Below are positions 1 to 64,000 of a stretch of 64,000 nucleotides of DNA, in pieces (within the stretch, counting starts at the first letter, position 1; each line of letters starts with the position of its first letter). The notes under the pieces were generated by a model that was given only the letters and a program-made list of their open reading frames with translations, was not told the origin of the DNA and did no database searches. A program made the translations under genes and the position numbers. The stretch covers positions 1 through 64,000 of the forward strand of contig NZ_SBIV01000002.1 of NCBI RefSeq assembly GCF_004765795.1. Direction: 5' to 3'. This DNA is from Halorussus marinus (GTDB lineage: Archaea > Halobacteriota > Halobacteria > Halobacteriales > Haladaptataceae).

Positions 1-127
1 CCACGCACGAGCGCAGGTGTTTCTTGCCCTGTGCCTTCGCCTCGTCGTCGCTATCACCAACTACGAACGTGGAGACAATCCGGGAAGTACGATCATCAGG
101 GTGTGACAAGAGTTCTATGACACCCTC

Positions 128-736
128 GTGAACCAAGACAATCACACAGTCACCTTCTCGACGTACGGAAACCACACGCAGTTCAATTTCACCCGCGAGA
201 TCGACTCCAGCGATTCCGGATCGATACCGACTCCGAAAATCACCGACGTCGAGGTGACGATGGGAACCGCTAAGGGACAAGAGTCCGTCGTCGCCAACGT
301 CACGCTGGCGAACCCGTCGGAGCAACTCTACAGCACGAAGCTCATGGTCCACACCGTCGGGACCGACGGCAGTCTGTATCCCGCCTCCGTTCGCCCGGGA
401 GACACCCGGACGATCAGCGTCGAACTGCTCGACGAGCGCGACGCAGAAATCGCGGGCGAGGCGCGGTTGTACACCGGTAATATGACGACGGAAGACGGCG
501 CAATCGATCAGGTCGAGTTCGCCGGGACCGTCGAGGACGACACGGCAGTCTGGAACGCGCCGTACGAACCCGTCCGGCCGACGTGGATGGACGACAACTA
601 CGAGTACGAGAACGCGAGCTACGAGCGTGACATCGGCGCGAAGTTGAGTCGAGGCCACGAAGTCGGCGGCGTCCCCGCCGTCTTCGTCGCCGCGGCGCTG
701 GTGGTCGGACTCGTCAGCCTCCGGCGACTCCGATAG
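128..736 (+). CDS. Surface-type hypothetical protein, C-terminal part, possibly broken upstream
   Basis: Function is not recognised. From the GTG at 128 the frame gives about 202 residues of polar beta-type sequence with several N-x-T/S sequons. It ends in a hydrophobic stretch (AVFVAAALVVGLVSL) followed by RRLR, typical of a membrane-anchored exported protein. No signal peptide precedes it. The same frame continues upstream to the window edge with only one stop (TGA at 104-106), and the residues before that stop look like the same kind of beta sequence. The 128 start is therefore probably not the native one. The gene may be a fragment or carry a nonsense mutation. The C-terminus resembles a PGF-CTERM tail but lacks a clear PGF. 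Confidence 0.5.
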   Translation: MNQDNHTVTFSTYGNHTQFNFTREIDSSDSGSIPTPKITDVEVTMGTAKGQESVVANVTLANPSEQLYSTKLMVHTVGTDGSLYPASVRPGDTRTISVELLDERDAEIAGEARLYTGNMTTEDGAIDQVEFAGTVEDDTAVWNAPYEPVRPTWMDDNYEYENASYERDIGAKLSRGHEVGGVPAVFVAAALVVGLVSLRRLR

Positions 737-739
737 CGC

Positions 740-952
740 TCAGGACTCTTTGGTCCGGAGGATCTCGCGCATGTTCAAGTAGATGTCCTTCGGCGACGTC
801 TCCTCGTCCGGATCGTAGAGGTCGCTCACCCGGTAGAGCATCGCGGCGACCTGCTCGCTCTCGGAGGAGTCTCCGCGAACGTCGTCGGCGATCTCCCGGA
901 GCCGTTCGGCGCGTTCGGGGTCGGAACCTTCGGTATCAGGGTCTTGGGACAT
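740..952 (-). CDS. Small acidic hypothetical protein downstream of mrp
   Basis: A 70-residue, very acidic soluble protein without Cys or membrane segments; no catalytic motif is visible. It lies 3 bases downstream of the Mrp ATPase stop on the same strand, so the two are probably one transcript. Function unknown; a helper role for Mrp is only inferred from position. Confidence 0.75.
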   Translation of the reverse strand: MSQDPDTEGSDPERAERLREIADDVRGDSSESEQVAAMLYRVSDLYDPDEETSPKDIYLNMREILRTKES

Positions 953-955
953 GGC

Positions 956-1990
956 TCACTGTTGCGTTCGGCGTTTGATGATCCCGACGTTGTTGGCGAC
1001 GTTCTCGGTCAGCACGCGGAACGCGTCGCCGGTGTCGCTGTCCTCGTCGAGCACGATGGGTTCGCCCTCGTCGCCGCCGGTCCGGACCGAGGGGTCGATC
1101 GGGATCGAGCCGAGGAACGGCATGTCGTTGTCTTCGGCGAACGCCGCGCCGCCGCCCCGCCCGAAGATGTCGTGTTCCCCGCCACAGTCCGGACACTTGA
1201 ACGTCGCCATGTTCTCGGCGATCCCGAGGACGTTGGTGTCGTGCTTGCCGAACATCCGCAGGCCCTTGCGGGCGTCGTCGATCGCGACCTCTTGGGGCGT
1301 CGTGACGATGACCGCGCCCGTGACCGGGACGCTCTGGAGGAGCGTGAGCTGGGCGTCGCCGGTCCCCGGCGGGAGGTCGACGACCATGTAGTCGAGGTGA
1401 CCCCACTCGACGTCCTCCCAGAGCTGGGTGAGAACCTTGTGGACCATCGGACCGCGCCAGATGACCGGATCGTCCTCGCCGACGAGAAACGCCATGCTCA
1501 TCAGCTTCACGCCGAACTGCTCGGGCGGGATCATGGTCTCGTCTTCGGTCGCGGTCGGCACGTCGTCGGCGGCGACCATCCTCGGGACGTTGGGGCCGTA
1601 CACGTCGGCGTCGAACAGTCCGACTCGCGCCCCGAGTTGGGAGAGGCCCGCGGCGATGTTGACCGCGACTGTCGACTTGCCGACGCCGCCCTTACCCGAC
1701 GCGACCGCGATGATGTTCTCGACGTTCGGGAGCACCTGGTCGTCGGCCGCGACGTCATCGTCGACGCGCGCCGAGAGAGCGACCTCGAGGTCGTGGTCGG
1801 CCAGCACCTCGCGAACTCGATTCGCGATCGCCGTCTCGTTGGGGGAGTACGGCGCGCCGAGCGCGAGCGAAATCTCGACGGTGTCGCCCTCCACGGAGAT
1901 GTCGTTGACGAGGTTCAGCGAGACGATATCGTCGCCGAGATCCGGGTCCTCGACCTCCCGGAGCAGGTCGCGTACCGCTGGTTCGTCCAT
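956..1990 (-). CDS. mrp: Mrp/NBP35-type Fe-S cluster carrier ATPase
   Basis: A 344-residue P-loop ATPase of the Mrp/NBP35 family, which binds and delivers [4Fe-4S] clusters in the cytoplasm. The N-terminal ~85 residues form a MIP18-like (DUF59) domain (REVEDPDLGDDIV). The deviant Walker A motif ASGKGGVGKST and the DLPPGTGDAQL motif follow. The FKCPDCGGEHDIFG segment supplies the CxxC that bridges a cluster between two subunits. I chose the ATG at 1990 because it opens directly into the DUF59 domain and has a TATA-like CTTATC about 27 bases upstream on the minus strand. A longer frame to 2287 exists but adds non-family sequence. It is divergent from moaA, itself an Fe-S enzyme. Confidence 0.93.
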   Translation of the reverse strand: MDEPAVRDLLREVEDPDLGDDIVSLNLVNDISVEGDTVEISLALGAPYSPNETAIANRVREVLADHDLEVALSARVDDDVAADDQVLPNVENIIAVASGKGGVGKSTVAVNIAAGLSQLGARVGLFDADVYGPNVPRMVAADDVPTATEDETMIPPEQFGVKLMSMAFLVGEDDPVIWRGPMVHKVLTQLWEDVEWGHLDYMVVDLPPGTGDAQLTLLQSVPVTGAVIVTTPQEVAIDDARKGLRMFGKHDTNVLGIAENMATFKCPDCGGEHDIFGRGGGAAFAEDNDMPFLGSIPIDPSVRTGGDEGEPIVLDEDSDTGDAFRVLTENVANNVGIIKRRTQQ

Positions 1991-2128
1991 GCGGGTGGGT
2001 AGGGTGCGAGCGAGCGATAAGGCTTGTGCAGTCCGGTGAGGACGAAGCGTGGGGACCCGACCCGGCGCCGGCGTGACAGCGATCGAACCGGAAAATGAAA
2101 ACGACACCGGCCGGATCGCCGCACATAT

Positions 2129-2146
2129 GTAACTATATTTGGTTAC
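2129..2146. promoter_or_regulatory. Inverted repeat GTAAC-N8-GTTAC, candidate operator of moaA
   Basis: Perfect 5-base arms (2129-2133 and 2142-2146) flank TATATTTG in an AT-rich patch between divergent mrp and moaA. It lies about 25 bases upstream of the moaA TATA box, where haloarchaeal activators often bind. No regulator can be named. Confidence 0.35.
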
Positions 2147-2168
2147 AACACGGCGTCGTTCGCCCGCG

Positions 2169-2175
2169 ATTTTAA
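2169..2175 (+). promoter_or_regulatory. TATA box of moaA
   Basis: The sequence ATTTTAA is centred about 29 bases before the ATG at 2201. This is the spacing expected for a leaderless transcript and supports that start over the GTG at 2177. Confidence 0.55.
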
Positions 2176-2200
2176 GGTGTCTCACGAGAAAGGATCGCAT

Positions 2201-3208
2201 ATGTTGGAGGACGACTTCGGGCGCGAGGTGTCTGGGGTGCGGGTCTCGCTCACGGACCGCTGTAACTTCGATTGCGTCTACTGTCACAACGAGGGGCTCG
2301 GCGACACCCGCGGACCGATGGACCCACAGGACGACGAGATGACCGCCGACGAGGTCGTCCGGTTTCTGGAAGTCGCTCGGGAGTTCGACGTCCGAAAGGT
2401 GAAGTTCACGGGCGGCGAGCCGATGTTGCGCCAGGACTTAGAGGAGATCATCCGACGCACGCCCGACGCGATGGAGGTGTCGCTGACCACGAACGGGACC
2501 TTCCTGCCCGGCCGCGCCGAGGACCTCGTCGACGCCGGACTCGAACGGGTCAACGTCTCACAGGACGCGCTCGACCCCGAGGCGTTCGCCGAGGTGACCG
2601 AGAGCGGCGCCTACGACCGCGTGATGGAGGGCGTCGACGCCGCGCTCGACGCCGGGCTCGATCCGGTGAAGCTCAACATGGTCGTGTTCGAGAAGACCGC
2701 GGGCTACGTGCCAGAGATGGTCGACCACGTCGCCGACAACGACGGGCTCCAGCTCCAGCTCATCGAGTACATGCCCGAGCTGACCGGCAAACCCGAGTGG
2801 GCGATCGACATAGACCGGGTCCACGGGTGGCTCGAAGAGCAGGCCGACGAGATCGAGATCCGAGAGATGCACGGCCGGCGGCGCTACTGGGTGGGCGGCG
2901 ATGATGCGACCGAGGAGGCCGGCGCCCCGACGGACTCGTCGGGCCGCGGGATGGTCGAGATCGTCGACCCGGTCGAGAACGAGAGTTTCTGTGCGAACTG
3001 CCATCGCGTCCGCGTCACGCACGAAGGATACCTCAAGGGCTGTCTGAACCGCAACGACGACTTGCGGCCGATGGGTGCGATGACCAAGCCCGAGATCCGC
3101 GAGACGTTCCGCGAGACCGTGGCGAACCGGGTGCCTTACTACGGCGAGTATATGGTGAAAGGCGAGGGCGGGGAGTGGGAGATCAACGACGACTACATCG
3201 AGGTCTGA
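2201..3208 (+). CDS. moaA: GTP 3',8-cyclase MoaA
   Basis: Radical-SAM enzyme that, with MoaC, turns GTP into cyclic pyranopterin monophosphate, the first step of molybdopterin cofactor synthesis. The 335-residue protein has the radical-SAM cluster motif CNFDCVYC (Cys21, 25, 28) and the GGEP motif. A second C-terminal [4Fe-4S] site that holds GTP is CANC around residue 264 plus Cys about 14 residues on (GYLKGCL). The expected GG tail is absent; the protein ends INDDYIEV, so the C-terminus differs from classical bacterial MoaA. The TATA box at 2169 and homologous N-terminus support ATG 2201. No other moa gene is nearby. Confidence 0.92.
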
Positions 3209-3258
3209 TTCTCGCGGGCGGCCCGCACGCTTAACCGACTCTCGGGCCAACGTCCCGT

Positions 3259-3585
3259 ATGAGCCATCTCGCCGAGACGTTCGGAGAGGTCGATGCCGAG
3301 GACATCGTGCGCGTCGTACTCGACGACGGGACCGAGTTCGAGGGGCGAGCCAGCCCCGTCGACTACGTCCCCGACGAATCGTTGCGGGTCGAGGTCCGAC
3401 CCCGAGATCGAGCGGGCGAACGCTACGAGATCAGCGGGGAGTACGACGAAGGGTGGAGCGACTTGACGGTCCGACGGGCCGACATGGACGGCGACGAGAC
3501 CGAATGGGCGCGACTGGGGACCGTCGAGAGCCTCGAAGCCCGCGACGCCGGGGGCGACGTGAGCGCCGACAGCGACGAGTCGTAG
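3259..3585 (+). CDS. Conserved-looking small acidic hypothetical protein
   Basis: A 108-residue soluble acidic protein. It reads as a small beta-rich domain (VVLDDGTEFEGRA, then SLRVEVRPRDR), vaguely like an Sm or SH3 barrel, but no named family is recognised. A TATA-like CTTAACC lies about 27 bases before the ATG at 3259, so it has its own leaderless promoter despite being 50 bases after moaA. Confidence 0.7.
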   Translation: MSHLAETFGEVDAEDIVRVVLDDGTEFEGRASPVDYVPDESLRVEVRPRDRAGERYEISGEYDEGWSDLTVRRADMDGDETEWARLGTVESLEARDAGGDVSADSDES

Positions 3586-3626
3586 GTCGAGACGCCGGCC
3601 CGGCCGCCCCTCGGCGATTCGTTGCG

Positions 3627-3633
3627 TTTATAT
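3627..3633 (+). promoter_or_regulatory. Strong TATA box before tRNA-Ser/ribosomal cluster
   Basis: TTTATAT stands out in a GC-rich stretch 85-91 bases before the tRNA. It probably starts a primary transcript that covers the tRNA and perhaps rps13 onward. Confidence 0.5.
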
Positions 3634-3717
3634 GTGTCCCCTGGGTACGTTGAGTTGCAAACCTGTAGGGGCGCCGGGTCCCGAGTCCGAGAGGGCGACA
3701 GTGAATGCACGAAACGT

Positions 3718-3802
3718 GTCGAGGTAGCCTAGTCTGGCCCACGGCGCAGGGTTGCTAACTCTGTGGCGTCAAGCCTCGAGGGTTCAAATCCCTCCCTCGA
3801 CG
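3718..3802 (+). tRNA. tRNA-Ser (GCT anticodon)
   Basis: The acceptor arms GTCGAGG (3718-3724) and CCTCGAC (3795-3801) pair perfectly, with G as discriminator base. The anticodon loop TTGCTAA gives GCT, reading AGC/AGU serine codons. A long variable arm marks it as class II, and the T loop GGTTCAAATCC is canonical. CCA is not encoded. It lies 16 bases before rps13, so it may be cut out of the ribosomal transcript. Confidence 0.95.
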
Positions 3803-3818
3803 CTTTCAGTACCCAACT

Positions 3819-4340
3819 ATGAGCACGGAAGAACCACAGGAGGAAGACGAGGACCTCCAGTACTTCGTTCGCATCGGGCGCACAGACCTCGATGGGACGA
3901 AGACTGTCGAGCGATCCCTCTCCGAGATGAACGGGATCGGTCGCCGAGCGGCGCGCATCATCGCCGACAAGGCGGGCGTCGACCGAACGGCGACGTTCGG
4001 CCGTCTCGACGACGACAAGATCGACTCGGTCGTCGACGCCGTCGAGAGCTTCGCCGACGAGGTCCCAGAATGGCTCGCGAATCACCGCAACGACTACTTC
4101 TCCGGTGAGACCACCCACGAGACGGGCAACGATCTGAACATGACCCGTCGTCAGGACATCAACCGGATGAAGATGATCGACTCGTACAAGGGCGTCCGTC
4201 ACAAGCGCGGCCAGAAGGTCCGCGGACAGCGGACCCGCTCGACCGGCCGTACGGAGGGCACTATCGGCGTCAACGTCGAGGAGATCAAAGAAGAGCAGGC
4301 CGCCGAAGAGGCCGCCGACGAGGAGGGTGGTGAGGAATAA
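3819..4340 (+). CDS. rps13: Ribosomal protein uS13
   Basis: Small-subunit head protein that contacts tRNA and the large subunit. 173 residues with the helix-two-turn-helix [17 protein letters not shown] and the basic [11 protein letters not shown] motif near residue 140. A long acidic tail ([16 protein letters not shown]) is a halophilic extension. First CDS of the cluster rps13-rps4-rps11-rpoD. Its TAA overlaps the rps4 ATG by one base, so the two are probably translationally coupled. Confidence 0.97.
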
Positions 4341-4864
4341 TGGCGCTCGGACAGAACACCAAATCGTACGAGACGCCGAACCACCCCTTCCAGGGCGAGC
4401 GCATCTCCGAGGAGAGCGGTCTGGTCGACCGCTACGGACTCCACAACAAAGAAGAGCTCTGGCGCGCCCAGTCGGAACTTCGCGGCTTCCGCCGGGAAGC
4501 CCGCGACATCCTCGGCCAGCGAGCGCAGGGCGACGTCGAAGCGACCGAGGGCTCGGAGTTCGTCTCCCGGCTCAAGCGACTCGGCATCCTCGACGACGGC
4601 GACGAACTCGACGACGTGTTGCTCCTGGAAGTGACCGACGTCCTGGAGCGCCGGCTCCAGACGGTCGCCTACCGAAAGGGGCTGGCCCAGACGCCCCAGC
4701 AGGCGCGTCAGTTCGTGGTCCACGGCCACGTCACCGTCGACGGTCAGCGCGTTCAGGCGCCCTCGTACAAGGTCGAGGTCGCCGAGCAAGACACCGTCGC
4801 GTTCGACGAGAACAGCCCGCTGGCGGACGACCTTCACCCCGCGCGATCGGAGGGTAACGAATGA
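4340..4864 (+). CDS. rps4: Ribosomal protein uS4
   Basis: 174-residue 16S rRNA-binding protein that nucleates 30S assembly. Central S4 RNA-binding domain ([20 protein letters not shown]) around residues 128-148, preceded by a conserved segment with [20 protein letters not shown]. Start overlaps the rps13 stop by one base and its end overlaps rps11 by four (ATGA), typical of an archaeal alpha-type operon. Confidence 0.97.
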
Positions 4865-5253
4865 GCGCAAACGAAGACGGCAAATGGGGCGTAGCCCACG
4901 TACACGCATCGTTCAACAACACCATCATCACGGTCACTGACCTGACCGGCGCCGAGACCATCGCGAAGTCCTCGGGCGGGACCGTCGTCAAGCAGAACCG
5001 CGACGAGTCCTCGCCGTACGCGGCCATGCAGATGGCCGAGACGGTCGCCGAGGACGTCAAAGACGCCGGTATCGAGGGCGTCCACGTTCGGGTCCGCGGC
5101 CCCGGCGGGAATCTCCAGCAGAACCCCGGTCCGGGCGCGCAGGCGACGATCCGCGCGCTCGCCCGCGCCGGACTCGAGATCGGTCGCATCGAGGACGTGA
5201 CCCCGATCCCGCACGACGGCACCCGAGCGCCGAAAGGAAAGAGTGGATTCTAA
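4861..5253 (+). CDS. rps11: Ribosomal protein uS11
   Basis: 130-residue platform protein of the 30S subunit. Family hallmarks are [20 protein letters not shown] at the N-terminus and [11 protein letters not shown] at the C-terminus. It starts within the rps4 stop (ATGA overlap) and is followed after 3 bases by rpoD. Confidence 0.97.
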
Positions 5254-5256
5254 TCC

Positions 5257-6003
5257 ATGAGCGAGGACTTCGACGTTGAGTTCATCGAACGCGGGGACCG
5301 AGACTCCCGGTTCCTCGTCCGGGGCGTGACGCCGGCGTTCGCCAACGGCATCCGCCGGGCGATCATCGCCGACGTGCCGACGCTCTCGATCGACACCGTT
5401 CGGTTCATCGAGAACTCGTCGGTCATGTTCGACGAGCAGATCGGGCTCCGACTGGGTCTGGTCCCGCTCAGCACGCCGCTGGGCGAGTTCGAAGAGGGCG
5501 ACAGCGTCACCCTCAGCCTCGACGTGTCGGGGCCGGGGACCGCCTACTCGGGCGACCTCGTCAGCTCCGACGAGATGGTCCAGCCGGCCGACGACAACGT
5601 CCCCATCATCGACCTGAAGGACGGCCAGCGTCTCGAACTCGAGGCCGACGCCGTCCTCTCGACGGGGAAAGACCACGCCAAACATCAGGGCGGCGTGGCC
5701 GTCGGCTACCGACACCTCCAGCGCGTGGAGGTCGTCGGCGACCGCGACGCCTACGACGAGGCCGAGACCAACATCCTTCGCGGGGTCATCGAGGACGACG
5801 GTGAACTCGTCCCGACCGAGGCGTTCGACCACGACCTCACGAACCGCTACCCCGGCAAGGAGCTCGAAGTCCACGACGTGGACAACGCGTTCGTGTTCAG
5901 CGTCGAGAGCGACGGCTCGCTACCGGTCGACGACCTCGTCACCGCGGCGGCCGACTCGATCGCTTCCCGCGCCGACGAACTCGAACAGGCCGTACAGCTA
6001 TAG
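5257..6003 (+). CDS. rpoD: RNA polymerase subunit D (Rpo3)
   Basis: 248-residue archaeal counterpart of bacterial alpha/eukaryotic RPB3, which dimerises with subunit L to start polymerase assembly. The N-terminal dimerisation region shows [20 protein letters not shown] and the insert domain follows. The whole chain contains no Cys, so the ferredoxin-like Fe-S cluster found in subunit D of some other archaea cannot form here. Followed by tRNA-Leu within the same cluster. Confidence 0.96.
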
Positions 6004-6167
6004 AACAATGCAGGGCACTTCGAACCGCGTTTCGGCGCCGCTCGCCCGGTCCGGCCAGCGACGCAATCGCAAGCCGGGAGCGCGACGGCGGACGCAGACC
6101 GAAACAGGTTTGAAGGGCCACCCACTACACACAGTTGCCCGCGACGGGCTGCACGTGTGTTCTACGT

Positions 6168-6252
6168 GCAGGGATAGCCAAGTCAGGCCAACGGCGCAGC
6201 GTTCAGGGCGCTGTCTCGTAGGAGTCCGCAGGTTCAAATCCTGCTCCCTGCA
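6168..6252 (+). tRNA. tRNA-Leu (CAG anticodon)
   Basis: Acceptor arms GCAGGGA (6168-6174) and TCCCTGC (6245-6251) pair, with discriminator A. Anticodon stem CAGCG/CGCTG encloses loop TTCAGGG, giving CAG and reading CUG leucine codons. Class II long variable arm and T loop GGTTCAAATCC are present; CCA is not encoded. Inserted between rpoD and rpl18e. Confidence 0.95.
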
Positions 6253-6285
6253 CTTCAGTTTTCATTCCCATCAGGAGGAAGCACT

Positions 6286-6639
6286 ATGAGCAAGACAAAT
6301 CCGAGGCTCAGCAGTCTCATCGCCGATCTGAAGTCGGAGGCCCGCAGTTCGGGCGCCGACGTGTGGAGTACTGTCGCAGATCGCCTCGAGAAGCCCCGAA
6401 GCACGCACGCGGAAGTCAACCTCGGCCGCATCGAGCGGTACGCCGAGGAAGACGAGACCGTCATCGTGCCCGGCAAGGTTCTCGGGAGCGGCGTTCTGCA
6501 GAAAAACGTCACCGTCGCCGCAGTGGACTTCTCGTCCACCGCGGAGACGAAGATTCAGCAGGCAGACGGTGAGACGCTCAAGCTCGAACAGGCAATCGAA
6601 CAGAACCCCGACGGCTCGAACGTACGGGTGATCCGATGA
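6286..6639 (+). CDS. rpl18e: Ribosomal protein eL18
   Basis: 117-residue archaeal/eukaryal large-subunit protein of the L15/L18e fold. Characteristic segments are [15 protein letters not shown] at the start and [20 protein letters not shown] in the middle. First gene of the rpl18e-rpl13-rps9-rpoN-rpoK run; ends with a 4-base overlap on rpl13. A GGAGG stretch (6272-6276) lies about 10 bases before the ATG, a clear ribosome-binding site as expected within a long transcript. Confidence 0.96.
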
Positions 6640-7073
6640 GTATCGCAGAATTCGACGCAGACGTCGTCGTCGACGCCCGCGACTGTATTCTCGGTCGCGT
6701 GGCAAGTCAGGTCGCACAGCGCGCGCTCGACGGCGAGCGCGTCGCCGTCGTCAACGCCGAGGACGCGGTCATCACCGGCAGCGAGGACGACGTGATGGAG
6801 ACCTACGAGAAGCGCGCCGAACTTGGGTCGGACAGCGGTCCGTACTACCCCAAGCGGCCGGACATGATCTTCAAGCGCGCGATCCGCGGGATGGTTCCGT
6901 ACAAGAAGACCCGCGGGCGCGAGGCGTTCGAGAACGTCCGGGTCTACGTCGGCAACCCCCACGACGAGGACAGCGAGGTCCTCGAGGGCACGTCGCTGGA
7001 CCGGCTCTCGAACATTCGGTTCGTCCAACTGGGCGACATCAGCAAGAATCTGGGTGCTAACGTCACATGGTAA
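6636..7073 (+). CDS. rpl13: Ribosomal protein uL13
   Basis: 145-residue large-subunit protein. Recognised from [20 protein letters not shown] near the N-terminus and [17 protein letters not shown] in the middle. Overlaps rpl18e by 4 bases and rps9 by 7 bases, a tight translational coupling. Confidence 0.96.
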
Positions 7074-7465
7074 CCAACACGAGCGGCAAGAAGAAGACGG
7101 CCATCGCCCGTGCGACGGTCACGGACGGCGAGGGTCGCGTGCGAATCAACTCCCGACCAGTCGAACTGATCGAACCGGAGACGGCCCGACTGAAGATGCT
7201 CGAACCGTTCCGCATCGCCGGCGAGGAACGCCGCGACGCGGTCGACGTCGAGATCGACGTGCAGGGCGGCGGCGTCAGCGGGCAGGCCGACGCGGTTCGG
7301 ACCGCGATCGCTCGCGGACTCGTCCAGCACACCAGCGACGCCGAACTCCGGGACGCGTTCACCGAGTTCGACCGGTCGCTTTTGGTCAACGACTCCCGGC
7401 GCTCCGAGCCCAAGAAGTGGGGCGGCCCCGGCGCTCGCGCGCGCTACCAGAAGTCCTACCGCTGA
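7067..7465 (+). CDS. rps9: Ribosomal protein uS9
   Basis: 132-residue 30S head protein whose C-terminal tail reaches P-site tRNA. N-terminus [13 protein letters not shown] and C-terminus [17 protein letters not shown] are typical, ending with the conserved Arg. Overlaps rpl13 by 7 bases. A 44-base gap follows before rpoN. Confidence 0.96.
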
Positions 7466-7509
7466 TTACCATGACAGGAAACCCGCGGTCCACGGAGGCC
7501 CGATAACCC

Positions 7510-7710
7510 ATGATGGTACCGGTCCGTTGTTTCACATGCGGGAAGGTCGTCGGGGAGTACTGGGAGGAGTTCAAGGCGCGCTCCGAGACGAAAGAGGGCG
7601 ACGAGGACCCCGAGAAGGTCCTCGACGAACTCGGCGTCGAGCGACAGTGCTGTCGCCGGATGCTCGTCTCGCACAAGGACCTCGTCGACATCGTCTCCCC
7701 CTACCAGTAA
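7510..7710 (+). CDS. rpoN: RNA polymerase subunit N (Rpo10)
   Basis: 66-residue zinc-binding subunit, homologous to eukaryotic RPB10, needed for polymerase assembly. Zinc ligands are seen as [11 protein letters not shown] near the N-terminus and [10 protein letters not shown] near residue 50 (CxxC ... CC). Two ATGs in tandem (7510, 7513) could both serve as start. Its TAA overlaps the rpoK ATG by one base. Confidence 0.96.
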
Positions 7711-7889
7711 TGGCTCAGCAACGCTACTCCCGGTACGAGAAGGCACGCATCATCGGGGCCCGAGCCCTGCAGGTGTCGTACGGCGCACCGGTGCTGGTCG
7801 AGACCGACCAGACCGAGCCCATCCTCATCGCGGCCGAGGAGTACGACGCCGGCGTCCTTCCGTTCACGGTGCGACGAGGCGAGCGATGA
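7710..7889 (+). CDS. rpoK: RNA polymerase subunit K (Rpo6)
   Basis: 59-residue archaeal RPB6/omega counterpart that latches the largest subunit. Contains the family core [20 protein letters not shown] and the C-terminal [10 protein letters not shown]. Starts at the ATG sharing a base with the rpoN stop and overlaps eno by 4 bases. Confidence 0.95.
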
Positions 7890-9097
7890 CGCTGGTCAGC
7901 GAGGTCCGACTCCGCCAGATCCTCGACTCCCGAGGCAACCGGACGGTCGAGGCCGACGTGATAACCGAGAGCGGCGGGTTCGGCCGGGCGGCGGCCCCGA
8001 GCGGGGCGTCGACCGGCGAGTACGAGGCGATCGAACTCGACCCGACCGAGGCCATCGCCTCGGCCCGGGAACACGCCGTCCCTCGACTCGAAGGGCAGGT
8101 GTACGTCGGCGATCAACGCGACGTCGACCGCACCCTCCGGGCCGCGGACGGCACCGACGACTTCTCCGAGATCGGCGCGAACAGCGCGGTCGCGATCAGC
8201 ATGGCCGCCGCGAAGGCGGCCACGGACGTGCTCGGCACGCCGCTGTACCAGCATCTCGGCGGCGCGTTCCGGGGCGACGAGCTCCCGACGCCGCTCGGTA
8301 ACGTGGTCGGCGGCGGCGAGCACGCCGCCGACGCGACCGCGATTCAGGAGTTCCTCGCGGCGCCCGTCGGCGCCCCGAGCGTCCAGGACGCGGTGTTCGC
8401 CAACGCGGCGGTCCACCAGGAGGTCCACGATCGCCTCGACGACCGAGGCATCGCCGCCGGCAAGGGCGACGAGGGCGCGTGGGCGCCGTCGATCGACGAC
8501 GACGAGGCGTTCGAACTCGTCGACGCGGCGGTCGAGACCGTCGCCGAGGAGTTCGGCTTCGAGATTCGGTTCGGCCTCGATATGGCCGGCGCCGAACTCT
8601 ACGACGCCGACGAAGAGGCGTACGTCTACCGCGAGACCACCCGCGACGCCGACGAGCAGATCGCGTACGTCGCCGACCTCGTCGACGAGTACGACCTCGC
8701 GTACGTCGAGGACCCGCTCGACGAGAACGACTACGAGGGCTTTGCCGAGCTGACCGACCGGGTCGGCGACCGGACGCTGGTCTGTGGCGACGATCTGTTC
8801 GTCACCAACGTCGAGCGACTCCGGACGGGCATCGAGCAGGAGGCGGCCAACGCCATTCTGGTCAAGCCCAACCAGATCGGCACCCTCTCGGACGCCGTCG
8901 ACGCCGTCGAGCTCGCGGTCGAGAACGGCTACCGACCGGTCATCTCCCACCGGAGCGGAGAGACCGAAGACACGACTATCGCACACCTCGCCGCGGCGAC
9001 CGCCGCCCCGTACATCAAGACGGGCGCGGTCGGCGGCGAGCGAACCGCGAAGCTGAACGAGCTCATCCGTATCGAGCAGAACGTTTCCACACCATGA
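7886..9097 (+). CDS. eno: Enolase (phosphopyruvate hydratase)
   Basis: 403-residue Mg-dependent enzyme of glycolysis/gluconeogenesis converting 2-phosphoglycerate to phosphoenolpyruvate. Visible motifs are the start [14 protein letters not shown], the mobile loop GASTGEYEA, metal and catalytic residues in GLDMAGAE and [17 protein letters not shown], the lysine of [10 protein letters not shown], and the enolase signature [12 protein letters not shown]. Embedded between rpoK and rps2 with 4-base overlaps on both sides, a linkage common in archaea. Confidence 0.97.
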
Positions 9098-9891
9098 GTG
9101 ACAACGAGAGCGAACAGGTAGAAGACGAAGGCCTCGAAGCCGCCGAATCGGAGACCGACCTCGAAGCAGAGGGCGAATCCGGTGCGGAGCCGTCGGTCGA
9201 CGCCGACGACGACGTGGCGGCAGAGGCTGACGACGACCAGACGACCGACGACGCCGAAGTCGAGGACGCCGGCCCGAGCCTCGACGAGGACGTCATGGAC
9301 AACCAGGAGGAGGCCGACCTCCTCATCCCCGTCGACGAGTACCTCGGCGCTGGGGTCCACATCGGGACCCAGCAGAAGACCCAGGACATGGAGCGGTTCA
9401 TCCACCGGGTCCGGACCGACGGGCTGTACGTCCTCGACGTCTCGAAGACCGACGAGCGCATCCGGACCGCCGCGGACTTCCTCGCGAACTACGACCCCGA
9501 GCAGGTGCTCGTCACCTCCTCGCGCCAGTACGGTCGATTCCCGGCCGAGAAGTTCGCCGACGCCGTGGGCGCGCGGGCCCGTACGGGCCGGTTCATCCCC
9601 GGCACGCTCACCAACCCCAAGTACGACGGCTACATCGAGCCCGACGTGCTCGTCGTGACCGACCCCATCGGCGACGCCCAAGCTGTCAAGGAGGCCATCA
9701 CTGTGGGCATCCCGGTCATCGCGATGTGCGACTCGAACAACAACACTTCGAACGTCGACCTCGTCGTCCCGACGAACAACAAGGGTCGCAAGGCCCTGTC
9801 GGTCGTCTACTGGCTGCTGGCCAACGAGACGCTCGATCGGCGCGGCGCCGAGCCCGCCTACTCGCTCGACGACTTCGAGAGCGGGATCTAA
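9094..9891 (+). CDS. rps2: Ribosomal protein uS2
   Basis: 265-residue 30S protein. The first ~65 residues are a low-complexity, almost purely acidic extension. The conserved body begins at [19 protein letters not shown] and includes [20 protein letters not shown] and a C-terminal [19 protein letters not shown]. Start ATG at 9094 overlaps the eno stop by 4 bases; the upstream frame inside eno was not used. Last gene of the cluster. Confidence 0.95.
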
Positions 9892-9989
9892 CGCGGGCTT
9901 TCTGCGTTCGTGGTCGTATTTCGCACGAATGCTCGTAGCGACGGCCGCGACCGGCGAACGCTTTTGTCCGTCCGTCAGAATGTCTCTCT

Positions 9990-10106
9990 ATGATCGACAG
10001 CGACGAGTTCGAATCCGGCACAAGAGTGAGGTTTCGGGACGTCCGAGCGAGGATCCGCCCCGCGAGCGGTCGCGCCCGGCCCGGTGACGTCCGGAGAGCC
10101 GCGTGA
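9990..10106 (+). CDS. Possible 38-residue leader peptide coupled to the phosphate transporter
   Basis: An ATG at 9990 opens 38 codons (begins MIDSDEFESGTRVRFRD) that end in TGA at 10104-10106. That stop overlaps the GTG start of the transporter (GTGA). A TATA-like CTTTTGTC lies about 27 bases upstream (9961-9968), so a leaderless transcript would begin at this small frame. No known family; it could be a translational coupling device or chance. Confidence 0.4.
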   Translation: MIDSDEFESGTRVRFRDVRARIRPASGRARPGDVRRAA

Positions 10107-11308
10107 CGCCGGCGTTCTGGGGGCTGGTCGTGCTCGCCACCGCCACCGGACTGGTCGCGGCGTGGGCGCTCGGCGCGAACAGCAACTCGCCGCCGTTCGC
10201 CCCCGCCATCGGCGCGAACGCGATCTCCACGATGCGTGCGGCGTTCCTCATCGGGATCCTCGCCGCACTGGGGGCGTTCGTGCAGGGCGGGAGCATCTCC
10301 GAGACGGTCGGCGCCGGCCTCGTCGACGGCGTCGCGATCACGCCGCTGGCCGCGACCGCCGGGCTGTTGACCGCCACCGGGTTCATGGCGTTCGGCGTCT
10401 ACACCGGCTATCCGGTGCCCGCGGCGTTCGCGACGACCGGTGCGATGGTCGGGGTCGGGCTCTCGCTCGGCGGGGATCCGACGTTCGAGACGTACCGCCG
10501 AATCGGGACGTTCTGGGTTCTGGTGCCGCCGATGTCCGGCGGACTGGCGTACCTCACTGCCACGGTCTTGCGCCGCGACGACGTTCCCGACACCGTCGGC
10601 ATCCCGCTGTTGGCCGCCCTCGTCGCGGGGATCCTCGCGCATATCCGGCTGAGCGTCGTCCCCTCGCCGCCGGAAGTCAGTCAGGCGTCGGTCGCGGAGT
10701 TCGCCGCGCGAACTGTCGACACCCCCGCCGTTGGCGGCGTCGACGTACTCACCGTCGTCACGACGCTGGCGTTCGCCGCCGCGGGCTTCCAGTTCATCCG
10801 ACGCCGGACACAGCAGTCCGTCGAACGGGGGACCCGGACGTTTCTGGTCGGACTCGGGAGCGTCGTCGCCTTCTCCAGCGGCGGGAGTCAGGTCGGGCTG
10901 GCGACGGGGCCGCTGGAAAATCTCTACCGGGTCGAACTCGGCGCGCCCGGGATCGTCCTGCTGGCGATCGGCGCGGCCGGCATCCTCGCCGGCGCGTGGA
11001 TGGGCTCGCCCCGGCTCCTCCAGGCGACCTCGCGCGAATACGCCCAGCTCGGCGCTCGGCGGTCCATCGCGGCCCTCGTGCCGGGGTTCGTCATCGCACA
11101 GCTCGCGATCGCGTTCGGAATCCCGATCTCGTTCAACAACATCATCATCTCCGGGGTCATCGGCGGCGGGCTCGCCGCCGGATCGGCCGGCGTCTCCCGC
11201 CGGAAGATCGGGGTGACGCTTGCGTTCTGGGTCGTCACGCTCGTGACCTCGATCGTGATCGGATTCGGACTCTACCGGACGCTCTCGTCGGTTCTCGGGC
11301 TCCGATAG
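10103..11308 (+). CDS. PiT-family inorganic phosphate transporter
   Basis: 401-residue very hydrophobic membrane protein with two homologous halves, as in PiT sodium/proton-phosphate symporters. The N-half signature is WALGANSNSPPFAPAIGANA. The C-half counterpart is GIPISFNNIIISGVIGGG, where the usual S-T-T-H is replaced by S-F-N-N. A polar loop separates the halves around residues 195-240. GTG start overlaps the small upstream frame. It converges on a UspA protein. Uptake of phosphate is inferred from the family. Confidence 0.85.
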   Translation: MTPAFWGLVVLATATGLVAAWALGANSNSPPFAPAIGANAISTMRAAFLIGILAALGAFVQGGSISETVGAGLVDGVAITPLAATAGLLTATGFMAFGVYTGYPVPAAFATTGAMVGVGLSLGGDPTFETYRRIGTFWVLVPPMSGGLAYLTATVLRRDDVPDTVGIPLLAALVAGILAHIRLSVVPSPPEVSQASVAEFAARTVDTPAVGGVDVLTVVTTLAFAAAGFQFIRRRTQQSVERGTRTFLVGLGSVVAFSSGGSQVGLATGPLENLYRVELGAPGIVLLAIGAAGILAGAWMGSPRLLQATSREYAQLGARRSIAALVPGFVIAQLAIAFGIPISFNNIIISGVIGGGLAAGSAGVSRRKIGVTLAFWVVTLVTSIVIGFGLYRTLSSVLGLR

Positions 11309-11326
11309 GTCGGCGGTCGGCGAGCG

Positions 11327-11755
11327 CTACCGGACGACGGTCACCGTGACGGGCGCTCGGGCGACGACGTTCGTCGCGACCGTCCCCAGCAGTCGGGCGG
11401 TCAGGCCGGTCTCGCCGCCGTGGCCGCCCATGACGATGTGGTCGACCGCGGAGGCGTCGGCGTACGCGAGTATCGTCTCGACCGGGTCGCCCGTCTCGAC
11501 CGCGGTATCGACCGTTCGATCGACCTCCCGTGCGCGGGTTTCCGCCCGCTCGATCAGCTCGGCCGCGCGCTCGCGGGCTTCGGTGTGGCGTCGCTCGTTC
11601 GGGTCGAGGACGCCGCTCTCGATCATCGATTCGTCGATCGGCGTCACGACGTTCAGCACCGTGACGCGACAGTCGAAGGTCTCGAGGGCGTGGACGAGCG
11701 CTCGGTCAGCGAGCGGCGAGCCGTCGATGGGAACGAGGACGTGGTCGGGCGCCAT
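11327..11755 (-). CDS. Universal stress protein (UspA family)
   Basis: 142-residue single Usp domain, a cytoplasmic nucleotide-binding fold. N-terminal VLVPIDGSPLADRAL and the C-terminal ATP loop GGHGGETGLTARLLGTVATN (G-x2-G-x9-G-T) are intact, suggesting an ATP-binding subtype. Ends 18 bases from the end of the convergent phosphate transporter; Usp proteins often lie next to transporters in haloarchaea, and a regulatory link is inferred only. Confidence 0.9.
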   Translation of the reverse strand: MAPDHVLVPIDGSPLADRALVHALETFDCRVTVLNVVTPIDESMIESGVLDPNERRHTEARERAAELIERAETRAREVDRTVDTAVETGDPVETILAYADASAVDHIVMGGHGGETGLTARLLGTVATNVVARAPVTVTVVR

Positions 11756-11833
11756 ACCGACGCTATCGCTCCCGCGTACAAGTACCCACCCCCGACAACT
11801 CGATCTCGCCGCGGAATCCGAGGCCGGGCCGAC

Positions 11834-12886
11834 TCACTCCCGGGGCGCTTCTAGACACCGTTCGAGCGGTTCGATGACCTCGTCGGCGACCGCGTACGGA
11901 TCGGTCTCGCAGGCGACCACGTCCGCGAGCAGTTCCTCCATCCCACCGCGGCGCTCGATCTCGGCTTCGAGGAGCTGTCCGACGTCCTCCCGGAGGAGGT
12001 TGCGGATCTCCTCGGCGTATCTGGTCCGGGCCTTGGCTTCGAGCGCGCCCGACGACTCCAGATAGTCGTAGTGGTCGGCGAGCGTCTCGACCAGTCGCTC
12101 GACCCCCTCGCCGGTCTTGGCGACCGTCTCGACGACGCTCGGCGTCCAGCCCTCGTCGTCGGCCCGCTCGTCGGCGTCGCCGTCCGAGACCGCGCTCGCG
12201 CCGTGGTGGCCCGTCGCGAGGTTCGCGGTGCGGTCGGTCTGCATGTGGATCATCTCTCGGAGCTCCTGGACGGTGCGGTCCGCGCCGTCGAGGTCGGCCT
12301 TGTTGACGACGAACACGTCGCCGATCTCGAGGATGCCGGCCTTGAGCATCTGGACGTTGTCGCCGCTCTCGGGCGGGACCAGCACCGCCACGGTGTCGGC
12401 GGTCTTCACCACGTCGATCTCGTTCTGGCCGGCGCCGACGGTCTCGATGAGGATCTTGTCCTTTCCGAAGGCGTCTAAGGCCTTTACCGCGTCCGTGGTC
12501 GCGGTCGAGAGCCCGCCGAGCGTCCCGCGGGCGCTCATCGACCGGAAGAACACGTCCATGTCGCCGACGTTACTCGCCATCCGGATGCGGTCGCCAAGCA
12601 CCGCCCCGCCGGTGAACGGCGAGGAGGGGTCGACCGCGATGACCCCGACGGTCTCGCCGCGCTCGCGGTAGTAGTCCGCGAGCTTGTCGACCAGCGTCGA
12701 CTTGCCGGCGCCCGGACTGCCGGTGATGCCGACGACCTCGGCGTCGCCGGTGTGGGCGTGAAGCGCCGAGACCAGTTCGCGGTAGCCGGGGTCGCGGTTT
12801 TCGATCTTGGTGATGACGCGGGCGAGCGCGCGGTGTTTGCCCGCCAGCAGTTCCTCGAGCAGTTCGTCGTGGTCGGGCGCGCTCAT
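11834..12886 (-). CDS. meaB: MeaB/ArgK-type GTPase for methylmalonyl-CoA mutase
   Basis: 350-residue G3E-type GTPase that guards and reloads adenosylcobalamin in methylmalonyl-CoA mutase. Walker A GSPGAGKST (around residue 57), VDPSSPFTGGAVLGDRIRM, FFRSMSARGTLGGLS, the ETVGAGQNE switch and NKADLDGAD base-recognition motif are all visible. Its ATG overlaps the stop of the upstream B12-binding subunit gene by 4 bases, so both are one operon and act in the same propionyl-CoA to succinyl-CoA route. Confidence 0.95.
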   Translation of the reverse strand: MSAPDHDELLEELLAGKHRALARVITKIENRDPGYRELVSALHAHTGDAEVVGITGSPGAGKSTLVDKLADYYRERGETVGVIAVDPSSPFTGGAVLGDRIRMASNVGDMDVFFRSMSARGTLGGLSTATTDAVKALDAFGKDKILIETVGAGQNEIDVVKTADTVAVLVPPESGDNVQMLKAGILEIGDVFVVNKADLDGADRTVQELREMIHMQTDRTANLATGHHGASAVSDGDADERADDEGWTPSVVETVAKTGEGVERLVETLADHYDYLESSGALEAKARTRYAEEIRNLLREDVGQLLEAEIERRGGMEELLADVVACETDPYAVADEVIEPLERCLEAPRE

Positions 12887-13299
12887 CGCTGTGGAGCGTT
12901 CTCGCGGACGAACTCGACGGTCTCTTCCATCGGCGTGCCGGGGCCGAACACCTCGGCGACGCCGAGGTCTTTGAGTTCGGCCTTGTCGTCGTCGGGGACC
13001 ACGCCGCCGACCAGCACGAGCGTGTCCTCGAACGCGTCGTACTCCTTCAGCCCGTCGATGACCTTCGGGATCAGGGTGTTGTGAGCCCCCGAGAGGATAG
13101 AGATGCCGAGGACGTTGACGTCCTCCTGGACCGCCGCCTGCACGATCTCGTCCGGGGCGTTGTGGAGCCCGGAGTAGATGACCTCGAACCCCGCGTCCCG
13201 GAACGCTCGGGCGATGACGTGCGCCCCCCGGTCGTGACCGTCGAGACCGACCTTGGCGACGAGACAGCGGATCGACTGCTGTTCCTGGTCTGCGCTCAT
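12883..13299 (-). CDS. mcmA2: Methylmalonyl-CoA mutase, B12-binding subunit
   Basis: 138-residue cobalamin-binding domain. The DxHxxG motif that supplies the lower His ligand to cobalt is LDGHDRGAHV, followed by the conserved SILSGAHNTLIPKV and VVLVGGVVPDDD-type segments (LVGGVVPDD). The catalytic large subunit is not in this window. Start chosen at MSADQ; a 10-residue longer frame exists. Upstream of meaB in one operon. Confidence 0.93.
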   Translation of the reverse strand: MSADQEQQSIRCLVAKVGLDGHDRGAHVIARAFRDAGFEVIYSGLHNAPDEIVQAAVQEDVNVLGISILSGAHNTLIPKVIDGLKEYDAFEDTLVLVGGVVPDDDKAELKDLGVAEVFGPGTPMEETVEFVRENAPQR

Positions 13300-13464
13300 A
13301 CCTACCGATTCCGTCCGTTCGGGTTTCACTTTAACGGAAACATTTGCGAAAGTTCATTTGGATTCGCCCAAACGGGGTTGGAGAAACGCCCGACTGCGGT
13401 CGCTTCGTCGCCGGCCGAACGCCGGACAGGAACGCTCTTGGGCCGGTAGTCCCAACCACCGGAC

Positions 13465-14079
13465 ATGGCAACCGCAACGGCGAGGCGCCGGGTGAAAAAC
13501 AACCCCCGCGCCGCGACCGCGATTCTCTCGGCGGTGGGGTACGTGCTCGTGCTCGGGACGTTCGCGGGACTGCTCCCGATCTATCCGGAGCTCTCGCGGG
13601 CGACCACCGACCTGTTCAGCCACGCCATCGCGGCGGTCAACACGGTCGCGCTCACCGCCCTCCTGCTCGGGTGGCGGTGGATCCGCCGCGAGGAGGTCCG
13701 CAAACACCGGGCCGCGATGCTGACCGCGTTCGGGCTCATCCTCCTGTTTCTGGTGCTCTACCTCGTGAAGATCGGCGGCGGCGGCGAGAAGAGCATCGAC
13801 GCGACCGGGCTGGTCTACTACGCGTACCTCATCATGCTGGCGATCCACATCGTCCTCTCAGCGGTCTCGGTGCCGGTCGTGATCCACGCCGTCGTGCTCG
13901 GGCTGACCCACACGCCGGCCGAGCTCCGCGAGACCGCCCACGCCCGCGTCGGGCGCATCGCGGCCGCCGCGTGGGGGCTGAGCCTCGCGCTCGGGATCGT
14001 GACCTACCTCATGCTCAACCACATCTACGGCGTCGAGGAGTATCTCGCGGCGCTCGCGCCGGTCGTCTGGCGCCGATGA
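13465..14079 (+). CDS. DUF420 family membrane protein (possible oxidase assembly factor)
   Basis: 204-residue integral membrane protein with about five to six hydrophobic segments (ILSAVGYVLVLGTFAGLLP, AVNTVALTALLLGW, AFGLILLFLVLYLVK and others). Conserved His residues lie in FSHAIAAVN, HKHR-like RKHRAAM, IHIVLSA and LNHIYG. It matches my recollection of DUF420/CtaM-like proteins that help mature heme-copper oxidases. Four-base overlap couples it to the downstream kinase. Confidence 0.75.
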   Translation: MATATARRRVKNNPRAATAILSAVGYVLVLGTFAGLLPIYPELSRATTDLFSHAIAAVNTVALTALLLGWRWIRREEVRKHRAAMLTAFGLILLFLVLYLVKIGGGGEKSIDATGLVYYAYLIMLAIHIVLSAVSVPVVIHAVVLGLTHTPAELRETAHARVGRIAAAAWGLSLALGIVTYLMLNHIYGVEEYLAALAPVVWRR

Positions 14080-14939
14080 GCCAGCCCGACGTCGGCTCGC
14101 GCGTCGCCGACGCGCTCGACACGGCCGTCGAGGAGGTCTCGGCGCTCGAGGGCGGCGAGGTCGGCGCGGTCTTCCGGACTACCCTCGCCGACGGTCACAC
14201 CGTCGTCGCCAAGACGGGCCCGACGCCCCTCGGAGTCGAGGCCGAGATGCTGGCGTTTCTGGGCGATCGGGGCCTGCCCGTCCCCGAGGTCGTCCACGGA
14301 AGCGACGATCTGCTGGTGGTAGAGTACGTCGCCGGCGACGGCGACCTCACCGCCGACGCCGAACGCGACGCGGCCCGTCACCTCGCCGCGCTCCACGAGG
14401 AGTCCCCGCGGAAAGAGCGGCGAGCCTACGGCTTCCCGTTCGACACCCTCGACGGGCCGTACCGCCAGCCGAACCCGTGGACGGAGTCGTGGGCCGCGTT
14501 CTACCGCGACCACCGCCTGCTGTCCGTCGCGGCCAAGGCCCGAGCGGCGGGCGCGCTGTCGGCCGACCTGTTCGCCCGCGTCGAGTCGCTCGCCGCGGAC
14601 CTCGAGTCGTTGCTCCCGTCGTCGCCGCCCGCATCGCTCCTCCACGGCGACGTCTGGGACGAGAACCTCGTGGTCCGGGACGGCGAGGTCCGGGCGTTTC
14701 TCGACCCCGCCTGCTACTTCGGCCACGCCGAGGTCGAACTCGCGTACGTCGACTTCGCGGGATCGTTCGGCGACGTCTTCTTCGACGCCTACGAGGCCGC
14801 CCGGGGTATCGACGCCGGGTTCTTCGAGGGGCGCCGCGAGGTCTATCAGCTCTACCCGGTGTTGGTCCACCTGCTGTACTTCGGGGACGACCGGTACGCG
14901 AACCGGCTTCGCGAGACGCTCGAAGCCCTCGGGCGCTGA
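14076..14939 (+). CDS. Fructosamine kinase family protein
   Basis: 287-residue protein of the fructosamine/ketosamine-3-kinase family, which phosphorylates sugars attached to protein amines so they fall off (deglycation). Kinase-like features include VVAKTGPTPLGVEAEMLAF (ATP lysine and helix-C Glu), hinge LLVVEYVAGDGD, catalytic LLHGDVWDENLVV and metal-binding FLDPACYFGHAEVELAY. Length and motifs agree with the family. Starts inside the stop codon of the DUF420 gene. Confidence 0.9.
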   Translation: MSQPDVGSRVADALDTAVEEVSALEGGEVGAVFRTTLADGHTVVAKTGPTPLGVEAEMLAFLGDRGLPVPEVVHGSDDLLVVEYVAGDGDLTADAERDAARHLAALHEESPRKERRAYGFPFDTLDGPYRQPNPWTESWAAFYRDHRLLSVAAKARAAGALSADLFARVESLAADLESLLPSSPPASLLHGDVWDENLVVRDGEVRAFLDPACYFGHAEVELAYVDFAGSFGDVFFDAYEAARGIDAGFFEGRREVYQLYPVLVHLLYFGDDRYANRLRETLEALGR

Positions 14940-14942
14940 CCC

Positions 14943-15183
14943 GTCTCCGACCGGGTCGACGACGCCGAAGCCGCTCCAGTTGCCGAACACGTAGTCGCCC
15001 CGGAGGTCGGCCATCGCCTCGCCGTCGTAGACGTACCCGCCGACGACGACCGAGCCGTCGATGAACGCGGTCGTGCTCTTGGAGTGGGCGTACTGTATCT
15101 CCGGATCCCGAATGTCGGTCCCTCGCGGGCTCTCGGTCGAGCAGTCGGATACCGTCCCGTGCGGTAATCCAGAATGCGGAACG
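14943..15183 (-). pseudogene. Remnant of a PQQ-type glucose/sorbosone dehydrogenase
   Basis: On the minus strand this 240-base gap encodes, in one frame and without stops, sequence such as CSTESPRGTDIRDPEIQYAH and then VVVGGYVYDGEAMADLRGDY followed by VFGNWSG. This is the family signature of a late propeller blade in soluble aldose sugar dehydrogenases (GGYVYRG...L.G.YVFGDW). Only about 75 residues survive; a start codon and the ~400 residues expected upstream are missing, and its 3' end runs into the fructosamine kinase gene. Best read as a gene relic. Confidence 0.7.
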
Positions 15184-15232
15184 GTACGGCGCCGTTACGT
15201 CGTTTCGCTCGGATTACCGTCGGCGCTTGCGA

Positions 15233-15991
15233 TCAGTCCGTCTCCGGGATCGCGTACGCGCCGGCGGCGAAAAAGGCGACCGCGAGCGCCGCCAGCACCG
15301 CCAGCTCGCCGGCGACCGGCCCGCCCGAAAACGTCAGTTGACGGACGCCGCGCGCGAAGTACGTCAGCGGCGAGACGTTCATCGCGGGCCGGAACCACGC
15401 CGGCAGGAGCGCCGGCGTGACGAACGTCTCCGAGAGAAAGAGCAGCGGGAGCGCGATGCCGTTGCTCGCGGCGATGACGCCGTCCTGCGAGTCGGCGGTG
15501 CTTCCCAGGATCGCGCCCAGTCCGCAAAACAGCGCGACCGCCAGCGCGGTAAACGCCGCCACCACCGCCAGATTCGCGGGGCCGAGCGCGAGGGCGGCGT
15601 CGGTCGCCAGCGTCAGCAGGCCGAGGATGAGCAACGCGGCGATCCCGATGATGAGGACGTTGACCAGCGTGTGGGCCAACAGCCACTCGGCCCGCGACAG
15701 CGGCGTGGTCGCCAGCTTCTCGAACCGGTTGCCCTCACGGTGGCGGGCCACGGTCGAGCCGACCCGCGACAGCGGCGTGAAAAGCACCACGACCGCCAGA
15801 TACCCCGGGAGGTAGTAGCCCGGCGGCTCGGCGAACAGCCCGCCGCCGCCGGGATTGGTCCCCACCAGCACCGCGAAGATGAGGATGAGGATGACCGGGA
15901 AGAAGAAGGTGAAAAACACCGCGGTCCGGCGGCGGACGAACGCGTGCCACGCCGCGACCGCCTCGGATCGGATCCGGGCCGGCCCGCTCAT
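15233..15991 (-). CDS. ABC-2 type transporter permease
   Basis: 252-residue permease with six hydrophobic segments of the ABC-2 exporter type. N-terminal cytoplasmic stretch precedes FFTFFFPVILILIFAVLVG. A cytoplasmic loop with HREGNRFEKLATTPLSRAEW is the usual ATPase contact. Start CAT at 15989-15991 overlaps the stop of the ATPase gene by 4 bases. Substrate cannot be told. Confidence 0.9.
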   Translation of the reverse strand: MSGPARIRSEAVAAWHAFVRRRTAVFFTFFFPVILILIFAVLVGTNPGGGGLFAEPPGYYLPGYLAVVVLFTPLSRVGSTVARHREGNRFEKLATTPLSRAEWLLAHTLVNVLIIGIAALLILGLLTLATDAALALGPANLAVVAAFTALAVALFCGLGAILGSTADSQDGVIAASNGIALPLLFLSETFVTPALLPAWFRPAMNVSPLTYFARGVRQLTFSGGPVAGELAVLAALAVAFFAAGAYAIPETD

Positions 15992-16971
15992 CGGTCGCCC
16001 CCCGCGAGGACGGCATCGGTCGGCCCACCGACGCGGTCGGCGTCGTCGTCGCCGACCGTCCGGTCGGTCAGCCGGAGGAAGACGTCTTCGAGGTCGGGCT
16101 CTTTCCACGTCAGCGCGTCGTAGGCGACGCCCCGATCGTCGAGGGCCGCGACGACCGCGCCGATCCCCTCGGGATCGACCCCGCGGACGACCAGTCCGGC
16201 GTCGGTCGGCTCGGCGTCGAAGCCGTCGGCGAGCGCGGCCGCCGCGTCCGAGCCGTCGAGTGTGTCCGCGCTCTCGTCGGGCGCGGCGAACTCGACGACG
16301 AGTCGGCTTCGACCCGCGTGGTCGGCGACGAGCTCTGCGGGCGAGCCGACCGCGACGAGCTCGCCGCCTCCGAGCAGTCCGACGCGGTCGGCGAGCCGCT
16401 CGGCCTCCGCCATGTAGTGGGTCGTCAGGAAGACGGTCGTGCCGCCGGCGGCGAGGTCTTCGATTAGCCCCCAGAGGGCGCGCCGGCCCGCGGGGTCGAT
16501 GCCGGTCGTCGGCTCGTCGAGAAAGAGCACGTCGGGGTCGTTGACCAGCGCGGTCCCGACGCAGGTCCGGCGGCGCTGGCCGCCCGAGAGGTTCTCGTAG
16601 CGGGTGTCGTCGGCCGCGTCGAGGCCGACCTCCGCGAGCACCGCGTCGGGGTCGCGGGCGTCGTCGTACAGCCCCGCGTAGTAGGCGACCAGCTCGCGCG
16701 CGGTGAGCCGTTCGGGCGGGTCGAACGACTGGGGGAGCAGTCCCAGCCGGGAGCGTTCGACCTCGTGCGGGCGTTCGCCCAGCACCGAGACCGTCCCCGA
16801 ATCGAGGTCGGTCGTCCCCGTCAGGGCCCGGACCAGCGTGGTCTTGCCCGCGCCGTTGGGGCCGATGAGCGCGAACACCTCCCCGTCGGCCACCGAGAGC
16901 GAGACCCCGGCGAGCGCGGCGGTGTCGCCGTACGTCCGCCGGACCTCCTCGGCGACGATTGCGTCGGTCAT
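15988..16971 (-). CDS. ABC transporter ATP-binding protein
   Basis: 327-residue ATPase partner of the downstream ABC-2 permease. Walker A is GPNGAGKTT, the signature is ENLSGGQRRR and Walker B/D-loop is VLFLDEPTTGID; H-loop TTHYMAEAERLADR follows. The ~90-residue C-terminal extension (after residue 225) is typical of drug/lipid exporter subfamilies (DrrA/CcmA-like). Exported substrate unknown. Confidence 0.93.
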   Translation of the reverse strand: MTDAIVAEEVRRTYGDTAALAGVSLSVADGEVFALIGPNGAGKTTLVRALTGTTDLDSGTVSVLGERPHEVERSRLGLLPQSFDPPERLTARELVAYYAGLYDDARDPDAVLAEVGLDAADDTRYENLSGGQRRRTCVGTALVNDPDVLFLDEPTTGIDPAGRRALWGLIEDLAAGGTTVFLTTHYMAEAERLADRVGLLGGGELVAVGSPAELVADHAGRSRLVVEFAAPDESADTLDGSDAAAALADGFDAEPTDAGLVVRGVDPEGIGAVVAALDDRGVAYDALTWKEPDLEDVFLRLTDRTVGDDDADRVGGPTDAVLAGGDR

Positions 16972-17053
16972 GGCCGGAGGTTGGGCCGTTCGGGGGTAAG
17001 GGGTTTCGGAACGCTCCGAGAAGCGGAGACGGGCTGTCGGCGACTCCGGCCGG

Positions 17054-17150
17054 TTACTCGCCGGCCGGGGGCGAACGCCGCCCTATCAGCGCCGCGACGA
17101 GGAGTGCGACCAGCGCGGATCCGATGCCGAACCCGGGTACCTCGGACGTG
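17054..17150 (-). other. PGF-CTERM sorting signal of the PKD protein
   Basis: The C-terminal segment has the PGF motif, a hydrophobic helix and a basic end (IGRRSPP), the tripartite signal recognised by archaeosortase A in haloarchaea. Confidence 0.8.
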
Positions 17151-19753
17151 ACCGACCCCTCGTCGGCCGAATCCACCGAAACGCTCACCGGTCCGACCTC
17201 GGAGACCCGTCGGTCGCTGTCGTTGCGTCGGTCGAAGTAGTACACCGCCTCCCCGGTGAGATCGTACTCGCCGGGGTCGTTGAACCGGACGTGGACCCGC
17301 AGGGTTTGCTCGTCGCCCGGACCGACCGTGATGTAGTCGGTCCCTTTCCTGCTCACGACTTCCCCGCCCTCGACCGACGAGATAGACGCCCCCTCGGAGG
17401 GAAGTTCGAGACCGAGCTTCGCGTCGAGCGATCGGTTCCGGAGCCTGTTGGTCACCGTGAACGTGACGATGGCCTCGTCGCCGACCGACACGTTCGAGCG
17501 GTGGGAGGTGAACTGGAACGTCGCGCTCTTCTGAACGGTGAGCACGCGCGTGAGGACGCCCGGGACGCCCTCGCCGTCGACGACCTTGAGAGAGACGGTG
17601 TGCTTGCCGACCTCGTCGAACGAGTGTGACACCGTGTTCCCGTCCGCCTCGAACTCGCCGTCGGCGTCGAAGTCCCACTCGTAGCCGGTCACGTTGGCGG
17701 GAGAGCTCCCGGTGAACACGACGTCCATCCCGTCTTTGGGCGTCTCGGGACTCCACTCGAACGACGCCTCCGGCGGGACCGCCGCCCGAACCGTCTTGCG
17801 CTCGCGTACCCGGTTGCCGGTATCGTCCCCGACCGTCAGCGTCACGTTGTGCGTCCCGGGGTCCGAGAACGTCCGCTCGACGGTCCTCCCCCGGAACGTC
17901 CTGCCGTCCTCGAACTTCCAGACGTAGTCGGTGACCCGCCCGTCCGGGTCGCTGGACTCGGCGGCATCGAACCGGACGGCGTTCCCCGTCCCGACCGGGT
18001 TCGAACCGAACGAGAACTCAGCGGTCGGAGGCTCGCTGACGCCGACGGTGCGGGTCGTAGACGCCGTCTTCTCACCGTTGTCCGTGACTTCGAGGCGAAC
18101 GCGGTACGATCCCTTCTCGGAGAACGAAATCGTCGCCGTCTGTCCCGACGCGACGTGGCGGTCGCCGACGTACCACGAGTAGTCGTGGATAGATCCGTCG
18201 GTGTCGTTCGATTCTGACGCGTCGAGTCGAACGTCGAGCCCGTCGTCGGTCGAGACCGTGTAGTCGAACCGGGGCTCGGGAGCGTCGTTCGAGACCGTTA
18301 TCGTCCGGCTCACGGTCCGGGTCTCCTCGCCGTTATCGGTGACTTCGAGCCCGACTGTGTAGGTGCCGGCCGTCTCGAACGCAGTCGAGGCCGTCTGGCC
18401 GGTTGGTTCGCCCCAGCCGCCGTAGTCGCCGTCGCCGTTCGTGTCCCACACGTAGGAGGTGATTTGGCCGTCGGCGTCCGTCGAGCCCGACGCGTCAAGC
18501 GTCACCGTCTCGTCGGGCGCCGGCTCGGACGGCGAGAACGTGAAGTTCGGCTCTGGAGGCTCGTTGGTGACTGTTATCTGCTTGGTTACGGTCGTCGACT
18601 CCTGGCCGTTATCGGTGACTTCGAGCCCGACTGTGTAGGTGCCGGCGGTGTCGAACGCCACCGAAGCCGTCTGGCCGGTGGGCTCGCCGTAGTCGCCGTA
18701 ATCGCCGTCGCCCTCCGTGTCCCACGCGTAGGACGTGATCTGGCCGTCGGCGTCCGTCGAGTCGGTGGCATCGAGCGCTATCTCCTCGTCGGGCGCCGGC
18801 TCGGACGGGGAGAAACTGAAGGTCGCAGTGGGCGCATCGTTCGTCACCGTCACCGACTTGCTGAACGTCTTCGATTTCCCGCCGTTGTCGGTGACTTCGA
18901 GCCCGACGGTGTACGTTCCGGCGGTGTCGAACGACATGGTCGCGGTCTGGCCGGTGGGCTCGCCGTAGTCGCCGTAATCGCCGTCGCCCTCCGTGTCCCA
19001 GTTGTACGACGTGATCCGGCCGTCGGCGTCCGTCGACCCCGACGCGTCCAGCGTCACCGTCTCGTCGGGGACCGGCTCGGATGGCGAGACGCTGAACGAC
19101 GGTTCTGGCGCCTCGTTCGTCACCGTCACCGTCTCCGTCACGGTGTGGGTCTTACCGCCGTTGTCGGTCACTTTCAGCCCAACGGTGTAGGTCCCGTGGC
19201 TATCGAACGTCTTCTCGGCTGTCTGGCCGGTGGGCTCGCCGTAGTCGCCGTAGTCGCCGTCGCCCTCCGTGTCCCACGCGTAGGAGACGATCTCGCCGTC
19301 GGCGTCCGTCGACCCCGACGCGTCGAACGTCACGGTATCCCCCGCGACCGGGTCCGACGGCGTGTAACTGAACGACGCGGTCGGCGCTTCGTTGGTGACC
19401 CGTATCGTCTCGGTGTAGGTGTCGGTATCGCCGCTGTCGTCGGTCACTTTCAGCCCAACGGTGTAGGTCCCGTGGCTATCGAACGTCTTCTCGGCTGTCT
19501 GGCCGGTGGGCTCGCCGTAGTCGCCGTAGTCGCCATCGCCCTCCGTGTCCCACTCGTAAGAGGCGATCTCACCGTCGGCGTCCGTCGATCCCGACGCGTC
19601 GAACGTCACCGTGTCTCCCGCGACCGGATCCGAAGGGGAGTATTCGAACGTCGCAGTCGGTGATTGGCTCGCGCCCGCGAGACCTGCTCCGGAGAGAAGA
19701 AGCACTGCGACCACGACTGCGTACGAACGGCTGTCGAAAGTCATGAATTCCAT
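17054..19753 (-). CDS. Large PKD-repeat surface protein with PGF-CTERM anchor
   Basis: 899-residue exported protein. A signal peptide (YAVVVAVLLLSGAGLAGA) is followed by eight PKD-type beta domains. The first five are near-copies with a 92-residue period, each with an acidic DTEGDGDYGDYGEPTGQT-like insert; repeats six to eight are more diverged. A further ~110-residue beta domain follows, then the archaeosortase tail VPGFGIGSALVALLVAALIG plus RR. It is expected to be cleaved and lipid-anchored at the cell surface, perhaps in adhesion. Two ATGs (19753, 19744) are possible; a TATA box near 19782 favours the first. Confidence 0.88.
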   Translation of the reverse strand: MEFMTFDSRSYAVVVAVLLLSGAGLAGASQSPTATFEYSPSDPVAGDTVTFDASGSTDADGEIASYEWDTEGDGDYGDYGEPTGQTAEKTFDSHGTYTVGLKVTDDSGDTDTYTETIRVTNEAPTASFSYTPSDPVAGDTVTFDASGSTDADGEIVSYAWDTEGDGDYGDYGEPTGQTAEKTFDSHGTYTVGLKVTDNGGKTHTVTETVTVTNEAPEPSFSVSPSEPVPDETVTLDASGSTDADGRITSYNWDTEGDGDYGDYGEPTGQTATMSFDTAGTYTVGLEVTDNGGKSKTFSKSVTVTNDAPTATFSFSPSEPAPDEEIALDATDSTDADGQITSYAWDTEGDGDYGDYGEPTGQTASVAFDTAGTYTVGLEVTDNGQESTTVTKQITVTNEPPEPNFTFSPSEPAPDETVTLDASGSTDADGQITSYVWDTNGDGDYGGWGEPTGQTASTAFETAGTYTVGLEVTDNGEETRTVSRTITVSNDAPEPRFDYTVSTDDGLDVRLDASESNDTDGSIHDYSWYVGDRHVASGQTATISFSEKGSYRVRLEVTDNGEKTASTTRTVGVSEPPTAEFSFGSNPVGTGNAVRFDAAESSDPDGRVTDYVWKFEDGRTFRGRTVERTFSDPGTHNVTLTVGDDTGNRVRERKTVRAAVPPEASFEWSPETPKDGMDVVFTGSSPANVTGYEWDFDADGEFEADGNTVSHSFDEVGKHTVSLKVVDGEGVPGVLTRVLTVQKSATFQFTSHRSNVSVGDEAIVTFTVTNRLRNRSLDAKLGLELPSEGASISSVEGGEVVSRKGTDYITVGPGDEQTLRVHVRFNDPGEYDLTGEAVYYFDRRNDSDRRVSEVGPVSVSVDSADEGSVTSEVPGFGIGSALVALLVAALIGRRSPPAGE
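18350..19735 (-). repeat. Five tandem 276-base repeats coding PKD domains
   Basis: The nucleotide sequence repeats every 276 bases, clearest at the block TCGCCGTAGTCGCC (near 19238 and 19514 and again near 18962). Copies 1 and 2 are the most alike, which suggests recent duplication or gene conversion. Such direct repeats can shrink or grow by recombination. Ends are approximate. Confidence 0.75.
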
Positions 19754-19777
19754 TCGTATGTTGACCGTCAGATGTCG

Positions 19778-19786
19778 GCCTTATAG
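19778..19786 (-). promoter_or_regulatory. TATA box of the PKD protein gene
   Basis: On the minus strand the sequence CTATAAGG is centred about 29 bases before the ATG at 19753. Confidence 0.5.
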
Positions 19787-19870
19787 CTTTCGTTAGACGA
19801 GTAATTACAGATCAAGTATACGTCCGAGAAGTTGGATGAGTGCCCGACTGTGGCCCGACTATTCGTCTTA

Positions 19871-19909
19871 TTGCTAGCTAATGCGCTACAGATTAGATGT
19901 AGTTAGCAA
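19871..19909. promoter_or_regulatory. Inverted repeat upstream of surface-protein gene
   Basis: Arms TTGCTAGCTA (19871-19880) and TAGTTAGCAA (19900-19909) pair with one mismatch over 10 positions, 19 bases apart. The right arm abuts the TATA-like ATATAAG at 19911. Position between two divergent surface-protein genes suggests an operator. Confidence 0.35.
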
Positions 19910-19951
19910 GATATAAGTCGGAATATCCGAGTGGAACGCACGAACTGAGAG

Positions 19952-20722
19952 ATGATACGGAACACGACACGAGTCGTATCTGTCGCTATCGCATTCACGG
20001 TGTTGCTCTCCGCTCTCGCTCTCCCGGTCGGAGCGAGCGGTCTCGCTCTGGCGCAGGACGGCGGCAACGACGCGACTGCTACTGCGACGACGACGGAAAC
20101 GACTACGACGACTGCTACGACAACGACGGCGACTACCTCTTCGACGACGGCGGAGACGACTACGACAGCCACTCCGACGACCGCAGAAACGACCACGACC
20201 GCGGCGTGTGAGCCGGGCAGTTCGGAGCCGAAGCTTTCCCAATCGCGGCTCTACGCCGCCCAGAAGACGGTCGAACCCGGAAGCCCCGGACGCATCGCCG
20301 GTGGCTTCCAGGTCGACCCGACTGCCCAGTGCCCGGTCGTGGTCCACATCACGATGTCGGTCCCTAGCGGAATGTCCATCGAGGGATCGTCGGACATCGC
20401 CAGCGCCGGTGCGGGGATGGTCACCGCGAAGTTTACCGTTCGCCCCGGCGCGAACGTCAAGGACATCGCCGCGAACGTGTACAGCCAGAACACCGGTCAG
20501 CGAACCGTCACCGCCGACATCCAGTACTGGCCGGAAGGCCACCAGGAGATGGCCCGCGAGATCGACGGGCTGAGATTCACCTACGACGTGAAAGAGCCAG
20601 CGACGCCCACGCAGACGGGGTCGGAAGACGGTGAGGGCCTCCAGATCTCCACGCCCGGCTTCGGTGTGATCGCGACGCTCGGTGCGCTCGTCTGTGCGTT
20701 CGCGCTTCTCCGGCGCGAGTAA
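19952..20722 (+). CDS. Secreted PGF-CTERM protein with Thr-rich linker
   Basis: 256 residues: signal peptide to about residue 36 (SVAIAFTVLLSALALPVGAS), then a ~50-residue linker made almost only of Thr, Ala and Glu, a likely O-glycosylation region. A ~130-residue globular domain with two Cys (ACEPG and AQCPV), possibly a disulfide, follows. The C-terminus STPGFGVIATLGALVCAFAL plus RR is a PGF-CTERM anchor. No enzyme motif; a surface layer or adhesion role is only a guess. Divergent from the PKD protein. Confidence 0.85.
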   Translation: MIRNTTRVVSVAIAFTVLLSALALPVGASGLALAQDGGNDATATATTTETTTTTATTTTATTSSTTAETTTTATPTTAETTTTAACEPGSSEPKLSQSRLYAAQKTVEPGSPGRIAGGFQVDPTAQCPVVVHITMSVPSGMSIEGSSDIASAGAGMVTAKFTVRPGANVKDIAANVYSQNTGQRTVTADIQYWPEGHQEMAREIDGLRFTYDVKEPATPTQTGSEDGEGLQISTPGFGVIATLGALVCAFALLRRE

Positions 20723-20760
20723 CTCCTTCTTCGTCCGATTTCGAGAACGCGTCGGATCGG

Positions 20761-21432
20761 TCACCGACCGACGGTCGGGCGCCACACCAACAGCCCGACG
20801 GTGACGGCGAACGCGACGGTCCCGAGCAGGTACGACCACTCGCTGGCGGCCGCCGCGACAGCCGTGCCGCTGCCCGCCACCGCGCCCGCGACGCTCGCGA
20901 GGACGGGCCACGTACAGCTCACGCACGAGACCAGCCCGAGCAGACCGGAGACGGCCGACCCGGCGGCGTCGAGGACCGACGCGTACACCAGATACGCAAG
21001 CGTCAGGTAGCCGACGACCTTGTACGGCATCAGAGTGAGCTGGACCGCCGTCCCGCTGTAGACGAGCGCCGGCCCCCAGCCGGGCGGGAGCCACGCCACC
21101 CGCCAGCCGAGCGCGTGGTCGACCCCGACCCCCGGCGAGACAAGCCCGCCGACCGACGCCAGCACGAGCAGGTAGCCCGCACCGATCGCCGCCCCGACGT
21201 ACCGGGCGCGACTCGATTCGGCGACGAGGTCGGTTCGGCCCACCGCCAGCGCGCTGAGGTTGATCCAGACGAACGGGTAGACGAGGTAGCGCCACTCGGT
21301 GACGGTCACGTCCGCGACGAGGAGGTACGCGGCGGTCAGGATGATTTCGGTGTTGACGACGAGTCCGGCCCACAGCAACGCGTCCCGGTCGGGGGTCAGC
21401 CCCGCGAGGTCGAGATCGAGGGTGCGGCTCAT
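20761..21432 (-). CDS. Membrane protein with intramembrane CxxC next to ctaB
   Basis: 223-residue polytopic protein with six or seven hydrophobic segments. An unusual SCVSCTWPV motif sits in a hydrophobic segment around residue 173. That CxxC-TWP pattern recalls thiol/disulfide or copper-handling membrane proteins, so a role in oxidase maturation is plausible given that it starts 2 bases after the heme synthase gene. Family name not certain (I recall a haloarchaeal DUF here). Start at MSRTLDLDL. Confidence 0.75.
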   Translation of the reverse strand: MSRTLDLDLAGLTPDRDALLWAGLVVNTEIILTAAYLLVADVTVTEWRYLVYPFVWINLSALAVGRTDLVAESSRARYVGAAIGAGYLLVLASVGGLVSPGVGVDHALGWRVAWLPPGWGPALVYSGTAVQLTLMPYKVVGYLTLAYLVYASVLDAAGSAVSGLLGLVSCVSCTWPVLASVAGAVAGSGTAVAAAASEWSYLLGTVAFAVTVGLLVWRPTVGR

Positions 21433-21434
21433 AG

Positions 21435-22844
21435 TCAGAGGACCAGCGCGTCGGCGACGACCGCGAGCAACAATGCGCCGAGGTAGGCGTTCGAAGCGTG
21501 GAACGACCGGAACGCCGCCCGCTCGGTGCGCTCGTAGTGGAGGCGGACCACCGCCCAGAGGAAGAGGGCGCCGAACGCCACGCTGGTCGCGGCGTAGAGC
21601 CACCCCAGCGTCGTGACCGTCGAGAGCACGCCGGCCGCGAGCAGGGTCGCGCCGAGGTACAGCAGGATGTGCTTGCGGGTAACCGCCTCGCCGCGCACCA
21701 CCGGCATCATCGGGAAGCCCCCGCGGGCGTAGTCGTCCTTGTACGCCAGCGCGAGGTTGTAGAAGTGGGCGGGCGTCCATAGGAAGATGACCCCCGCGAG
21801 CACGAGCGCTGGGACCCCGACGTCGCCCGTCACGGCGGCCCAACCGATCAGGGCCGGAAGCGCGCCCGCGAACCCACCGATGACCGTGTTCTGGACCGTG
21901 TTGGGCTTGAGGATGAGGGTGTAGACGACGCTGTAAAAGACGATGGCGAACAGACCCAGCACCGCCGCCAGGAGGTTCACCGAGAGGAACGCGACCAGCG
22001 AGAGCGCGGCCAACAGCAGGCCGAACGCCACGGCGTTGCGCACCGGGATCCGGCTCGTGGCGGCCGGGCGGTCGGCGGTCCGGTTCATCTTCCGGTCGAC
22101 GTCCCGTTCGAGGACGTGGTTGAACGTGCCCGACGCCCCGATCGAGAGCACGCCGCCTGCGAGCGTCGCCACCACCGTTTCGACCCGAAGCGCGGGGCCG
22201 GCCGCGAGCGCCATGCCGGCCGACGCGACCAGACAGAGCAGCCACATCAGCCGGGGCTTCATCAGCCGGAAGTACGCGCCGACTGTCCGCCGAGCGCGTG
22301 CGAGCGCGGACGTGGGCGTCTCGCGGGGCTGGGTCGGGGCGTCGCTGGCCGGCGCCACCTCGTCGGGGTCCTCGACGCCGCGGGGCTCGTCGTGGGTCTC
22401 GGGTTCGAGCGTCCACGCGAGCGCGAGCACGACGCCCGAGAAGATTCCCATCCCGACGAGCAGGTGGAGCCCCGACAGCAACGCCGGGGTGGCGGTCGTC
22501 GCCGCGAGCGCGCCCATCCCGATCTGGACCGGGTAGAGCGCGGTCGCGATGCCGACGCCGAGTTTGACGCGACGCGAGACGTCCGAGCGGCGCAGGCCGA
22601 CGACCGCGGTGGCCGCTAGCAACAAGCCGACGCCGAGCGCGGCGACCCGGTGCCCCCACGCGATCGCGAGCTGGGGATCGCCGAGCGGGACGACCCACTG
22701 GCCGTGACACGCGGGCCACGTCGGACACGCCGCGGCGGCGTCGGTCAGCGCGGTCGTCGCGCCGACGACCACCAAGAGGTAGACGCCGATCGCGGTCGCT
22801 GCGAGCAGCGAGACGAGCCGGCGGGGAGAGCCTTGTTCGGTCAC
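21435..22844 (-). CDS. ctaB: Fused CtaA-like/protoheme IX farnesyltransferase (heme O synthase)
   Basis: 469 residues in two parts. Residues ~1-150 are a CtaA (heme A synthase)-like half with four membrane segments, the paired Cys CPTWPACHG and His in WGHRVAA and LHLLVG. After a charged Pro/Glu linker (~150-185) comes a complete CtaB domain. Its polyprenyl-binding motif is NHVLERDVDRKMNRTADRP, and the second motif is YKDDYARGGFPMMPVV. It attaches a farnesyl-type chain to heme b to make heme O. One polypeptide may thus carry heme A/O synthesis; only half a CtaA is present. Divergent from coxB. Confidence 0.92.
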   Translation of the reverse strand: MTEQGSPRRLVSLLAATAIGVYLLVVVGATTALTDAAAACPTWPACHGQWVVPLGDPQLAIAWGHRVAALGVGLLLAATAVVGLRRSDVSRRVKLGVGIATALYPVQIGMGALAATTATPALLSGLHLLVGMGIFSGVVLALAWTLEPETHDEPRGVEDPDEVAPASDAPTQPRETPTSALARARRTVGAYFRLMKPRLMWLLCLVASAGMALAAGPALRVETVVATLAGGVLSIGASGTFNHVLERDVDRKMNRTADRPAATSRIPVRNAVAFGLLLAALSLVAFLSVNLLAAVLGLFAIVFYSVVYTLILKPNTVQNTVIGGFAGALPALIGWAAVTGDVGVPALVLAGVIFLWTPAHFYNLALAYKDDYARGGFPMMPVVRGEAVTRKHILLYLGATLLAAGVLSTVTTLGWLYAATSVAFGALFLWAVVRLHYERTERAAFRSFHASNAYLGALLLAVVADALVL

Positions 22845-22926
22845 GCGAATCCTTGGTCGTATCTTCCGTCTCGTCGTATTTAGTAGAACCGAAATCGGGG
22901 CCGGACGGCCGCCAAGTCAGTAGGTA

Positions 22927-22932
22927 TTTATG
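22927..22932 (+). promoter_or_regulatory. TATA box of coxB
   Basis: TTTATG centred 28 bases before the coxB ATG, in the 113-base divergent spacer with ctaB. Confidence 0.5.
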
Positions 22933-22957
22933 GAAATCGTCCTAAGTTGGACCCAGT

Positions 22958-23656
22958 ATGAAAGCCAAGCGGACAGCGCTCACAACGCTGCTGGGCGTCG
23001 GGGTGCTCGCCCTGTTCGCCGATCCGGTCCTCGCTCAGGGGTACGACTCCACGACCGAGGAGCTGATCCGGTCGCTCAACACCCAGTTGCTGTTCATGGC
23101 GATCCCCATCACGGTACTCGTCGAGGGGATCCTCATCTACACGGTGTTGAAGTACCGCAACAACGACGATCCCCAGCCCACCAAGGAGAACCGTCGGCTC
23201 GAGATCTCGTGGACCATCGCGACCGCGCTGGTGTTGCTGGTCGTCGGCTACGCCTCCTACGGCGTGATGGCCAACGACTACGTCTCGAACACGGGGGACC
23301 TCGAAGCACAGGGCGACGCGGTCGAGATCGAAGTCGTCGGCGAGAAGTACCTCTGGACGTACAACTACGAGGGCGAGAACGTCTCGACGACCGGGACGAT
23401 GGTCGTCCCGAACAACACCGACCTGTATCTCCGGATCACCTCCTCGGACTGGATACACGCGTTCCACGTCCCGGAACTCGGGCTGAAGCAAGACGCCATG
23501 CCGGGCACGCACAACACACTCAAGACGAAGGTGACCAGCGAGGGGACCTACCAGCTCTACTGTGCGGAGTACTGTGGCGTCGGTCACTCCCAGATGCTTG
23601 GCGAGGTCGAAGTCGTCTCCCAAGAAGAGTACGAGGAGTGGCTCGACGAGCAGTAG
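22958..23656 (+). CDS. coxB: Cytochrome c oxidase subunit II
   Basis: 232-residue membrane-anchored subunit that takes electrons through the binuclear CuA site. Signal-like N-terminus ending ADPVLAQG, two membrane helices (LLFMAIPITVLVEGILIYTV and TIATALVLLVVGYASYG), then a cupredoxin domain. CuA ligands are visible: His in WIHAFHVPELG and the CAEYCGVGHSQM loop (two Cys, Glu, His, Met). It presumably accepts electrons from halocyanin. No subunit I gene follows. Confidence 0.94.
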   Translation: MKAKRTALTTLLGVGVLALFADPVLAQGYDSTTEELIRSLNTQLLFMAIPITVLVEGILIYTVLKYRNNDDPQPTKENRRLEISWTIATALVLLVVGYASYGVMANDYVSNTGDLEAQGDAVEIEVVGEKYLWTYNYEGENVSTTGTMVVPNNTDLYLRITSSDWIHAFHVPELGLKQDAMPGTHNTLKTKVTSEGTYQLYCAEYCGVGHSQMLGEVEVVSQEEYEEWLDEQ

Positions 23657-23828
23657 CGCGGTTCTGACAGCGTCTCTGCGGTCGCCGATTCTTCCGTTGC
23701 CGTACCCGTTCGACCATGACACCCGAGCGTGCGGACTCTTGTGTACGGCGACTGTCCCGTGACGGCGAGCCGAGGGCTCGCGACGCGTCGAAACGACTCC
23801 TCAATGGTGGCCGGGTCGCCGACCCCGT

Positions 23829-24488
23829 TCAGACCGCGCAGATGTCGTGGAGGTCTTCGAGCGAGTCGATGTCCCACGTCGGCCAGACGTTGAGGTACCA
23901 GTCGTCGCGGTGGGGTCGGCGGATGAACGCCGAGTCGATGCCCGCGTTCTCGGCGGCCCGGATGTCCGACTCGTTGTCGCCGACGAACAGGACCGAGTCG
24001 CCGTCGATGTCGGCGAGCGCCTTGTCGATGTAGTGGGGGTCGGGCTTGCACCGCCGGAGGCTCTCGACGATGGGCTCGCGGCCGTACGCCGTGTCGAAGA
24101 TATCCGAGACCCCGAAGTGGTCGAGGACGAAGTCGACGGTCTCCTGTTGGTTCGAGCTCACGATCCCCATCGGGACGTCGAGGTCCCGGAGAGTATCGAG
24201 GTCGTCGTAGAGGGTCTTTCGGCCCGCGCGGATCTCCTCTTGCTGGGCGCGCGAGAGCATCCGGTCGCGCTCGGCGAAGAACTCGGCGGCGTCGAGCCCG
24301 TACTCGGCGCAGACGTCGGCGACCTCGTTGGGGGTGGTTCCGACGGTCACGCCCTCGACGTGATCGGGGTCGGGATCGGCGATATCGAACTGTGCAAAGG
24401 TGTCCTGCACGGCCTCGCGGAGAACGTCGTAGCTCGTCCGGCCGACAAGGACACCGTCGTTGTCGAACACGACGGCGTCGTAGTGCAT
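23829..24488 (-). CDS. HAD-superfamily hydrolase
   Basis: 219-residue haloacid-dehalogenase phosphatase. Motif I FDNDGVL with both Asp, motif II Ser in IVSSNQQ, motif III Lys in CKPDPHYI, motif IV GDNESDIRAAENAG, and an alpha-helical cap between residues 15 and 80. Resembles phosphoglycolate phosphatase-type enzymes, but the substrate cannot be assigned. Start at MHYDAVVF, with TATA-like CTTATC about 25 bases upstream. Sits between the oxidase II and III genes without obvious link. Confidence 0.88.
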   Translation of the reverse strand: MHYDAVVFDNDGVLVGRTSYDVLREAVQDTFAQFDIADPDPDHVEGVTVGTTPNEVADVCAEYGLDAAEFFAERDRMLSRAQQEEIRAGRKTLYDDLDTLRDLDVPMGIVSSNQQETVDFVLDHFGVSDIFDTAYGREPIVESLRRCKPDPHYIDKALADIDGDSVLFVGDNESDIRAAENAGIDSAFIRRPHRDDWYLNVWPTWDIDSLEDLHDICAV

Positions 24489-24589
24489 AGCGGATATGGG
24501 TGGTTCGCACTGATAAGCGTTTCCTGAACGCCGCGGCGGTCCCGGTCGCGAAAGCGACTGTGTTCGCGAGGTGAAAAGAGTGGGGCGTC

Positions 24590-25450
24590 TCAGAGCGTGA
24601 TCGCCGCGCCGGCGTACAGCACGACCACGAGGAAGATCCACACCGCGTCGACGAAGTGCCAGTACATCGAGACCGTCGACACCGAGACGTGGCGGTCGGC
24701 GGTGTACTGTCCGTACAGCCCCCGGACGAACACGATACCGATGAGCACCGCGCCAAGCGAGACGTGGAGGCCGTGGAGCCCCGTCAGCCCGAAGAAGGCG
24801 CTACTGTAGATGCCCGAGGTGAGATTGAACCCCTCGTGGACGATGAACTCGTAGTACTCGTATATCTGGCCGCCGATGAACACCACGCCGAGCAGGAGCG
24901 TCGCCCCGATGCCGACGACGAAGTTCTGCCGGTTGCCCTTCCGGAGTTCGACGTGGCCCCAGTGGAGCGTGATACTCGAAAGCACCAGCAGGGCGGTGTT
25001 AGCGAGCACCAGCGAGCTGAGCAACGGCGGGAGCTCGGCGCCCGTCGGGGGCCAGGTCCCCGCACGGATGAAGAAAAAGTACACGAACCCCGCCCCGAAC
25101 GTCGCCAGCTCGGAGCCGAGGAACAGTATCATCCCCCATCGCAGTGAGCTGCCATCGCCGTGGCCGCCGCCGCTCCAGAAGGCCTTGACGAACGCGTGGT
25201 ACACCCAGCCGTACAGCCCGACGAGGAACAGACCGACCGACCCCACGAACACCACCGAACCGTAGATGGCGTCGACGATCGGCTCCTCGCCCTGCGCGAG
25301 TACGAACAGCGCCGCGCCGATGTAGACGCCACCGGCGCCCAGCGCCGCGATGAACGGCCACCAACTGGCCTCGCCGAACCCGCGGGGCCAGTCCTCGACC
25401 GCCGGGAGGTGATGGCCGTGCTCTTCCGTTGAATCGTCCGCTACTGTCAT
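24590..25450 (-). CDS. coxC: Cytochrome c oxidase subunit III
   Basis: 286-residue seven-helix membrane subunit. Family marks are the N-terminal WPRGFGEASWWPF, GMILFLGSELATFGAGFVYF with the conserved Glu in helix III, FIRAGTWPPTG, TGLHGLHVSLGAVLIG and YWHFVDAVWIFLVV. The first ~20 residues are acidic with a His cluster (EEHGHHLP). The gene stands alone; subunit I is not in this window. Confidence 0.94.
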   Translation of the reverse strand: MTVADDSTEEHGHHLPAVEDWPRGFGEASWWPFIAALGAGGVYIGAALFVLAQGEEPIVDAIYGSVVFVGSVGLFLVGLYGWVYHAFVKAFWSGGGHGDGSSLRWGMILFLGSELATFGAGFVYFFFIRAGTWPPTGAELPPLLSSLVLANTALLVLSSITLHWGHVELRKGNRQNFVVGIGATLLLGVVFIGGQIYEYYEFIVHEGFNLTSGIYSSAFFGLTGLHGLHVSLGAVLIGIVFVRGLYGQYTADRHVSVSTVSMYWHFVDAVWIFLVVVLYAGAAITL

Positions 25451-25545
25451 ATCGGTGGTTTGCGCGTCGAATAGTAAAAAGCCACCTGAACGCGTCCGCC
25501 CTGCCGGAGCCGACCGGCCGGGAGCGACCGCCGCGTCGGACGACC

Positions 25546-26616
25546 CTATCGGTCGACCTCGGGCTCGTCGACCACCCGCTCGCGCTGGCGGCGGAGTCGC
25601 TGGGGCGTCCGGGCGTAGACGTGCTCGAAGATGTCGTCGACGTCGAGGCCGGTCCGCTCCTCGGCGGCGACCACCGCCTCGGCGACCCGCTCGTCGGCCC
25701 ACGCCCGGAGGTCGCGCTCGTCGGCGGCTGTCCAGCCGTGGGCGTCTTCGAGGTACTCGCGGGTGCGATCGAGCGGGTCCCGCTCGGCCCACCGCTCGAC
25801 CTCCGAATCGTCGCGGTACTGCGAGGGGTCGTCGGTCGTGGTGTGGGCGCCCCGGCGGTAGGTGACCGCCTCGATGAGTCGGGGCCCCTCGCCGGCCTTC
25901 GCGGCGTCGAGGGCGTCGCTGACCGCGCCGTACACCGCCAGCACGTCGTTGCCGTCGACCCGGACGCCCTCGAAGCCGTAGGCCCGGGCCTTCTGGGCGA
26001 TGGTGGCGCTCGCGGTCTGGCGCTCGCGGGGCACCGAGATCGCCCACTGGTTGTTCTGACAGAAGAACACCGTCGGCGCGTCGAACACGCCCGCGAAGTT
26101 CAGCCCCTCGTGGAAGTCGCCCTCGGAGGTGGCGCCGTCGCCGAAGCTGACAAGCGCCGCCCGGTCGTCGTCGCGGTAGTCGGCCGCCCTGCTCACCCCG
26201 ACGGCGTGGGGAATCTGTGTGGCGATCGGGATGGTGGGCGGGAACGTCCGGCGGCCCGGGCCGTCGGTGCCGTCGACGTAGTTGCCCTCGCCGAGGAGGT
26301 GGACCACCACGTTTTCGAGCGGGACGCCCCGACCGAGGTACAGCGCGTGGTCACGGTAGGTCGGAAAGCAAAAGTCCTCGGCGGTGAGCGCGGCCGCCGC
26401 GCCGACCTGCGCGGCCTCCTGTCCGCGGACCGGTGCGTACGTGCCGATCCGGCCCTGGCGGTGGAGCCCGACCGCCTTCTCGTCGAAGGTCCGGGCCAGC
26501 ACCTGCTGGCGGTAGAGTTCCTCGACGGTCGAGGCAGGGAGATCCGGGTCGGCCCGCTCGTCGACGGTGCCGTCGAGGTCGACGACGCGGTTCACGTCGG
26601 GTGTCTGGGTTGCCAT
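25546..26616 (-). CDS. Thiamine-diphosphate dehydrogenase E1 alpha subunit
   Basis: 356-residue E1-alpha of a 2-oxoacid dehydrogenase (pyruvate or branched-chain type). The thiamine diphosphate/Mg motif runs from GDGATSEGDFHEGLNFAG to CQNNQWAIS; the phosphorylation-loop counterpart is RRGAHTTTDDPSQYR. These enzymes need an E1-beta, E2 and E3, yet none is adjacent, so this copy must borrow partners or be specialised. Substrate not assignable; the AHTTTDDP loop leans to branched-chain type. Start chosen at MATQTPD, dropping a 21-residue extension. Confidence 0.88.
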   Translation of the reverse strand: MATQTPDVNRVVDLDGTVDERADPDLPASTVEELYRQQVLARTFDEKAVGLHRQGRIGTYAPVRGQEAAQVGAAAALTAEDFCFPTYRDHALYLGRGVPLENVVVHLLGEGNYVDGTDGPGRRTFPPTIPIATQIPHAVGVSRAADYRDDDRAALVSFGDGATSEGDFHEGLNFAGVFDAPTVFFCQNNQWAISVPRERQTASATIAQKARAYGFEGVRVDGNDVLAVYGAVSDALDAAKAGEGPRLIEAVTYRRGAHTTTDDPSQYRDDSEVERWAERDPLDRTREYLEDAHGWTAADERDLRAWADERVAEAVVAAEERTGLDVDDIFEHVYARTPQRLRRQRERVVDEPEVDR

Positions 26617-26822
26617 AGCATCGATCACCGACTGTCCACCGGTGTAACGTCGTAGGACGTTATAAAAAGCCGGCGTCATGAGAAAAGCTCGGTGGATAGA
26701 CGACCGTATTGAAATATCCAGTGAAGATTCGTAACCGATCCGCCGCCGAACCGGCGCCCGAGTAACGAACCGTCGGGTTTCGATTCGAAAAGCTTACCAG
26801 CGATCCACGAGCACGCGAACGT

Positions 26823-28133
26823 ATGACACACTGGATCGGCGAGACGTTCACGAGCGACGCCGGCTGGAACCACCTCGAGGACCTCGTCGACATCGGCGAC
26901 CGGATGGCGGGCAGTGAGGGCGAACGCGAGGGCGCCGAACTGACCCGCGACGCGCTCGAATCGGCCGGGGCCCGGAACGTCCGCCTCGACGAGTTCGACA
27001 TTCAGGGCTGGACCCGCGGCGACAGCGAGATACGGGCCGGCGGCGACAGCCTCTCGTGTATCGCGCTTCCGCGGAGCCCGGCGGGAACCGCCGCGGGCGA
27101 GCTCGTAGACCTCGGCTACGGGCTACCCGAGGACTTCGAGGACGCCGACGTCGAGGGCGACGTCGTGATGGTCGCGACCAACGTCCCGAGCCACTACGAC
27201 CGGTTCGTCCACCGCCGCGAGAAGTACTACCACGCGGTCGAGGCGGGCGCGGCGGGCTTCGTGTTCAAGAACCACGTCGAGGGGTGTCTCCCGCCGACCG
27301 GGAGCGTCGGCACCGAGGACGACCCCATCGGGGACGTGCCCGCGGTCGGCGTCTCGAAGGAGGTCGGCGCGCGACTCGCCCGGCGTTACGACGGCGAGGA
27401 GGTCGCCGTCGAGGTCGAGGCCGACGCCCACGACGCGACGAGCCAGAACGTCCACGCCGAACTCGGCCCCGACACCGACGAGGAGGTGCTGGTCACCAGC
27501 CACGTCGACGCCCACGACATCGCGGAGGGCGCGGCGGACAACGGCGCCGGCACCGCGATGGTGGTCGAGATGGCGAAGGCGCTGGCGGCCCGCGAGGACG
27601 ACCTCGACACGAAGGTCCACTTCGTCGCCTACGGCGCCGAGGAGGTCGGACTCGTCGGATCGGGGTACGACGCCGAGAAGCGCGACTTCGAGTCGGTCAA
27701 GGCGGTCCTCAACAACGACGGCGTGGTCCGGGGCCGCACCCTCTCGGTGTACACCCACGGCTTCGACGCGCTCGAGGAGGCCGCCAGCGAGGTCGGCGAC
27801 GCGTTCGGCCACCCGATGACGACGATCCCCGAGCAGGGCCCCCACAGCGACCACTGGCCGTACGTCCAGTGGGGCGTCCCCGGCGTCCACCTCATGAGCG
27901 AGACCGGCGACGAGGGCCGCGGCTGGGGCCACACGTACGCCGACACCCTCGACAAGATCGAGGTCCGGGACCTCCGTGAGCAGGCGATCTTGCTGACCGA
28001 GCTCGCGGTCGCAGTCGCCGACGAGACGTTCGAGGTCGCGCCCAAAGACCCCACCGAGATCGCGACCGCGCTCGAAGCCGAGGACAAGGCCGAGGGGATG
28101 AAGATCATCGGCGACTGGCCCTACGACGAGTAA
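26823..28133 (+). CDS. M28 family zinc metallopeptidase
   Basis: 436-residue aminopeptidase-type enzyme with a PA (protease-associated) insert between residues ~85 and 205. Two-zinc site: His/Asp in SHVDAHDIAEGAADN, Glu pair in YGAEEVGL, Asp in LNNDGVV and a late His in GWGHTYADTLD. No signal peptide, so it likely works on peptides in the cytoplasm. TATA-like AAGCTTAC about 29 bases before the ATG. Confidence 0.92.
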   Translation: MTHWIGETFTSDAGWNHLEDLVDIGDRMAGSEGEREGAELTRDALESAGARNVRLDEFDIQGWTRGDSEIRAGGDSLSCIALPRSPAGTAAGELVDLGYGLPEDFEDADVEGDVVMVATNVPSHYDRFVHRREKYYHAVEAGAAGFVFKNHVEGCLPPTGSVGTEDDPIGDVPAVGVSKEVGARLARRYDGEEVAVEVEADAHDATSQNVHAELGPDTDEEVLVTSHVDAHDIAEGAADNGAGTAMVVEMAKALAAREDDLDTKVHFVAYGAEEVGLVGSGYDAEKRDFESVKAVLNNDGVVRGRTLSVYTHGFDALEEAASEVGDAFGHPMTTIPEQGPHSDHWPYVQWGVPGVHLMSETGDEGRGWGHTYADTLDKIEVRDLREQAILLTELAVAVADETFEVAPKDPTEIATALEAEDKAEGMKIIGDWPYDE

Positions 28134-28177
28134 CGACGACTCCGTACGCTTTTCATGCACGCCGCGCAAGGGGCAAG

Positions 28178-28945
28178 GTGATGGTTAGGGCTCACGAGCG
28201 GGGAGTCGGGCGACTCGGCGTCGTCGGCGAGGGATCCGTGGCCGACAGCGTCGCGGCCGCGGCCGACACCAGCGACGCGACCGCCGTCCGGGGGTCGGCG
28301 GCCGAACTGGTCGGGACCGACCTCGACGCGATCGCCGCGGTCGGCGAACCGGCGGTGGTCGCGCTGGTCCGGGCCGGAGTCACGACGCCCGTCCTCCCGG
28401 TCGGGGCCGGAGACGGCTACGGTGCGGTCCCCGAACCGGACGCGGTCGCGGGGGTCGAGTCCCTGCTCGACGACGGGTTCGAGACCGACTCCCGGACGGT
28501 GCTCGGCGCGTCGGTCGACGGCGACCCCGTCGGGCGCGCGGTGGCCGACGCGATGCTGGTCACCAGCGAGCCGGCTCGCATCTCGGAGTACGCGATCCGG
28601 TCGGGCGGCGAGTCGGTCGCGAGCGTCCGGGCCGACGGCATCGTGGTCTCGACGCCGACCGGCAGTCCCGGCTACGGTCGGAACACGGGCGGCCCGCTGC
28701 TCGAACCCGGCGGGGGCGTCGTCGGCGTAGTCCCGATCGCCCCGTTCGCGGTGAACGTCGACCACTGGGTGCTCGACGTCGCGGAGCCGATCTCGCTGAC
28801 GGTCGAACGCGACGACGGCGAAGTGGAGTTGCTCCTCGACGGCGAGCGCGCACGCGCTGTCGCTCCGAGCGCGCGGGTCGATATCGTCGCCGACGACGCG
28901 GTCCGACTGGCTCGGGTGCCCGAGTCACGGCGGTTCTTCGGGTGA
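28178..28945 (+). CDS. NAD kinase-like protein lacking the GGDGT motif
   Basis: 255 residues. The C-terminal half matches the NAD/NADH kinase fold: ISEYAIRSGGESVASVRADG, VVSTPTGSPGYGRNTGGP (the NADK TPTGS motif) and VVPIAPFAVNVDHWVL. In the N-terminal half the ATP-binding GGDGT motif, invariant in NAD kinases, is replaced by AVGEPAVVAL. It is therefore likely a paralogue with altered or lost kinase activity, perhaps a nucleotide-sensing protein. Real kinase activity is doubtful. Confidence 0.82.
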   Translation: MMVRAHERGVGRLGVVGEGSVADSVAAAADTSDATAVRGSAAELVGTDLDAIAAVGEPAVVALVRAGVTTPVLPVGAGDGYGAVPEPDAVAGVESLLDDGFETDSRTVLGASVDGDPVGRAVADAMLVTSEPARISEYAIRSGGESVASVRADGIVVSTPTGSPGYGRNTGGPLLEPGGGVVGVVPIAPFAVNVDHWVLDVAEPISLTVERDDGEVELLLDGERARAVAPSARVDIVADDAVRLARVPESRRFFG

Positions 28946-28974
28946 GCGCCGCGATCGCTCGCGGCGATGGAAAG

Positions 28975-28983
28975 GATATAATA
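28975..28983 (+). promoter_or_regulatory. TATA box of the 29007 membrane protein gene
   Basis: GATATAATA is centred 28 bases before the ATG at 29007. Confidence 0.5.
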
Positions 28984-29006
28984 CGCCGCCTTCACGAATA
29001 TCTAGT

Positions 29007-29447
29007 ATGCAATCGCTGTCGATGTTCGGACCGGTGGACGCCGTCGTCGCGCCCGTCATCGAGTACGTGGTGCTCGCGCTGGTGCTGGTCAACATGGGGA
29101 CGCGGCTGTTCGCGTACCGCGGCTACCGAAAACAGGCCCAAACCGACGACCACGACGACGAACTGAGCCGCAACGTCGTCCACGAGGTGTCGAACGGCGT
29201 GCTCGTGCTGGCGTCGTTCTACCTCCTGACGGTACACCACCACGCGGGGATGGTGATGTCGGCGCTCGTGCTCGGGCTGTTCATCGCCGACTTCTTCGAG
29301 TTCGAGGCCCGGGAGGTCGAACTCAGGAAGGGCGAGCGGCTGAGCAGACCCAACGGCGCGCTCACCGCGTCCGCGCTCGTGTTGCTCTACGCCGGCTACC
29401 AGAGCTTCTTTTATCTCATCGAGCCGTACTGGAGCGCGATCGTCTAA
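29007..29447 (+). CDS. Haloarchaeal membrane protein near cytochrome bc operon
   Basis: 146 residues with four hydrophobic segments (APVIEYVVLALVLVN, VLVLASFYLL, MVMSALVLGLFIADFF, ALTASALVLLYAGYQ) and a His cluster TVHHHAG. I recall it as a conserved haloarchaeal DUF (DUF7313-like) found with respiratory genes, but cannot verify. Divergent in direction from the bc operon that follows; function unknown, respiratory role inferred from context. Confidence 0.75.
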   Translation: MQSLSMFGPVDAVVAPVIEYVVLALVLVNMGTRLFAYRGYRKQAQTDDHDDELSRNVVHEVSNGVLVLASFYLLTVHHHAGMVMSALVLGLFIADFFEFEAREVELRKGERLSRPNGALTASALVLLYAGYQSFFYLIEPYWSAIV

Positions 29448-29841
29448 CCGGTTGGGTTCTCGACGCCGCCGACGCCAAACCGCGTCGGGGCGGCGCCGTT
29501 TCTACGTTCTCATCGGCGCCGTCTTTCGCCGAGCAGTCCTCGTTCTGACGAGACCGACTCGCTCGTCTCGCCGATGTCTCGACGCCGACGCTCGGCGCGT
29601 TCGAGGGGGGCGTCGGTGTGGACGCTCGCAAGTGGCTCGGTCGAGTGATCGTCGACAGCGCGAGGAGTACAGGGCCGGCACGCTCCGGAAGACCTGACCG
29701 GACCCTCGGGCCTCGCGCACACGACGGCGGGCCGAGACGACCACGCCGTCCGGCCCGAAGCCTACGGTCGTGAGCGTGGCTCGGGCCCGAAACGGCGACG
29801 CTACCGGGCGTCGAAATCGTCCGCCAGAACAGACCGCGACC
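29448..29841. other. 394-base gap with no supportable gene
   Basis: No tRNA, promoter or convincing frame is seen. Short open frames on both strands are Arg/Ser-rich and look like products of GC-rich DNA. The stretch may be a decayed gene, but no family motif survives. Confidence 0.5.
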
Positions 29842-30096
29842 TCACGTCGAGGCTTCTCGAAGCTGTTTGAACGCCGGGATCAGCACCCAGAAGGTTAACA
29901 CGCCCAGAATGATGAACCAGAACAGTCCCGCGCGGAGCGCGATCGCGGCCTCGCCGTACGCCCCGAGCCCCTCGGGGATCTCCCCGACGAGCTGGGTGTC
30001 CTCGAACCCCGGCGTGGTGTACCAGCCCGACAGCACCATCCAGAGGAGCCCGCCACCCGTGAGGATGCCGAGTCCCTTGATGAATTCGTCAGCCAT
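29842..30096 (-). CDS. Small two-helix membrane protein, end of bc operon
   Basis: 84 residues with two membrane helices (GILTGGGLLWMVLSGWY and FWFIILGVLTFWVLIPAF) joined by a soluble loop. It overlaps the preceding gene by 8 bases. I recall it as a conserved haloarchaeal family (DUF7314-like). Likely an accessory subunit of the bc complex, by operon position only. Confidence 0.78.
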   Translation of the reverse strand: MADEFIKGLGILTGGGLLWMVLSGWYTTPGFEDTQLVGEIPEGLGAYGEAAIALRAGLFWFIILGVLTFWVLIPAFKQLREAST

Positions 30097-30415
30097 TGTT
30101 TGATGGTTCGTCGGAGCCGTCTTTAGGTTTTCCCATTCCCTCGGCGCGGAACCGGGTCGAGAAGGCGTACACCACCGCCCCTGCGGCGATCATCACCACT
30201 CCGAGGATGGCCAGCGGGACGTCGGCCTCCGCGATCGAGAGGCGCGCCCGCTGGGTCGCGGTGTCGAGGACGATGAATCCGCCGACCACGAATCCGACGG
30301 CGAACATCGTCGAGAAGACGGTCACGACCTTGTACAGCTGGAGCGGGACCACGACCTCGCGGGCGCTTGCCTCCGGGTCGGCGTCGGTGTCGGTGTCGTC
30401 GATACTGGAATCCAT
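30089..30415 (-). CDS. Small two-helix membrane protein of bc operon
   Basis: 108 residues: acidic N-terminal tail, two membrane helices (VVTVFSTMFAVGFVVGGFIV and VPLAILGVVMIAAGAVVYAF), polar C-terminus. Lies 18 bases after the cytochrome b C-terminal gene and overlaps the next gene. Recalled as a DUF7315-like haloarchaeal family; probable accessory subunit. Confidence 0.78.
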   Translation of the reverse strand: MDSSIDDTDTDADPEASAREVVVPLQLYKVVTVFSTMFAVGFVVGGFIVLDTATQRARLSIAEADVPLAILGVVMIAAGAVVYAFSTRFRAEGMGKPKDGSDEPSNNG

Positions 30416-30433
30416 GAAAGGTGACCGAGTCCG

Positions 30434-31216
30434 TTACTTCGGCGGCCGAAGCCGGTAGTACCGGCGGTTGAGGTCGTACATGTACCCCTCCTGCATCGAC
30501 TTCAACACCGCGTACGAGACCGCACCTGCCACGATGGGTAGCAAGAACGTGAGGTCGAACAGCAGGTGGGGGTCGATGAGGTCGCTGATGATGTTCTTGA
30601 CCGACAGCACGCTGATGGTGAACGCGAACACGACGCCCGAGACGCCGACGCTCGCCCAGAACGGCTGTTCGACCGGGCGGCGCGCGCTCCCCTTGTTCAG
30701 GAACGGGACGATCGCGATGAACCCGACCACGACCACGTTGGCGAGCACGCCGTAGGTACGGTCGGCGAACAGCTTCTCGCCGCCGAGGATGGCGAGTTCG
30801 GGGTTGAGCGGGCCGAGCTTTAGCAGTCCGAACGACCAGTAGAGATACCAGTCGGGCAGGATGATCGCCGGCGTCGAACTCGGGTCGGCGGGCGGGCCCA
30901 AGTGGGGCGGGAGCGTCGCCGACAGGAACACGATCATGCCGACGAAGAAGCTCGTCAGCGAGAGGTTCCGGATCATCTCGTGGGGCCACGTCGGGAACGC
31001 CAACACGTCGCGCTCGACGTAGCTGGACTCCTGTCGGAGGTCCTGGTCCTCTCGGCGCGAGCGCTCGAAGTACTCGTAGGTCAGCCGCGAGAGACCCTGT
31101 CTGCGCTCTTTGCGCTCGCTCCACGTCGGCGTCTCGTCGTCGGGCGGGACGATGCCCGTGCCACCGTCTGTCTGTGCTTCGCCGCTTTCGTCGGTTTGTG
31201 ATTGGTCGTCTGCCAT
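30434..31216 (-). CDS. petD: Cytochrome b C-terminal subunit (PetD-like)
   Basis: 260 residues. An ~90-residue charged N-terminal extension precedes membrane helices that match the C-terminal half of cytochrome b (subunit IV of b6f). The quinol-oxidation (Qo) motif P-E-W-Y appears as PDWY in ILPDWYLYWSFGLLKLGP, with Asp for Glu. The 6-base gap to the N-terminal cytochrome b gene shows one operon. It forms the quinol-oxidising membrane core together with the PetB-like subunit. Confidence 0.92.
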   Translation of the reverse strand: MADDQSQTDESGEAQTDGGTGIVPPDDETPTWSERKERRQGLSRLTYEYFERSRREDQDLRQESSYVERDVLAFPTWPHEMIRNLSLTSFFVGMIVFLSATLPPHLGPPADPSSTPAIILPDWYLYWSFGLLKLGPLNPELAILGGEKLFADRTYGVLANVVVVGFIAIVPFLNKGSARRPVEQPFWASVGVSGVVFAFTISVLSVKNIISDLIDPHLLFDLTFLLPIVAGAVSYAVLKSMQEGYMYDLNRRYYRLRPPK

Positions 31217-31222
31217 GGTTGA

Positions 31223-32017
31223 TTAGTGGGGTTCGGCGATGCCCTGAATCCACACGATCGCGATGTGGACCGCGATGATCGTAGTCACCACGAACGGGAG
31301 CAAGAAGACGTGGATGATGTACATCCGCTGGAGCGTCGACGCCCCGAGGCTGAAGCCGCCGAACAACAGCTTGGCGACCCACTCGCCCGCGAGGGGGATC
31401 GAGAGGCTCATCTCCACGCCGATCTGGCCCGCCCAGAACGCGAGCTGGTCCCACGGAAGCAGGTAGCCCGTGTACCCGAACACCATCGTGAGACTGATCA
31501 GGATGATCCCGATAATCCAGTTCAGCTCGCGCGGTTCCTTGTACGCCCCGGTGAAGTAGACCCGGAGCATGTGGAGGAACACGGCCGCGACCATGACCTG
31601 GGCCGACCACCGGTGGATCGACCGGAGCATGAACCCGAAGTTCAGGTCGGTCATGATGAACGCGAGCTGGTTGTACGCCAGTGACGGATCGCCCTCCGTG
31701 CCCGGTGCGTAGTAGAACCCGAGCAGCGCCCCGCTCAGGGCGGCCACCACGTACGCGATGGTCGAGAAGCTCCCGAGCGCGTACAGGGGGTACCAGTACC
31801 AGAACTTGTTGTCGAGGTTGTACTGCTCGGTGTGGCTTTTCGGCATCTGGAGGTTGACCCGGTAGTAGAGGGTCTCCAGGATCTCGAGGTAGTCGACGAT
31901 CCGAAAGCGCCGGTCCATCCAGACGAGCGTCGTCAGGAACACTGACTCTACCGGCGTGAGATCCTTCTCTTTCATCCACTCGCCGTGGTCGTACTCGTCT
32001 TTGCGCTCGAGACTCAT
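31223..32017 (-). CDS. petB: Cytochrome b N-terminal subunit (PetB-like)
   Basis: 264-residue diheme cytochrome b core. Four heme-ligand His: two in SIHRWSAQVMVAAVFLHML (13 residues apart) and two in RMYIIHVFLLP and AVHIAIVW (14 residues between, as in b6-type). GYTGYLLPWDQLAFWA holds the Qo-side motif. The split b6/subunit IV arrangement makes this a b6f-like rather than mitochondrial-type complex. The ATG directly abuts the Rieske stop codon. Confidence 0.94.
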   Translation of the reverse strand: MSLERKDEYDHGEWMKEKDLTPVESVFLTTLVWMDRRFRIVDYLEILETLYYRVNLQMPKSHTEQYNLDNKFWYWYPLYALGSFSTIAYVVAALSGALLGFYYAPGTEGDPSLAYNQLAFIMTDLNFGFMLRSIHRWSAQVMVAAVFLHMLRVYFTGAYKEPRELNWIIGIILISLTMVFGYTGYLLPWDQLAFWAGQIGVEMSLSIPLAGEWVAKLLFGGFSLGASTLQRMYIIHVFLLPFVVTTIIAVHIAIVWIQGIAEPH

Positions 32018-32869
32018 CTAGCTGTCCTCCGGGATCGGAAGCGCGGCGAACGATTTCTGGACGATGCTGAACGGGTCGTACGCCGACTGGTGACACTGAC
32101 AGTAGATCTGGTTCTCGGCTTCGGCGCTGGCGGAGCCGGCGAGGCCCTTGAACGTCGGCACGCAACAGAAGTGCGTGCACTTGTTCAGGTTGGCGATGAA
32201 GCCTTCTTCGGTGCTGGCCGAGAGCCACTCGTTGTCCTGGGCCATCTCCTCGACGCGGGTCGAGCGGATGACCTGAACCGGCAGAATCTCCGAGGAGGAG
32301 ACGTCCTCGGAGCGCCACTTCGCCTGCGCGGGCTTGCCGAGGCCGTCGTCGCCGATGCCGTTGCCCCACGTCTCGTAGTCGCTGAAGTCGTCGACGTGGA
32401 TCTTAGCGCCTTCTTCCATCTCGCTGTTCTGCCAGTCGTACTTCGAGTTGCCGATGTACCGGAAGTAGTTGTCCTGATCGGCGTCGGGACGGACGCCCGC
32501 GTTCGTCTGGACCCCGCAGTACTGGTACCACGTTGAGGAGTAGGTGGTGCCGCCGAGTTCCATCTCCGCGACGGTGATCTCGGAGCCGTTCTCGAGCGTT
32601 ATGGTCTCGGGTTCGGGCCAGATGCCCTTGAGATACCCCTCGGAGTCGACTTCCAGCGGGATCTGGGGCATCGCCCGCGGCGCGGGGCCGGCGGTGTTCT
32701 CGACGCCGTAGAAGTCGACGATCCCGCCGCCGCCGCCGGTCGGACCGGTGGCGGAGTCGATCCCCACAGCGGTCGCGGTGCCGACGCCCGCGAGCGCCGC
32801 GCTCCCGACGACTCCTTTCACGAAGCGACGCCGCCCTGTGCTCTCTGGATATTTATCGTCTGCTGACAT
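32018..32869 (-). CDS. petA: Rieske [2Fe-2S] protein
   Basis: 283 residues. A twin-arginine type N-terminus (GRRRFVKGVVGSAALAG) anchors the protein facing outside. Cluster motifs near the C-terminus are CTHFCC and CQCHQSAYD: two Cys and two His ligands plus both disulfide Cys are there, with an extra Cys replacing the usual Gly. The long middle domain (residues ~60-215) exceeds most Rieske proteins. It accepts one electron from quinol and would pass it on to halocyanin. Confidence 0.93.
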   Translation of the reverse strand: MSADDKYPESTGRRRFVKGVVGSAALAGVGTATAVGIDSATGPTGGGGGIVDFYGVENTAGPAPRAMPQIPLEVDSEGYLKGIWPEPETITLENGSEITVAEMELGGTTYSSTWYQYCGVQTNAGVRPDADQDNYFRYIGNSKYDWQNSEMEEGAKIHVDDFSDYETWGNGIGDDGLGKPAQAKWRSEDVSSSEILPVQVIRSTRVEEMAQDNEWLSASTEEGFIANLNKCTHFCCVPTFKGLAGSASAEAENQIYCQCHQSAYDPFSIVQKSFAALPIPEDS

Positions 32870-32872
32870 GAT

Positions 32873-33259
32873 TTATCGTTTGTAGTACGGATACACTGCG
32901 CGCTTGAACTGGTCCCACGCGTCGCCGACCGTGTCGACGCCGTCCTGCTGATCTTCCCGGATGTAGAGGTCTTCCCACTTGCGCCGGCGCTTCTTGACGA
33001 TCATCACGTCGGGGAGGAACTCCTTGCGGTAGAGCAACAGGATGAACGCGAGGTCGATGAAGATGACCGCGAGGACCGACCCGAGATACATGTTGCCGAT
33101 CCCGGTGTACCCCCAGCCGTCGATCAGGCCGTACGTGAACAGACCCACGAACACGATCTCGACCACCGTCAGCAAGACGATGGCGATCGCGGCGGCCGTG
33201 CTCTCTCGGGGCGGTTCGTAGCGGTGAATGTCGCCGTAGGTCGAGCCTGTGGATGACAT
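32873..33259 (-). CDS. Two-helix membrane protein of bc operon
   Basis: 128 residues with two membrane helices (AAIAIVLLTVVEIVFVGLFTYG and GSVLAVIFIDLAFILLLYRK) and a basic then acidic cytoplasmic C-terminus. Between halocyanin and Rieske genes with 2-3 base spacers. I recall it as a haloarchaeal DUF7318-like family. Probably a structural subunit of the bc complex. Confidence 0.8.
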   Translation of the reverse strand: MSSTGSTYGDIHRYEPPRESTAAAIAIVLLTVVEIVFVGLFTYGLIDGWGYTGIGNMYLGSVLAVIFIDLAFILLLYRKEFLPDVMIVKKRRRKWEDLYIREDQQDGVDTVGDAWDQFKRAVYPYYKR

Positions 33260-33261
33260 CG

Positions 33262-33930
33262 TCAGTTACCTCCCTCGGTGTGTGGCGACTCGCCGTACTT
33301 CACCACGAAGAACGTGTAGACGAGCGATACGATGATCATCAGGATGGTCGCGATGCCGACGAAGTGAGCCTGAATCGGGACCCCCATGTGTTCGGGGTCC
33401 TGCTCGGCGGCCGCGCCGCCACCGCCGCCACCGCCGCCACCTTCTTGGACCGTGATACTCCCGACCATCCCCGCGCTCCGGTGGGGCGTACAGTAGTACT
33501 CGTAAGTGCCCTCGACGGTGAACGTGTGGCTGTACTCGTGGCCGGTGTTGTACGTCTCGCTGTCGCCGCCTTCGGTGCCGTCCCAGTCCGCGCCCTCGGG
33601 CTGGCTCGATCGGACCACGTTGTGGTTGTCCGAGTCCCAGACCCACCGGACGGTCGTCCCCGGCGCGATCGTCAGTTCGGCCGGTTCGAACACGAGGTCG
33701 CCGCCGGGGCCGACCGTGACCTCCTGGGTCGGTCCGCCGCCGGCCGCGCCCCCGCCGGACTGAGTCCCCTCCGCGGTCCCGTTGGCGGTCGTCGTCATCG
33801 TCTCGTTTCCGGAGGCAGTCGTGGTGTCACCGGCGGACGTGGTCGTCTCTTGTGCGCCCGCAGTCGCCGCTCCCGCGGCAGTTCCGCCAGCAACACCGCT
33901 GGCTGCCGTCAGAAAGTCCCGCCTCTTCAT
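33262..33930 (-). CDS. hcp: Halocyanin-type blue copper protein with C-terminal membrane helix
   Basis: 222 residues. Tat signal MKRRDFLTAASGVAGG, Thr/Gly-rich spacer (~25-70), plastocyanin-like domain with type-1 copper ligands His in SDNHNVV and Cys, His, Met in YYCTPHRSAGMVG. A poly-Gly hinge then leads to a C-terminal membrane helix (FVGIATILMIIVSLVYTFFVV). First gene of the bc operon, where bacteria would have cytochrome c1 or f. It probably takes electrons from Rieske and hands them on to an oxidase. Confidence 0.93.
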   Translation of the reverse strand: MKRRDFLTAASGVAGGTAAGAATAGAQETTTSAGDTTTASGNETMTTTANGTAEGTQSGGGAAGGGPTQEVTVGPGGDLVFEPAELTIAPGTTVRWVWDSDNHNVVRSSQPEGADWDGTEGGDSETYNTGHEYSHTFTVEGTYEYYCTPHRSAGMVGSITVQEGGGGGGGGGAAAEQDPEHMGVPIQAHFVGIATILMIIVSLVYTFFVVKYGESPHTEGGN

Positions 33931-33955
33931 ACAGTTCGAACTCAGGGCAGGACTT

Positions 33956-33963
33956 GCTTAAAG
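33956..33963 (-). promoter_or_regulatory. TATA box of the cytochrome bc operon
   Basis: On the minus strand CTTTAAGC is centred 29 bases before the halocyanin ATG at 33930; it would drive the seven-gene operon down to 29842. Confidence 0.55.
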
Positions 33964-34015
33964 CCACCGATGCCGCCGGACGGGAGTTTCGGCCGCGAGC
34001 CCGGCCAGCGAGGGC

Positions 34016-34855
34016 TCAGTTGCCGTCTCGGGGTTCCGACGAGACGCCCGCGTCGTTCGGCCCGACCGGGGCGTCGCCGGTCGCCTCCTCGGCGTCCTCG
34101 TCGGGGAGGAACGCGGGGCGCTCGCCGTCTTCGACCCCGACCGCCCGGAGCCGGTTGCGGTACTCCTCGGATCGGAACCGATCGGAGAGACGCGCGTTCG
34201 CGACCAGCAGGAAGACGAACCCGCCGAACAGGAGGAAGCCGAATCCGGCGACCCCGGCGACGAGCGGGAGCGCGAGCGGAACCCAGGCGACCAGCAGTGC
34301 CACCCCCGCGAGGAGGTGGACCGCCGCGATGATCTGCATCAGTCTGTTGCCGAGTTCGCCCGATCCCTCTGGGACCTCGGTGGGCTCGGGAAGCGCGCCG
34401 CCCTCGGGCGGGTCGGGGACCTCGTAGCTCTCCATCGACGCGAGCGCGATCGACGGCTTCACGTCTCGGAGGACGGTCCCGCTGCCCTCGACGGTGCCGT
34501 CGGGGTAGACCACCGCGTACCCCTCGTCGGAGTACGCGAGCAGTTGGTCCTCGCCGTCGCGCTCGATGCGTTCGGTGACCGCGAACACGTCTCGCTTGGC
34601 GACCCGGGTTTCGAGGTCGGCCGCCACGCGGTCGAGGAGCCGTTCGCCGGTGATCCACGAGTCGTGGTCGAACGCCGCTTCCCACTCCTCGTAGGACATC
34701 TCGGCCATGTCGCGGGGGCCGAACTCCTCGAAATCGTACTTCTGCTCGACCTCGTCGCGGAGTTCGGCGCGGTCGTCGGTCTCGGGGACCGATCGGTCGC
34801 CCGCGCTCTCGCCGGGCGGGTCCTCGCGCGACGACTCGCTCTCGGGGTCGGCCAT
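34016..34855 (-). CDS. Two-helix membrane protein with long cytoplasmic N-terminus
   Basis: 279 residues: acidic soluble ~170-residue N-terminal region, then two adjacent membrane helices (IIAAVHLLAGVALLVAWVPL and VAGVAGFGFLLFGGFVFLLV) and an acidic tail. No catalytic motif. TATA-like GTTTAGCC about 28 bases upstream gives it its own promoter. Recalled as a DUF7319-like protein that accompanies the bc operon; function unknown. Confidence 0.78.
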   Translation of the reverse strand: MADPESESSREDPPGESAGDRSVPETDDRAELRDEVEQKYDFEEFGPRDMAEMSYEEWEAAFDHDSWITGERLLDRVAADLETRVAKRDVFAVTERIERDGEDQLLAYSDEGYAVVYPDGTVEGSGTVLRDVKPSIALASMESYEVPDPPEGGALPEPTEVPEGSGELGNRLMQIIAAVHLLAGVALLVAWVPLALPLVAGVAGFGFLLFGGFVFLLVANARLSDRFRSEEYRNRLRAVGVEDGERPAFLPDEDAEEATGDAPVGPNDAGVSSEPRDGN

Positions 34856-34921
34856 CGGTCGACGGTTGGGTTTCGAGCGGCTAAACGCTTCTGTCTCGGC
34901 GAGGCTGGTCGGGACGGTCGA

Positions 34922-35584
34922 TCAGAACTCGGTCCACGTCGCGGGCTGGCCGCCGAGCCCCCTGACGCGGAGTTCGGACGTGCCGTCGGTCTCGCGGACG
35001 TCGATTCGGCCGTCACACAGTTGCGTGATCGTGTTGACCACGCGCTCGTCCTGCGTGGTCGAGTCGATGAGAAACACGCCGAGGCCGTCGCTGGCGGCGA
35101 TGCGGCCGCCGAGAGTGTGGACGAACCGCGAGACCGTCTGGAGGTCCGAGTACATCAACAGGGTCGAGACCGAGTACAGTCCCGCCCGGACGCGGTCGGT
35201 CGCCTCCTGGTACAGCGACTCGTAGAGCCCCGAGAACTCGATCCCGATCCCGGTGAGGTCGCTGGGGTTCGACACCGTCGCCATCCGGACCGGGAGGTCT
35301 TTCGGGCCGTGCTGGTCGCTCAGGCAGTCGAGGAGCCCGAACTTGCTTCGGTCCAGATCGGGACACAGCCGATCGCAGTCGCCCAGCAGTTTCTCGCAGT
35401 GTCTGTTGGTCGAGACCATCAACATCCCCTCGGCCGCGTCGTTGCCCCGGGTGACCAGTCGGAGCGCGAGGTCGCGGGCGCCGCCCATCGTCGACCCGGC
35501 CACGAGGATGTTGGTCCCGGGGTCGACCGCCGCGAGCGGGAGGTCGGGGCCGAACTCGTAGGGTCGATCCGAACTGCGACTCAT
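34922..35584 (-). CDS. KaiC/RecA-like protein with degenerate P-loop
   Basis: 220 residues. Overall pattern of a RecA/KaiC-type domain: NILVAGSTMGGARDLALRL in place of a Walker A (the Lys is lost), a GLGVFLID strand like Walker B, and a C-terminal ELRVRGLGG strand. ATP binding is doubtful. The family is common in haloarchaea beside signalling genes (DUF7504-like, from memory). It overlaps the response regulator gene by 4 bases, so the two probably work together in signal transduction. Confidence 0.75.
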   Translation of the reverse strand: MSRSSDRPYEFGPDLPLAAVDPGTNILVAGSTMGGARDLALRLVTRGNDAAEGMLMVSTNRHCEKLLGDCDRLCPDLDRSKFGLLDCLSDQHGPKDLPVRMATVSNPSDLTGIGIEFSGLYESLYQEATDRVRAGLYSVSTLLMYSDLQTVSRFVHTLGGRIAASDGLGVFLIDSTTQDERVVNTITQLCDGRIDVRETDGTSELRVRGLGGQPATWTEF

Positions 35585-36474
35585 CGCGTGTCACCTCCCG
35601 CGGCGTCGTCGTGAAGTTCGAGCAGTCGCATCGCGACGGTCGAGAGCGTCCGGAGGTACGCCCGATCGTCGTCGTCGAAGCTCCGGGGCTCGTCGTGGTA
35701 GACACAGAAGGTCCCGATCGTCTCGCCCGACGGCGTCGTCAGGTCCGCGCCCATGTACGACCGGATCCCCATGGATTCGAGCGTCTCGTTGTCCGCGAAC
35801 CGCGGGTCCTCGGCGACGTTCTCGATGACCGTCACCGAGCCGTCGTCGACGATGGTGTAGGTGCAGATGGCGTCCTCGCGGTCGGTGGGCGTCCAGTCGG
35901 CGCCGTGACAGACGAGAAAGTCCTGCTGGCTCTCGTCGATGATGTTGATCGACGCCGTCGAGACGCCGTAGTGGCGCGCGGCGAGCGAGGTGAGTCGCTC
36001 GACGTCGGCCCGCAGGTCGTCGGCGTCGAGGTCGTAGCTGTCGAGCGCGGCGAGCCGAGCAGACTCGTCTTTCGGGAGCGGGTAGGCGGTCTGGGTTCGG
36101 AACCGCGCGGTCGCGTCAACGAGTCGCGCGAGCCGCACGCTCGCGGTCTCGGCGCTCTTGTCGACGTACTCCACGACGACGTCGTCGGGGGCGTTCGCCA
36201 CGACCGTCTCGCGGTCGACGGCGGTGTGAAGCACACACCCCGTGTCGGGGGCGATCTCTCGGATCCGCGAGACGAGCTCTAGCCCGGTGCCGTCGGGGAG
36301 GTCGTACTCGGTCACGACGCAGTCGGGAGCGTGGTTCCGACACGCCGCGACGGCCGCCTCGATCGAACCGGCGGCCACGAGCGCGGCGTCGTCGATAGCC
36401 GCCCCGAGGCGTTCGACCGTGGCCGCACGCTCCGACTCGTCGGGGTCGACGCAGATCGCGGTGAGTTCCGGCAT
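35581..36474 (-). CDS. Response-regulator-like receiver plus GAF domain protein
   Basis: 297 residues. Receiver domain in residues ~1-115 and GAF sensor domain from ~145 to 285 (SINIIDESQQDFLVCHG, IRSYMGADLTTPSGETIGTF). In the receiver the usual phospho-acceptor Asp is Glu (CVVTEYDLPDGTGLEL), which may mimic the phosphorylated state; the C-terminal Lys is in VDKSAE. No kinase or DNA-binding domain. Likely an adaptor in a two-component or redox-sensing pathway. Confidence 0.85.
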   Translation of the reverse strand: MPELTAICVDPDESERAATVERLGAAIDDAALVAAGSIEAAVAACRNHAPDCVVTEYDLPDGTGLELVSRIREIAPDTGCVLHTAVDRETVVANAPDDVVVEYVDKSAETASVRLARLVDATARFRTQTAYPLPKDESARLAALDSYDLDADDLRADVERLTSLAARHYGVSTASINIIDESQQDFLVCHGADWTPTDREDAICTYTIVDDGSVTVIENVAEDPRFADNETLESMGIRSYMGADLTTPSGETIGTFCVYHDEPRSFDDDDRAYLRTLSTVAMRLLELHDDAAGGDTR

Positions 36475-36584
36475 GTCAGTCGGTCGTACGTGACGACTGG
36501 GTGGAAGGGAATTAACTCTGTCGCCGCGAGCCCGCCGGAACCGCTTTCGGGTCGCTTAACCGCGCTCGCTCCTAACCGCCGCGC

Positions 36585-37070
36585 ATGGTCAGCGACGCGA
36601 TAGTTGCGAGCGCCGTCGCCATCCTCGTCACCGCGAGTCTCCCGTTTTACCTCTACGGCGCGTGGTACATCCTGAATCAGGAGACGGTGACGTGGGACGT
36701 GCTGGTCCACCACCTCAAGTACATCGCGGTGGGCCTGACGCTGACGACGGTCCCCGTCGTGACCTGGATGGCGCCCCGCTTTCTGAATCAGGTCGGGGGG
36801 TTGACCGCGCTCCACGTCTTCCTCGGCCTCCAGGCGTACGCGATGCTCGTCCTCGCGCTGACCGGCATCGTCCGCATCTTTCAGGTCAAACACCGCCACG
36901 ACCTCTACGAGGACCCCGAGACGGACGTCGACATCGACGAACTCCACGAGAACATGGGCGCGTGGCGCGCCCGCCTCCGGATGGGCGTCGCCGGCTACGT
37001 GGTGTTCTGGTTGCTGGCGTGGATCGTGGGCGTGGCCCGCTACCTCAACGAGTACGTGCTGTACGGGTGA
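36585..37070 (+). CDS. Four-helix membrane protein with conserved His
   Basis: 161 residues with four hydrophobic segments and several His/Trp (VHHLKYIAVG, ALHVFLGLQAYAML, VKHRHDLYED). The layout resembles a small heme-b binding or respiratory membrane protein. Own TATA-like CTTAACC about 28 bases upstream. I recall it as a haloarchaeal DUF7321-like family in the bc neighbourhood; heme binding is a guess. Confidence 0.75.
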   Translation: MVSDAIVASAVAILVTASLPFYLYGAWYILNQETVTWDVLVHHLKYIAVGLTLTTVPVVTWMAPRFLNQVGGLTALHVFLGLQAYAMLVLALTGIVRIFQVKHRHDLYEDPETDVDIDELHENMGAWRARLRMGVAGYVVFWLLAWIVGVARYLNEYVLYG

Positions 37071-37116
37071 GAGCTCCTCGCCCCGCCTTTCTCGTCGTCC
37101 GCGAGCGACCGCGGCG

Positions 37117-37320
37117 TCAGGACGGAGTCGGGCCGCCGGTGCGACCGTTCAGGTACGCGCCCATGAAGGCGACCCCGACGAGCGCGAACGCGCCGACGAT
37201 CCACGGCCCGATCGCGCCCGGCCACTCGCCGGTGACCTCGCGGACGACGACCGCGAGCCCCGCCGAAGCGAACGACAGGACGCCGACGACGAGATACTCC
37301 CGGATCGTTGTCTTCCCCAT
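37117..37320 (-). CDS. Small two-helix membrane protein
   Basis: 67 residues, two hydrophobic helices (YLVVGVLSFASAGLAVVV and IVGAFALVGVAFMGAYL) with a short polar link. No family recognised. Start at MGKTTIREY. Convergent with the preceding membrane protein gene. Confidence 0.65.
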   Translation of the reverse strand: MGKTTIREYLVVGVLSFASAGLAVVVREVTGEWPGAIGPWIVGAFALVGVAFMGAYLNGRTGGPTPS

Positions 37321-37403
37321 GTGTGGCGCTACGCTAACGAGCCGCCGGTACAAATAGCGTGTGCCCGACGAGGGGCCAAGTCGAGCGAGACGGCCCGGGC
37401 GGC

Positions 37404-38090
37404 CTACGCCCACTTCTCGCCGCTGGCGAGGTCGACGTCGCCGTCGAGCTTCGAGGACGGACAGATGTCTTCGAGGACGCAGTCGGCGCAGTCGGGGTTG
37501 CGCGCGGTGCAGGTCGCCCGACCGTGGCTGATGAACAGGTGGGTGTACTGTTGCCAGTCGTCTTCCGGGACGATCTCCATCAGGTCCCGCTCGATGGCCT
37601 CCGGTCGTTCTTCGTCGGTGATGCCGAGCCGTCGGGAGATACGCTGGACGTGGGTGTCGACCACGACGCCCTCGACGACGTCGTGGCCGTGCTGGAGGAC
37701 GACGTTGGCGGTCTTGCGCCCGACGCCCTTGAGGTCGGTGAGCTCGTCCATCGTGTCCGGGACCTCGCCGTCGTGCTCGTCGAGCATCAGCTGGGCCGAG
37801 GTCTTGATGTAGTCGGCCTTGCTGTTGTGGTAGGTGATCGAATTGAGGTCTTCCGAGAGCTCGTCGACGTCGGCGTTCGCGTAGTCCTCGACCGTCCCGT
37901 ACTTCTCGAACAGATGGGCGGTCTCCTTGTTCACGCGCTCGTCTGTACACTGCGCCGAGAGGATCACGGCGACGAGGAGTTCGAGCCGGTTCGAGAAGTT
38001 CAGCGAGATGGTCGAGTCGGGGTAGGCGTCGTAGAGGCGGTCGAGGACCTCCTCGACCTGCGCCTCGCGCGTGTCGAGTGGCGTTCCCAT
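37404..38090 (-). CDS. nth: Endonuclease III (DNA glycosylase/AP lyase)
   Basis: 228-residue base-excision repair enzyme that removes oxidised pyrimidines. Helix-hairpin-helix with catalytic Lys LKGVGRKTANVVL, catalytic Asp in VVVDTHVQRISRRLG, and the C-terminal [4Fe-4S] loop CTARNPDCADCVLEDIC (C-x6-C-x2-C-x5-C). The N-terminal LLVAVILSAQCTDERVN is typical. Monocistronic. Confidence 0.95.
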   Translation of the reverse strand: MGTPLDTREAQVEEVLDRLYDAYPDSTISLNFSNRLELLVAVILSAQCTDERVNKETAHLFEKYGTVEDYANADVDELSEDLNSITYHNSKADYIKTSAQLMLDEHDGEVPDTMDELTDLKGVGRKTANVVLQHGHDVVEGVVVDTHVQRISRRLGITDEERPEAIERDLMEIVPEDDWQQYTHLFISHGRATCTARNPDCADCVLEDICPSSKLDGDVDLASGEKWA

Positions 38091-38325
38091 ACTGTCGTGG
38101 TGGGGTGGGCGCGGTTTGAATCTTGTTCGTCGGCCCCGAGACGCGGCGTCGAGAGGTCCGTTTGGAACGCCGAGCGACCGGGTCCGTCTCGAACGTCGAA
38201 CGATCGTTCCGAACGCGAGGAAACGAGCCGAGCGTCACTTCGACTGGAGTGTGAGAATAACAACACCAACCGCCATTCGAACACGCTCACTAACCGCCGT
38301 TCGCTCCCGACCGACGTTCCGAGAG

Positions 38326-38331
38326 TTTTAA
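38326..38331 (+). promoter_or_regulatory. TATA box of mvaD
   Basis: TTTTAA centred 28 bases before the ATG at 38357, in an otherwise gene-free 266-base spacer (38091-38356). Confidence 0.5.
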
Positions 38332-38356
38332 CCGCCGACCCCACACCTGTCCACGC

Positions 38357-39337
38357 ATGAAGGCGACCGCGAAGGCCCACCCGATCCAGGGCCTCGTCAA
38401 GTACCACGGGATGCGCGACGAGCAGCTCAGGCTCCCGTACCACGACTCGATCAGCGTCTGCACCGCACCGAGCCACACGAAGACCACCGTCGAGTTCGAC
38501 CCCGACCTCGACGGCGACACCTTCGTCGTCGGCGGCGAGCAACTGGCCGACCACGAGGCCGACCGGGTCGCGAGCGTCGTCGCTCGGGTTCGCGAGCTCG
38601 CCGAGGCCGACCACGCCGACTACCCGGTCCGGCTGGAGAGCGAAAACTCCTTCCCGTCGAACGTCGGGCTCGGCTCGTCGTCGTCGGGGTTCGCGGCCGC
38701 GGCGCGGGCGCTCGCCGAGGCGGCCGACCTCGATCTCACGCTCCCCGAGATCTCGACCATCGCGCGCCGGGGGTCGTCGTCGGCGGCCCGCGCGGTCACC
38801 GGCGGGTTCTCGGACCTCCACGCCGGGCTCAACGACGAGGACTGCCGGTCCGAGCGCCTCGACTCGCCGCTCGAAGACGACCTCCGCATCGTCGCGGGGC
38901 TGGTGCCGGCGTACAAAGAGACCGAACACGCCCACCGCGAGGCCGCCGACAGCCACATGTTCGAGGCCCGACTCGCCCACATCCACGACCAGCTCGCGAC
39001 GGTCCGGGACGCGCTCCGGGCCGGCGACTTCGACCGGGTGTTCGAGACCGCCGAGCACGACTCGCTGTCGCTGGCGGCGACCACGATGACCGGGCCCTCC
39101 GGGTGGGTGTACTGGAAGCCCGAGACCATCGAGATCTTCGACGCCGTGCGCGAACTCCGAGAAGAGGGCGTGCCGGTGTACTTCTCGACCGACACGGGCG
39201 CGAGCGTCTACGTCAACACGACCGCCGACCACGTCGACCGCGTCGAGGACGTCGTCGCCGACTGCGGCGTCGAGACGATGGTCTGGGAGGCCGGCGGTCC
39301 CGCCGAGATACTCCCCGAAGACGACGCGCTGTTCTGA
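38357..39337 (+). CDS. mvaD: Phosphomevalonate decarboxylase (MvaD family)
   Basis: 326-residue GHMP-kinase-fold decarboxylase of the mevalonate pathway feeding archaeal lipids. Motifs include KAHPIQGLVKYHGMRD at the N-terminus, the ATP loop SNVGLGSSSSGFAAA, GSSSAARAVTGGF and VYFSTDTGASVYV with the catalytic Asp. In Haloferax the orthologous enzyme acts on mevalonate 5-phosphate rather than the diphosphate, giving isopentenyl phosphate, and I infer the same here. Monocistronic, leaderless promoter. Confidence 0.9.
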   Translation: MKATAKAHPIQGLVKYHGMRDEQLRLPYHDSISVCTAPSHTKTTVEFDPDLDGDTFVVGGEQLADHEADRVASVVARVRELAEADHADYPVRLESENSFPSNVGLGSSSSGFAAAARALAEAADLDLTLPEISTIARRGSSSAARAVTGGFSDLHAGLNDEDCRSERLDSPLEDDLRIVAGLVPAYKETEHAHREAADSHMFEARLAHIHDQLATVRDALRAGDFDRVFETAEHDSLSLAATTMTGPSGWVYWKPETIEIFDAVRELREEGVPVYFSTDTGASVYVNTTADHVDRVEDVVADCGVETMVWEAGGPAEILPEDDALF

Positions 39338-39420
39338 GATCGGCCCCGTTCTCCGTCCGCTGCCGGGTCCCGCCTGCCGGTGGGCGAACGCTTTTGTCGA
39401 CGCTCGGACAGAGCTAACGC

Positions 39421-40827
39421 ATGCCAAAGCGAGAGCTGTTCGAGACGATCGAATCCGAACGCGAGCGACTCCGTTCGGTCTCCCGAGAGATCTGGGAGAC
39501 TCCGGAGGTCGCCCTGCAGGAGACCGAGTCGAGCGAGCGCCTCCAGTCGGTGCTCCGCGAGGAGGGCTTCGACGTGGAGGCGGGCGTCGGCGGCATCGAG
39601 ACCGCGTTCGTCGCCCGCTACGGCGACGAGGACCCCGTGGTGGGGACGATGGGCGAGTTCGACGCGCTCCCCGGTCTGAGCCAGCGGCCGACCGCCGAGC
39701 GCGAGCCGATCGAGGAGGGCGAGCCGGGCCACGGCTGTGGTCACAACCTCTTCGGCGTCGGGAGCCTCGGCGGCGCGCTCGCGGTCAAGCGCGCCATCGA
39801 GCGCGGGGACCTCTCGGGGAGCGTCGTCTTCTTCGGCACGCCAGCCGAGGAGGCCGGCGGCGGCAAGGTGTACATGGTCCGGGACGGCGCGTTCGACGAC
39901 GTCGACGCGGTCGTCTCGTGGCATCCCGGCTGGTACAACGCCCCCGGGAAGGGGTCGTGTCTCGCGGTCGACTCCTTCGAGTTCGCCTTCGAGGGCGAGT
40001 CCTCCCACGCCGCGGCCGCCCCGGAGGCGGGCCGGTCGGCGCTCGACGCGGTCCAGTTGCTCAACACGGGCGTCGAGTACATGCGCGAACACGTCCCCGA
40101 CGCCGCCCGGATCCACTACGTGATCACCGAGGGCGGCGACGCCGCAAACGTGGTCCCGCCCCAGGCCAGCGTCGAGTATCTGGTCCGGGCGCCCGAGCGC
40201 GAACAGGTCGAACGCATCAGCGAGTGGGTTCGGGACGTCGCCGAGGGCGCGGCCCTGATGACCCAGACCGACCTCGAAACCACCAAGACCAGCGGGATGT
40301 ACGGCGTCCTCCCCAATCACGCGCTCGGGGACGCCATCCGGGAGAACATGGCGGACGCGGAGTTTCCCCTCGACGACGAGCAGGCCGCGTTCGCCGCGGA
40401 GCTCCGGGAGACGCTCGGCGACGTCGACGGCGCGCTCGCACAGCTCCCCGAAGACCGCCGCGAGGAGGCCGACGACGCCGCGATGTTCACCCAACCGATC
40501 GACGCCGTCGACGAGGGCGTGACGGGGTCGTACTCGACCGACTCAGGCGACGTGTCGTGGAACGTCCCGCTCGGTCGGTTCCAGGCGGCGACGTGGCCGG
40601 TCGGCACGCCGGCTCACTCGTGGCAGGCGGTCGCGGCGGGCGCGGATCTGGGCACCGGCGGGATGGAGTTCGCCGCGAAGGTGATCGCCGGAACGCTGTA
40701 CGACCTGCTCGACGACGACGAACTGCTGGCCGAGGCCCGGGCGGAGTTCGAGGACCGCACCGCCGACGCGGAGTACGACTCTCCGCTCCCCGAGGGGGCC
40801 GACCCCTACGAGCTCGTGAACCGATAG
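39421..40827 (+). CDS. M20-family amidohydrolase (AbgB-like)
   Basis: 468-residue zinc amidohydrolase. Metal ligands appear in EPGHGCGHNLFG (His), GTPAEEAGGGK (Glu pair), VVSWHPGW (His) and late GTPAHSWQ (His). A dimerisation insert lies around residues 195-320. Closest by feel to AbgB, which cleaves aminobenzoyl-glutamate, rather than to peptidases; exact substrate open. CTTTTGTC about 27 bases upstream serves as TATA-like element. Confidence 0.88.
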   Translation: MPKRELFETIESERERLRSVSREIWETPEVALQETESSERLQSVLREEGFDVEAGVGGIETAFVARYGDEDPVVGTMGEFDALPGLSQRPTAEREPIEEGEPGHGCGHNLFGVGSLGGALAVKRAIERGDLSGSVVFFGTPAEEAGGGKVYMVRDGAFDDVDAVVSWHPGWYNAPGKGSCLAVDSFEFAFEGESSHAAAAPEAGRSALDAVQLLNTGVEYMREHVPDAARIHYVITEGGDAANVVPPQASVEYLVRAPEREQVERISEWVRDVAEGAALMTQTDLETTKTSGMYGVLPNHALGDAIRENMADAEFPLDDEQAAFAAELRETLGDVDGALAQLPEDRREEADDAAMFTQPIDAVDEGVTGSYSTDSGDVSWNVPLGRFQAATWPVGTPAHSWQAVAAGADLGTGGMEFAAKVIAGTLYDLLDDDELLAEARAEFEDRTADAEYDSPLPEGADPYELVNR

Positions 40828-40877
40828 CCCGCTCGACCGCGCCGTCCGTGCGGCGCGCCAGCGAGCCGGCCCCCTCC

Positions 40878-40883
40878 TTTATG
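40878..40883 (+). promoter_or_regulatory. TATA box of the PAC2 gene
   Basis: TTTATG centred 27 bases before ATG 40908; it favours that start over the ATG at 40881, which lies inside the box. Confidence 0.5.
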
Positions 40884-40907
40884 CGCTCGCTGGTCCAATG
40901 GGCCGGT

Positions 40908-41654
40908 ATGGCGCACGTCACCGTACACGATGAGGACGTCGATCTCGACAGCCCGACGATGGTCGAAGGACTGCCGGGCGTCGGGCTGGTCGGCAAGCTC
41001 GCGACCGACCACCTCGTCGAGACGCTCGATATGACCTACTACGCCAGTCTGGAGTGTGAGGGCCTGCCGCGCATCTCGGTCTACGAGTCGGGGAGCCGCG
41101 AGGTCCGCCCGCCGGTCCGGGTGTACGCCGACGCCGACCGGGACCTGCTCGCGCTCCAGAGCGACGTGCCAGTCTCGGCCTCGGCGGCCGCGGACTTCGC
41201 GAACTGCGTCACGGAGTGGCTCGACGACAACGACGCCACGCCGATCTACATGAGCGGGCTCCCCCGCGAGAAGGAGGCCGACCGCGTTCCGTCGCTGTAC
41301 GGGGTCGCCACCGGCGACGGGGCCGGACGGCTCGACGACAACGACATCGGCCGCCCGAGCGAGCGCGGCGCCGTCAGCGGCCCGACCGGCGCGCTCCTCC
41401 ACGAGGCCGGCGTCCGCGGGTTCGACGCGGTGGGACTGGTCGTCGAGAGCGACCCGCAGTTCCCGGACCCGGAGGCCGCCCACATCCTGATCGAGAACGG
41501 CATCGCGCCGCTGACCGGCGTCGAGGTCGCGACCGAGGACCTCGTCGACCGCGCCGAGGAGATCAGCGATCAGAAAGAGCAACTCGCCCAGCGGATGCAG
41601 GAGGCCGACCCCGACGAGAGCTCGCAGGCCCAGCCGCTTCGGATGTTCCAGTAG
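40908..41654 (+). CDS. PAC2-family proteasome assembly chaperone-like protein
   Basis: 248 residues of the PAC2/PbaA-PbaB family, which assist or cap proteasome rings. N-terminal MVEGLPGVGLVGKLATDHLV is the family hallmark; TGALLHEAGVRGFDAVGLVV and PDPEAAHILIENG follow, and the C-terminus is a charged helix ending LRMFQ, resembling the HbYX-type tails that dock on the proteasome only loosely. Its stop is followed after one base by dispersed element copy A. Confidence 0.85.
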   Translation: MAHVTVHDEDVDLDSPTMVEGLPGVGLVGKLATDHLVETLDMTYYASLECEGLPRISVYESGSREVRPPVRVYADADRDLLALQSDVPVSASAAADFANCVTEWLDDNDATPIYMSGLPREKEADRVPSLYGVATGDGAGRLDDNDIGRPSERGAVSGPTGALLHEAGVRGFDAVGLVVESDPQFPDPEAAHILIENGIAPLTGVEVATEDLVDRAEEISDQKEQLAQRMQEADPDESSQAQPLRMFQ

Positions 41655-41655
41655 A

Positions 41656-41846
41656 ACCTTTTGCTGTGGGCGCGGCACGAGCGCCGCGCCCTTGCAAAAC
41701 GTTCGTGAAAACCGCCGGGAGAGCTTCGCTCTCCCGAGCCTGCGTTCGCTTTGCTCACGCAGACGCCGTCACCGCCTCACGAGCGCCTGCGGCGCTCGTT
41801 CGACGGTTCCTTGGTCCGCTCGCTCACGGTACGTTCGCTCGCGGTG
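41656..41846 (+). repeat. Dispersed structured element, copy A
   Basis: Begins ACCTTTTGCTG directly after the PAC2 stop. Outer stem TTTTGC (41659-41664) with GCAAAA (41694-41699); inner stem GGGCGCGGC (41668-41676) with GCCGCGCCC (41683-41691), loop ACGAGC. Then follow palindromes such as GGGAGAGCTTCGCTCTCCC, CTGCG...CGCAG and GAGCGCCTGCGGCGCTC, and the end block TTGGTCCGCTCGCTCAC ... GTTCGCTCGCGGTG. Shares blocks with copies B, C and D. Open frames through it are Arg/Ala-rich and not believed. Confidence 0.8.
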
Positions 41847-42013
41847 TGGCCTCTACGTCCCCATAGAGTTTCGAATCTGCGCTGGCTGGTGAAAAATACC
41901 AGTCGATAGTATTACATTTTCTTATTCAGAACTTCCAGTGTAACCCCGGATAGATGCAGAGCGTGTATTGAACATTTCAATTGGTAGGGGTGGTATACCA
42001 CTCACAGATAGAG

Positions 42014-42020
42014 TTTATAT
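42014..42020 (+). promoter_or_regulatory. TATA box of the island membrane gene
   Basis: TTTATAT centred about 31 bases before ATG 42048, in AT-richer DNA. Confidence 0.5.
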
Positions 42021-42047
42021 GAATGACCGTTGTATCCCGACTCTCTG

Positions 42048-42446
42048 ATGAATGGCGAGCAAGTACATCAAGGGTCGCACCGCCAAAGACGGGAGCCAGA
42101 CGTTTCTGGCAACTGGTGGTACATCCTTCTACTGAATGGACTTATCTATATTATTGGCGCTCTTGTTGGAGTCGGAATTGGGTTACTCGGCAATAGCATT
42201 GCCTCTCTGGCCGACACGCAGACAGCAGTCCAATTTGTTGAAACCGCTCTTAACGTAACCAGCGTAGTGATTATCGGACTAATCTTTCTTACTCCGATAG
42301 CAGTTCACTTTGACCGAGAATACGTCCGAGCAGTTTCCTCGTGGACACCAACGCCGTTCTACTATCTCGTCTTCCTTGGGCCACTCGGGTCGCTCATCTC
42401 ACTTATCTACCTCTACCACCGTCACAACCATGTGGGAACACCGTAA
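42048..42446 (+). CDS. Orphan three-helix membrane protein in AT-richer DNA
   Basis: 132 residues with three hydrophobic segments (WWYILLLNGLIYIIGALVGV, SVVIIGLIFLTPIAV and FYYLVFLGPLGSLISLIYLY) and a His-rich C-terminus (YHRHNHVGTP). No family recognised. Codon use and base content are clearly more AT-rich than the neighbours, a sign of transfer. ATG 42048 fits the TATA box; a TTG at 42030 is possible in frame. Confidence 0.65.
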   Translation: MNGEQVHQGSHRQRREPDVSGNWWYILLLNGLIYIIGALVGVGIGLLGNSIASLADTQTAVQFVETALNVTSVVIIGLIFLTPIAVHFDREYVRAVSSWTPTPFYYLVFLGPLGSLISLIYLYHRHNHVGTP

Positions 42447-42563
42447 CTGTCTGAACCATGGGCGCCATTTTACTTTCATTGCTCAATCCGCACCACGTAT
42501 CGAGCAAAACCACGGAGTCATTCACGAACTGCAGACTAAATAAAACCGTATCACCAACTGCTG

Positions 42564-43208
42564 TTACACTCGATCGAGCACTTCCGGGACCTCACGGAGC
42601 GACTCGACGACGGCGTCGGCTCGATCTGCGCCGTCGTCGGGGTCCTCGGCGAGGTAGATGCCGGCGAAGCCGGCGGCCTGCGCCGGGAGCACGTCGCGTT
42701 CGAGGTCGTCGGCGACGAAGGCGTACTCGTCGGCCGACAGTTCGTCTCTGGCCGCCGCGAAGATCTCGGGGTCGGGCTTGGCCGCGCCAACGTCGCCCGA
42801 AACCACGACCGCGTCGAGCCGATCGGCGAGGCCGTACCGGTCGAGCTTCCGGCGCTGGACCCGCTCGGAGCCGTTGGTCAGCACGCCCGTCGGGCAGTCG
42901 AGGGCGTCGAGCGCCTCGCGGGCGCCCGGCCGGGGCTGGGCGGCGTCGACCTCCCGATCGACGTAGGCCGACGCGAGCTCGTCGAAGTCGGCCACGAAGT
43001 TGAACTCCTCGCAGAGGTCAGCCATCGCCGCCCGGGTGGGTTCGGGGTGACACTCCTCGAGGTACTCGAAGAAGACCTCAGTGTAGTACTCGTGGTAGTC
43101 GGAGTCGGGGGTCACGCCCGCGTCCGAGAGGGCGGTTTCGAAGACCGACTCGAAGTCCGCCGGGAGTTCGACGAGCGTTCCGTCGAGGTCGAAACAGACT
43201 GCGCGCAT
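42564..43208 (-). CDS. HAD-superfamily hydrolase
   Basis: 214-residue phosphatase of the phosphoglycolate phosphatase/pyrimidine nucleotidase type. Motif I CFDLDGTL, motif II VLTNGSE, motif III Lys AAKPDPEIF, motif IV VADDLERDVL, and a helical cap at residues ~15-85. Start at MRAVCFDLDG; TATA-like CTTTTGTC about 28 bases upstream on the minus strand. Substrate not assignable. Confidence 0.9.
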   Translation of the reverse strand: MRAVCFDLDGTLVELPADFESVFETALSDAGVTPDSDYHEYYTEVFFEYLEECHPEPTRAAMADLCEEFNFVADFDELASAYVDREVDAAQPRPGAREALDALDCPTGVLTNGSERVQRRKLDRYGLADRLDAVVVSGDVGAAKPDPEIFAAARDELSADEYAFVADDLERDVLPAQAAGFAGIYLAEDPDDGADRADAVVESLREVPEVLDRV

Positions 43209-43240
43209 GGCAGGGACCTCACACCCCACCGACAAAAGTC

Positions 43241-44395
43241 TCAGGACTGCCGATACACGAGGTTTCGCTGGATCTCGTTTGCGCCCTCGTAGATAACCGG
43301 GATGCGAACGTCCCGATACACCCGTGCGATCCGGCGGTCGGTCAGGATCGAGCGTCCGCCGTGGAACTGCATCCCCTGCTCGGCGCAGTCGGTCGCGGTC
43401 TCGGTCGCCTTCACCTTGCTCATCGCGGCCCACCGACCGGCGTTCTCGCCGTCCCGGACCTTCTGGGCGGCCCGGTAGGCCAGCGCGCGGGCGGACTCGA
43501 ACTCGATCTGCATGTCGGCGAGGCCGTGCTGGACCGCCTGGAAGTCAGCGATGGTGCGGCCGAACTGCTCGCGGTCGTGGACGAACGACCACGCCTCCTC
43601 GATGGCGGCCGCCGCGAGCCCGAGCCCGTGGCCCGAGACGACCACGCGACCGAAGTTGAAGAACTCGGCGAGCATCATGAACCCGGCGCCCTCGTGGCCG
43701 ACGAGGTTGTCGGCCGGGATCCGGCAGTCGTCGAAGACGATGTGGGCCTGCTTGCTCGCGCGCATCCCCATCTTCTCGGGGATGTGCTCGGCGTCGTACC
43801 CGTCGGCGTCGGTCGGGACGATGAAAAGCGAGTGGTTGCCGTAGCGGTTGTCGGGGTCCTCGCCGGTCCGGGCGTAGACGGTGAGCCAGTCGCCCTCGAC
43901 GCCGTTGCCGATCCAGTACTTCTCGCCGTTCAGGACCCACTCGTCGGCGTCCTCGTCTTTCTCGGCGGTCGTCTCCATCCCCGAGAGGTCGCTCCCGGTT
44001 TCGGGCTCGGAGACCGCCAGTCCCGTGAGCTGGTCGCCCTCTGCGACCGGCCGGAGGTACGCCTCTTTTTGCTCGTCGGTGCCGTACTTCTCGACGATCT
44101 CGGCGCCGAAGCTCGCGAGCTGGAGCGACAGCGCGATCCCCGCGTCGGCCCGGAACCACTCCTCGGCGACCGCGAGCATCTCGACGACGTCGAGGCCCCG
44201 GCCGCCGTACTCCTCGCCGATGTCCTGTGCGACGAGGCCGGCGTCCCGGCCGGCCTCCAGCACGTCCCACGGGTACTCGCCCGCCCGGAAGCACTCCTCG
44301 GCGTTGGGCGCGACGTGTTCGTCGGCGAACTCGCGGGCCTCCTGTTTGACGTCTCGGGCGTACTCCGGAACGACGTCCGCGGAGAGCAACTCCAT
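43241..44395 (-). CDS. Acyl-CoA dehydrogenase
   Basis: 384-residue FAD enzyme doing the first step of beta-oxidation or branched amino-acid breakdown. FAD/substrate segments LTGLAVSEPETGSDLSGMET and EKYWIGNG are visible; MQFHGGRSILTDRRIARVYRD and catalytic Glu in IPVIYEGANEIQRNLVYRQ close the chain. Length is standard. It lies 37 bases downstream of the acyl-CoA ligase gene on the same strand, a logical activation/oxidation pair. Confidence 0.94.
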   Translation of the reverse strand: MELLSADVVPEYARDVKQEAREFADEHVAPNAEECFRAGEYPWDVLEAGRDAGLVAQDIGEEYGGRGLDVVEMLAVAEEWFRADAGIALSLQLASFGAEIVEKYGTDEQKEAYLRPVAEGDQLTGLAVSEPETGSDLSGMETTAEKDEDADEWVLNGEKYWIGNGVEGDWLTVYARTGEDPDNRYGNHSLFIVPTDADGYDAEHIPEKMGMRASKQAHIVFDDCRIPADNLVGHEGAGFMMLAEFFNFGRVVVSGHGLGLAAAAIEEAWSFVHDREQFGRTIADFQAVQHGLADMQIEFESARALAYRAAQKVRDGENAGRWAAMSKVKATETATDCAEQGMQFHGGRSILTDRRIARVYRDVRIPVIYEGANEIQRNLVYRQS

Positions 44396-44432
44396 ACCGG
44401 ACGAAGGGACCGCGACGTGAAATAGCTCGGGG

Positions 44433-46094
44433 CTACTCGGACTCCTCGTCGGGGGCCGCCTCCTCGGGGACCGCCCCGTCGACGAGCGAGTGGTCGTCGT
44501 ACTGGTCGCGCAACACCTTCTTGTCGAACTTGCCGGTCGCGGTCTTGGGGACCTCCTCGATGAACACGACCTCGTCGGGCGCCCACCACCGGGGGTACTC
44601 CTCGCTGATCGCGGCCAGTAGCTCGTCTTTGAGCGTCTCCTGATCGGTGCCCGCGGTCGGGACGACGAACGCGACCGGCCGCTCCTGCCAGCGCTCGTGG
44701 GGGACGCCGACGACGGTCGCCTCCGCCACGTCGTCGTGGGCCATCAGCGCGTTCTCGAGTTCGAGCGAGGAGATCCACTCGCCGCCGCTCTTGATCACGT
44801 CTTTGGCGCGGTCGACGATGTTGATGTAGCCGTCCTCGTCGACGGTCACGACGTCACCGGTCTTGAGCCACTCGCCCTCGAAGTCCTCCTCGTTGGCCTC
44901 GGGCCGTTTGAAGTACGACTGGGTGACCCACGGCCCCTTGATGTAGAGTTCGCCGAAGTCCTCGCCGTTCCACGGCACCTCCGTGCCGTCGTCGTCGACG
45001 ACTTTGAACTCGAGGCCGGGCACGATGAGCCCCTGTTTGCCCTGCTTGTCGTACCGGCTGTCGGCGTCCCACTCCTCCATGCCGTCTTTGAGGTGGGAGA
45101 CGCTGCCGATCGGCGCGGTCTCGGTCATCCCCCACGCGTGGAGCACCTCGACGTCGTACTCCTCGTCGAACCGCCGGATGACCGACTTCGGGGCGGCGCT
45201 CCCGCCGATGACGATGGTTTCGAGCGACGAGATGTCGGCGTCGTTGTCTTCGAGGTACTCCAGCAGTCCGAGCCACACCGTCGGGACGCCCGCGGTGAAG
45301 GTGACCCCTTCGGACTCGATGAGGTCGGCCAGATCGGCGGGGTCCGGCGACGGGCCGGGGTAGACGTGGGTGGCGCCGGCGGCGGTCGCCGAGTACGGCA
45401 TCCCCCACGCGTTGACGTGGAACATCGGGACGACCGGCATGATGACGTCCGACTCGTCGAACTGGAGTCCCTGCGGGGTCAGCGACGCCATCGTGTGGCC
45501 CCACAGCATCTGCTGGGTGTACTCGACGCCCTTCGGGTCGCCGGTGGTGCCGGAGGTGTAACACATCCCGGCGGGCGTGTCGCCCGACAGGCTCGGCCAG
45601 TCGTAGTCGGTCGACTCGTCGCCGACGAACGACTCGTAGTCGGTCACGGGCGCGAGGTCGGTGTCGGGCACCTCCTCGTCCATCACGACGAACTGCTCGA
45701 CGCCGTCGAACGCCGCCGAGTCGGCCGCGCCTTCGAGCTTTTCGACCAGCGAGGCGTCGACGAAGATGAGTCGGTCGTCGGCGTTCTCGACGATGTGCTC
45801 GATGTGGTGGTCGGGAAGCAGGGGGTTGATCGTGTGGAGCTGTCGGCCCGAGTTCGGCACGCCGAAGTACGTCTCGAAGTGGCGGTGGTGGTTCCAGCAG
45901 AAGGTCGCGACCCGTTCGCCGGACTCGATCCCGGCGGCGTCGAGGGCGTTCGCCAGGCGGGCGGTGCGGTCCTCGAAGGTCGCGTAGTCGTAGCGCTCGA
46001 TCCCGCGGTTGGTGCGCGAGACGATCTCGGTGTCGGGGTAGAGGTTGGCCGCGCGCCACAGGAACGGTCGGAGCGTCGTGTCTGCGCCTCCCAT
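44433..46094 (-). CDS. Fatty-acid/acyl-CoA synthetase (AMP-forming)
   Basis: 553-residue adenylate-forming ligase that couples a carboxylic acid to CoA. P-loop YTSGTTGDPKGVEYT, A5-like GMTETAPIGSVSH, motor motif EWLKTGDVV, and the C-terminal catalytic Lys in KTATGKFDKKVL. The N-terminal signature and length fit medium/long-chain ligases (AlkK type). Start at MGGADTTLRP, with a CCTATC box about 24 bases upstream. Feeds the acyl-CoA dehydrogenase next door. Confidence 0.93.
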   Translation of the reverse strand: MGGADTTLRPFLWRAANLYPDTEIVSRTNRGIERYDYATFEDRTARLANALDAAGIESGERVATFCWNHHRHFETYFGVPNSGRQLHTINPLLPDHHIEHIVENADDRLIFVDASLVEKLEGAADSAAFDGVEQFVVMDEEVPDTDLAPVTDYESFVGDESTDYDWPSLSGDTPAGMCYTSGTTGDPKGVEYTQQMLWGHTMASLTPQGLQFDESDVIMPVVPMFHVNAWGMPYSATAAGATHVYPGPSPDPADLADLIESEGVTFTAGVPTVWLGLLEYLEDNDADISSLETIVIGGSAAPKSVIRRFDEEYDVEVLHAWGMTETAPIGSVSHLKDGMEEWDADSRYDKQGKQGLIVPGLEFKVVDDDGTEVPWNGEDFGELYIKGPWVTQSYFKRPEANEEDFEGEWLKTGDVVTVDEDGYINIVDRAKDVIKSGGEWISSLELENALMAHDDVAEATVVGVPHERWQERPVAFVVPTAGTDQETLKDELLAAISEEYPRWWAPDEVVFIEEVPKTATGKFDKKVLRDQYDDHSLVDGAVPEEAAPDEESE

Positions 46095-46206
46095 ACCGTC
46101 GAGTTGGTGCCCGGATTGATAGGGCTTGCTACCACAGTCGACTACCGGCGGGGAGTTTACTCCACGAATCAGAATCGTTATCACCGAAGTGTCGAAACGA
46201 GATGAC

Positions 46207-46965
46207 GTGACGGAGGCCGACCCGTTTCGGGTGGACTTGCACGTCAAGGTGCTCGACGAAGGCGTCGTCGAGCGGGCGAAAGCCCGCGGGCTCGACGCGA
46301 TAGCGTACGCGCCACACTTCACCCGGCTCCCCGACGTCCGCGAGCGCGCCCGGCGGTTCTCCGACGAGGACCTGCTCGTCGTCCCGGGCCGGGAAGTCTT
46401 TACCGGGTCGTGGCGCAACCGCAAGCACGTCCTCGCGCTCGGGCTCGAGGAGCCGGTGCCCGACTTCATCTCGCTCGGCGACGCGATGGCGGAGTTCGAC
46501 CGTCAGGACGCCGCGGTGCTGGTCCCGCACCCGGAGTTTCTCACGGTCGGTCTCGACGCCGGTGATCTGGCGGCCTACCGCGACCGGATCGACGCGGTCG
46601 AGGCGTACAACCCCAAACACTGGCGACACCACGACCGGCGGGCCCGCGGGCTGGCTCGGGAGTACGACCTCCCGGCGTACACCTCCTCGTACGCCCACCT
46701 CCGGCGGACGATCGGCGAGGCGTGGGTCGAGTTCGACCGCCGGGTCGACTCGGCGCGGGCGCTCGTCGACGCGCTCAGAGACGGCGTCGAACGCCGGGTG
46801 GTCCACCGGACGGGACTGGGCCACCGGCTCCGGTGTGCCGCGGAGTTCGCCCACCTCGGGTGGGAGAACTCCTGGAAGAAGATCGATCGGCTGTTCCTCT
46901 CGGGGACCGAACCCACCCACCCCGATCACATCGTGTACGACGGTCGCTTCGAGGGCGTCTACTGA
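46207..46965 (+). CDS. PHP-domain putative metal-dependent phosphoesterase
   Basis: 252 residues in the PHP fold. Metal-binding His sites appear in FRVDLHVKVLD (first His, but the usual HxH is HV-K), YAPHFTRLP, VLVPHPEFLTVG and a Glu in VVPGREVF. Because one His of the classical DLHxH is Lys here, the metal site is altered. I chose GTG 46207 (VTEADPFRVDLH); in-frame upstream codons also exist, so the start is uncertain. Substrate unknown. Confidence 0.78.
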   Translation: MTEADPFRVDLHVKVLDEGVVERAKARGLDAIAYAPHFTRLPDVRERARRFSDEDLLVVPGREVFTGSWRNRKHVLALGLEEPVPDFISLGDAMAEFDRQDAAVLVPHPEFLTVGLDAGDLAAYRDRIDAVEAYNPKHWRHHDRRARGLAREYDLPAYTSSYAHLRRTIGEAWVEFDRRVDSARALVDALRDGVERRVVHRTGLGHRLRCAAEFAHLGWENSWKKIDRLFLSGTEPTHPDHIVYDGRFEGVY

Positions 46966-46989
46966 GCCGCCGCGGGTCCGTCGCGGCGA

Positions 46990-47472
46990 TCAGACGAGTC
47001 CGGCGACGACGGTCGTGATGTCCTGAACCGGCACGTCGAGGTGGACGACCGCCGCGATGGCCGCGAGTTCGAGACCGGTGACCGCGACGGTCACCGCGGT
47101 CGCCCGGTCGCTGGAGACCGCGACGCCGACCGGGAGGTTGTACTCCTTCGAGTACGGGTAAAAGAGGGCGATACCGCGCTTGCTCCCGATCACGTCGAGG
47201 ACGTAGTGGGTGGCGACGCCGATCCAGACGTAGTGGAGATTACCGAAGTAGACGGGGTAGGCCGCGATGACCGCCAACACCGGGAGGTTGTGGAGCGTCT
47301 TGCGGTGCTTGCCGAACGCGGTGTCGACGTCCGGGAACAGCGCGCCGAGCACGACTGGCACCGACACCTCGGCGATCATCCGGAACGTCGGCACGTCGCC
47401 CGCCGGGTAGATGATGTACCCGAGTCCGATGCTCAAAAGCACCGCGTTCAGGACGTGTCCCTCCTTGTTCAT
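46990..47472 (-). CDS. DUF457/YdjM-like membrane metal-dependent hydrolase
   Basis: 160 residues with about four hydrophobic segments. His/Asp motifs GALFPDVDTAFGKHRKTLHN and THYVLDVIGSKRG are typical of the YdjM/DUF457 family, thought to be membrane-bound metal-dependent hydrolases. Starts MNKEGHVLN, a usual N-terminus for the family. Substrate unknown. Confidence 0.85.
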   Translation of the reverse strand: MNKEGHVLNAVLLSIGLGYIIYPAGDVPTFRMIAEVSVPVVLGALFPDVDTAFGKHRKTLHNLPVLAVIAAYPVYFGNLHYVWIGVATHYVLDVIGSKRGIALFYPYSKEYNLPVGVAVSSDRATAVTVAVTGLELAAIAAVVHLDVPVQDITTVVAGLV

Positions 47473-47550
47473 GGTCGGACCTCCGTCGCCTCGTCGTCGC
47501 GTCGCGGGGGCATGTCCGATGCCTTCGCCGGAGGGGTGACAAGGTTTTCC

Positions 47551-48060
47551 CTATCGGAGTTCGGCGCGGAGGTCCTCGAGCGCCCGGCGGGCGATCTGTT
47601 CTTTGATCGCCCGGCGGTCGCCGTCGAACTCGTAGCGCGAGACGGTCGCGAACGACTCCTGGGTGCCCCAGTCGGCGGCGTACGCCACGCCGACGAACAC
47701 GGTCCCGACCGGCTTCTCGTCGGTCCCGCCGGTCGGCCCGGCGATCCCGGTGGTGGCGACGCCCCACGTCGCGTCGGCCACGTCCCGGACCCCGCGGGCC
47801 ATCTGGCGGGCGACCGGCTCGCTGACCGCCCCGGACTCGTCGAGGCTCTCACGAGAGACGCCGAGGTGCTGGCGCTTGGCGTCGTACGAGTAGGTGACGA
47901 GACTCCGGTCGAAGTAGTCGCTCGATCCGGCCACGTCGGTCAACAGCGAGCCGATCAGGCCGCCGGTACACGACTCCGCGACCGCGACGGTCTGGTCGGC
48001 CTCCCGGAGCGGGTTCCCGATCCGTTCCTCGATCGGCGGGTCGTCGGCGTGTTCGCGCAT
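47551..48060 (-). CDS. CinA C-terminal (PncC-type) nicotinamide-nucleotide amidase
   Basis: 169 residues of the stand-alone CinA-C domain, which deamidates nicotinamide mononucleotide in NAD recycling. Hallmarks are VAVAESCTGGLIGSLLTD, RSLVTYSYDAKRQHLGV and ATTGIAGPTGGTDEKPVGTV. Start at MREHADDPP, 52 bases after the acetyltransferase gene. Amidase activity is known for bacterial relatives and inferred here. Confidence 0.9.
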   Translation of the reverse strand: MREHADDPPIEERIGNPLREADQTVAVAESCTGGLIGSLLTDVAGSSDYFDRSLVTYSYDAKRQHLGVSRESLDESGAVSEPVARQMARGVRDVADATWGVATTGIAGPTGGTDEKPVGTVFVGVAYAADWGTQESFATVSRYEFDGDRRAIKEQIARRALEDLRAELR

Positions 48061-48112
48061 GGCCGGACCGAGGGGCGCGGACGGAAAGAATGTGTGGGCT
48101 CCGGCGGGGCGG

Positions 48113-48694
48113 TCACCCGCCGGTGTCGTACTTGTAGGTCGCGGAGTCGGGGTCGATGCCGAAGTCCTCGGCCGACTCCTCGGGCTCGCCGTCGTCGTCG
48201 GTCGGCTGGGCGCCCTTGAACCGCTCGCGGAGCCGGTCGGGCATCTCGAACTCCGCGACGGCGAGACGCATCCCGACTGCGTCGGGGTCGAGGTTCTCGC
48301 GTTTGGTTTCGAGGCGCTCGACGAGCCGATCGGGGAGGTCGGCGGCATCGGCGCCCTCGAAGCCGAACTGCGCGAGGTAGTCGGTCGCGCTCGTCAGCGA
48401 GTAGACGGTCTCGAACGACTGATCGCGGGCGTGTTCGACCAGTCGCTCGACGACGTGGGCGCCGACGCCCTGCCGGCGCCACGAGTCCAGCACGCCGATG
48501 CTGGTGAGCTCACAGAACTCGCCCTCGTCGGTCTTGTGGATGCGGATGCGGCCGAACCCGGCCTTCTCGCCCGACGCCTCGTCGATGGCGACCACGTAGT
48601 CTCGCGAGCGGAACGCGGTTTCGTCCAGCCCCATCTCCTCGATGTGGTCGAGCAGCCAGACCTCCTCCCTGTTTTTCGCGTCCCGGACGTACAT
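48113..48694 (-). CDS. GNAT family N-acetyltransferase
   Basis: 193 residues. Acetyl-CoA site is visible in CELTSIGVLDSWRRQGVGAH with the Q/R-x-x-G-x-G/A signature. Following region shows VYSLTSATDYLAQFGFEG, typical of the fold's last strands. A ~60-residue acidic tail follows the domain. Substrate not assignable. Confidence 0.88.
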   Translation of the reverse strand: MYVRDAKNREEVWLLDHIEEMGLDETAFRSRDYVVAIDEASGEKAGFGRIRIHKTDEGEFCELTSIGVLDSWRRQGVGAHVVERLVEHARDQSFETVYSLTSATDYLAQFGFEGADAADLPDRLVERLETKRENLDPDAVGMRLAVAEFEMPDRLRERFKGAQPTDDDGEPEESAEDFGIDPDSATYKYDTGG

Positions 48695-48768
48695 GGGTGT
48701 CCGTTCGCCGCCGTACGGTAAAAAGGGTGGCGCTCGCCCGAGTCGGGCGCGGCCGGAGCCGACCGGAG

Positions 48769-49074
48769 TCAGAGCCCGCCGGTCACCTCGTCGAGGCGGT
48801 TCACGACCTGCTGGAGGTCGGCCGCGTCTTCGATGGCGTCGCGTGCGCGCTCGCGCTGGCGGACCTCCGCCGCGCTCGCGCCGTAGGCCCGGACGTACTC
48901 CGCTCGCGAGTGCTCGTTGAACGCGTGCCGGATCGCGAAGTAGCCGTCGGGGACGACCGACCCGCACACCTTGCACTCGCGGCGCTTGTGGTCGGTCGTC
49001 TGGTGGACGATGGCTTCCTCGACGTCGTCGAACTCCTCGCCGCAACCGTCGATGGCGCACTCCCAGTCGCTCAT
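48769..49074 (-). CDS. Double C2H2-like zinc-finger protein
   Basis: 101 residues. Two Cys2His2-like units: CAIDGCGEEFDDVEEAIVHQ ending with TTDH, and CKVCGSVVPDGYFAIRHAFN ending with EH. A charged helical tail follows. Small zinc-finger proteins are common in haloarchaea and may bind nucleic acid or protein; role unknown. A TATA-like ATTTACC about 27 bases upstream supports the start MSDWEC at 49074. Confidence 0.82.
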   Translation of the reverse strand: MSDWECAIDGCGEEFDDVEEAIVHQTTDHKRRECKVCGSVVPDGYFAIRHAFNEHSRAEYVRAYGASAAEVRQRERARDAIEDAADLQQVVNRLDEVTGGL

Positions 49075-49115
49075 GAGCGGGTGGTCGAACTCCCCCGGTA
49101 AATCTCTTTCCGCCC

Positions 49116-49262
49116 GACCTTTTGCTGCGGGCGCGGCACGAGCGCCGCGCCCTTGCAAAAGCTCGATCAAAAACCGGCGCTCCTCCCGACGTTCGCTGCG
49201 CTCACTCTGGTCGTCGCTTGGTCCGCTCGCTCGGGCTTCGCCCTCGCTCGCGGTGCGATTGC
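49116..49262 (+). repeat. Dispersed structured element, copy B
   Basis: Outer stem CTTTTGC (49119-49125) with GCAAAAG (49155-49161); inner stem GGGCGCGGC (49129-49137) with GCCGCGCCC (49144-49152). Then GCTCGATCAAAAAC and the block CGCTTGGTCCGCTCGCTC ... CTCGCTCGCGGTGCGA as in copy C. Lies in the spacer between the zinc-finger gene and the 48-residue gene. Copy C faces it on the other side of that gene. Confidence 0.8.
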
Positions 49263-49334
49263 TGGAGCAACTGTGGACTGTCGAGGCGGCGCGACTCCAT
49301 CAGACCTTTCTCGGCGACTCACATTCGTGGACGT

Positions 49335-49481
49335 ATGAGCGACATCGAAGACGCAGTAGACGAGTTCCTCCGCGAGACGGATACGGTGTTTAGCGAGTAC
49401 GAACAGGGGTATATGGACGCGGACGCGGCCCTAGAGCGTATCGAGAACCATATCGGGACGCTGCGAGAGCAGCGGGAGTAG
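49335..49481 (+). CDS. 48-residue acidic protein
   Basis: Starts MSDIEDAVDEFLRETDTVF and runs to TLREQRE; likely two helices. Good haloarchaeal composition and a sensible start make it believable even though it is short. An open frame continues upstream through element B but that part is an artefact. The gene sits between two inverted element copies. Function unknown. Confidence 0.65.
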   Translation: MSDIEDAVDEFLRETDTVFSEYEQGYMDADAALERIENHIGTLREQRE

Positions 49482-49520
49482 CGACTCTCGAAGCAGCCTG
49501 ACTAACCGCCGTTGAGTACC

Positions 49521-49680
49521 TGCAGTCGCACCGCGAGCGAACGGAGTGAGCGAGCGGACCAAGGAACCGTCGACCGAACGCCCGAGCGAAGCGAGGGCGG
49601 GAGGGAGGCGGTGACGCCGTGTTTTTGATCGAGCTTTTGCAAGGGCGGCGCGTTCAGGCGCCGCCCGCAGCAAAAGGTCG
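49521..49680 (-). repeat. Dispersed structured element, copy C
   Basis: Read on the minus strand it starts CGACCTTTTGCTG immediately after the geranylgeranyl reductase stop. Outer stem: plus-strand CTTTTGC (49634-49640) with GCAAAAG (49670-49676). Inner stem: GGGCGGCGC (49643-49651) with GCGCCGCCC (49658-49666), which differs from A/B on both arms so pairing is kept. The end block matches A (TCGACGGTTCCTTGGTCCGCTCGC) and B. Confidence 0.8.
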
Positions 49681-51051
49681 TTAGTATTTAGGCTCGGCGC
49701 CGGTCGTCGCGTAGATGTCGTCCATGATCGCGTCCCGGCGGGCCTGCCACCCCGAGAGCCGGTCCGGCGAGGAGGGGTAGTCCCGATAGTGGTCGATGAG
49801 GTCGTCGGCGTGGCGCTTGGTCTTGTAGAGGTCGTAGATCAGGTCCCAGTGGCCGATGGACTTGATCGCGGTCTGGACCTTGAGCCACCAGCCGACGTTG
49901 GCGCTGCCCGAGTAGAGCGCCTCGGCGAGCTTGTCGGAGGGGAGCGCGCCGAGCAGTCCCATGAGGTCGTCAACGTCGACCGCGGTCGAGAAGACGTTGT
50001 ACACGTCGAGGCCGGCGTAGCGCGCGCCGAAGTGGTCCATGACGCGCTCGTTGTACTCCCAGAGGGCGTCCTCGCCGACGTCGCCGTCCTCGATCGCGTC
50101 GATCGCGGCCTCGGCGGCGTACTTGCCGGCGTAGGCCGCGCCCGCGATCCCGCCGCCGGTAGTGGGGTTGACGTGGCCGGCCGCGTCGCCGACCGCCACG
50201 AACCCGGGCGCGACCGCCGAGTCGTAGGGCCGGCGGGTCGGGAGCGCCGCCCCGAGTTTGTCCTCGACCGTCGCGCCCGCGAACTCCGGCCGATTGCGGA
50301 GGTCGCGCTTGAGGTCGTCGACGAGGTGCATCGGCTCCTCGTTCATCTGGAAGCCGAGCCCGGCGTTGATCTCGGTCTCGGTCCGCGGGAAGTACCAGAG
50401 GTAGCCCGCCGCCCGTTCGGTCGGCTTGAACACCAGCGCGTCCGACCACTCGACCGGCTCCTCGACTTCGACGATCTCGCGGTAGGCCGAGCAGAACTGC
50501 GAGTAGGTGACGTTGGTGTCGAACGTGCTCTGGTCGAGGTCGGCCTTGTCCTGGAGGATCGACAGCGAGCCGGCGGCGTCGACCACCACGTCGGCGTTGT
50601 ACCGCTGGACGCTCCCGTCGCGTTTGCCCCGGACGCCCGTGACCCGACCGTCCTCGCGCTGGGTCACGTCTTTGACGACCGTGTCGTAGTGGAACTCGAC
50701 GCCGGCGCGTTCGGCACCCTCGATGATCGACCGACCGTACTCCCACCGGTCGATGACCGCGAGTTCGCCCGGCACCGGGATCTCGAGGACGGTGTCCTCC
50801 TGTGGGATCTCGAACCGGCCGTGGTCGACGTCGGTGTTGGTGAACGACGACGCCAACTGGGACTTCGGGATGGCCTCGGGAAAGGCGTCGGCGCCCTTGA
50901 GCGCGTCGCCGCAGGCGATGTGGCCCGCCTCCTCCTCGTCCTTCCGCTCGACGACGACGACATCGTAGCCCGCGTCGCTGGCGGTGGCGGCGGCGTAACA
51001 GCCGGCCGTTCCCGCGCCGACGACGACGACGTCGTGCTCGTGAGTAGCCAT
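49681..51051 (-). CDS. Geranylgeranyl reductase family protein
   Basis: 456-residue FAD-dependent reductase that saturates isoprenoid double bonds, most likely in archaeal membrane lipids or quinones. Dinucleotide fold VVVVGAGTAGCYAAATASDAG at the start, second FAD motif AVGDAAGHVNPTTGGGI near residue 290, and PxxYxWxFP-like AAGYLWYFPRTETEINAG. Tyr-rich C-terminal helix region follows. A TATA-like GTATAAAG (51084-51092) lies upstream of ATG 51051. Exact substrate (lipid, menaquinone or chain) not fixed. Confidence 0.9.
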   Translation of the reverse strand: MATHEHDVVVVGAGTAGCYAAATASDAGYDVVVVERKDEEEAGHIACGDALKGADAFPEAIPKSQLASSFTNTDVDHGRFEIPQEDTVLEIPVPGELAVIDRWEYGRSIIEGAERAGVEFHYDTVVKDVTQREDGRVTGVRGKRDGSVQRYNADVVVDAAGSLSILQDKADLDQSTFDTNVTYSQFCSAYREIVEVEEPVEWSDALVFKPTERAAGYLWYFPRTETEINAGLGFQMNEEPMHLVDDLKRDLRNRPEFAGATVEDKLGAALPTRRPYDSAVAPGFVAVGDAAGHVNPTTGGGIAGAAYAGKYAAEAAIDAIEDGDVGEDALWEYNERVMDHFGARYAGLDVYNVFSTAVDVDDLMGLLGALPSDKLAEALYSGSANVGWWLKVQTAIKSIGHWDLIYDLYKTKRHADDLIDHYRDYPSSPDRLSGWQARRDAIMDDIYATTGAEPKY

Positions 51052-51179
51052 ACCTTCGGCTACGAGACGCAGGGGGCAAAACTCTTTATACGCGGAATTT
51101 GGAATCTGTCGGGCGCGAGCCGACGCGACGCGGTCGCCGGGAATAAAGAGTGAAGTGTCGGAGTTGTCTACTCCGAGGT

Positions 51180-51509
51180 ATGGCCGACTACACCGTCGAG
51201 TTCGCCGGGACGGGCGAGACCGTCGAGGTCTCGGACACCGAGACGATCCTGAGCCGCTGTATCGAGGAGGGCATCGCCCAGGAGTACTCCTGTCGGGTCG
51301 GGATGTGTCTGGCGTGTTCGGCCGAGATCGTCGAGGGAGAGGTGACCCAGCCCGCGGCCCGGGGACTGACCGACGAGGAGGCCGAGTCGTACGCGCTGAC
51401 CTGCATGGCCCGCCCGCAGAGCGATCTGGTGCTCGACCGCGGGAAGTACCCGCCGAGCATCGACGACGAGGCGGCGGCCAGCGAGGCGCCCGCGGCCGAC
51501 GACGACTGA
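51180..51509 (+). CDS. Plant-type [2Fe-2S] ferredoxin
   Basis: 109-residue electron carrier. Cluster Cys in YSCRVGMCLACSAEIVEG (C-x4-C-x2-C) and a fourth Cys in YALTCMARPQSD. It lacks the long N-terminal acidic insert known from the main haloarchaeal ferredoxin, so it is a second type. Divergent from the geranylgeranyl reductase, for which it is a plausible reductant (inference). Start MADYTVEF. Its stop touches the convergent gene's stop with no spacer. Confidence 0.92.
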   Translation: MADYTVEFAGTGETVEVSDTETILSRCIEEGIAQEYSCRVGMCLACSAEIVEGEVTQPAARGLTDEEAESYALTCMARPQSDLVLDRGKYPPSIDDEAAASEAPAADDD

Positions 51510-52322
51510 TCACCGACGAGTTCTCTCGAACCACTCGACCGCGTACTCGACCAGCGGGCGCTGGTCGAGAAGTCGCGCCTCGGCGTGGCCCACTCGCCCG
51601 CGAGCGACCGCGTCCGGCCGATCGCGCTCGAACGCCCGACCGAGGTCCGCGAAGTCGCCGCCGTCGTAGTCGGGGCGCTCGAACTCGATCCACGCTCGCT
51701 CGCCGTCGAGCAGGACGGGCGCGCCGTCGCTCAACACCGTCTGGTCGAACCGCGCGCGGTGCTCGGCGAGGTGGAGCGAGGTGTCGCTGTCGTGACCGAC
51801 CCCGAGCAGTAGCACCGACCCACCGCGGTCGTACACCGCCGCGAGCGGCGATTTTTCCCCGAGTCCGCCGTCGTAGGCGTGGTCGGCGACGACGGCGTCT
51901 GCGTCCGCGCCTCGCGCCGCGAACGAGTAGATGGGGTGGCGACTCCGGACGACGCCGGGCGACGACCGGAACGACTCGGGGATCGCGCCCATCCCGCGGG
52001 TCGGCGACACGTCGGGGCGGTACGGCGCCATCGAGGTCCGGATCCCGCCGGACGCGCCGTCGGGAGCCGTCGAGTTCTCCCAGTCGGTCGGGTCCGCGTA
52101 CTGGGGCGAGTGAGTCGGCATCACCAGCGTCCCCGCCGCTGAGACGGCGTCAAACAGCGCGTCGACGACCGCCCGAGCGCCCCCGGGGACCCACCCGAGC
52201 GAGGACAGCGACGAGTGGACCAGCAGGGTGTCGTCCTCACGAACACCGAGCGACCGGAGGTCGTCGGCGAGGCGCGAGACGGTCACGGGGTCGGATCGGT
52301 CGACGGCGTCGGCTCCGGTCAT
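51510..52322 (-). CDS. AAC(3)-family N-acetyltransferase
   Basis: 270 residues of the aminoglycoside 3-N-acetyltransferase/YokD fold. Visible are LLVHSSLSSLGWVPGGARAV, VMPTHSPQYADP, PTRGMGAIPESFRSSPGVV and SRHPIYSFAARG with the catalytic-type His, and LLGVGHDSDTSLHLAEH. Uses acetyl-CoA. In archaea, whose ribosomes are mostly aminoglycoside-insensitive, the natural amine substrate is probably not an antibiotic. Lies 2 bases after the flavoprotein gene. Confidence 0.88.
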   Translation of the reverse strand: MTGADAVDRSDPVTVSRLADDLRSLGVREDDTLLVHSSLSSLGWVPGGARAVVDALFDAVSAAGTLVMPTHSPQYADPTDWENSTAPDGASGGIRTSMAPYRPDVSPTRGMGAIPESFRSSPGVVRSRHPIYSFAARGADADAVVADHAYDGGLGEKSPLAAVYDRGGSVLLLGVGHDSDTSLHLAEHRARFDQTVLSDGAPVLLDGERAWIEFERPDYDGGDFADLGRAFERDRPDAVARGRVGHAEARLLDQRPLVEYAVEWFERTRR

Positions 52323-52324
52323 GC

Positions 52325-52918
52325 TTACGGGGGTCGCTCCAGCGCGAACTGGTCCTCGATCGTCGTGTAGCGGCTCCCCGAGAGCCGCCCCACCGCGTCG
52401 AGCTTCGTGGTGTCGAGTTTGCCGTCGGTCGTCACCTCGTCGGCGACGTGGACCCACTCGACTTCGCCGAGAATCATCGTCGAGTCGCCCACGGCGACCA
52501 TCTCGTACAGCGAACACTCGAAGGCCACGTCAGTTTCGGCCACCCGCGGGGGCGTCACCGTTCGGGAGTCGGCCCGCGCGAGGCCGGTGTCGTCGAACTC
52601 GCTCTCGCCGGCGGGGAGGGTCGCGCTCGTGGCGTTCATCGACTCGGCGAGCGGTTCGGTGACGACGTTGACGACGAACTCCTCGGTCGCCCGGACGTTC
52701 CGGGGCGTGTCTTTGAGCCCCTCCGGGGCGTCGTCGTCGTTCACCGGGGCGAACATCACCACCGGCGGCGCGACCGATACGACGTTGAAGAAGCTGTACG
52801 GCGCGAGGTTGTCGACGCCGTCGGAGGTGGTCGTGCTGACCCACGCGATCGGGCGCGGGACCACCGCACCGGCCAGCGTCCGGTAGAGCGAGGACAGCTC
52901 GTCCGGGTCGAGTTCCAT
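52325..52918 (-). CDS. Flavin reductase-like FMN-binding split-barrel protein
   Basis: 197 residues. FMN-binding split-barrel features: YRTLAGAVVPRPIAWVSTTT, NLAPYSFFNVVSVAPPVVMF, and DTPRNVRATEEFVVNVV. Such proteins reduce flavin or bind FMN as part of small oxidoreductases. Partner oxygenase unknown. First of a two-gene unit with the acetyltransferase. Confidence 0.88.
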   Translation of the reverse strand: MELDPDELSSLYRTLAGAVVPRPIAWVSTTTSDGVDNLAPYSFFNVVSVAPPVVMFAPVNDDDAPEGLKDTPRNVRATEEFVVNVVTEPLAESMNATSATLPAGESEFDDTGLARADSRTVTPPRVAETDVAFECSLYEMVAVGDSTMILGEVEWVHVADEVTTDGKLDTTKLDAVGRLSGSRYTTIEDQFALERPP

Positions 52919-52971
52919 ACCTCCGGAACGGCCCGCGAGAATGAAGGGATTGCGGTCGCGGTTCGCCGGTC

Positions 52972-54126
52972 TCAGTCCGGGGTGACCGCGCAGTTGTTGG
53001 GCCCGAGTTCGAGTTCGAACGCCGCCTCGTCGTCGACGCGCTCGGTCCCGAGGTTCGCCGGAATGATCCGCTCGTAGTTGGCGGGTCGGGGCGGAAGCGA
53101 GTCGGTCACCCGCGAGACGAACGCCTCGCGGTCGGCGGCCAGCGAGATCCGCTCCCGAACCGTCGAGAGCGCCGCGGCGTGGGCCTCCCCAGAATCGACC
53201 GGCGCGTCGGGCGATCGGTGGCCCGGCGCGACCACCGTCTCGTCGGGGAGCGCGAACAGTCGATCCCGGAGGGTGTCGTACAGCGATTCGGCGAGGTCGG
53301 CGGCGCCGTCGGCGCCGCGTTCGAGGTCCGGGCGGCCGAACCCGTCGAGAAACAGCGCGTCGCCGGTGAAGATCGCGTCGCCGAGTCTGAGCGCGGTGAG
53401 CTCAGTGGTGTGGCCCGGGGCGTGGAGCGCGGTGAGGGTCGCGTCGCCGAACCGGAGCTCGTCGCCCTCAGCCAGCAAGCGCGCGTCGAACGCCAACCCC
53501 CGGTCGCGGGCGCCCGCCGGGAGAACCGCCTCGACGCCGTCGCGTTCGGCGAGCGTCCGAACGCCCGAGAGGTGGTCGGCGTGGACGTGGGTGTCGACGG
53601 CGTGGGTCACCGCGGCGCCCCGAGCCTCGGCGTCCGCGACGTATCGGTCGGCGAACGCCCGGAGCGGGTCGACGACCGCGGCCGCCCCGCCGGAGACGAC
53701 GAGGTACGACAGACAGCCGCTCGCCGGTCGGTCGTACTGGACGACCGTCGCGTCCGCGGACGCCGCCGGGAGTTGGCTGGCGACGTACACCCGGGCCCAG
53801 CCGTGCATCCCGCCGGCGAGGTTCCGGGCGTCGATCCCCGCCGCCCGGAGGTGGTCGGCGACGGTCGCGCTGACCTCGCCGCGGGGACAGACCGCGATCA
53901 CCGGCGAGTCGAGGTCGAGGTCGGCCGCGAACTCGTCGATCTCGCCGCGGGCCTTCGCGGCGGCGAACTCCGAGTAGGGGACCTGCGTCGCCGTGACGGT
54001 CTCGCCCGCGATCCGCCACGCCTCGAACTCGTCGCGATTTCGGACGTCGAGCAGGTGGACGGGATCGCCGCGAGCGAGCGTGTCGTACAGCTCCTCGGGC
54101 GACAGCGAAGGGGTGTCGTCGGTCAC
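52972..54126 (-). CDS. Rhodanese plus metallo-beta-lactamase fusion (persulfide dioxygenase-like)
   Basis: 384 residues. Residues ~5-115 form a rhodanese domain with active-site loop VCPRGEVSATVA (Cys). Residues ~120-330 form a metallo-beta-lactamase domain with THVHADHLSG, HAPGHTTE, FTGDALFLDGFGRPD and APGHRSPDAP, a pattern like ETHE1 persulfide dioxygenases. It may oxidise persulfide sulfur handed over by the rhodanese half. GTG start at 54126 is inferred because no ATG fits. Confidence 0.87.
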   Translation of the reverse strand: MTDDTPSLSPEELYDTLARGDPVHLLDVRNRDEFEAWRIAGETVTATQVPYSEFAAAKARGEIDEFAADLDLDSPVIAVCPRGEVSATVADHLRAAGIDARNLAGGMHGWARVYVASQLPAASADATVVQYDRPASGCLSYLVVSGGAAAVVDPLRAFADRYVADAEARGAAVTHAVDTHVHADHLSGVRTLAERDGVEAVLPAGARDRGLAFDARLLAEGDELRFGDATLTALHAPGHTTELTALRLGDAIFTGDALFLDGFGRPDLERGADGAADLAESLYDTLRDRLFALPDETVVAPGHRSPDAPVDSGEAHAAALSTVRERISLAADREAFVSRVTDSLPPRPANYERIIPANLGTERVDDEAAFELELGPNNCAVTPD

Positions 54127-54205
54127 GCCCGGCGATACGGGCCGCGCGGTCAAAACGCTGTGGCAGACCGGGGTCGGCTCGGAGCCGCCCGCTCGCTCCC
54201 GTAGC

Positions 54206-54215
54206 CTTTTAACGC
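54206..54215 (+). promoter_or_regulatory. TATA box of gatB
   Basis: CTTTTAACGC is centred about 28 bases before the ATG at 54238. Confidence 0.5.
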
Positions 54216-54237
54216 TCACACCCCGAACGGCCGGGTA

Positions 54238-55722
54238 ATGACTGCTCAGGCTGTCCAGCAGGAGGACCTCGCGGTCGTCATCGGACTGGAGGTCCACGTC
54301 CAGCTGGAGACCGACACGAAGATCTTCTGTGGCTGTTCGACCGACGTGGCCGACGACGAGCCCAACACCCACACCTGTCCGGTGTGTCTCGGCCTGCCGG
54401 GAGCGCTCCCCGTCCTGAACGAGGCGGCCGTCGAGTCGGCGGTGAAGGTCGGGAAGGCCATCGACGCCGACGTCCCCGCGGAGACGGCGTTCCACCGGAA
54501 GAACTACTTCTACCCCGACCTCCCGAAGGGGTTCCAGATTACCCAGTACGACGCGCCGATCTGTCAGGACGGCGAGCTCGAAGTCGAGGTCGAGGGCGAG
54601 CGCAGGACCGTCGGCATCCGGCGCGCCCACCTCGAAGAGGACCCCGGGAGCATCCAGCACGAGGGCGGGAGCATCGACACCGCCGATTACACGCTGGTCG
54701 ACTACAACCGCGCGGGCGTCCCGCTGATGGAGATCGTGACCGAGCCCGACTTCCGGGGCGCGGCCGAGGTCCGGGCGTTCCTCGCGAAGCTCGAAGAGGT
54801 GCTCGAGTACCTCGGCGTGTTCGACAGCCAGCGCGACGGGAGCCTCCGGATCGACGCCAACCTCAGCGTGGTGCCCGGCGAGGAGATCGACGACGGCGCG
54901 ATCAGCGACGAGGCCCTCGAAGACGCAAACCGCACCGAGGTCAAGAACATCTCCAGCCACAAGGGCGCCGAGAAGGCGCTGTCCTACGAGGCGACCCGCC
55001 AGAAGAACGCGGTCAAGCGCGGCCGCGAGGTCGCCCAGGAGACCCGCCACTGGGACGAGTCGCGGGGCATCACCGTCTCGATGCGCTCGAAGGAAGAGGA
55101 GAAAGACTACCGGTACTTCCGGGAGGCCGACCTGCCGCCCCTGCGGGTCAGCGACTGGAAGGAACAACTGGAGATTCCCGAACTCCCCGACGCCCGCCGC
55201 GAACGGTTCCGCGAGGAGTACGGCCTGAGCGCGGAGGCCGCGAGCAAGCTCACCTCGACGAAGCAGGTCGCGGACTTCTACGAGGACGTGGCCGGCGAGT
55301 ACGACCCCGACCTCGCGGCGACGTGGGTCGCGGACAACCTGCTCGGCGAACTCAACTACCGCGACATGGCGATCACCGACGTCGCCGACCGGCTCGGGGA
55401 GTTCAAGCGACTCGTCGAACTGGTCGCCGACGGGGAGATAACGACGAAGAACGCCGAGGAGGTCGTCCTCCGCGAGATGCTCGACGAGGGCGACGACCCC
55501 GAGACCGTCATCGACCGCGAGGGGCTCGGGAAGGCCGACGAGGGCGCCGTCGAGGGAGCCGTCGCGGCCGCGATCGAGGAGAACCCCGACGCGGTCGAGG
55601 ACTACCACGCCGGCGAGGACGGCGCGCTCAACTTCCTCGTCGGGCAGGTGATGCAGAAGACCGGCGGGAGCGCCGACCCCGGGTCGGTCAACGGGCTGTT
55701 GCGCGAGCGCCTCGACGAGTAG
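54238..55722 (+). CDS. gatB: Asp/Glu-tRNA amidotransferase subunit B
   Basis: 494-residue subunit of GatCAB that converts Asp-tRNA(Asn) or Glu-tRNA(Gln) to the amide. Signature motifs: VIGLEVHVQLETDTKIFCGC, the Zn-type Cys in HTCPVCLGLPGALP, YFYPDLPKGFQITQYDAPIC, VDYNRAGVPLMEIVTEPD, and the C-terminal YqeY-like domain with LNFLVGQVMQKTGGSADP. gatA and gatC are not adjacent here. Confidence 0.97.
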   Translation: MTAQAVQQEDLAVVIGLEVHVQLETDTKIFCGCSTDVADDEPNTHTCPVCLGLPGALPVLNEAAVESAVKVGKAIDADVPAETAFHRKNYFYPDLPKGFQITQYDAPICQDGELEVEVEGERRTVGIRRAHLEEDPGSIQHEGGSIDTADYTLVDYNRAGVPLMEIVTEPDFRGAAEVRAFLAKLEEVLEYLGVFDSQRDGSLRIDANLSVVPGEEIDDGAISDEALEDANRTEVKNISSHKGAEKALSYEATRQKNAVKRGREVAQETRHWDESRGITVSMRSKEEEKDYRYFREADLPPLRVSDWKEQLEIPELPDARRERFREEYGLSAEAASKLTSTKQVADFYEDVAGEYDPDLAATWVADNLLGELNYRDMAITDVADRLGEFKRLVELVADGEITTKNAEEVVLREMLDEGDDPETVIDREGLGKADEGAVEGAVAAAIEENPDAVEDYHAGEDGALNFLVGQVMQKTGGSADPGSVNGLLRERLDE

Positions 55723-55841
55723 CGGACGGGCGACGCGTCGGTTCTCGGACCGCGAGGGGCGCGCCGCGCTCCTGTCTCGACCCCGTTGCGGCGTGCTGTC
55801 AGGTCACGCGACGAGGTGGCCGCGCCTTCCGATTTAAGTCC

Positions 55842-57269
55842 TCAGTCGCCGGGCGTGGCCGCCGGCTCCTTCTCCACGACGCCGCGTTTCCACCGGCCGA
55901 GCGCGAACCACAGGACGCCGACCACGAACGATCCGATCGCCGACGCCGCCCACGACCACCAGAGGCCGGTGACCCCCCAGCCGAACCCCGAGAGGGTGAG
56001 CCCCGCGACGGTGACCGTCCCGCCGTAGGCGAACAGCACCGCGAGCGGGATCCGGAGCACCCACCGCGAGAGGAACGATAGGGCCATCGCGACCAGCGTG
56101 TCGCCCGCGCCCCGGAACCCGCCCTGTACGACCATCAGCCCGCCGAAGAAGGCGAGGAACGGTCCGATGATGCGGAGAAACCGCACGCCCTCGGCGACGA
56201 CCGCCGGATCGCCGATGAAGATCCGCATCGCCGCCCCGGGGAAGGCGAACATGAGCCCGCCGGCCCCGAACAGCACCGCCATCGTCCCCGCGGTCGCCTT
56301 CCAGGTCACCTCAGCGGCCCGGTCGGGGGTGTCGGCGCCGAGGTTCTGGCCGACGCCGGTCGCGGCCGCCTGTCCGACCGCGCCCGAGACGGTCCACGAC
56401 ACCGACATCAGCCGGACGCCGACCCCGTAGGCCGCGGTCGGGATGGGCCCGAACCGGGCGACCAGCGCCGCCATCGCGACCGCGGCGAAGCTCCGGGCCG
56501 CGCCGTCGACGGTCGCGGGCGAGCCGACGGTGACGAGCTTCTTGAGCACCGGCCAGTCGGGCCGGAGATCCGCCAGCCGGAGCCGGACGCCCCACTCGCC
56601 TTTGACGAGGATGTAGACGCCCACGATCGCGACGAGGACCCGCGAAATCAGGGTCGCCACCGCCGCGCCGCGAGTGCCCCACGCCGGGAACGGGCCGTAC
56701 CCGAGGATCAGGAAGGGGTCGAGCACGACGTTGAGCCCCGCCGAAAACACCATCAGCCACATCGCGGTCTTGGTGTCGCCGGCGCCCCGGAGCACCGCCC
56801 GGAAGACGAAAAAGAGGAAGGTGAACGGGATCGCGACGAAAAGCACCTCGATGTAGGCGAGCGCCGCGGTGTAGACCTCCCCGCGCGCGCCGACGAGCGT
56901 GACGAGGGGCTCGCGGAACGTGTAGCCGGCCGTCGCCAGCGTCACCGACACCGCGACCGTGAGCAACAGCGTCTGAGCGACGACGTTGTCGGTCTGTCGG
57001 TCGTTGCCCGCGCCGACGTGCTGGGAGACCAGCGCGACCGAGGCCGCGGTCAGCCCCATCGCCACCGAGACGAACATCCACGAGGTCGGGAACATCAGCG
57101 AGACCGCCGCGACCGCCTCGGGGCTGACTCGGCCGACCCAGAACATGTCCGCGAGGTTGTAGAACGTCTGGAGGAGGTTGCCCGCGACCAGCGGCCACGC
57201 GAGGCTCGTCAGTTTCGGCGTGATCGCTCCGGTCGTCATGTCGACGCGGCTGTCGGTGCTCTCGGACAC
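55842..57269 (-). CDS. MATE-family efflux transporter
   Basis: 475-residue multidrug/organic cation exporter of the MATE family, driven by ion gradient. About twelve hydrophobic segments in two halves (LAWPLVAGNLLQTFYNLADMF in the first, VTVGSPATVDGAARSFAAVAM in the second), plus the conserved NLADMFWVGR. GTTTAA (57299-57304) lies about 32 bases upstream. Substrate unknown. Confidence 0.92.
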   Translation of the reverse strand: MSESTDSRVDMTTGAITPKLTSLAWPLVAGNLLQTFYNLADMFWVGRVSPEAVAAVSLMFPTSWMFVSVAMGLTAASVALVSQHVGAGNDRQTDNVVAQTLLLTVAVSVTLATAGYTFREPLVTLVGARGEVYTAALAYIEVLFVAIPFTFLFFVFRAVLRGAGDTKTAMWLMVFSAGLNVVLDPFLILGYGPFPAWGTRGAAVATLISRVLVAIVGVYILVKGEWGVRLRLADLRPDWPVLKKLVTVGSPATVDGAARSFAAVAMAALVARFGPIPTAAYGVGVRLMSVSWTVSGAVGQAAATGVGQNLGADTPDRAAEVTWKATAGTMAVLFGAGGLMFAFPGAAMRIFIGDPAVVAEGVRFLRIIGPFLAFFGGLMVVQGGFRGAGDTLVAMALSFLSRWVLRIPLAVLFAYGGTVTVAGLTLSGFGWGVTGLWWSWAASAIGSFVVGVLWFALGRWKRGVVEKEPAATPGD

Positions 57270-57485
57270 TACTCAGTGGTCAATCGGGCGATCAGTTCTT
57301 AAACGCGCGGGTTCCCCGTCGGACCTGCCGGGAGTCGCGGTCGGCGTCGCGGGGGTCGCGAGCGGCCGGTCGCCACGCGTCAGGCGCCCGCGACGGACCC
57401 GCGCGTGAGCGCGTCTGTCCCGCCGCCCGCTTGCGATTTCTCGCGGCGAAAGCTTTAGGCGGTCTGTTGTCCTACCGGGAACACG

Positions 57486-57560
57486 ATGACCGACCAGCGA
57501 CCCCCGGCGGGCCTTCGCGCCGGGCGACGCGAGCCGACCGGAGGTGGGGCATGGAGCTGA
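57486..57560 (+). CDS. Possible upstream mini-frame coupled to topA
   Basis: ATG 57486 opens 24 codons ending in TGA at 57558-57560, in a different frame and overlapping the topA ATG by 10 bases. CTTTAGG lies about 32 bases upstream, so a leaderless message would start here and topA would be read by re-initiation. It may be chance in GC-rich DNA. Confidence 0.3.
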   Translation: MTDQRPPAGLRAGRREPTGGGAWS

Positions 57561-60064
57561 TAATCACCGAGAAGGACAACGCCGCCCGGCGCATCGCCGC
57601 GATTTTGAGCGGCGAGTCGGCGGAGGCCGAGCGGCGAAACGGCGTCAACGTCTACAAGTGGGGCGGCAAGCGATGCATCGGGCTGTCGGGCCACGTCGTG
57701 GGGGTCGACTTCCCCGACGAGTACAACGACTGGCGCGACGTCGAACCGGTCGAGCTCATCGACGCGCCCATCGAGAAGAAAGCCACCAAGGAGAACATCG
57801 TCCGCACCCTCCGACTGCTGGCCCGGGACGCCGATCAGGTCACCATCGCGACCGACTACGACCGCGAGGGCGAACTCATCGGCAAGGAGGCCTGGGAGCT
57901 CGTCCGGGAGGCCAACGACGACGTGCCGATCCGGCGGGTCCGGTTCTCCTCGATCACCGAAAACGAGGTCGTCGACGCGTTCGCCGACCCCGACGAGCTC
58001 GATTTCGACCTCGCGGCCGCGGGCGAGGCCCGCCAGGAGATCGACCTCATCTGGGGCGCGGCCCTGACCCGATTTCTCTCGCTTTCGGCCCGCCAGCTCG
58101 GCGAGGACTTCATCTCCGTCGGGCGCGTCCAGAGCCCGACCCTCAAGCTCATCGTGGACCGAGAGCGCGAGATCGAGGCGTTCGACCCCGAGGACTACTG
58201 GGAGCTGTTCGCCGACCTCCTGAAAGAGACCGACGAGGAGACCGCCGAGTTCGAGTCCCAGTACTTCTATCTCGACGAGGACGACAACGAGGCCGAGCGC
58301 GTCTGGGACGAGGCGGCCGCCGAGACCGCCTTCGAGGCGCTCGAAGCCGCGACCGAGGCGATCGTCGAGCGCGTCTCGCGGCGGACCCGGACCGACGACC
58401 CGCCCGCGCCGTTCAACACCACCCAGTTCATCCGGGCGGCCGGGAGCCTCGGCTACTCGGCCCAGCGCGCGATGAGCATCGCCGAGGATCTCTACACCGC
58501 GGGGTACATCACCTACCCCCGGACCGACAACACGGTGTACCCCGACGATCTGGACCCCGAGGAGTTGCTCGACGCCTTCGCCGGGGACTACCACTTCGGC
58601 GACGACGCCGAGGACCTGCTTGGGGCCGACGAGATCGAACCGACCGAGGGCGACGAGGAGACCACCGACCACCCGCCGATCCACCCGACCGAGGACGTCC
58701 CGACGAAGGGCGAACTCGACGACGACGAGTGGGAGGTGTACGAGCTGGTCGTCCGGCGGTTCTTCGCCACGGTGGCCGAGTCGGCGACGTGGGAACACCT
58801 CAAGGTCGTCGCGGGCGTCGAGGCCGACGGCGACACCCACCGGCTCAAGGCCAACGGCAAGCGCCTGCTCGAAGAGGGCTACCACGCGGTCTACCCCTAC
58901 TTCAACAGCACCGAGAACTACGTCCCGGACGTGACCGAGGGCGAGTCCCTCGCGATCACCGACGCCCGCATCGAGGACAAACAGACCCAGCCGCCCCGGC
59001 GGTACGGCCAGTCGCGGCTCATCGAGACCATGGAGGAGCTTGGGGTGGGGACGAAGTCGACCCGCCACAACACCGTCGAGAAACTCTACGACCGGGGCTA
59101 CGTCGAGGGCGACCCGCCGCGCCCGACCCAGCTGGCGAAGGCGGTCGTGGAGGCCGCCGAGGAGTACGCCGAGTTGGTGGTCAGCGAGGAGATGACCAGC
59201 GACCTCGAAGCCGACATGACCGCCATCGCGGAGGGCGAGGCCGACCTGAACGAGGTGGCCGACGAGTCCCGCGAGTACCTCCAGCAGGTGTTCGACGAGC
59301 TTCGGGACTCCCGCGAGGAGGTCGGCGATCTGCTCCAGAAGTCGCTGAAGGCCGACAAGACCCTCGGGCCGTGTCCCGACTGCGGCGAGGAGCTACTGGT
59401 GCGCCAGAGTCGTCGGGGGTCGTACTTCGTCGGCTGTGACGGCTACCCCGACTGTGAGTACACCCTGCCGTTGCCAAACACCGGCAAGCCGCTGATCCTC
59501 GACGAGACCTGCGACGACCACGACCTCCACCACGTCAAGATGCTCGCGGGCCGCCAGACGTTCGTCCACGGCTGTCCGCTCTGCAAGGCCGAAGAGGCCG
59601 ACGAGGCCGACGACGAGGTCATCGGCGAGTGTCCGGACTGCGCCGACGAACACGGCGGCGAACTCGCCATCAAGCACCTCCAGAACGGCTCGCGGCTGGT
59701 GGGCTGTACGCGCTATCCCGACTGCGACTACTCGCTGCCGCTCCCCCGTCGGGGCGACATCGAGGTCACCGACGAGCGGTGCGAGGAACACGACCTGCCC
59801 GAGCTGGTGGTCCACAACGGCGACGAGCCGTGGGAACTGGGCTGTCCGATCTGCAACTACCGGGAGTTTCAGGCCCGCGACAGCGAGTCGGGCACCGACC
59901 TCGAGAGCCTCGACGGCATCGGCGCGAAGACCGCCGAGAAGCTCGAAGCCGCGGGCATCGAGAGCGTCGACGACCTGAAAGACGCCGAGGTCGAGACGGT
60001 GGCGTCGGAAGTGCAGGGCGTGAGCGAAGACCGGCTCCGGAGCTGGCAGGCGAAAGCCGACTAG
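57551..60064 (+). CDS. topA: DNA topoisomerase I (type IA)
   Basis: 837-residue enzyme that relaxes negative supercoils by cutting one strand. TOPRIM domain MELIITEKDNAARRIAAIL and TDYDREGELIGKEAW, catalytic Tyr in AGYITYPRTDNTVYP, and IHPTEDVP. The C-terminus holds zinc-ribbon units (CPDCGEELLVRQSR ... CDGYPDC; CPLCKA; CPDCADEHGGE ... CTRYPDC; CPICNY) and a final helix-hairpin-helix (LESLDGIGAKTAEKLEAAGI). No reverse-gyrase helicase part. ATG 57551 chosen as the start of the TOPRIM strand; longer frame is not family sequence. Confidence 0.95.
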   Translation: MELIITEKDNAARRIAAILSGESAEAERRNGVNVYKWGGKRCIGLSGHVVGVDFPDEYNDWRDVEPVELIDAPIEKKATKENIVRTLRLLARDADQVTIATDYDREGELIGKEAWELVREANDDVPIRRVRFSSITENEVVDAFADPDELDFDLAAAGEARQEIDLIWGAALTRFLSLSARQLGEDFISVGRVQSPTLKLIVDREREIEAFDPEDYWELFADLLKETDEETAEFESQYFYLDEDDNEAERVWDEAAAETAFEALEAATEAIVERVSRRTRTDDPPAPFNTTQFIRAAGSLGYSAQRAMSIAEDLYTAGYITYPRTDNTVYPDDLDPEELLDAFAGDYHFGDDAEDLLGADEIEPTEGDEETTDHPPIHPTEDVPTKGELDDDEWEVYELVVRRFFATVAESATWEHLKVVAGVEADGDTHRLKANGKRLLEEGYHAVYPYFNSTENYVPDVTEGESLAITDARIEDKQTQPPRRYGQSRLIETMEELGVGTKSTRHNTVEKLYDRGYVEGDPPRPTQLAKAVVEAAEEYAELVVSEEMTSDLEADMTAIAEGEADLNEVADESREYLQQVFDELRDSREEVGDLLQKSLKADKTLGPCPDCGEELLVRQSRRGSYFVGCDGYPDCEYTLPLPNTGKPLILDETCDDHDLHHVKMLAGRQTFVHGCPLCKAEEADEADDEVIGECPDCADEHGGELAIKHLQNGSRLVGCTRYPDCDYSLPLPRRGDIEVTDERCEEHDLPELVVHNGDEPWELGCPICNYREFQARDSESGTDLESLDGIGAKTAEKLEAAGIESVDDLKDAEVETVASEVQGVSEDRLRSWQAKAD

Positions 60065-60234
60065 GTGTAAGGGAGTCCGGAGTCGCTGTCTGGAAGCGAG
60101 ACCGGACCCGAGACACCCGGTTCGGTAGGGTCGTGGTGTTTGCTCTCCGGTGCGGCACCTATCAGAATCAGACCGGTTTGGAGGAGAGTTGTAGAATGCA
60201 TTACTATTATGGTCGAGCCTCGGATCTCTCCGAT

Positions 60235-60861
60235 ATGTCCCTCGCCGACAGCGGACGGCCCGAAATCGAGCGCTGGACTGGGCGACTACTGGGGGTCGCT
60301 GGCGCGACCCTCTTGATCGAGGCCGCCAGTGGCCTCTACGGTGAGAGTCTGGCCGGCGTTCCGTTTTCGTGGGCGCTCTCTGCGATTCCGTTCGGCATCG
60401 GATTCGCCCTCGCACCGCTCGTGTTGCTCAGGTCGTATCAGTCTCTCGCCGACCGCACCCCGATGACAGCAATCGTCGGGGTTGCGTTCGTGGCGTCACT
60501 ACCGGTGGGGACCATCGTCTTGGTTGGGTGGGCCAGCCTGGCGCGTGCCAGCGATCTCGTACCCAACGTGACTGTCCTGCCGGTCACGATCAGTACCGCC
60601 TTTTTCACGCTTTTGGGCCTGTTTGCGATTGGTATCGCGGTGTTCGGAGTCGTTTTCTTCCGGGACGACCGAACCCGGTTGCTCGGTGGATCGCTGGTGC
60701 TGTTTGCGTCCGGGTGGGCCATCCCGCTGGCTGTGGCAAAACTGTCGGGCGCATATCCATCGTGGCTCGCGGATGTGCTGGTCGTCTCGGTGGCGACGAG
60801 CATGCTCGTCGTCGGCTACGCCTTTCCACCGACCGAACCCGATCGTGGTTGGCACAACTAA
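60235..60861 (+). CDS. Hypothetical six-helix membrane protein
   Basis: 208 residues with six hydrophobic segments (LLGVAGATLLIEAASGLYG, AIPFGIGFALAPLVLL, AIVGVAFVASLPVGTIVLVG, TISTAFFTLLGLFAIGIAVF, LVLFASGWAIPLAVAK, VLVVSVATSMLVVGYAF). No family recognised. A TATA-like TTACTATTATGG (60201-60212) sits 29 bases before ATG 60235, which favours that start over ATG 60196 lying next to the box. Confidence 0.7.
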   Translation: MSLADSGRPEIERWTGRLLGVAGATLLIEAASGLYGESLAGVPFSWALSAIPFGIGFALAPLVLLRSYQSLADRTPMTAIVGVAFVASLPVGTIVLVGWASLARASDLVPNVTVLPVTISTAFFTLLGLFAIGIAVFGVVFFRDDRTRLLGGSLVLFASGWAIPLAVAKLSGAYPSWLADVLVVSVATSMLVVGYAFPPTEPDRGWHN

Positions 60862-60891
60862 TCGCGCCACAGTGCGGGCGGGAGGAAGTGA

Positions 60892-61023
60892 CAAGCGAGA
60901 TTCCGTGACGGCGTCTGGCCGGGAAAAGCGAACGCAGGCTCGGGGACTCTGCTCTTTCGGCGGTTTTCGATCGAGCGTTTGCAAGGGCGACGCGTTCAGG
61001 CACCGCCCGCAACGAAAGGTCGT
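60892..61023 (-). repeat. Dispersed structured element, copy D (diverged)
   Basis: On the minus strand it begins ACGACCTTTCGTTGCGGGCG. Inner stem arms (61000-61008 and 60985-60993) pair as GGGCGGTGC/GCGTCGCCC on the minus strand through two G-U pairs, which would be A-C mismatches on the plus strand. Outer stem CGTTGC/GCAAACG has one bulged base. CGAGCCTGCGTTCGCTTTT and CAGACGCCGTCAC match copy A. The end block is lost. Its 5' end lies 7 bases before the TATA box of the next gene. Confidence 0.72.
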
Positions 61024-61033
61024 TCCGAAGGGG

Positions 61034-61039
61034 TTTTAG
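61034..61039 (+). promoter_or_regulatory. TATA box of the GGGP synthase gene
   Basis: TTTTAG centred 28 bases before ATG 61064. Confidence 0.45.
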
Positions 61040-61063
61040 CCCGCCTCGGGGTTAACTCGAACA

Positions 61064-61762
61064 ATGACTGCACCGTGGGACGACTGGGACCACGTCCTGA
61101 AGATCGACCCCGACAAGCGTCTCGTGGAGGGCGAGACCTTCGAGGACGTCTGTCGGACCGGAACCGACGCGCTCGAAATCGGCGGCACGCTCGACGTGAC
61201 CAGCGAGAAGATGGAGCAGGTCATCGACGCCTGCGCGAAGTACGACGTCCCCCTGTATCAGGAGCCGAGCAACCCCGCGGTCGTCGTCGAGGACGAGGCG
61301 CTCGACGGCTACCTCGTGCCGGTCGTGCTCAACGCGGGCGGCGTCTCGTGGGTGACGGGCGCACACAAAGAGTGGGTCCGGATCACCGACGTCGACTGGG
61401 ACCGGACGACGACCGAAGCCTACATCATCATGAACCCCGACGCGAGCGTGGCCGAACTCACCGGCGCCGACTGCGACCAGTCGGTCGAGGACGTGGCGGC
61501 CTACGCCGAACTGGCCGAACAAATGCTCGGCCAGGAGATCGTCTACGTCGAGTACTCGGGCACCTTCGGCGACCCGGAGGTCGTCGCGGCGGCTCAGGGA
61601 GCGCTCGACGCGGCCACGCTCTTCTACGGCGGCGGCATCCACGACTACGACTCGGCGTACGCGATGGCCCAGCACGCCGACACCGTGGTCGTCGGCGATC
61701 TCGTCCACGAGGAGGGCGTCGACGCGGTCGCAGAGACCGTCGACGCCGCGAAAGACGCCTAG
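61064..61762 (+). CDS. Geranylgeranylglyceryl phosphate synthase
   Basis: 232-residue TIM-barrel enzyme joining geranylgeranyl diphosphate to glycerol-1-phosphate, the first ether bond of archaeal lipids. Family marks: [75 protein letters not shown] and phosphate-binding [15 protein letters not shown] with [13 protein letters not shown]. Haloarchaeal short-type (group I). It comes after topA on the same strand and overlaps the end of the convergent permease by 4 bases. Confidence 0.94.
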
Positions 61763-63972
61763 AAGGCGAGTCGTTCGAGGAGTTTTCCGACCGGCCCCGG
61801 ACGCCGCGACCGGTGGGGGTACACCTGGATCGAGGGCGTCTCGGACTCGTCGACGATCTGTTCGTGCGAGCGACTCCACAGGATCCGGCGGACCTGTCCG
61901 CCGTCGTCGCCCACGACCGCGATGTCGACCGCGTGGGTCGCGTCGGCCAGATCCGCCAGCGCGTCGCCGTCGGTCTCGACGAGTCGAGACTCGACCGGCA
62001 CCGAACAGACCGATTCGAGTTCGGCGTGGTAGTCCCGGAGCGTCTCGCGGCGTTCGGGCGTGGCCGACGGCGAAACCGGGTAGAGCAGTTCGATCTCCGC
62101 GCCCACTTGCGCCGCGAGCGCGTTCGCGACTTCGACCTTCAGCGGGTCGTAGGGGCCCCGATCGGTGACGATGCCGAGCACGCCGACGGCGTCGAACCCC
62201 CGGTCGTCGACCGCGAGCACGTCGCAGGGCGCGTGGTCGAGGACCCACTCGAAGTCGTTGCGCAACAGACCGAACCGGCGCGGCGTCGAGTCGCGTTCGA
62301 GCACGATCACGTCGGTGTCGTGGTGGTCGGCGAAGTTGACGACCGCGTGCTTGGTGTCGTGGCTCACGATCTCGCCGTACTCGACGGGCACGTCGACGTC
62401 GGCCGCGAGCCGGTCGGTCCGTTCTTCGAACCGGATGTCGGCCGGCGACTGGGTCGCCGAGGCCTGTTCGAGGGGCGTCTGGTCGGGCACCTCGTCGAAC
62501 TGGACCACCCGGACCGTCCCCGAGCCCTGCCTGACGAGGTCGGCCGCGACGCCGAGGAGCGCGGCCTCGCGCTCCTCTGAGGTGTCCTCGGTGACGGGGA
62601 CGAGCACCTCGTAGCCGCCGGCGCCGTCGACCGCCGAGCGGGTCCGTTCGACGACGCGCCGGCCCATCGACCGCCTGACGGCGTCTCTGGCGACGCCCTC
62701 GCGGTCGATGCGGTCGCGGACGTAGACGACGTACCACACCGCCGATCCCGCGATGATAGCCGCCGACCCGAGCAGCGCCACGGTCCCCATCTGGGTGAGG
62801 AGCGCGAGGCCGCCGACCGCGCCGAACGCCTGCGTCCACGGGTAGAGCGGCGACTCGAACGCCGGGTCGTAGTCCTCGACGTCGCCCTCGCGGAACGCCA
62901 CGACGGCGACGTTGATGAGCACGAACACGAGGATCTGGAACGCGCTCGCGAGCTTCGCGATGTCGAGGATCGGGACGAACGCGATCAGCGCGAGCATCAC
63001 CACGCCGGTGAGCGAGATGGCGCGCGTCGGCGTGTTGAACCGATCGCTGACGGTGCTGAGCGAGTCGGGCATCAGCTTGTCGCGGCTCATCGCGAGGGGG
63101 TACCGCGACGACGAGAGGATGCCGGCGTTGGCGGTGCTCACGAGCGCCAGCACCGCCGCGACGACGACGATGACGACCCCGGGCTGGGCGAGCGCGACTT
63201 CCGCGGCGTCGGCCATCGGCGTCAGCGACCCGGACAGCACCTCGCCGGGCACGATCCCGACGACGACGAACACGATGAGAACGTACAGCAACGTCGTGAA
63301 GCCAAGCGAGCCGAGGATCCCGAGCGGGATGTTCCGGTCGGGGTTCTCGACTTCCTCGGCGACGCTGGCGATCTTCGTCACACCCGCGTAGGAGACGAAC
63401 ACGAGTCCGGTCGCGGCGAACAGTCCGCCGGCGCCCTTCGCGAAAAAGCCCTCGTACTGGGCGGCCTCGATCGACCCGGCCCCGCCGCCGACGAACCAGA
63501 CGAGCGCGGCGAGCATCGCGGCGACGATGCCGACCTGGAGCCGGCCGGTCTGCTTGGCGCCGAGCATGTTCACCGCGACGAGGAAGGCGGCGAGTCCGAG
63601 CGCCACCGGCTTCACCGGGAGGTCGAACAGTACGACGAGGTACGGAACCCCACCGACGAGCGCGAGCGCGCCCTTGAACGACAGCGAAAACCAGGTTCCG
63701 AGCCCGGCGATGGTGCCCAGTAGCGGGCCCATCCCGCGTTCGATGAAGATGTAGGTCCCGCCGGCTTCGGGCATCGCGGTCGCCATCTCGGCCTTGCTCA
63801 ACGCCGCGGGGAGCACGAGGAGGCCCGCCGCCAGATACGCGAGGATGACCGCCGGACCCGCCATCTTGAGCGCGAGCGCGGGGAGGATGAAGATACCGCT
63901 GCCGATCATCGCGCCGATGCTGATAGCGATCACCGCGAACAGTCCGAGGTCTCGTTCGAGTTCCTTTCCCAT
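61759..63972 (-). CDS. APC-family amino acid permease with C-terminal Usp domains
   Basis: 737 residues. Residues ~1-430 are a twelve-helix APC transporter ([64 protein letters not shown]). The cytoplasmic C-terminal ~300 residues carry two universal-stress-protein-like units ([40 protein letters not shown]), the second without a clear ATP loop. The Usp part may sense nucleotide or stress and gate uptake; substrate is probably a cationic or neutral amino acid, not fixed. Confidence 0.9.
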
Positions 63973-64000
63973 GGTCAGCTCTCCCCGGAAGAGCGTTTGA

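Follow-up and report, generated by a model that had tools for sequence, protein, structure and literature searches.

The window, a stretch of 64,000 nucleotides of Halorussus marinus DNA, contains four copies of a foldable intergenic element, at 41654..41846 (+), 49115..49253 (+), 49531..49680 (-) and 60892..61022 (-), here called copies 1 to 4. An earlier note on this DNA had placed them correctly to within a few bases, and its observations that they carry no coding family (no gene is evidently encoded) and that two of them lie at stop codons are borne out. The first base of copy 1 is the G of the TAG stop codon (TAG, then AACC) of a PAC2-family gene (40905..41654, +), the C-terminal part of which was translated, and copy 3 begins directly after the TAA of a gene for an FAD-dependent oxidoreductase (49681..51693, -) whose product ends ...TGAEPKY*. 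The remaining two copies are also non-randomly placed. Each starts upstream of the ATG of a divergent gene, copy 2 at a distance of 40 nt (DUF7565 gene, 48769..49074, -) and copy 4 at a distance of 41 nt (PcrB-family gene, 61064..61762, +).

When the four copies are aligned, their first 60 nt or so (the 5' block) hardly vary; variable palindromes come next and then, in three of the four, a conserved 3' block. The common order of blocks described earlier thus holds for copies 1 to 3, including the 3' block TTGGTCCGCTCGCTC...CTCGCGGTG, but not for copy 4, from which that block is missing. Similarly, the GC-rich hairpin is found in copies 1 to 3 as one long hairpin over the first 50-60 nt, with z of -4.2 to -6.2 against shuffles and a fold that beats all 200 of them, and it is degenerate in copy 4 (z -0.65). 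Copies 2 and 3 are complete elements. Copy 1 comprises a 5' hairpin module (41654-41714), extra internal palindromes and the 3' module, and copy 4 is decayed, with a 5' module (60962-61022) mismatched in its lower stem. The extra palindromes, GGGAGAGCTTCGCTCTCCC and GCCTGCGTTCGCTTTGCTCACGCAGAC, occur in the middle of copy 1 (41714-41810) and in longer copies elsewhere in the genome, and their confinement to some copies marks the middle of the element as a mosaic. Between the opposed copies 2 and 3 lies a small ORF of about 48 codons (49337-49481), and DNA like that of this interval adjoins the same gene in sister species.

The earlier note had proposed a covariance-model search of this genome and of other haloarchaea. 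The model R1, which covers the first 61 nt of the element and was built from 24 copies, has 46 matches at E < 1e-3 in the 3.76-Mb genome (cmsearch E-values down to 7.5e-17), and blastn with copy 2 as query returns 44. The copy number is far above chance, as judged from these E-values and from a covariation score that no shuffle reached. Across the class, R1 detects the element in 172 of 292 Halobacteria genomes and in 60 of 77 genera, in a survey that scored 18 candidates per genome and therefore gives lower bounds on copy number. Clearly, then, the alternative outcome that the note had named, no further copies and no structure conserved in other species, is not what was found. Carriers include Natrinema, Natronorubrum, Haloterrigena, Halostagnicola, Halovivax, Haladaptatus and Halorussus. 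A second model, with deeper scoring in 37 genomes, assigns 38 copies to this genome and 24 and 19 to the next richest, and it finds the element in none of the eight genomes of one genus; the distribution is patchy. Searches of plasmids yielded a young Natrialbaceae version of the element and, of the window version, fragments alone; no annotated element lies beneath the plasmid matches. No description of the family was found in the open-licence literature, and words that start with Halo do not occur in the text of a 2025 survey of bacterial and archaeal REPs.

The typical element is mostly 100-230 nt long. Its 5' hairpin is laid out as NNACCTTTTGC, a variable GC stem and GCAAAANGTNN, after which come unpaired GATGAAAAGC/GATCAAAAAC and the variable palindromes; the 3' palindrome is built from CCGC-TC-GC-TC...TC-GC-TC-GCGG. 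In this genome, 42 cells show two-sided changes where 16 are expected from shuffles, the covariation score is 0.247 as against 0.084 when shuffled, and the signal is gone when the partner is slid by 1-3 columns. For 58 distinct sequences from other genomes the class-wide score is 0.356, against 0.077 shuffled, in an alignment that was fitted to the model and leans towards it. In these sequences the upper stem and the outermost pairs vary freely, and the four U-A pairs of the lower-stem TTTT/AAAA are fixed in 56-58 of the 58 and never covary. Such fixation amid freely varying pairs implies that the letters are conserved beyond their pairing.

In each of 36 whole elements the better fold belongs to the complement of the outward-reading strand, with both RNA and DNA parameters. 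Composition explains part of the difference, since dinucleotide shuffles reproduce about half of it, and 34 of the 36 elements show a larger difference than their shuffles do. Most stem mismatches set pyrimidine against pyrimidine on the outward strand and purine against purine on the complement, and in the 3' module all 34 pattern-fitting elements have TC opposite TC, which is tandem G-A on the complement. These observations point to single-stranded DNA of the complement strand as a structure that matters, perhaps for mobility, and they argue mildly against a role as an mRNA hairpin. The suggestion that the copies represent an RNA family is likewise not well supported, given the folding of the complementary strand and the failure of the copies to match anything in Rfam, either at the gathering threshold or with E up to 1.

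The position of the element relative to genes is sharply defined, gene edges being taken from our own codon-usage gene calls (with a model trained on the window) and not from annotation. In this genome, 28 of the 46 copies start -2 to +8 nt from a same-strand stop codon, and nine start 35-59 nt, mostly 39-45 nt, upstream of a divergent start codon. Since most mRNAs of haloarchaea have no leader, the latter distance falls just outside the core promoter. When copies fetched from four further species of the genus are included, to give 118 copies in five genomes, 65 of 77 stop-class copies lie within -2 to +8 nt, and the same two peaks of placement, at the stop codon and at the divergent start, recur for copies in other families. 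Among 19 stop-side copies in this genome, 18 are no more than 8 nt from the stop, where uniform placement over the available slack would put 4.4; in other families the count is 25 of 43, with 6.3 expected. Only the 5' side is tight to genes, the 3' side being loosely placed. Within the genus, therefore, the 5' hairpin mostly adjoins a gene and the element points away from it, whether at the stop codon or at the outer edge of the presumed promoter. Moreover, the outer stem matches the stop codon where the two overlap: TAG or TGA covers the first stem bases in 18 of the 118 copies, the first base is G in all 18 as opposed to 1 of the other 100, and the far (3') arm matches at pair 1 in 17 of 18 and at pair 2 in 18 of 18.

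Comparison of the five genomes indicates that sites are common to species while the inner hairpin belongs to genome-specific types. Of the 118 copies, 79 are at 31 gene edges that are occupied in at least two of the genomes, and at these shared sites the copies have mostly kept their distance from the gene edge but not their inner hairpin. The nearest inner sequence comes from the same genome for 56 of the 79 (17.8 expected) and from the same site for only 5. Some memory of the site is nevertheless left, because mean inner-hairpin similarity at orthologous sites (0.278) is about that within a genome (0.254), and both exceed that of unrelated pairs (0.142).

In G175, which is closely related, the model finds no more than two matches. 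Sixteen of its orthologous gene ends were read: a standard element stands at one of them, altered or half-decayed hairpins with CCTTTT-like arms that start after the stop stand at several, and nothing of the kind is present at about nine. With so many of these ends altered, decayed or empty, the element is dispensable. The family probably predates the divergence of these species at several sites, with loss under way in G175, and the shared sites could in part reflect repeated insertion at preferred places instead of inheritance. Several gene ends of G175 (L258-L272) also have long near-perfect hairpins, each of a different sequence and with a 3-nt loop, which suggests active correction or replacement of palindromes. 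Sharing at greater depth has two examples. Two genomes of another family have the element close behind the FAD-dependent oxidoreductase gene of copy 3, and in this genome and three genomes of a third family it is carried by an acyl-CoA-dehydrogenase-like gene, so named from a reading of its translated C-terminus and not from a database match. Recurrent insertion may account for these as an alternative.

The family is able to move, and has moved. In the genome G254 four copies are identical over 147 nt, from TGCGAAC to ...CTTCTCCGCCT, in unrelated flanks, and three copies in G163 have the same ends and are identical over the same span; these young copies are not at gene edges. The mobile element that the earlier note had thought possible is thus supported by abrupt-ended, identical copies at unrelated sites in two genomes, but the target duplications that it had looked to were not seen, none being apparent by eye around the 147-nt units. 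In the present genome many copies are at edges common to sister species, and an autonomous parent, sought via the Y1 transposase family (PF01797), was not found (no match in a 37-contig draft that is 99.97% complete); PF01797 is present in five other element-carrying genomes. No clean empty site was recovered, the orthologous sites in sister species being filled, decayed or too diverged to set a boundary. Compared with PATEs or IS200-IS605-derived elements, for which near-terminal palindromes and the lack of terminal inverted repeats and of target duplication are the criteria, the 147-nt unit has abrupt ends, no visible duplication and no parent transposon that could be found. It is not a MITE, as its TGCGAAC... 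and ...CTTCTCCGCCT ends are not inverted repeats and duplication is not seen by eye.

Some copies (L062, L067, L119 and L121) are embedded in a larger unit, about 300 bp long, whose outer arms are GGTTTCTTTATTC...GAATAAAGAAACC and which has matches in 20 of 41 Natrialbaceae genomes. A search for an element-free form of this possible host unit with the joined GGTTTCTTTATTC-ended arms gave split matches only, none of them continuous. At about 1600-1790 of L114, almost identical stretches of 30 nt (CTGTACTGAACGGCAACTACGYGTGCGAAC) border a young copy to either side, an arrangement that could show how the unit joins its target. A second intergenic repeat family, with dozens of matches per genome in that genus, is located beside a young copy in G254 (L113:1900-2180); comparison of the L113 flanks within their own genus gave no clean junction.

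These properties define a class-wide family of dispersed, foldable, non-coding DNA elements in haloarchaea that is REP-like. With bacterial REPs and BIMEs of the GTAG and CGTC superfamilies (PMC3733652, PMC12306157) it has in common dispersed extragenic palindromes in tens of copies, modular mosaics, pairs in opposite orientation, frequent proximity to stop codons and no coding capacity. The 46 copies here are, like REPs, dispersed extragenic palindromes with opposed pairs among them (e.g. C1:435534+/435900-), and the cognate RAYT or Y1 transposase that characterizes REP systems was not found in this genome with PF01797; CGTC REPs also lack a dedicated transposase (PMC3733652), and in archaea only the IS200-type subclass has been found among Y1 proteins (PMC6006769). 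The element differs from REPs in its length, mostly 100-230 nt as against 20-40 nt (PMC3733652, PMC12306157), in being archaeal, and in having, outside divergent promoters, a second class of sharply placed copies. The alignments of 24, 58 distinct and 36 copies show no GTAG or CGTC tag left unpaired. Thus, the element behaves like a REP but is without the defining tags and size, and is not filed as a member of REP/BIME. The nearest described haloarchaeal repeats that were found are the PATEs and SMRs of Haloquadratum, compared by description and not by sequence: as set out in passages of PMC3119063, these are also transposase-free palindromic repeats without target duplication and with nested insertions, but the same passages do not describe them at stop codons or promoters, or with an inner part homogenised per genome. 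Terminators of Haloferax volcanii (PMC7237163) resemble the element in their T tracts at gene ends, and a hairpin tested there cut read-through; they are short T stretches or single hairpins, and are not described as a dispersed homologous element of 100-230 nt.

Why should such copies be kept at gene edges? We consider it an even call that the element is REP-like, once mobile, and retained at gene boundaries, probably as a boundary of transcription. Copies would have spread by a trans-acting single-strand mechanism, and those at gene edges would have been kept because they mark the limit of a transcription unit. Conserved T tracts (CCTTTTGC outward; GCTTTTCATC or GTTTTTGATC inward) would end transcription leaving or entering the unit, the hairpin would help them to do so, and ectopic conversion or re-insertion would homogenise the inner part. 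From a family and a placement that are matters of observation, we infer with evenly balanced confidence that gene-edge copies act in this way, on the basis of the outward orientation at both edges, the T tracts conserved in both directions, and the finding in H. volcanii that transcription stops at T stretches and, to a degree, at a hairpin (PMC7237163). The 3' termination element suggested in the earlier note fits the 28 copies after stop codons but does not alone explain the nine outside divergent promoters, and a general outward-facing boundary fits both. Against termination, the forward tract of the element is only T4, while the efficient terminator tested in H. volcanii is T5C (PMC7237163). 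The boundary reading is also opposed by dispensability in G175, by the patchy distribution and by the better folding of the strand complementary to mRNA.

The main rival is that these are purely selfish, neutral mobile elements that inserted between genes and were tightened against them as slack DNA was deleted, until the hairpin abutted indispensable sequence; template switching, by making quasi-palindromes perfect, would account for covariation, and recent bursts or gene conversion would account for homogeneity. The 147-nt copies that recur without a difference at unrelated sites away from gene edges in G254 and G163, the decay at many G175 sites and the patchy distribution with species-specific subfamilies all agree with such a history, and we regard it as possible though doubtful. 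Deletion pressure, however, should tighten both sides of the element and not the 5' side alone, and template switching by itself does not predict a lower-stem TTTT/AAAA that never covaries. The match of the outer stem to the stop codon and the occupation of the same sites in several species also count against neutrality.

Less probable still, and in our judgement distinctly unlikely, is an element of the mRNA 3'-UTR, in which a hairpin immediately behind the stop codon delays ribosomes as they terminate or shields the 3' end of the mRNA, as proposed for E. coli REPs. Positions 0-4 nt from the stop codon, or overlapping it, would suit this role, and E. coli REPs within 15 nt of stop codons have been reported to stall ribosomes, in work cited in PMC12306157. 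No ribosome terminates outside a divergent promoter, however, where a fifth or more of the copies are located, and the mRNA-sense strand is both the less stable one and the one whose stem mismatches are mostly pyrimidine-pyrimidine. A site for site-specific recombination comparable to integron attC, with a structured single strand after stop codons and a better-folding bottom strand, would share those two features with the element but is very improbable, as there are no cassette arrays, copies are dispersed beside orthologous genes, the GCTCGATC subtype lacks the GTT/AAC core and the promoter-side copies are unlike cassettes.

Retention as a transcription boundary can be extended, more tentatively and with the balance tilted against it, to a class-wide archaeal DNA mark of gene boundaries: the 5' hairpin would stand at both outer edges of transcription units, its stem would incorporate the stop codon, and a single-strand or conversion mechanism would continually overwrite the inner hairpin in each genome, such that position and structure persist and sequence does not. 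In haloarchaea, short T tracts and core promoters are held to define where genes are bounded. A repeat abutting exactly these two boundaries in many genera, at sites that species have in common, would be a readily testable candidate for an archaeal boundary or termination element. It would also offer a natural system for the study of how a mobile repeat becomes a fixed genomic feature, and the concerted replacement of inner hairpins at fixed sites asks for a mechanism in a genome in which no Y1 transposase was found.

Elsewhere in the window, five direct repeats with a 276-nt unit, 70-80% alike, occupy 18266-19669 and are probably internal repeats of one large protein gene.

Follow-up and report, generated by a model that had tools for sequence, protein, structure and literature searches.

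Why does a gene of only 48 residues sit between two inverted copies of the same palindromic element? The question arises in a 64,000-nucleotide stretch of a Halorussus marinus contig, here called the window, in which the arms of element B (+, 49115-49174) and element C (-, 49621-49680) are 60 nt long and 88% complementary. The first-pass annotation had described this inverted pair around the small gene, with a gap of 258 nt, and both descriptions hold, the gap being about right once the tails are counted (Table 1). It had also raised the possibility of a very long hairpin in a transcript covering both elements; the predicted fold of the RNA from B to C is one long hairpin (-329.6 kcal/mol, z -11), and single elements also fold locally (-33 to -38 kcal/mol, predicted).

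B and C each belong to a flanking gene, B to the DUF7565 gene, whose start codon lies 40 nt from the left edge of B, and C to the geranylgeranyl reductase family gene (GGR). That the two enclose the small gene is an accident of which genes became neighbours, which placed two gene-edge elements face to face. In our main reading, to which we give a probability of roughly 0.6, both are members of an order-wide haloarchaeal family of bidirectional transcription-boundary palindromes, which are also recombination sites.

Table 1. Elements of the family in the window and the genes that bear on the B-C locus (positions in the window).
Feature	Coordinates	Strand	Remarks
PAC2-family gene	40908-41654	+	Neighbours the small gene in relatives
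Element A	41654-41846	+	First hairpin base is the final G of the PAC2 TAG stop; right end of tail approximate
DUF7565 gene	48769-49074	-	Core promoter adjoins B
Element B	49115-49263	+	Head hairpin at 49115-49173, followed by a tail of GC-rich nested palindromes whose right end is approximate
48-residue gene	49335-49481	+	Between B and C; no named family
Element C	49519-49680	-	Head hairpin 49622-49680 immediately 3' of the GGR stop codon; tail to about 49519
Geranylgeranyl reductase family gene (GGR)	49681-51051	-	Stop codon adjoins C
Element D	60964-61022	-	Lies 41 nt 5' of the start codon of the + gene at 61064

A codon-usage scorer, which had been trained on the window, rates the small gene as coding. 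It was found in 28 of the 40 genomes searched, these being our own genome, 17/17 congeners, 6/6 other members of the family and 4/16 others of the order. A family search gave nothing above cut-off; a Pfam match to PF02346 falls below its own cut-off and is probably a coiled-coil artefact.

As for the elements, a 22-nt core pattern matches at 49152 (+), 49622 (-) and, with 2 mismatches, 60964 (-), with no match in 100 dinucleotide shuffles. A loop-independent pattern recovers A, B and C in the window and has no match in 20 shuffles. Rfam models over 48000-51000 gave nothing above the gathering score and two sub-threshold matches, neither of them on B or C, and BLAST found no match to B or C in plasmid records.

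The head of the element follows a fixed plan. On the 5' side an outer stem of at least 3 bp is followed by 1-2 unpaired nucleotides, T4-6 and a variable GC stem-loop; on the 3' side come A4-6, 1-2 nucleotides, the complement of the outer stem, and then three bases and A4-7. Counted over 125 of the 129 copies of the positional set described below, the starts of the two A runs are 12 nt apart in 116, the 5' side of the hairpin carries T3-6 in all 125 (T4 in 110), and the distal A4-6, which is a T tract on the other strand, is present in 122. After the head comes a tail of nested GC-rich palindromes, and whole elements measure approximately 120-330 nt as judged by eye.

The outer stem varies in sequence and is nearly always matched (CGA/TCG, CAA/TTG, GAA/TTC, GGA/TCC, GTA/TAC, CCA/TGG). 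For three alignments, the covariation score is higher than in any of 500 shuffles or in any slide; as the alignments had been fitted to the model or selected by it, the orthologous sites, which were found through the flanking proteins, are the cleaner evidence. Such sites keep their position with compensatory changes in the stem, bases of the stop codon among them. At the PAC2 stop, TAG followed by AACC pairs with GTTC, and TGA followed by AAC pairs with TTTCA. Elements at orthologous stops have very different loops on an identical plan. Among 2235 stem pair cells, 2007 are Watson-Crick, 26 are G.T and 21 are A.C; the near equality of the last two gives no sign of selection limited to one RNA strand.

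The positional set began with 160 model matches and was reduced to 129 copies by removing antisense re-hits and the duplicates L088, L089 and L091. It holds 39 copies from our own genome (the window and 31 fetched stretches) and 90 from relatives, the latter drawn from the best-scoring matches, and gene positions were taken from calls of the codon-usage scorer. Most copies (82/129) have their start at -2 to +9 nt relative to a co-oriented gene's stop codon, and 11 sit more than 12 nt past such a stop. Considering only the 93 copies with a co-oriented left gene, 82 fall at -2 to +11, against 6.1 expected under uniform placement.

The remaining 36 copies are upstream of a divergent gene. Of these, 24 lie 39-59 nt from its start (17 at 39-42) and 12 fall outside 36-60 nt. 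When the 24 promoter-side copies are aligned, BRE-like bases appear at -38 to -33 and a TATA-like stretch at -29 to -26; this placement would put the end of the hairpin just outside the core promoter.

Regions between divergent genes hold 5 of the 129 copies, compared with 86 of the 227 baseline regions of at least 60 bp (p ~2e-14), a p value that is optimistic because the baseline, the window plus 20 other stretches (21), is largely orthologous and not fully independent. B is among these five, its place there apparently the result of a rearrangement. The tails face each other in 12 of 12 close pairs of elements. By eye, the left flanks vary with no fixed target motif, and the distance to the stop or promoter is constant. 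Outside the family, 20 copies were taken in other families of the order, again among the best-scoring there; 12 sit at -2 to +4 of a stop, 5 precede a divergent start by 39-44 nt and 3 are elsewhere.

Most congeners have the order PAC2(+), small gene, GGR(-). By a strict rule, an element is present at the PAC2 stop in 15 of 17 congeners and at the GGR stop in 9 of 17, although this rule overlooks nested or half elements visible by eye in L077, partly L079, and L081. The two come and go independently among congeners. In L071 and L072, several kilobases of other sequence lie between the small gene and GGR.

All 18 genomes of the genus contain the DUF7565 gene; of the 17 relatives, 13 have it on one contig with the small gene, at a distance of 42-137 kb. 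An element adjoins its promoter in 5 of the 18 genomes, our own included and one of them judged by eye. In the fetched stretch of 10 of the 17 relatives, a gene like w42564 is found on the upstream side of DUF7565, followed in four by w43241. The order in relatives is then GNAT, DUF7565, w42564 and, in several, w43241. In the window, the order is instead PAC2, A and, further on, w42564 and w43241 at one place, and DUF7565, B and the small gene at the other. The adjacency of DUF7565 and the small gene in this genome is derived, most simply by exchange between two elements. Both junctions would be the products expected of one crossover between a PAC2 element and a DUF7565 element with reinsertion of the excised segment, a course that we infer.

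Furthermore, the small gene is inverted relative to PAC2 and GGR in 6 of the 18 genomes (L070, L073, L076, L078, L082 and L083). On a tree of GGR and PAC2, a count by eye gives a minimum of three or four changes, with a support of 0.62 at one of the nodes concerned. Facing elements are present on both sides in four of the six inverted cases; the other two are sister genomes with one element.

The first-pass annotation had offered a composite mobile unit, in which B, the small gene and C would have moved or originated jointly. This idea has the face-to-face geometry for it and nothing else among our results. The comparison gave the outcome that the annotation itself had named as refuting it: relatives carry the gene with one or both elements missing and the elements with the gene missing, direct repeats or target duplications are not visible by eye at the outer ends of the block, and B goes with DUF7565 as C does with GGR, so we give a common origin next to no credence. 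Its other suggestion, a matched pair of processing signals, survives in part: both elements are probably boundary signals, of the flanking genes and not an envelope for the small gene.

Our own 3.76-Mb genome yields 44 BLAST pieces of the family and 47 covariance-model rows; two of these rows are antisense re-hits, leaving 45 distinct places, a lower bound since 150 of 4096 first-look candidates were scored. The 17 congeners have 3-33 matches each, and of 116 genomes in the order, 84, our own included, contain model matches. Loops are more similar within genomes (0.646) than between orthologues (0.559), in a sample biased by the model having been built from copies of our own genome (G000). Copies with inner loops outside 20-60 nt or with no genome label were excluded from this comparison. 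The within-genome excess is clear in G000, G016 and G010, smaller in G003 and G005, hardly present in G002 and G004, and absent in G008, G013 and G015. The picture for concerted evolution of loops is thus mixed.

These numbers bear on a further reading, in which the family is a non-autonomous mobile repeat of the REP, MITE or PATE kind that favours gene edges, with B and C as independent insertions. Its many copies, the higher overall loop similarity within genomes, the nested modules in the tails and the presence or absence of elements at orthologous sites all agree with it, and a spreading or converting repeat would explain the loops equally well. Against it stand the lack of a target duplication at B or C and of a fixed left-edge motif, both judged by eye, the positions kept across species with compensatory stem changes, and the avoidance of divergent regions. 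In addition, our own genome has no Y1 transposase (0 PF01797 matches), and the R1 model gave no match at 26 Y1_Tnp loci in 18 Halorussus genomes or at 21 TnpB loci in 4 genomes, on which ground an origin from IS200/IS605 or TnpB was dropped. We consider the mobile repeat unlikely; target-guided insertion, with the outer stem as the guide, is conceivable.

A hairpin in the 3'-UTR that acts as RNA on mRNA stability or translation termination, like E. coli REPs, would account for the 82 copies that start within 9 nt of a stop. An effect on translation is reported for E. coli REPs at most 15 nt from the stop (PMC12306157). Yet the hairpin lies outside the transcripts of the divergent genes at whose promoters 24 of the 129 copies are placed, and G.U is not favoured over A.C even when the stop-adjacent copies are taken by themselves (16 vs 13). 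These equal counts weaken an RNA-only function, and we regard it as improbable.

The bidirectional boundary palindrome has features of several known systems. Bacterial bidirectional intrinsic terminators consist of a palindrome shared at gene ends and flanked on each side by A/T tracts. The elements have this in common with them, but their polarity is reversed, with the T tract 5' and the A tract 3' of the GC stem. An ordinary bacterial intrinsic terminator was rejected, the T run coming before the hairpin on both strands. Integron attC-like sites, which hairpins after stops had suggested, were dropped, as many copies are at promoters.

The elements agree with REPs in the loose sense of dispersed extragenic palindromes, many of the copies being extragenic and palindromic. 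Like bacterial REPs and BIMEs, they are dispersed, in some cases near stop codons, and have mosaic tails; unlike these, they are archaeal, differ in sequence, occur in a genome with no REP-associated Y1 transposase, and have a stem that reaches into the stop codon. A REP with its RAYT was set aside on the absence of PF01797 matches from our own genome. In comparison with MITEs, the element has a head unlike its tail, and inspection by eye showed no duplication around B or C.

The PATEs and SMRs of Haloquadratum (PMC3119063) are, like our elements, short, heterogeneous, transposase-free palindromic repeats of haloarchaea that make no target duplications. They differ from our elements, for which no IS200/IS605 link was found and which are anchored at gene edges in positions conserved between species. 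An IS200/IS605-derived PATE was also rejected by eye, because the left flanks vary and show no fixed 5' target of 4-5 nt. These PATEs/SMRs (PMC3119063) and the REPs (PMC12306157) are the nearest described kinds.

With archaeal T-stretch terminators the elements share a T tract placed after genes. The motif at intergenic terminations in Haloferax is a T stretch, and for T5C a termination of 95% in vivo is reported (PMC7237163). The T-stretch terminators of Haloferax volcanii in that paper resemble the elements in having intergenic T tracts after genes, and differ in that the T tract of the elements precedes, and is part of, a covarying hairpin, and that promoters are adjoined too.

The T tracts, the anchoring at stops and promoters, the avoidance of divergent regions and the facing tails fit bidirectional transcription boundaries. 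In the mechanism we propose, one end of the hairpin would be anchored at a gene edge, either at the stop codon, whose own bases could pair within the stem, or on the upstream side of a core promoter, close to its BRE. T tracts on both strands, together with the strong hairpin, would stop RNA polymerase. Read-through and antisense transcription would thereby be kept out of the neighbouring gene or promoter, and the elements would act as bidirectional terminators or insulators. As the copies are alike, they may also recombine. Crossing over of the PAC2 element with the DUF7565 element would have swapped their right-hand neighbours and placed DUF7565 and B beside the small gene, and in relatives the small gene would have been inverted in place between facing elements. 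Judged on sequence, the order-wide elements probably mark transcription stops, and recombination between them is probably the cause of the rearrangements. Against the terminator reading, the stop-side T tract is usually only T4 and is located before the hairpin, the reverse of a bacterial terminator. The family would also not be the general terminator, since a close match is found at only about 45 places in a 3.8-Mb genome and most genes have no element.

A stronger proposal can be made tentatively: that the elements form an order-wide class of haloarchaeal gene-boundary insulators, acting at the DNA level and hitherto undescribed. They would be anchored within a few bases of the stop codon or the BRE edge, with a stem that recruits the host stop codon, positions that are inherited and loops that are re-homogenised within genomes, and the copies would be natural crossover points that invert or move genes. 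Searches of the open-access literature, judged from listings and abstract openings, brought up no paper describing this element. The wider question is how transcription stops between neighbouring genes in dense archaeal genomes. The near base-exact anchoring at stop codons and promoter edges makes for a countable test, in which transcript ends would pile up in both directions. If the proposal is true, crossovers at matching elements would explain local gene inversions and a larger rearrangement.

Some smaller observations concern the sequence of the elements and their surroundings. The tails of L043, L046, L047, L055 and L057 contain a common nested module, which has hairpins of its own and ends in CGCTCGCGG; its presence inside several tails suggests modular growth. 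Runs of a degenerate short repeat of the ACCGC type extend beyond the tail in L037, L040, L041, L042, L044 and L052. In alignment A1, columns 52-53 and 59 swap jointly between GC...C and CG...G (GCTCGATC vs CGTCGATG), and these coupled columns sit on the same side of the stem. In the window, 41850-42563, between element A and w42564, has a GC content of about 0.55-0.58, compared with 0.65-0.72 around it; these approximately 700 bp of AT-richer DNA may hold an extra gene, a candidate for a small membrane protein.
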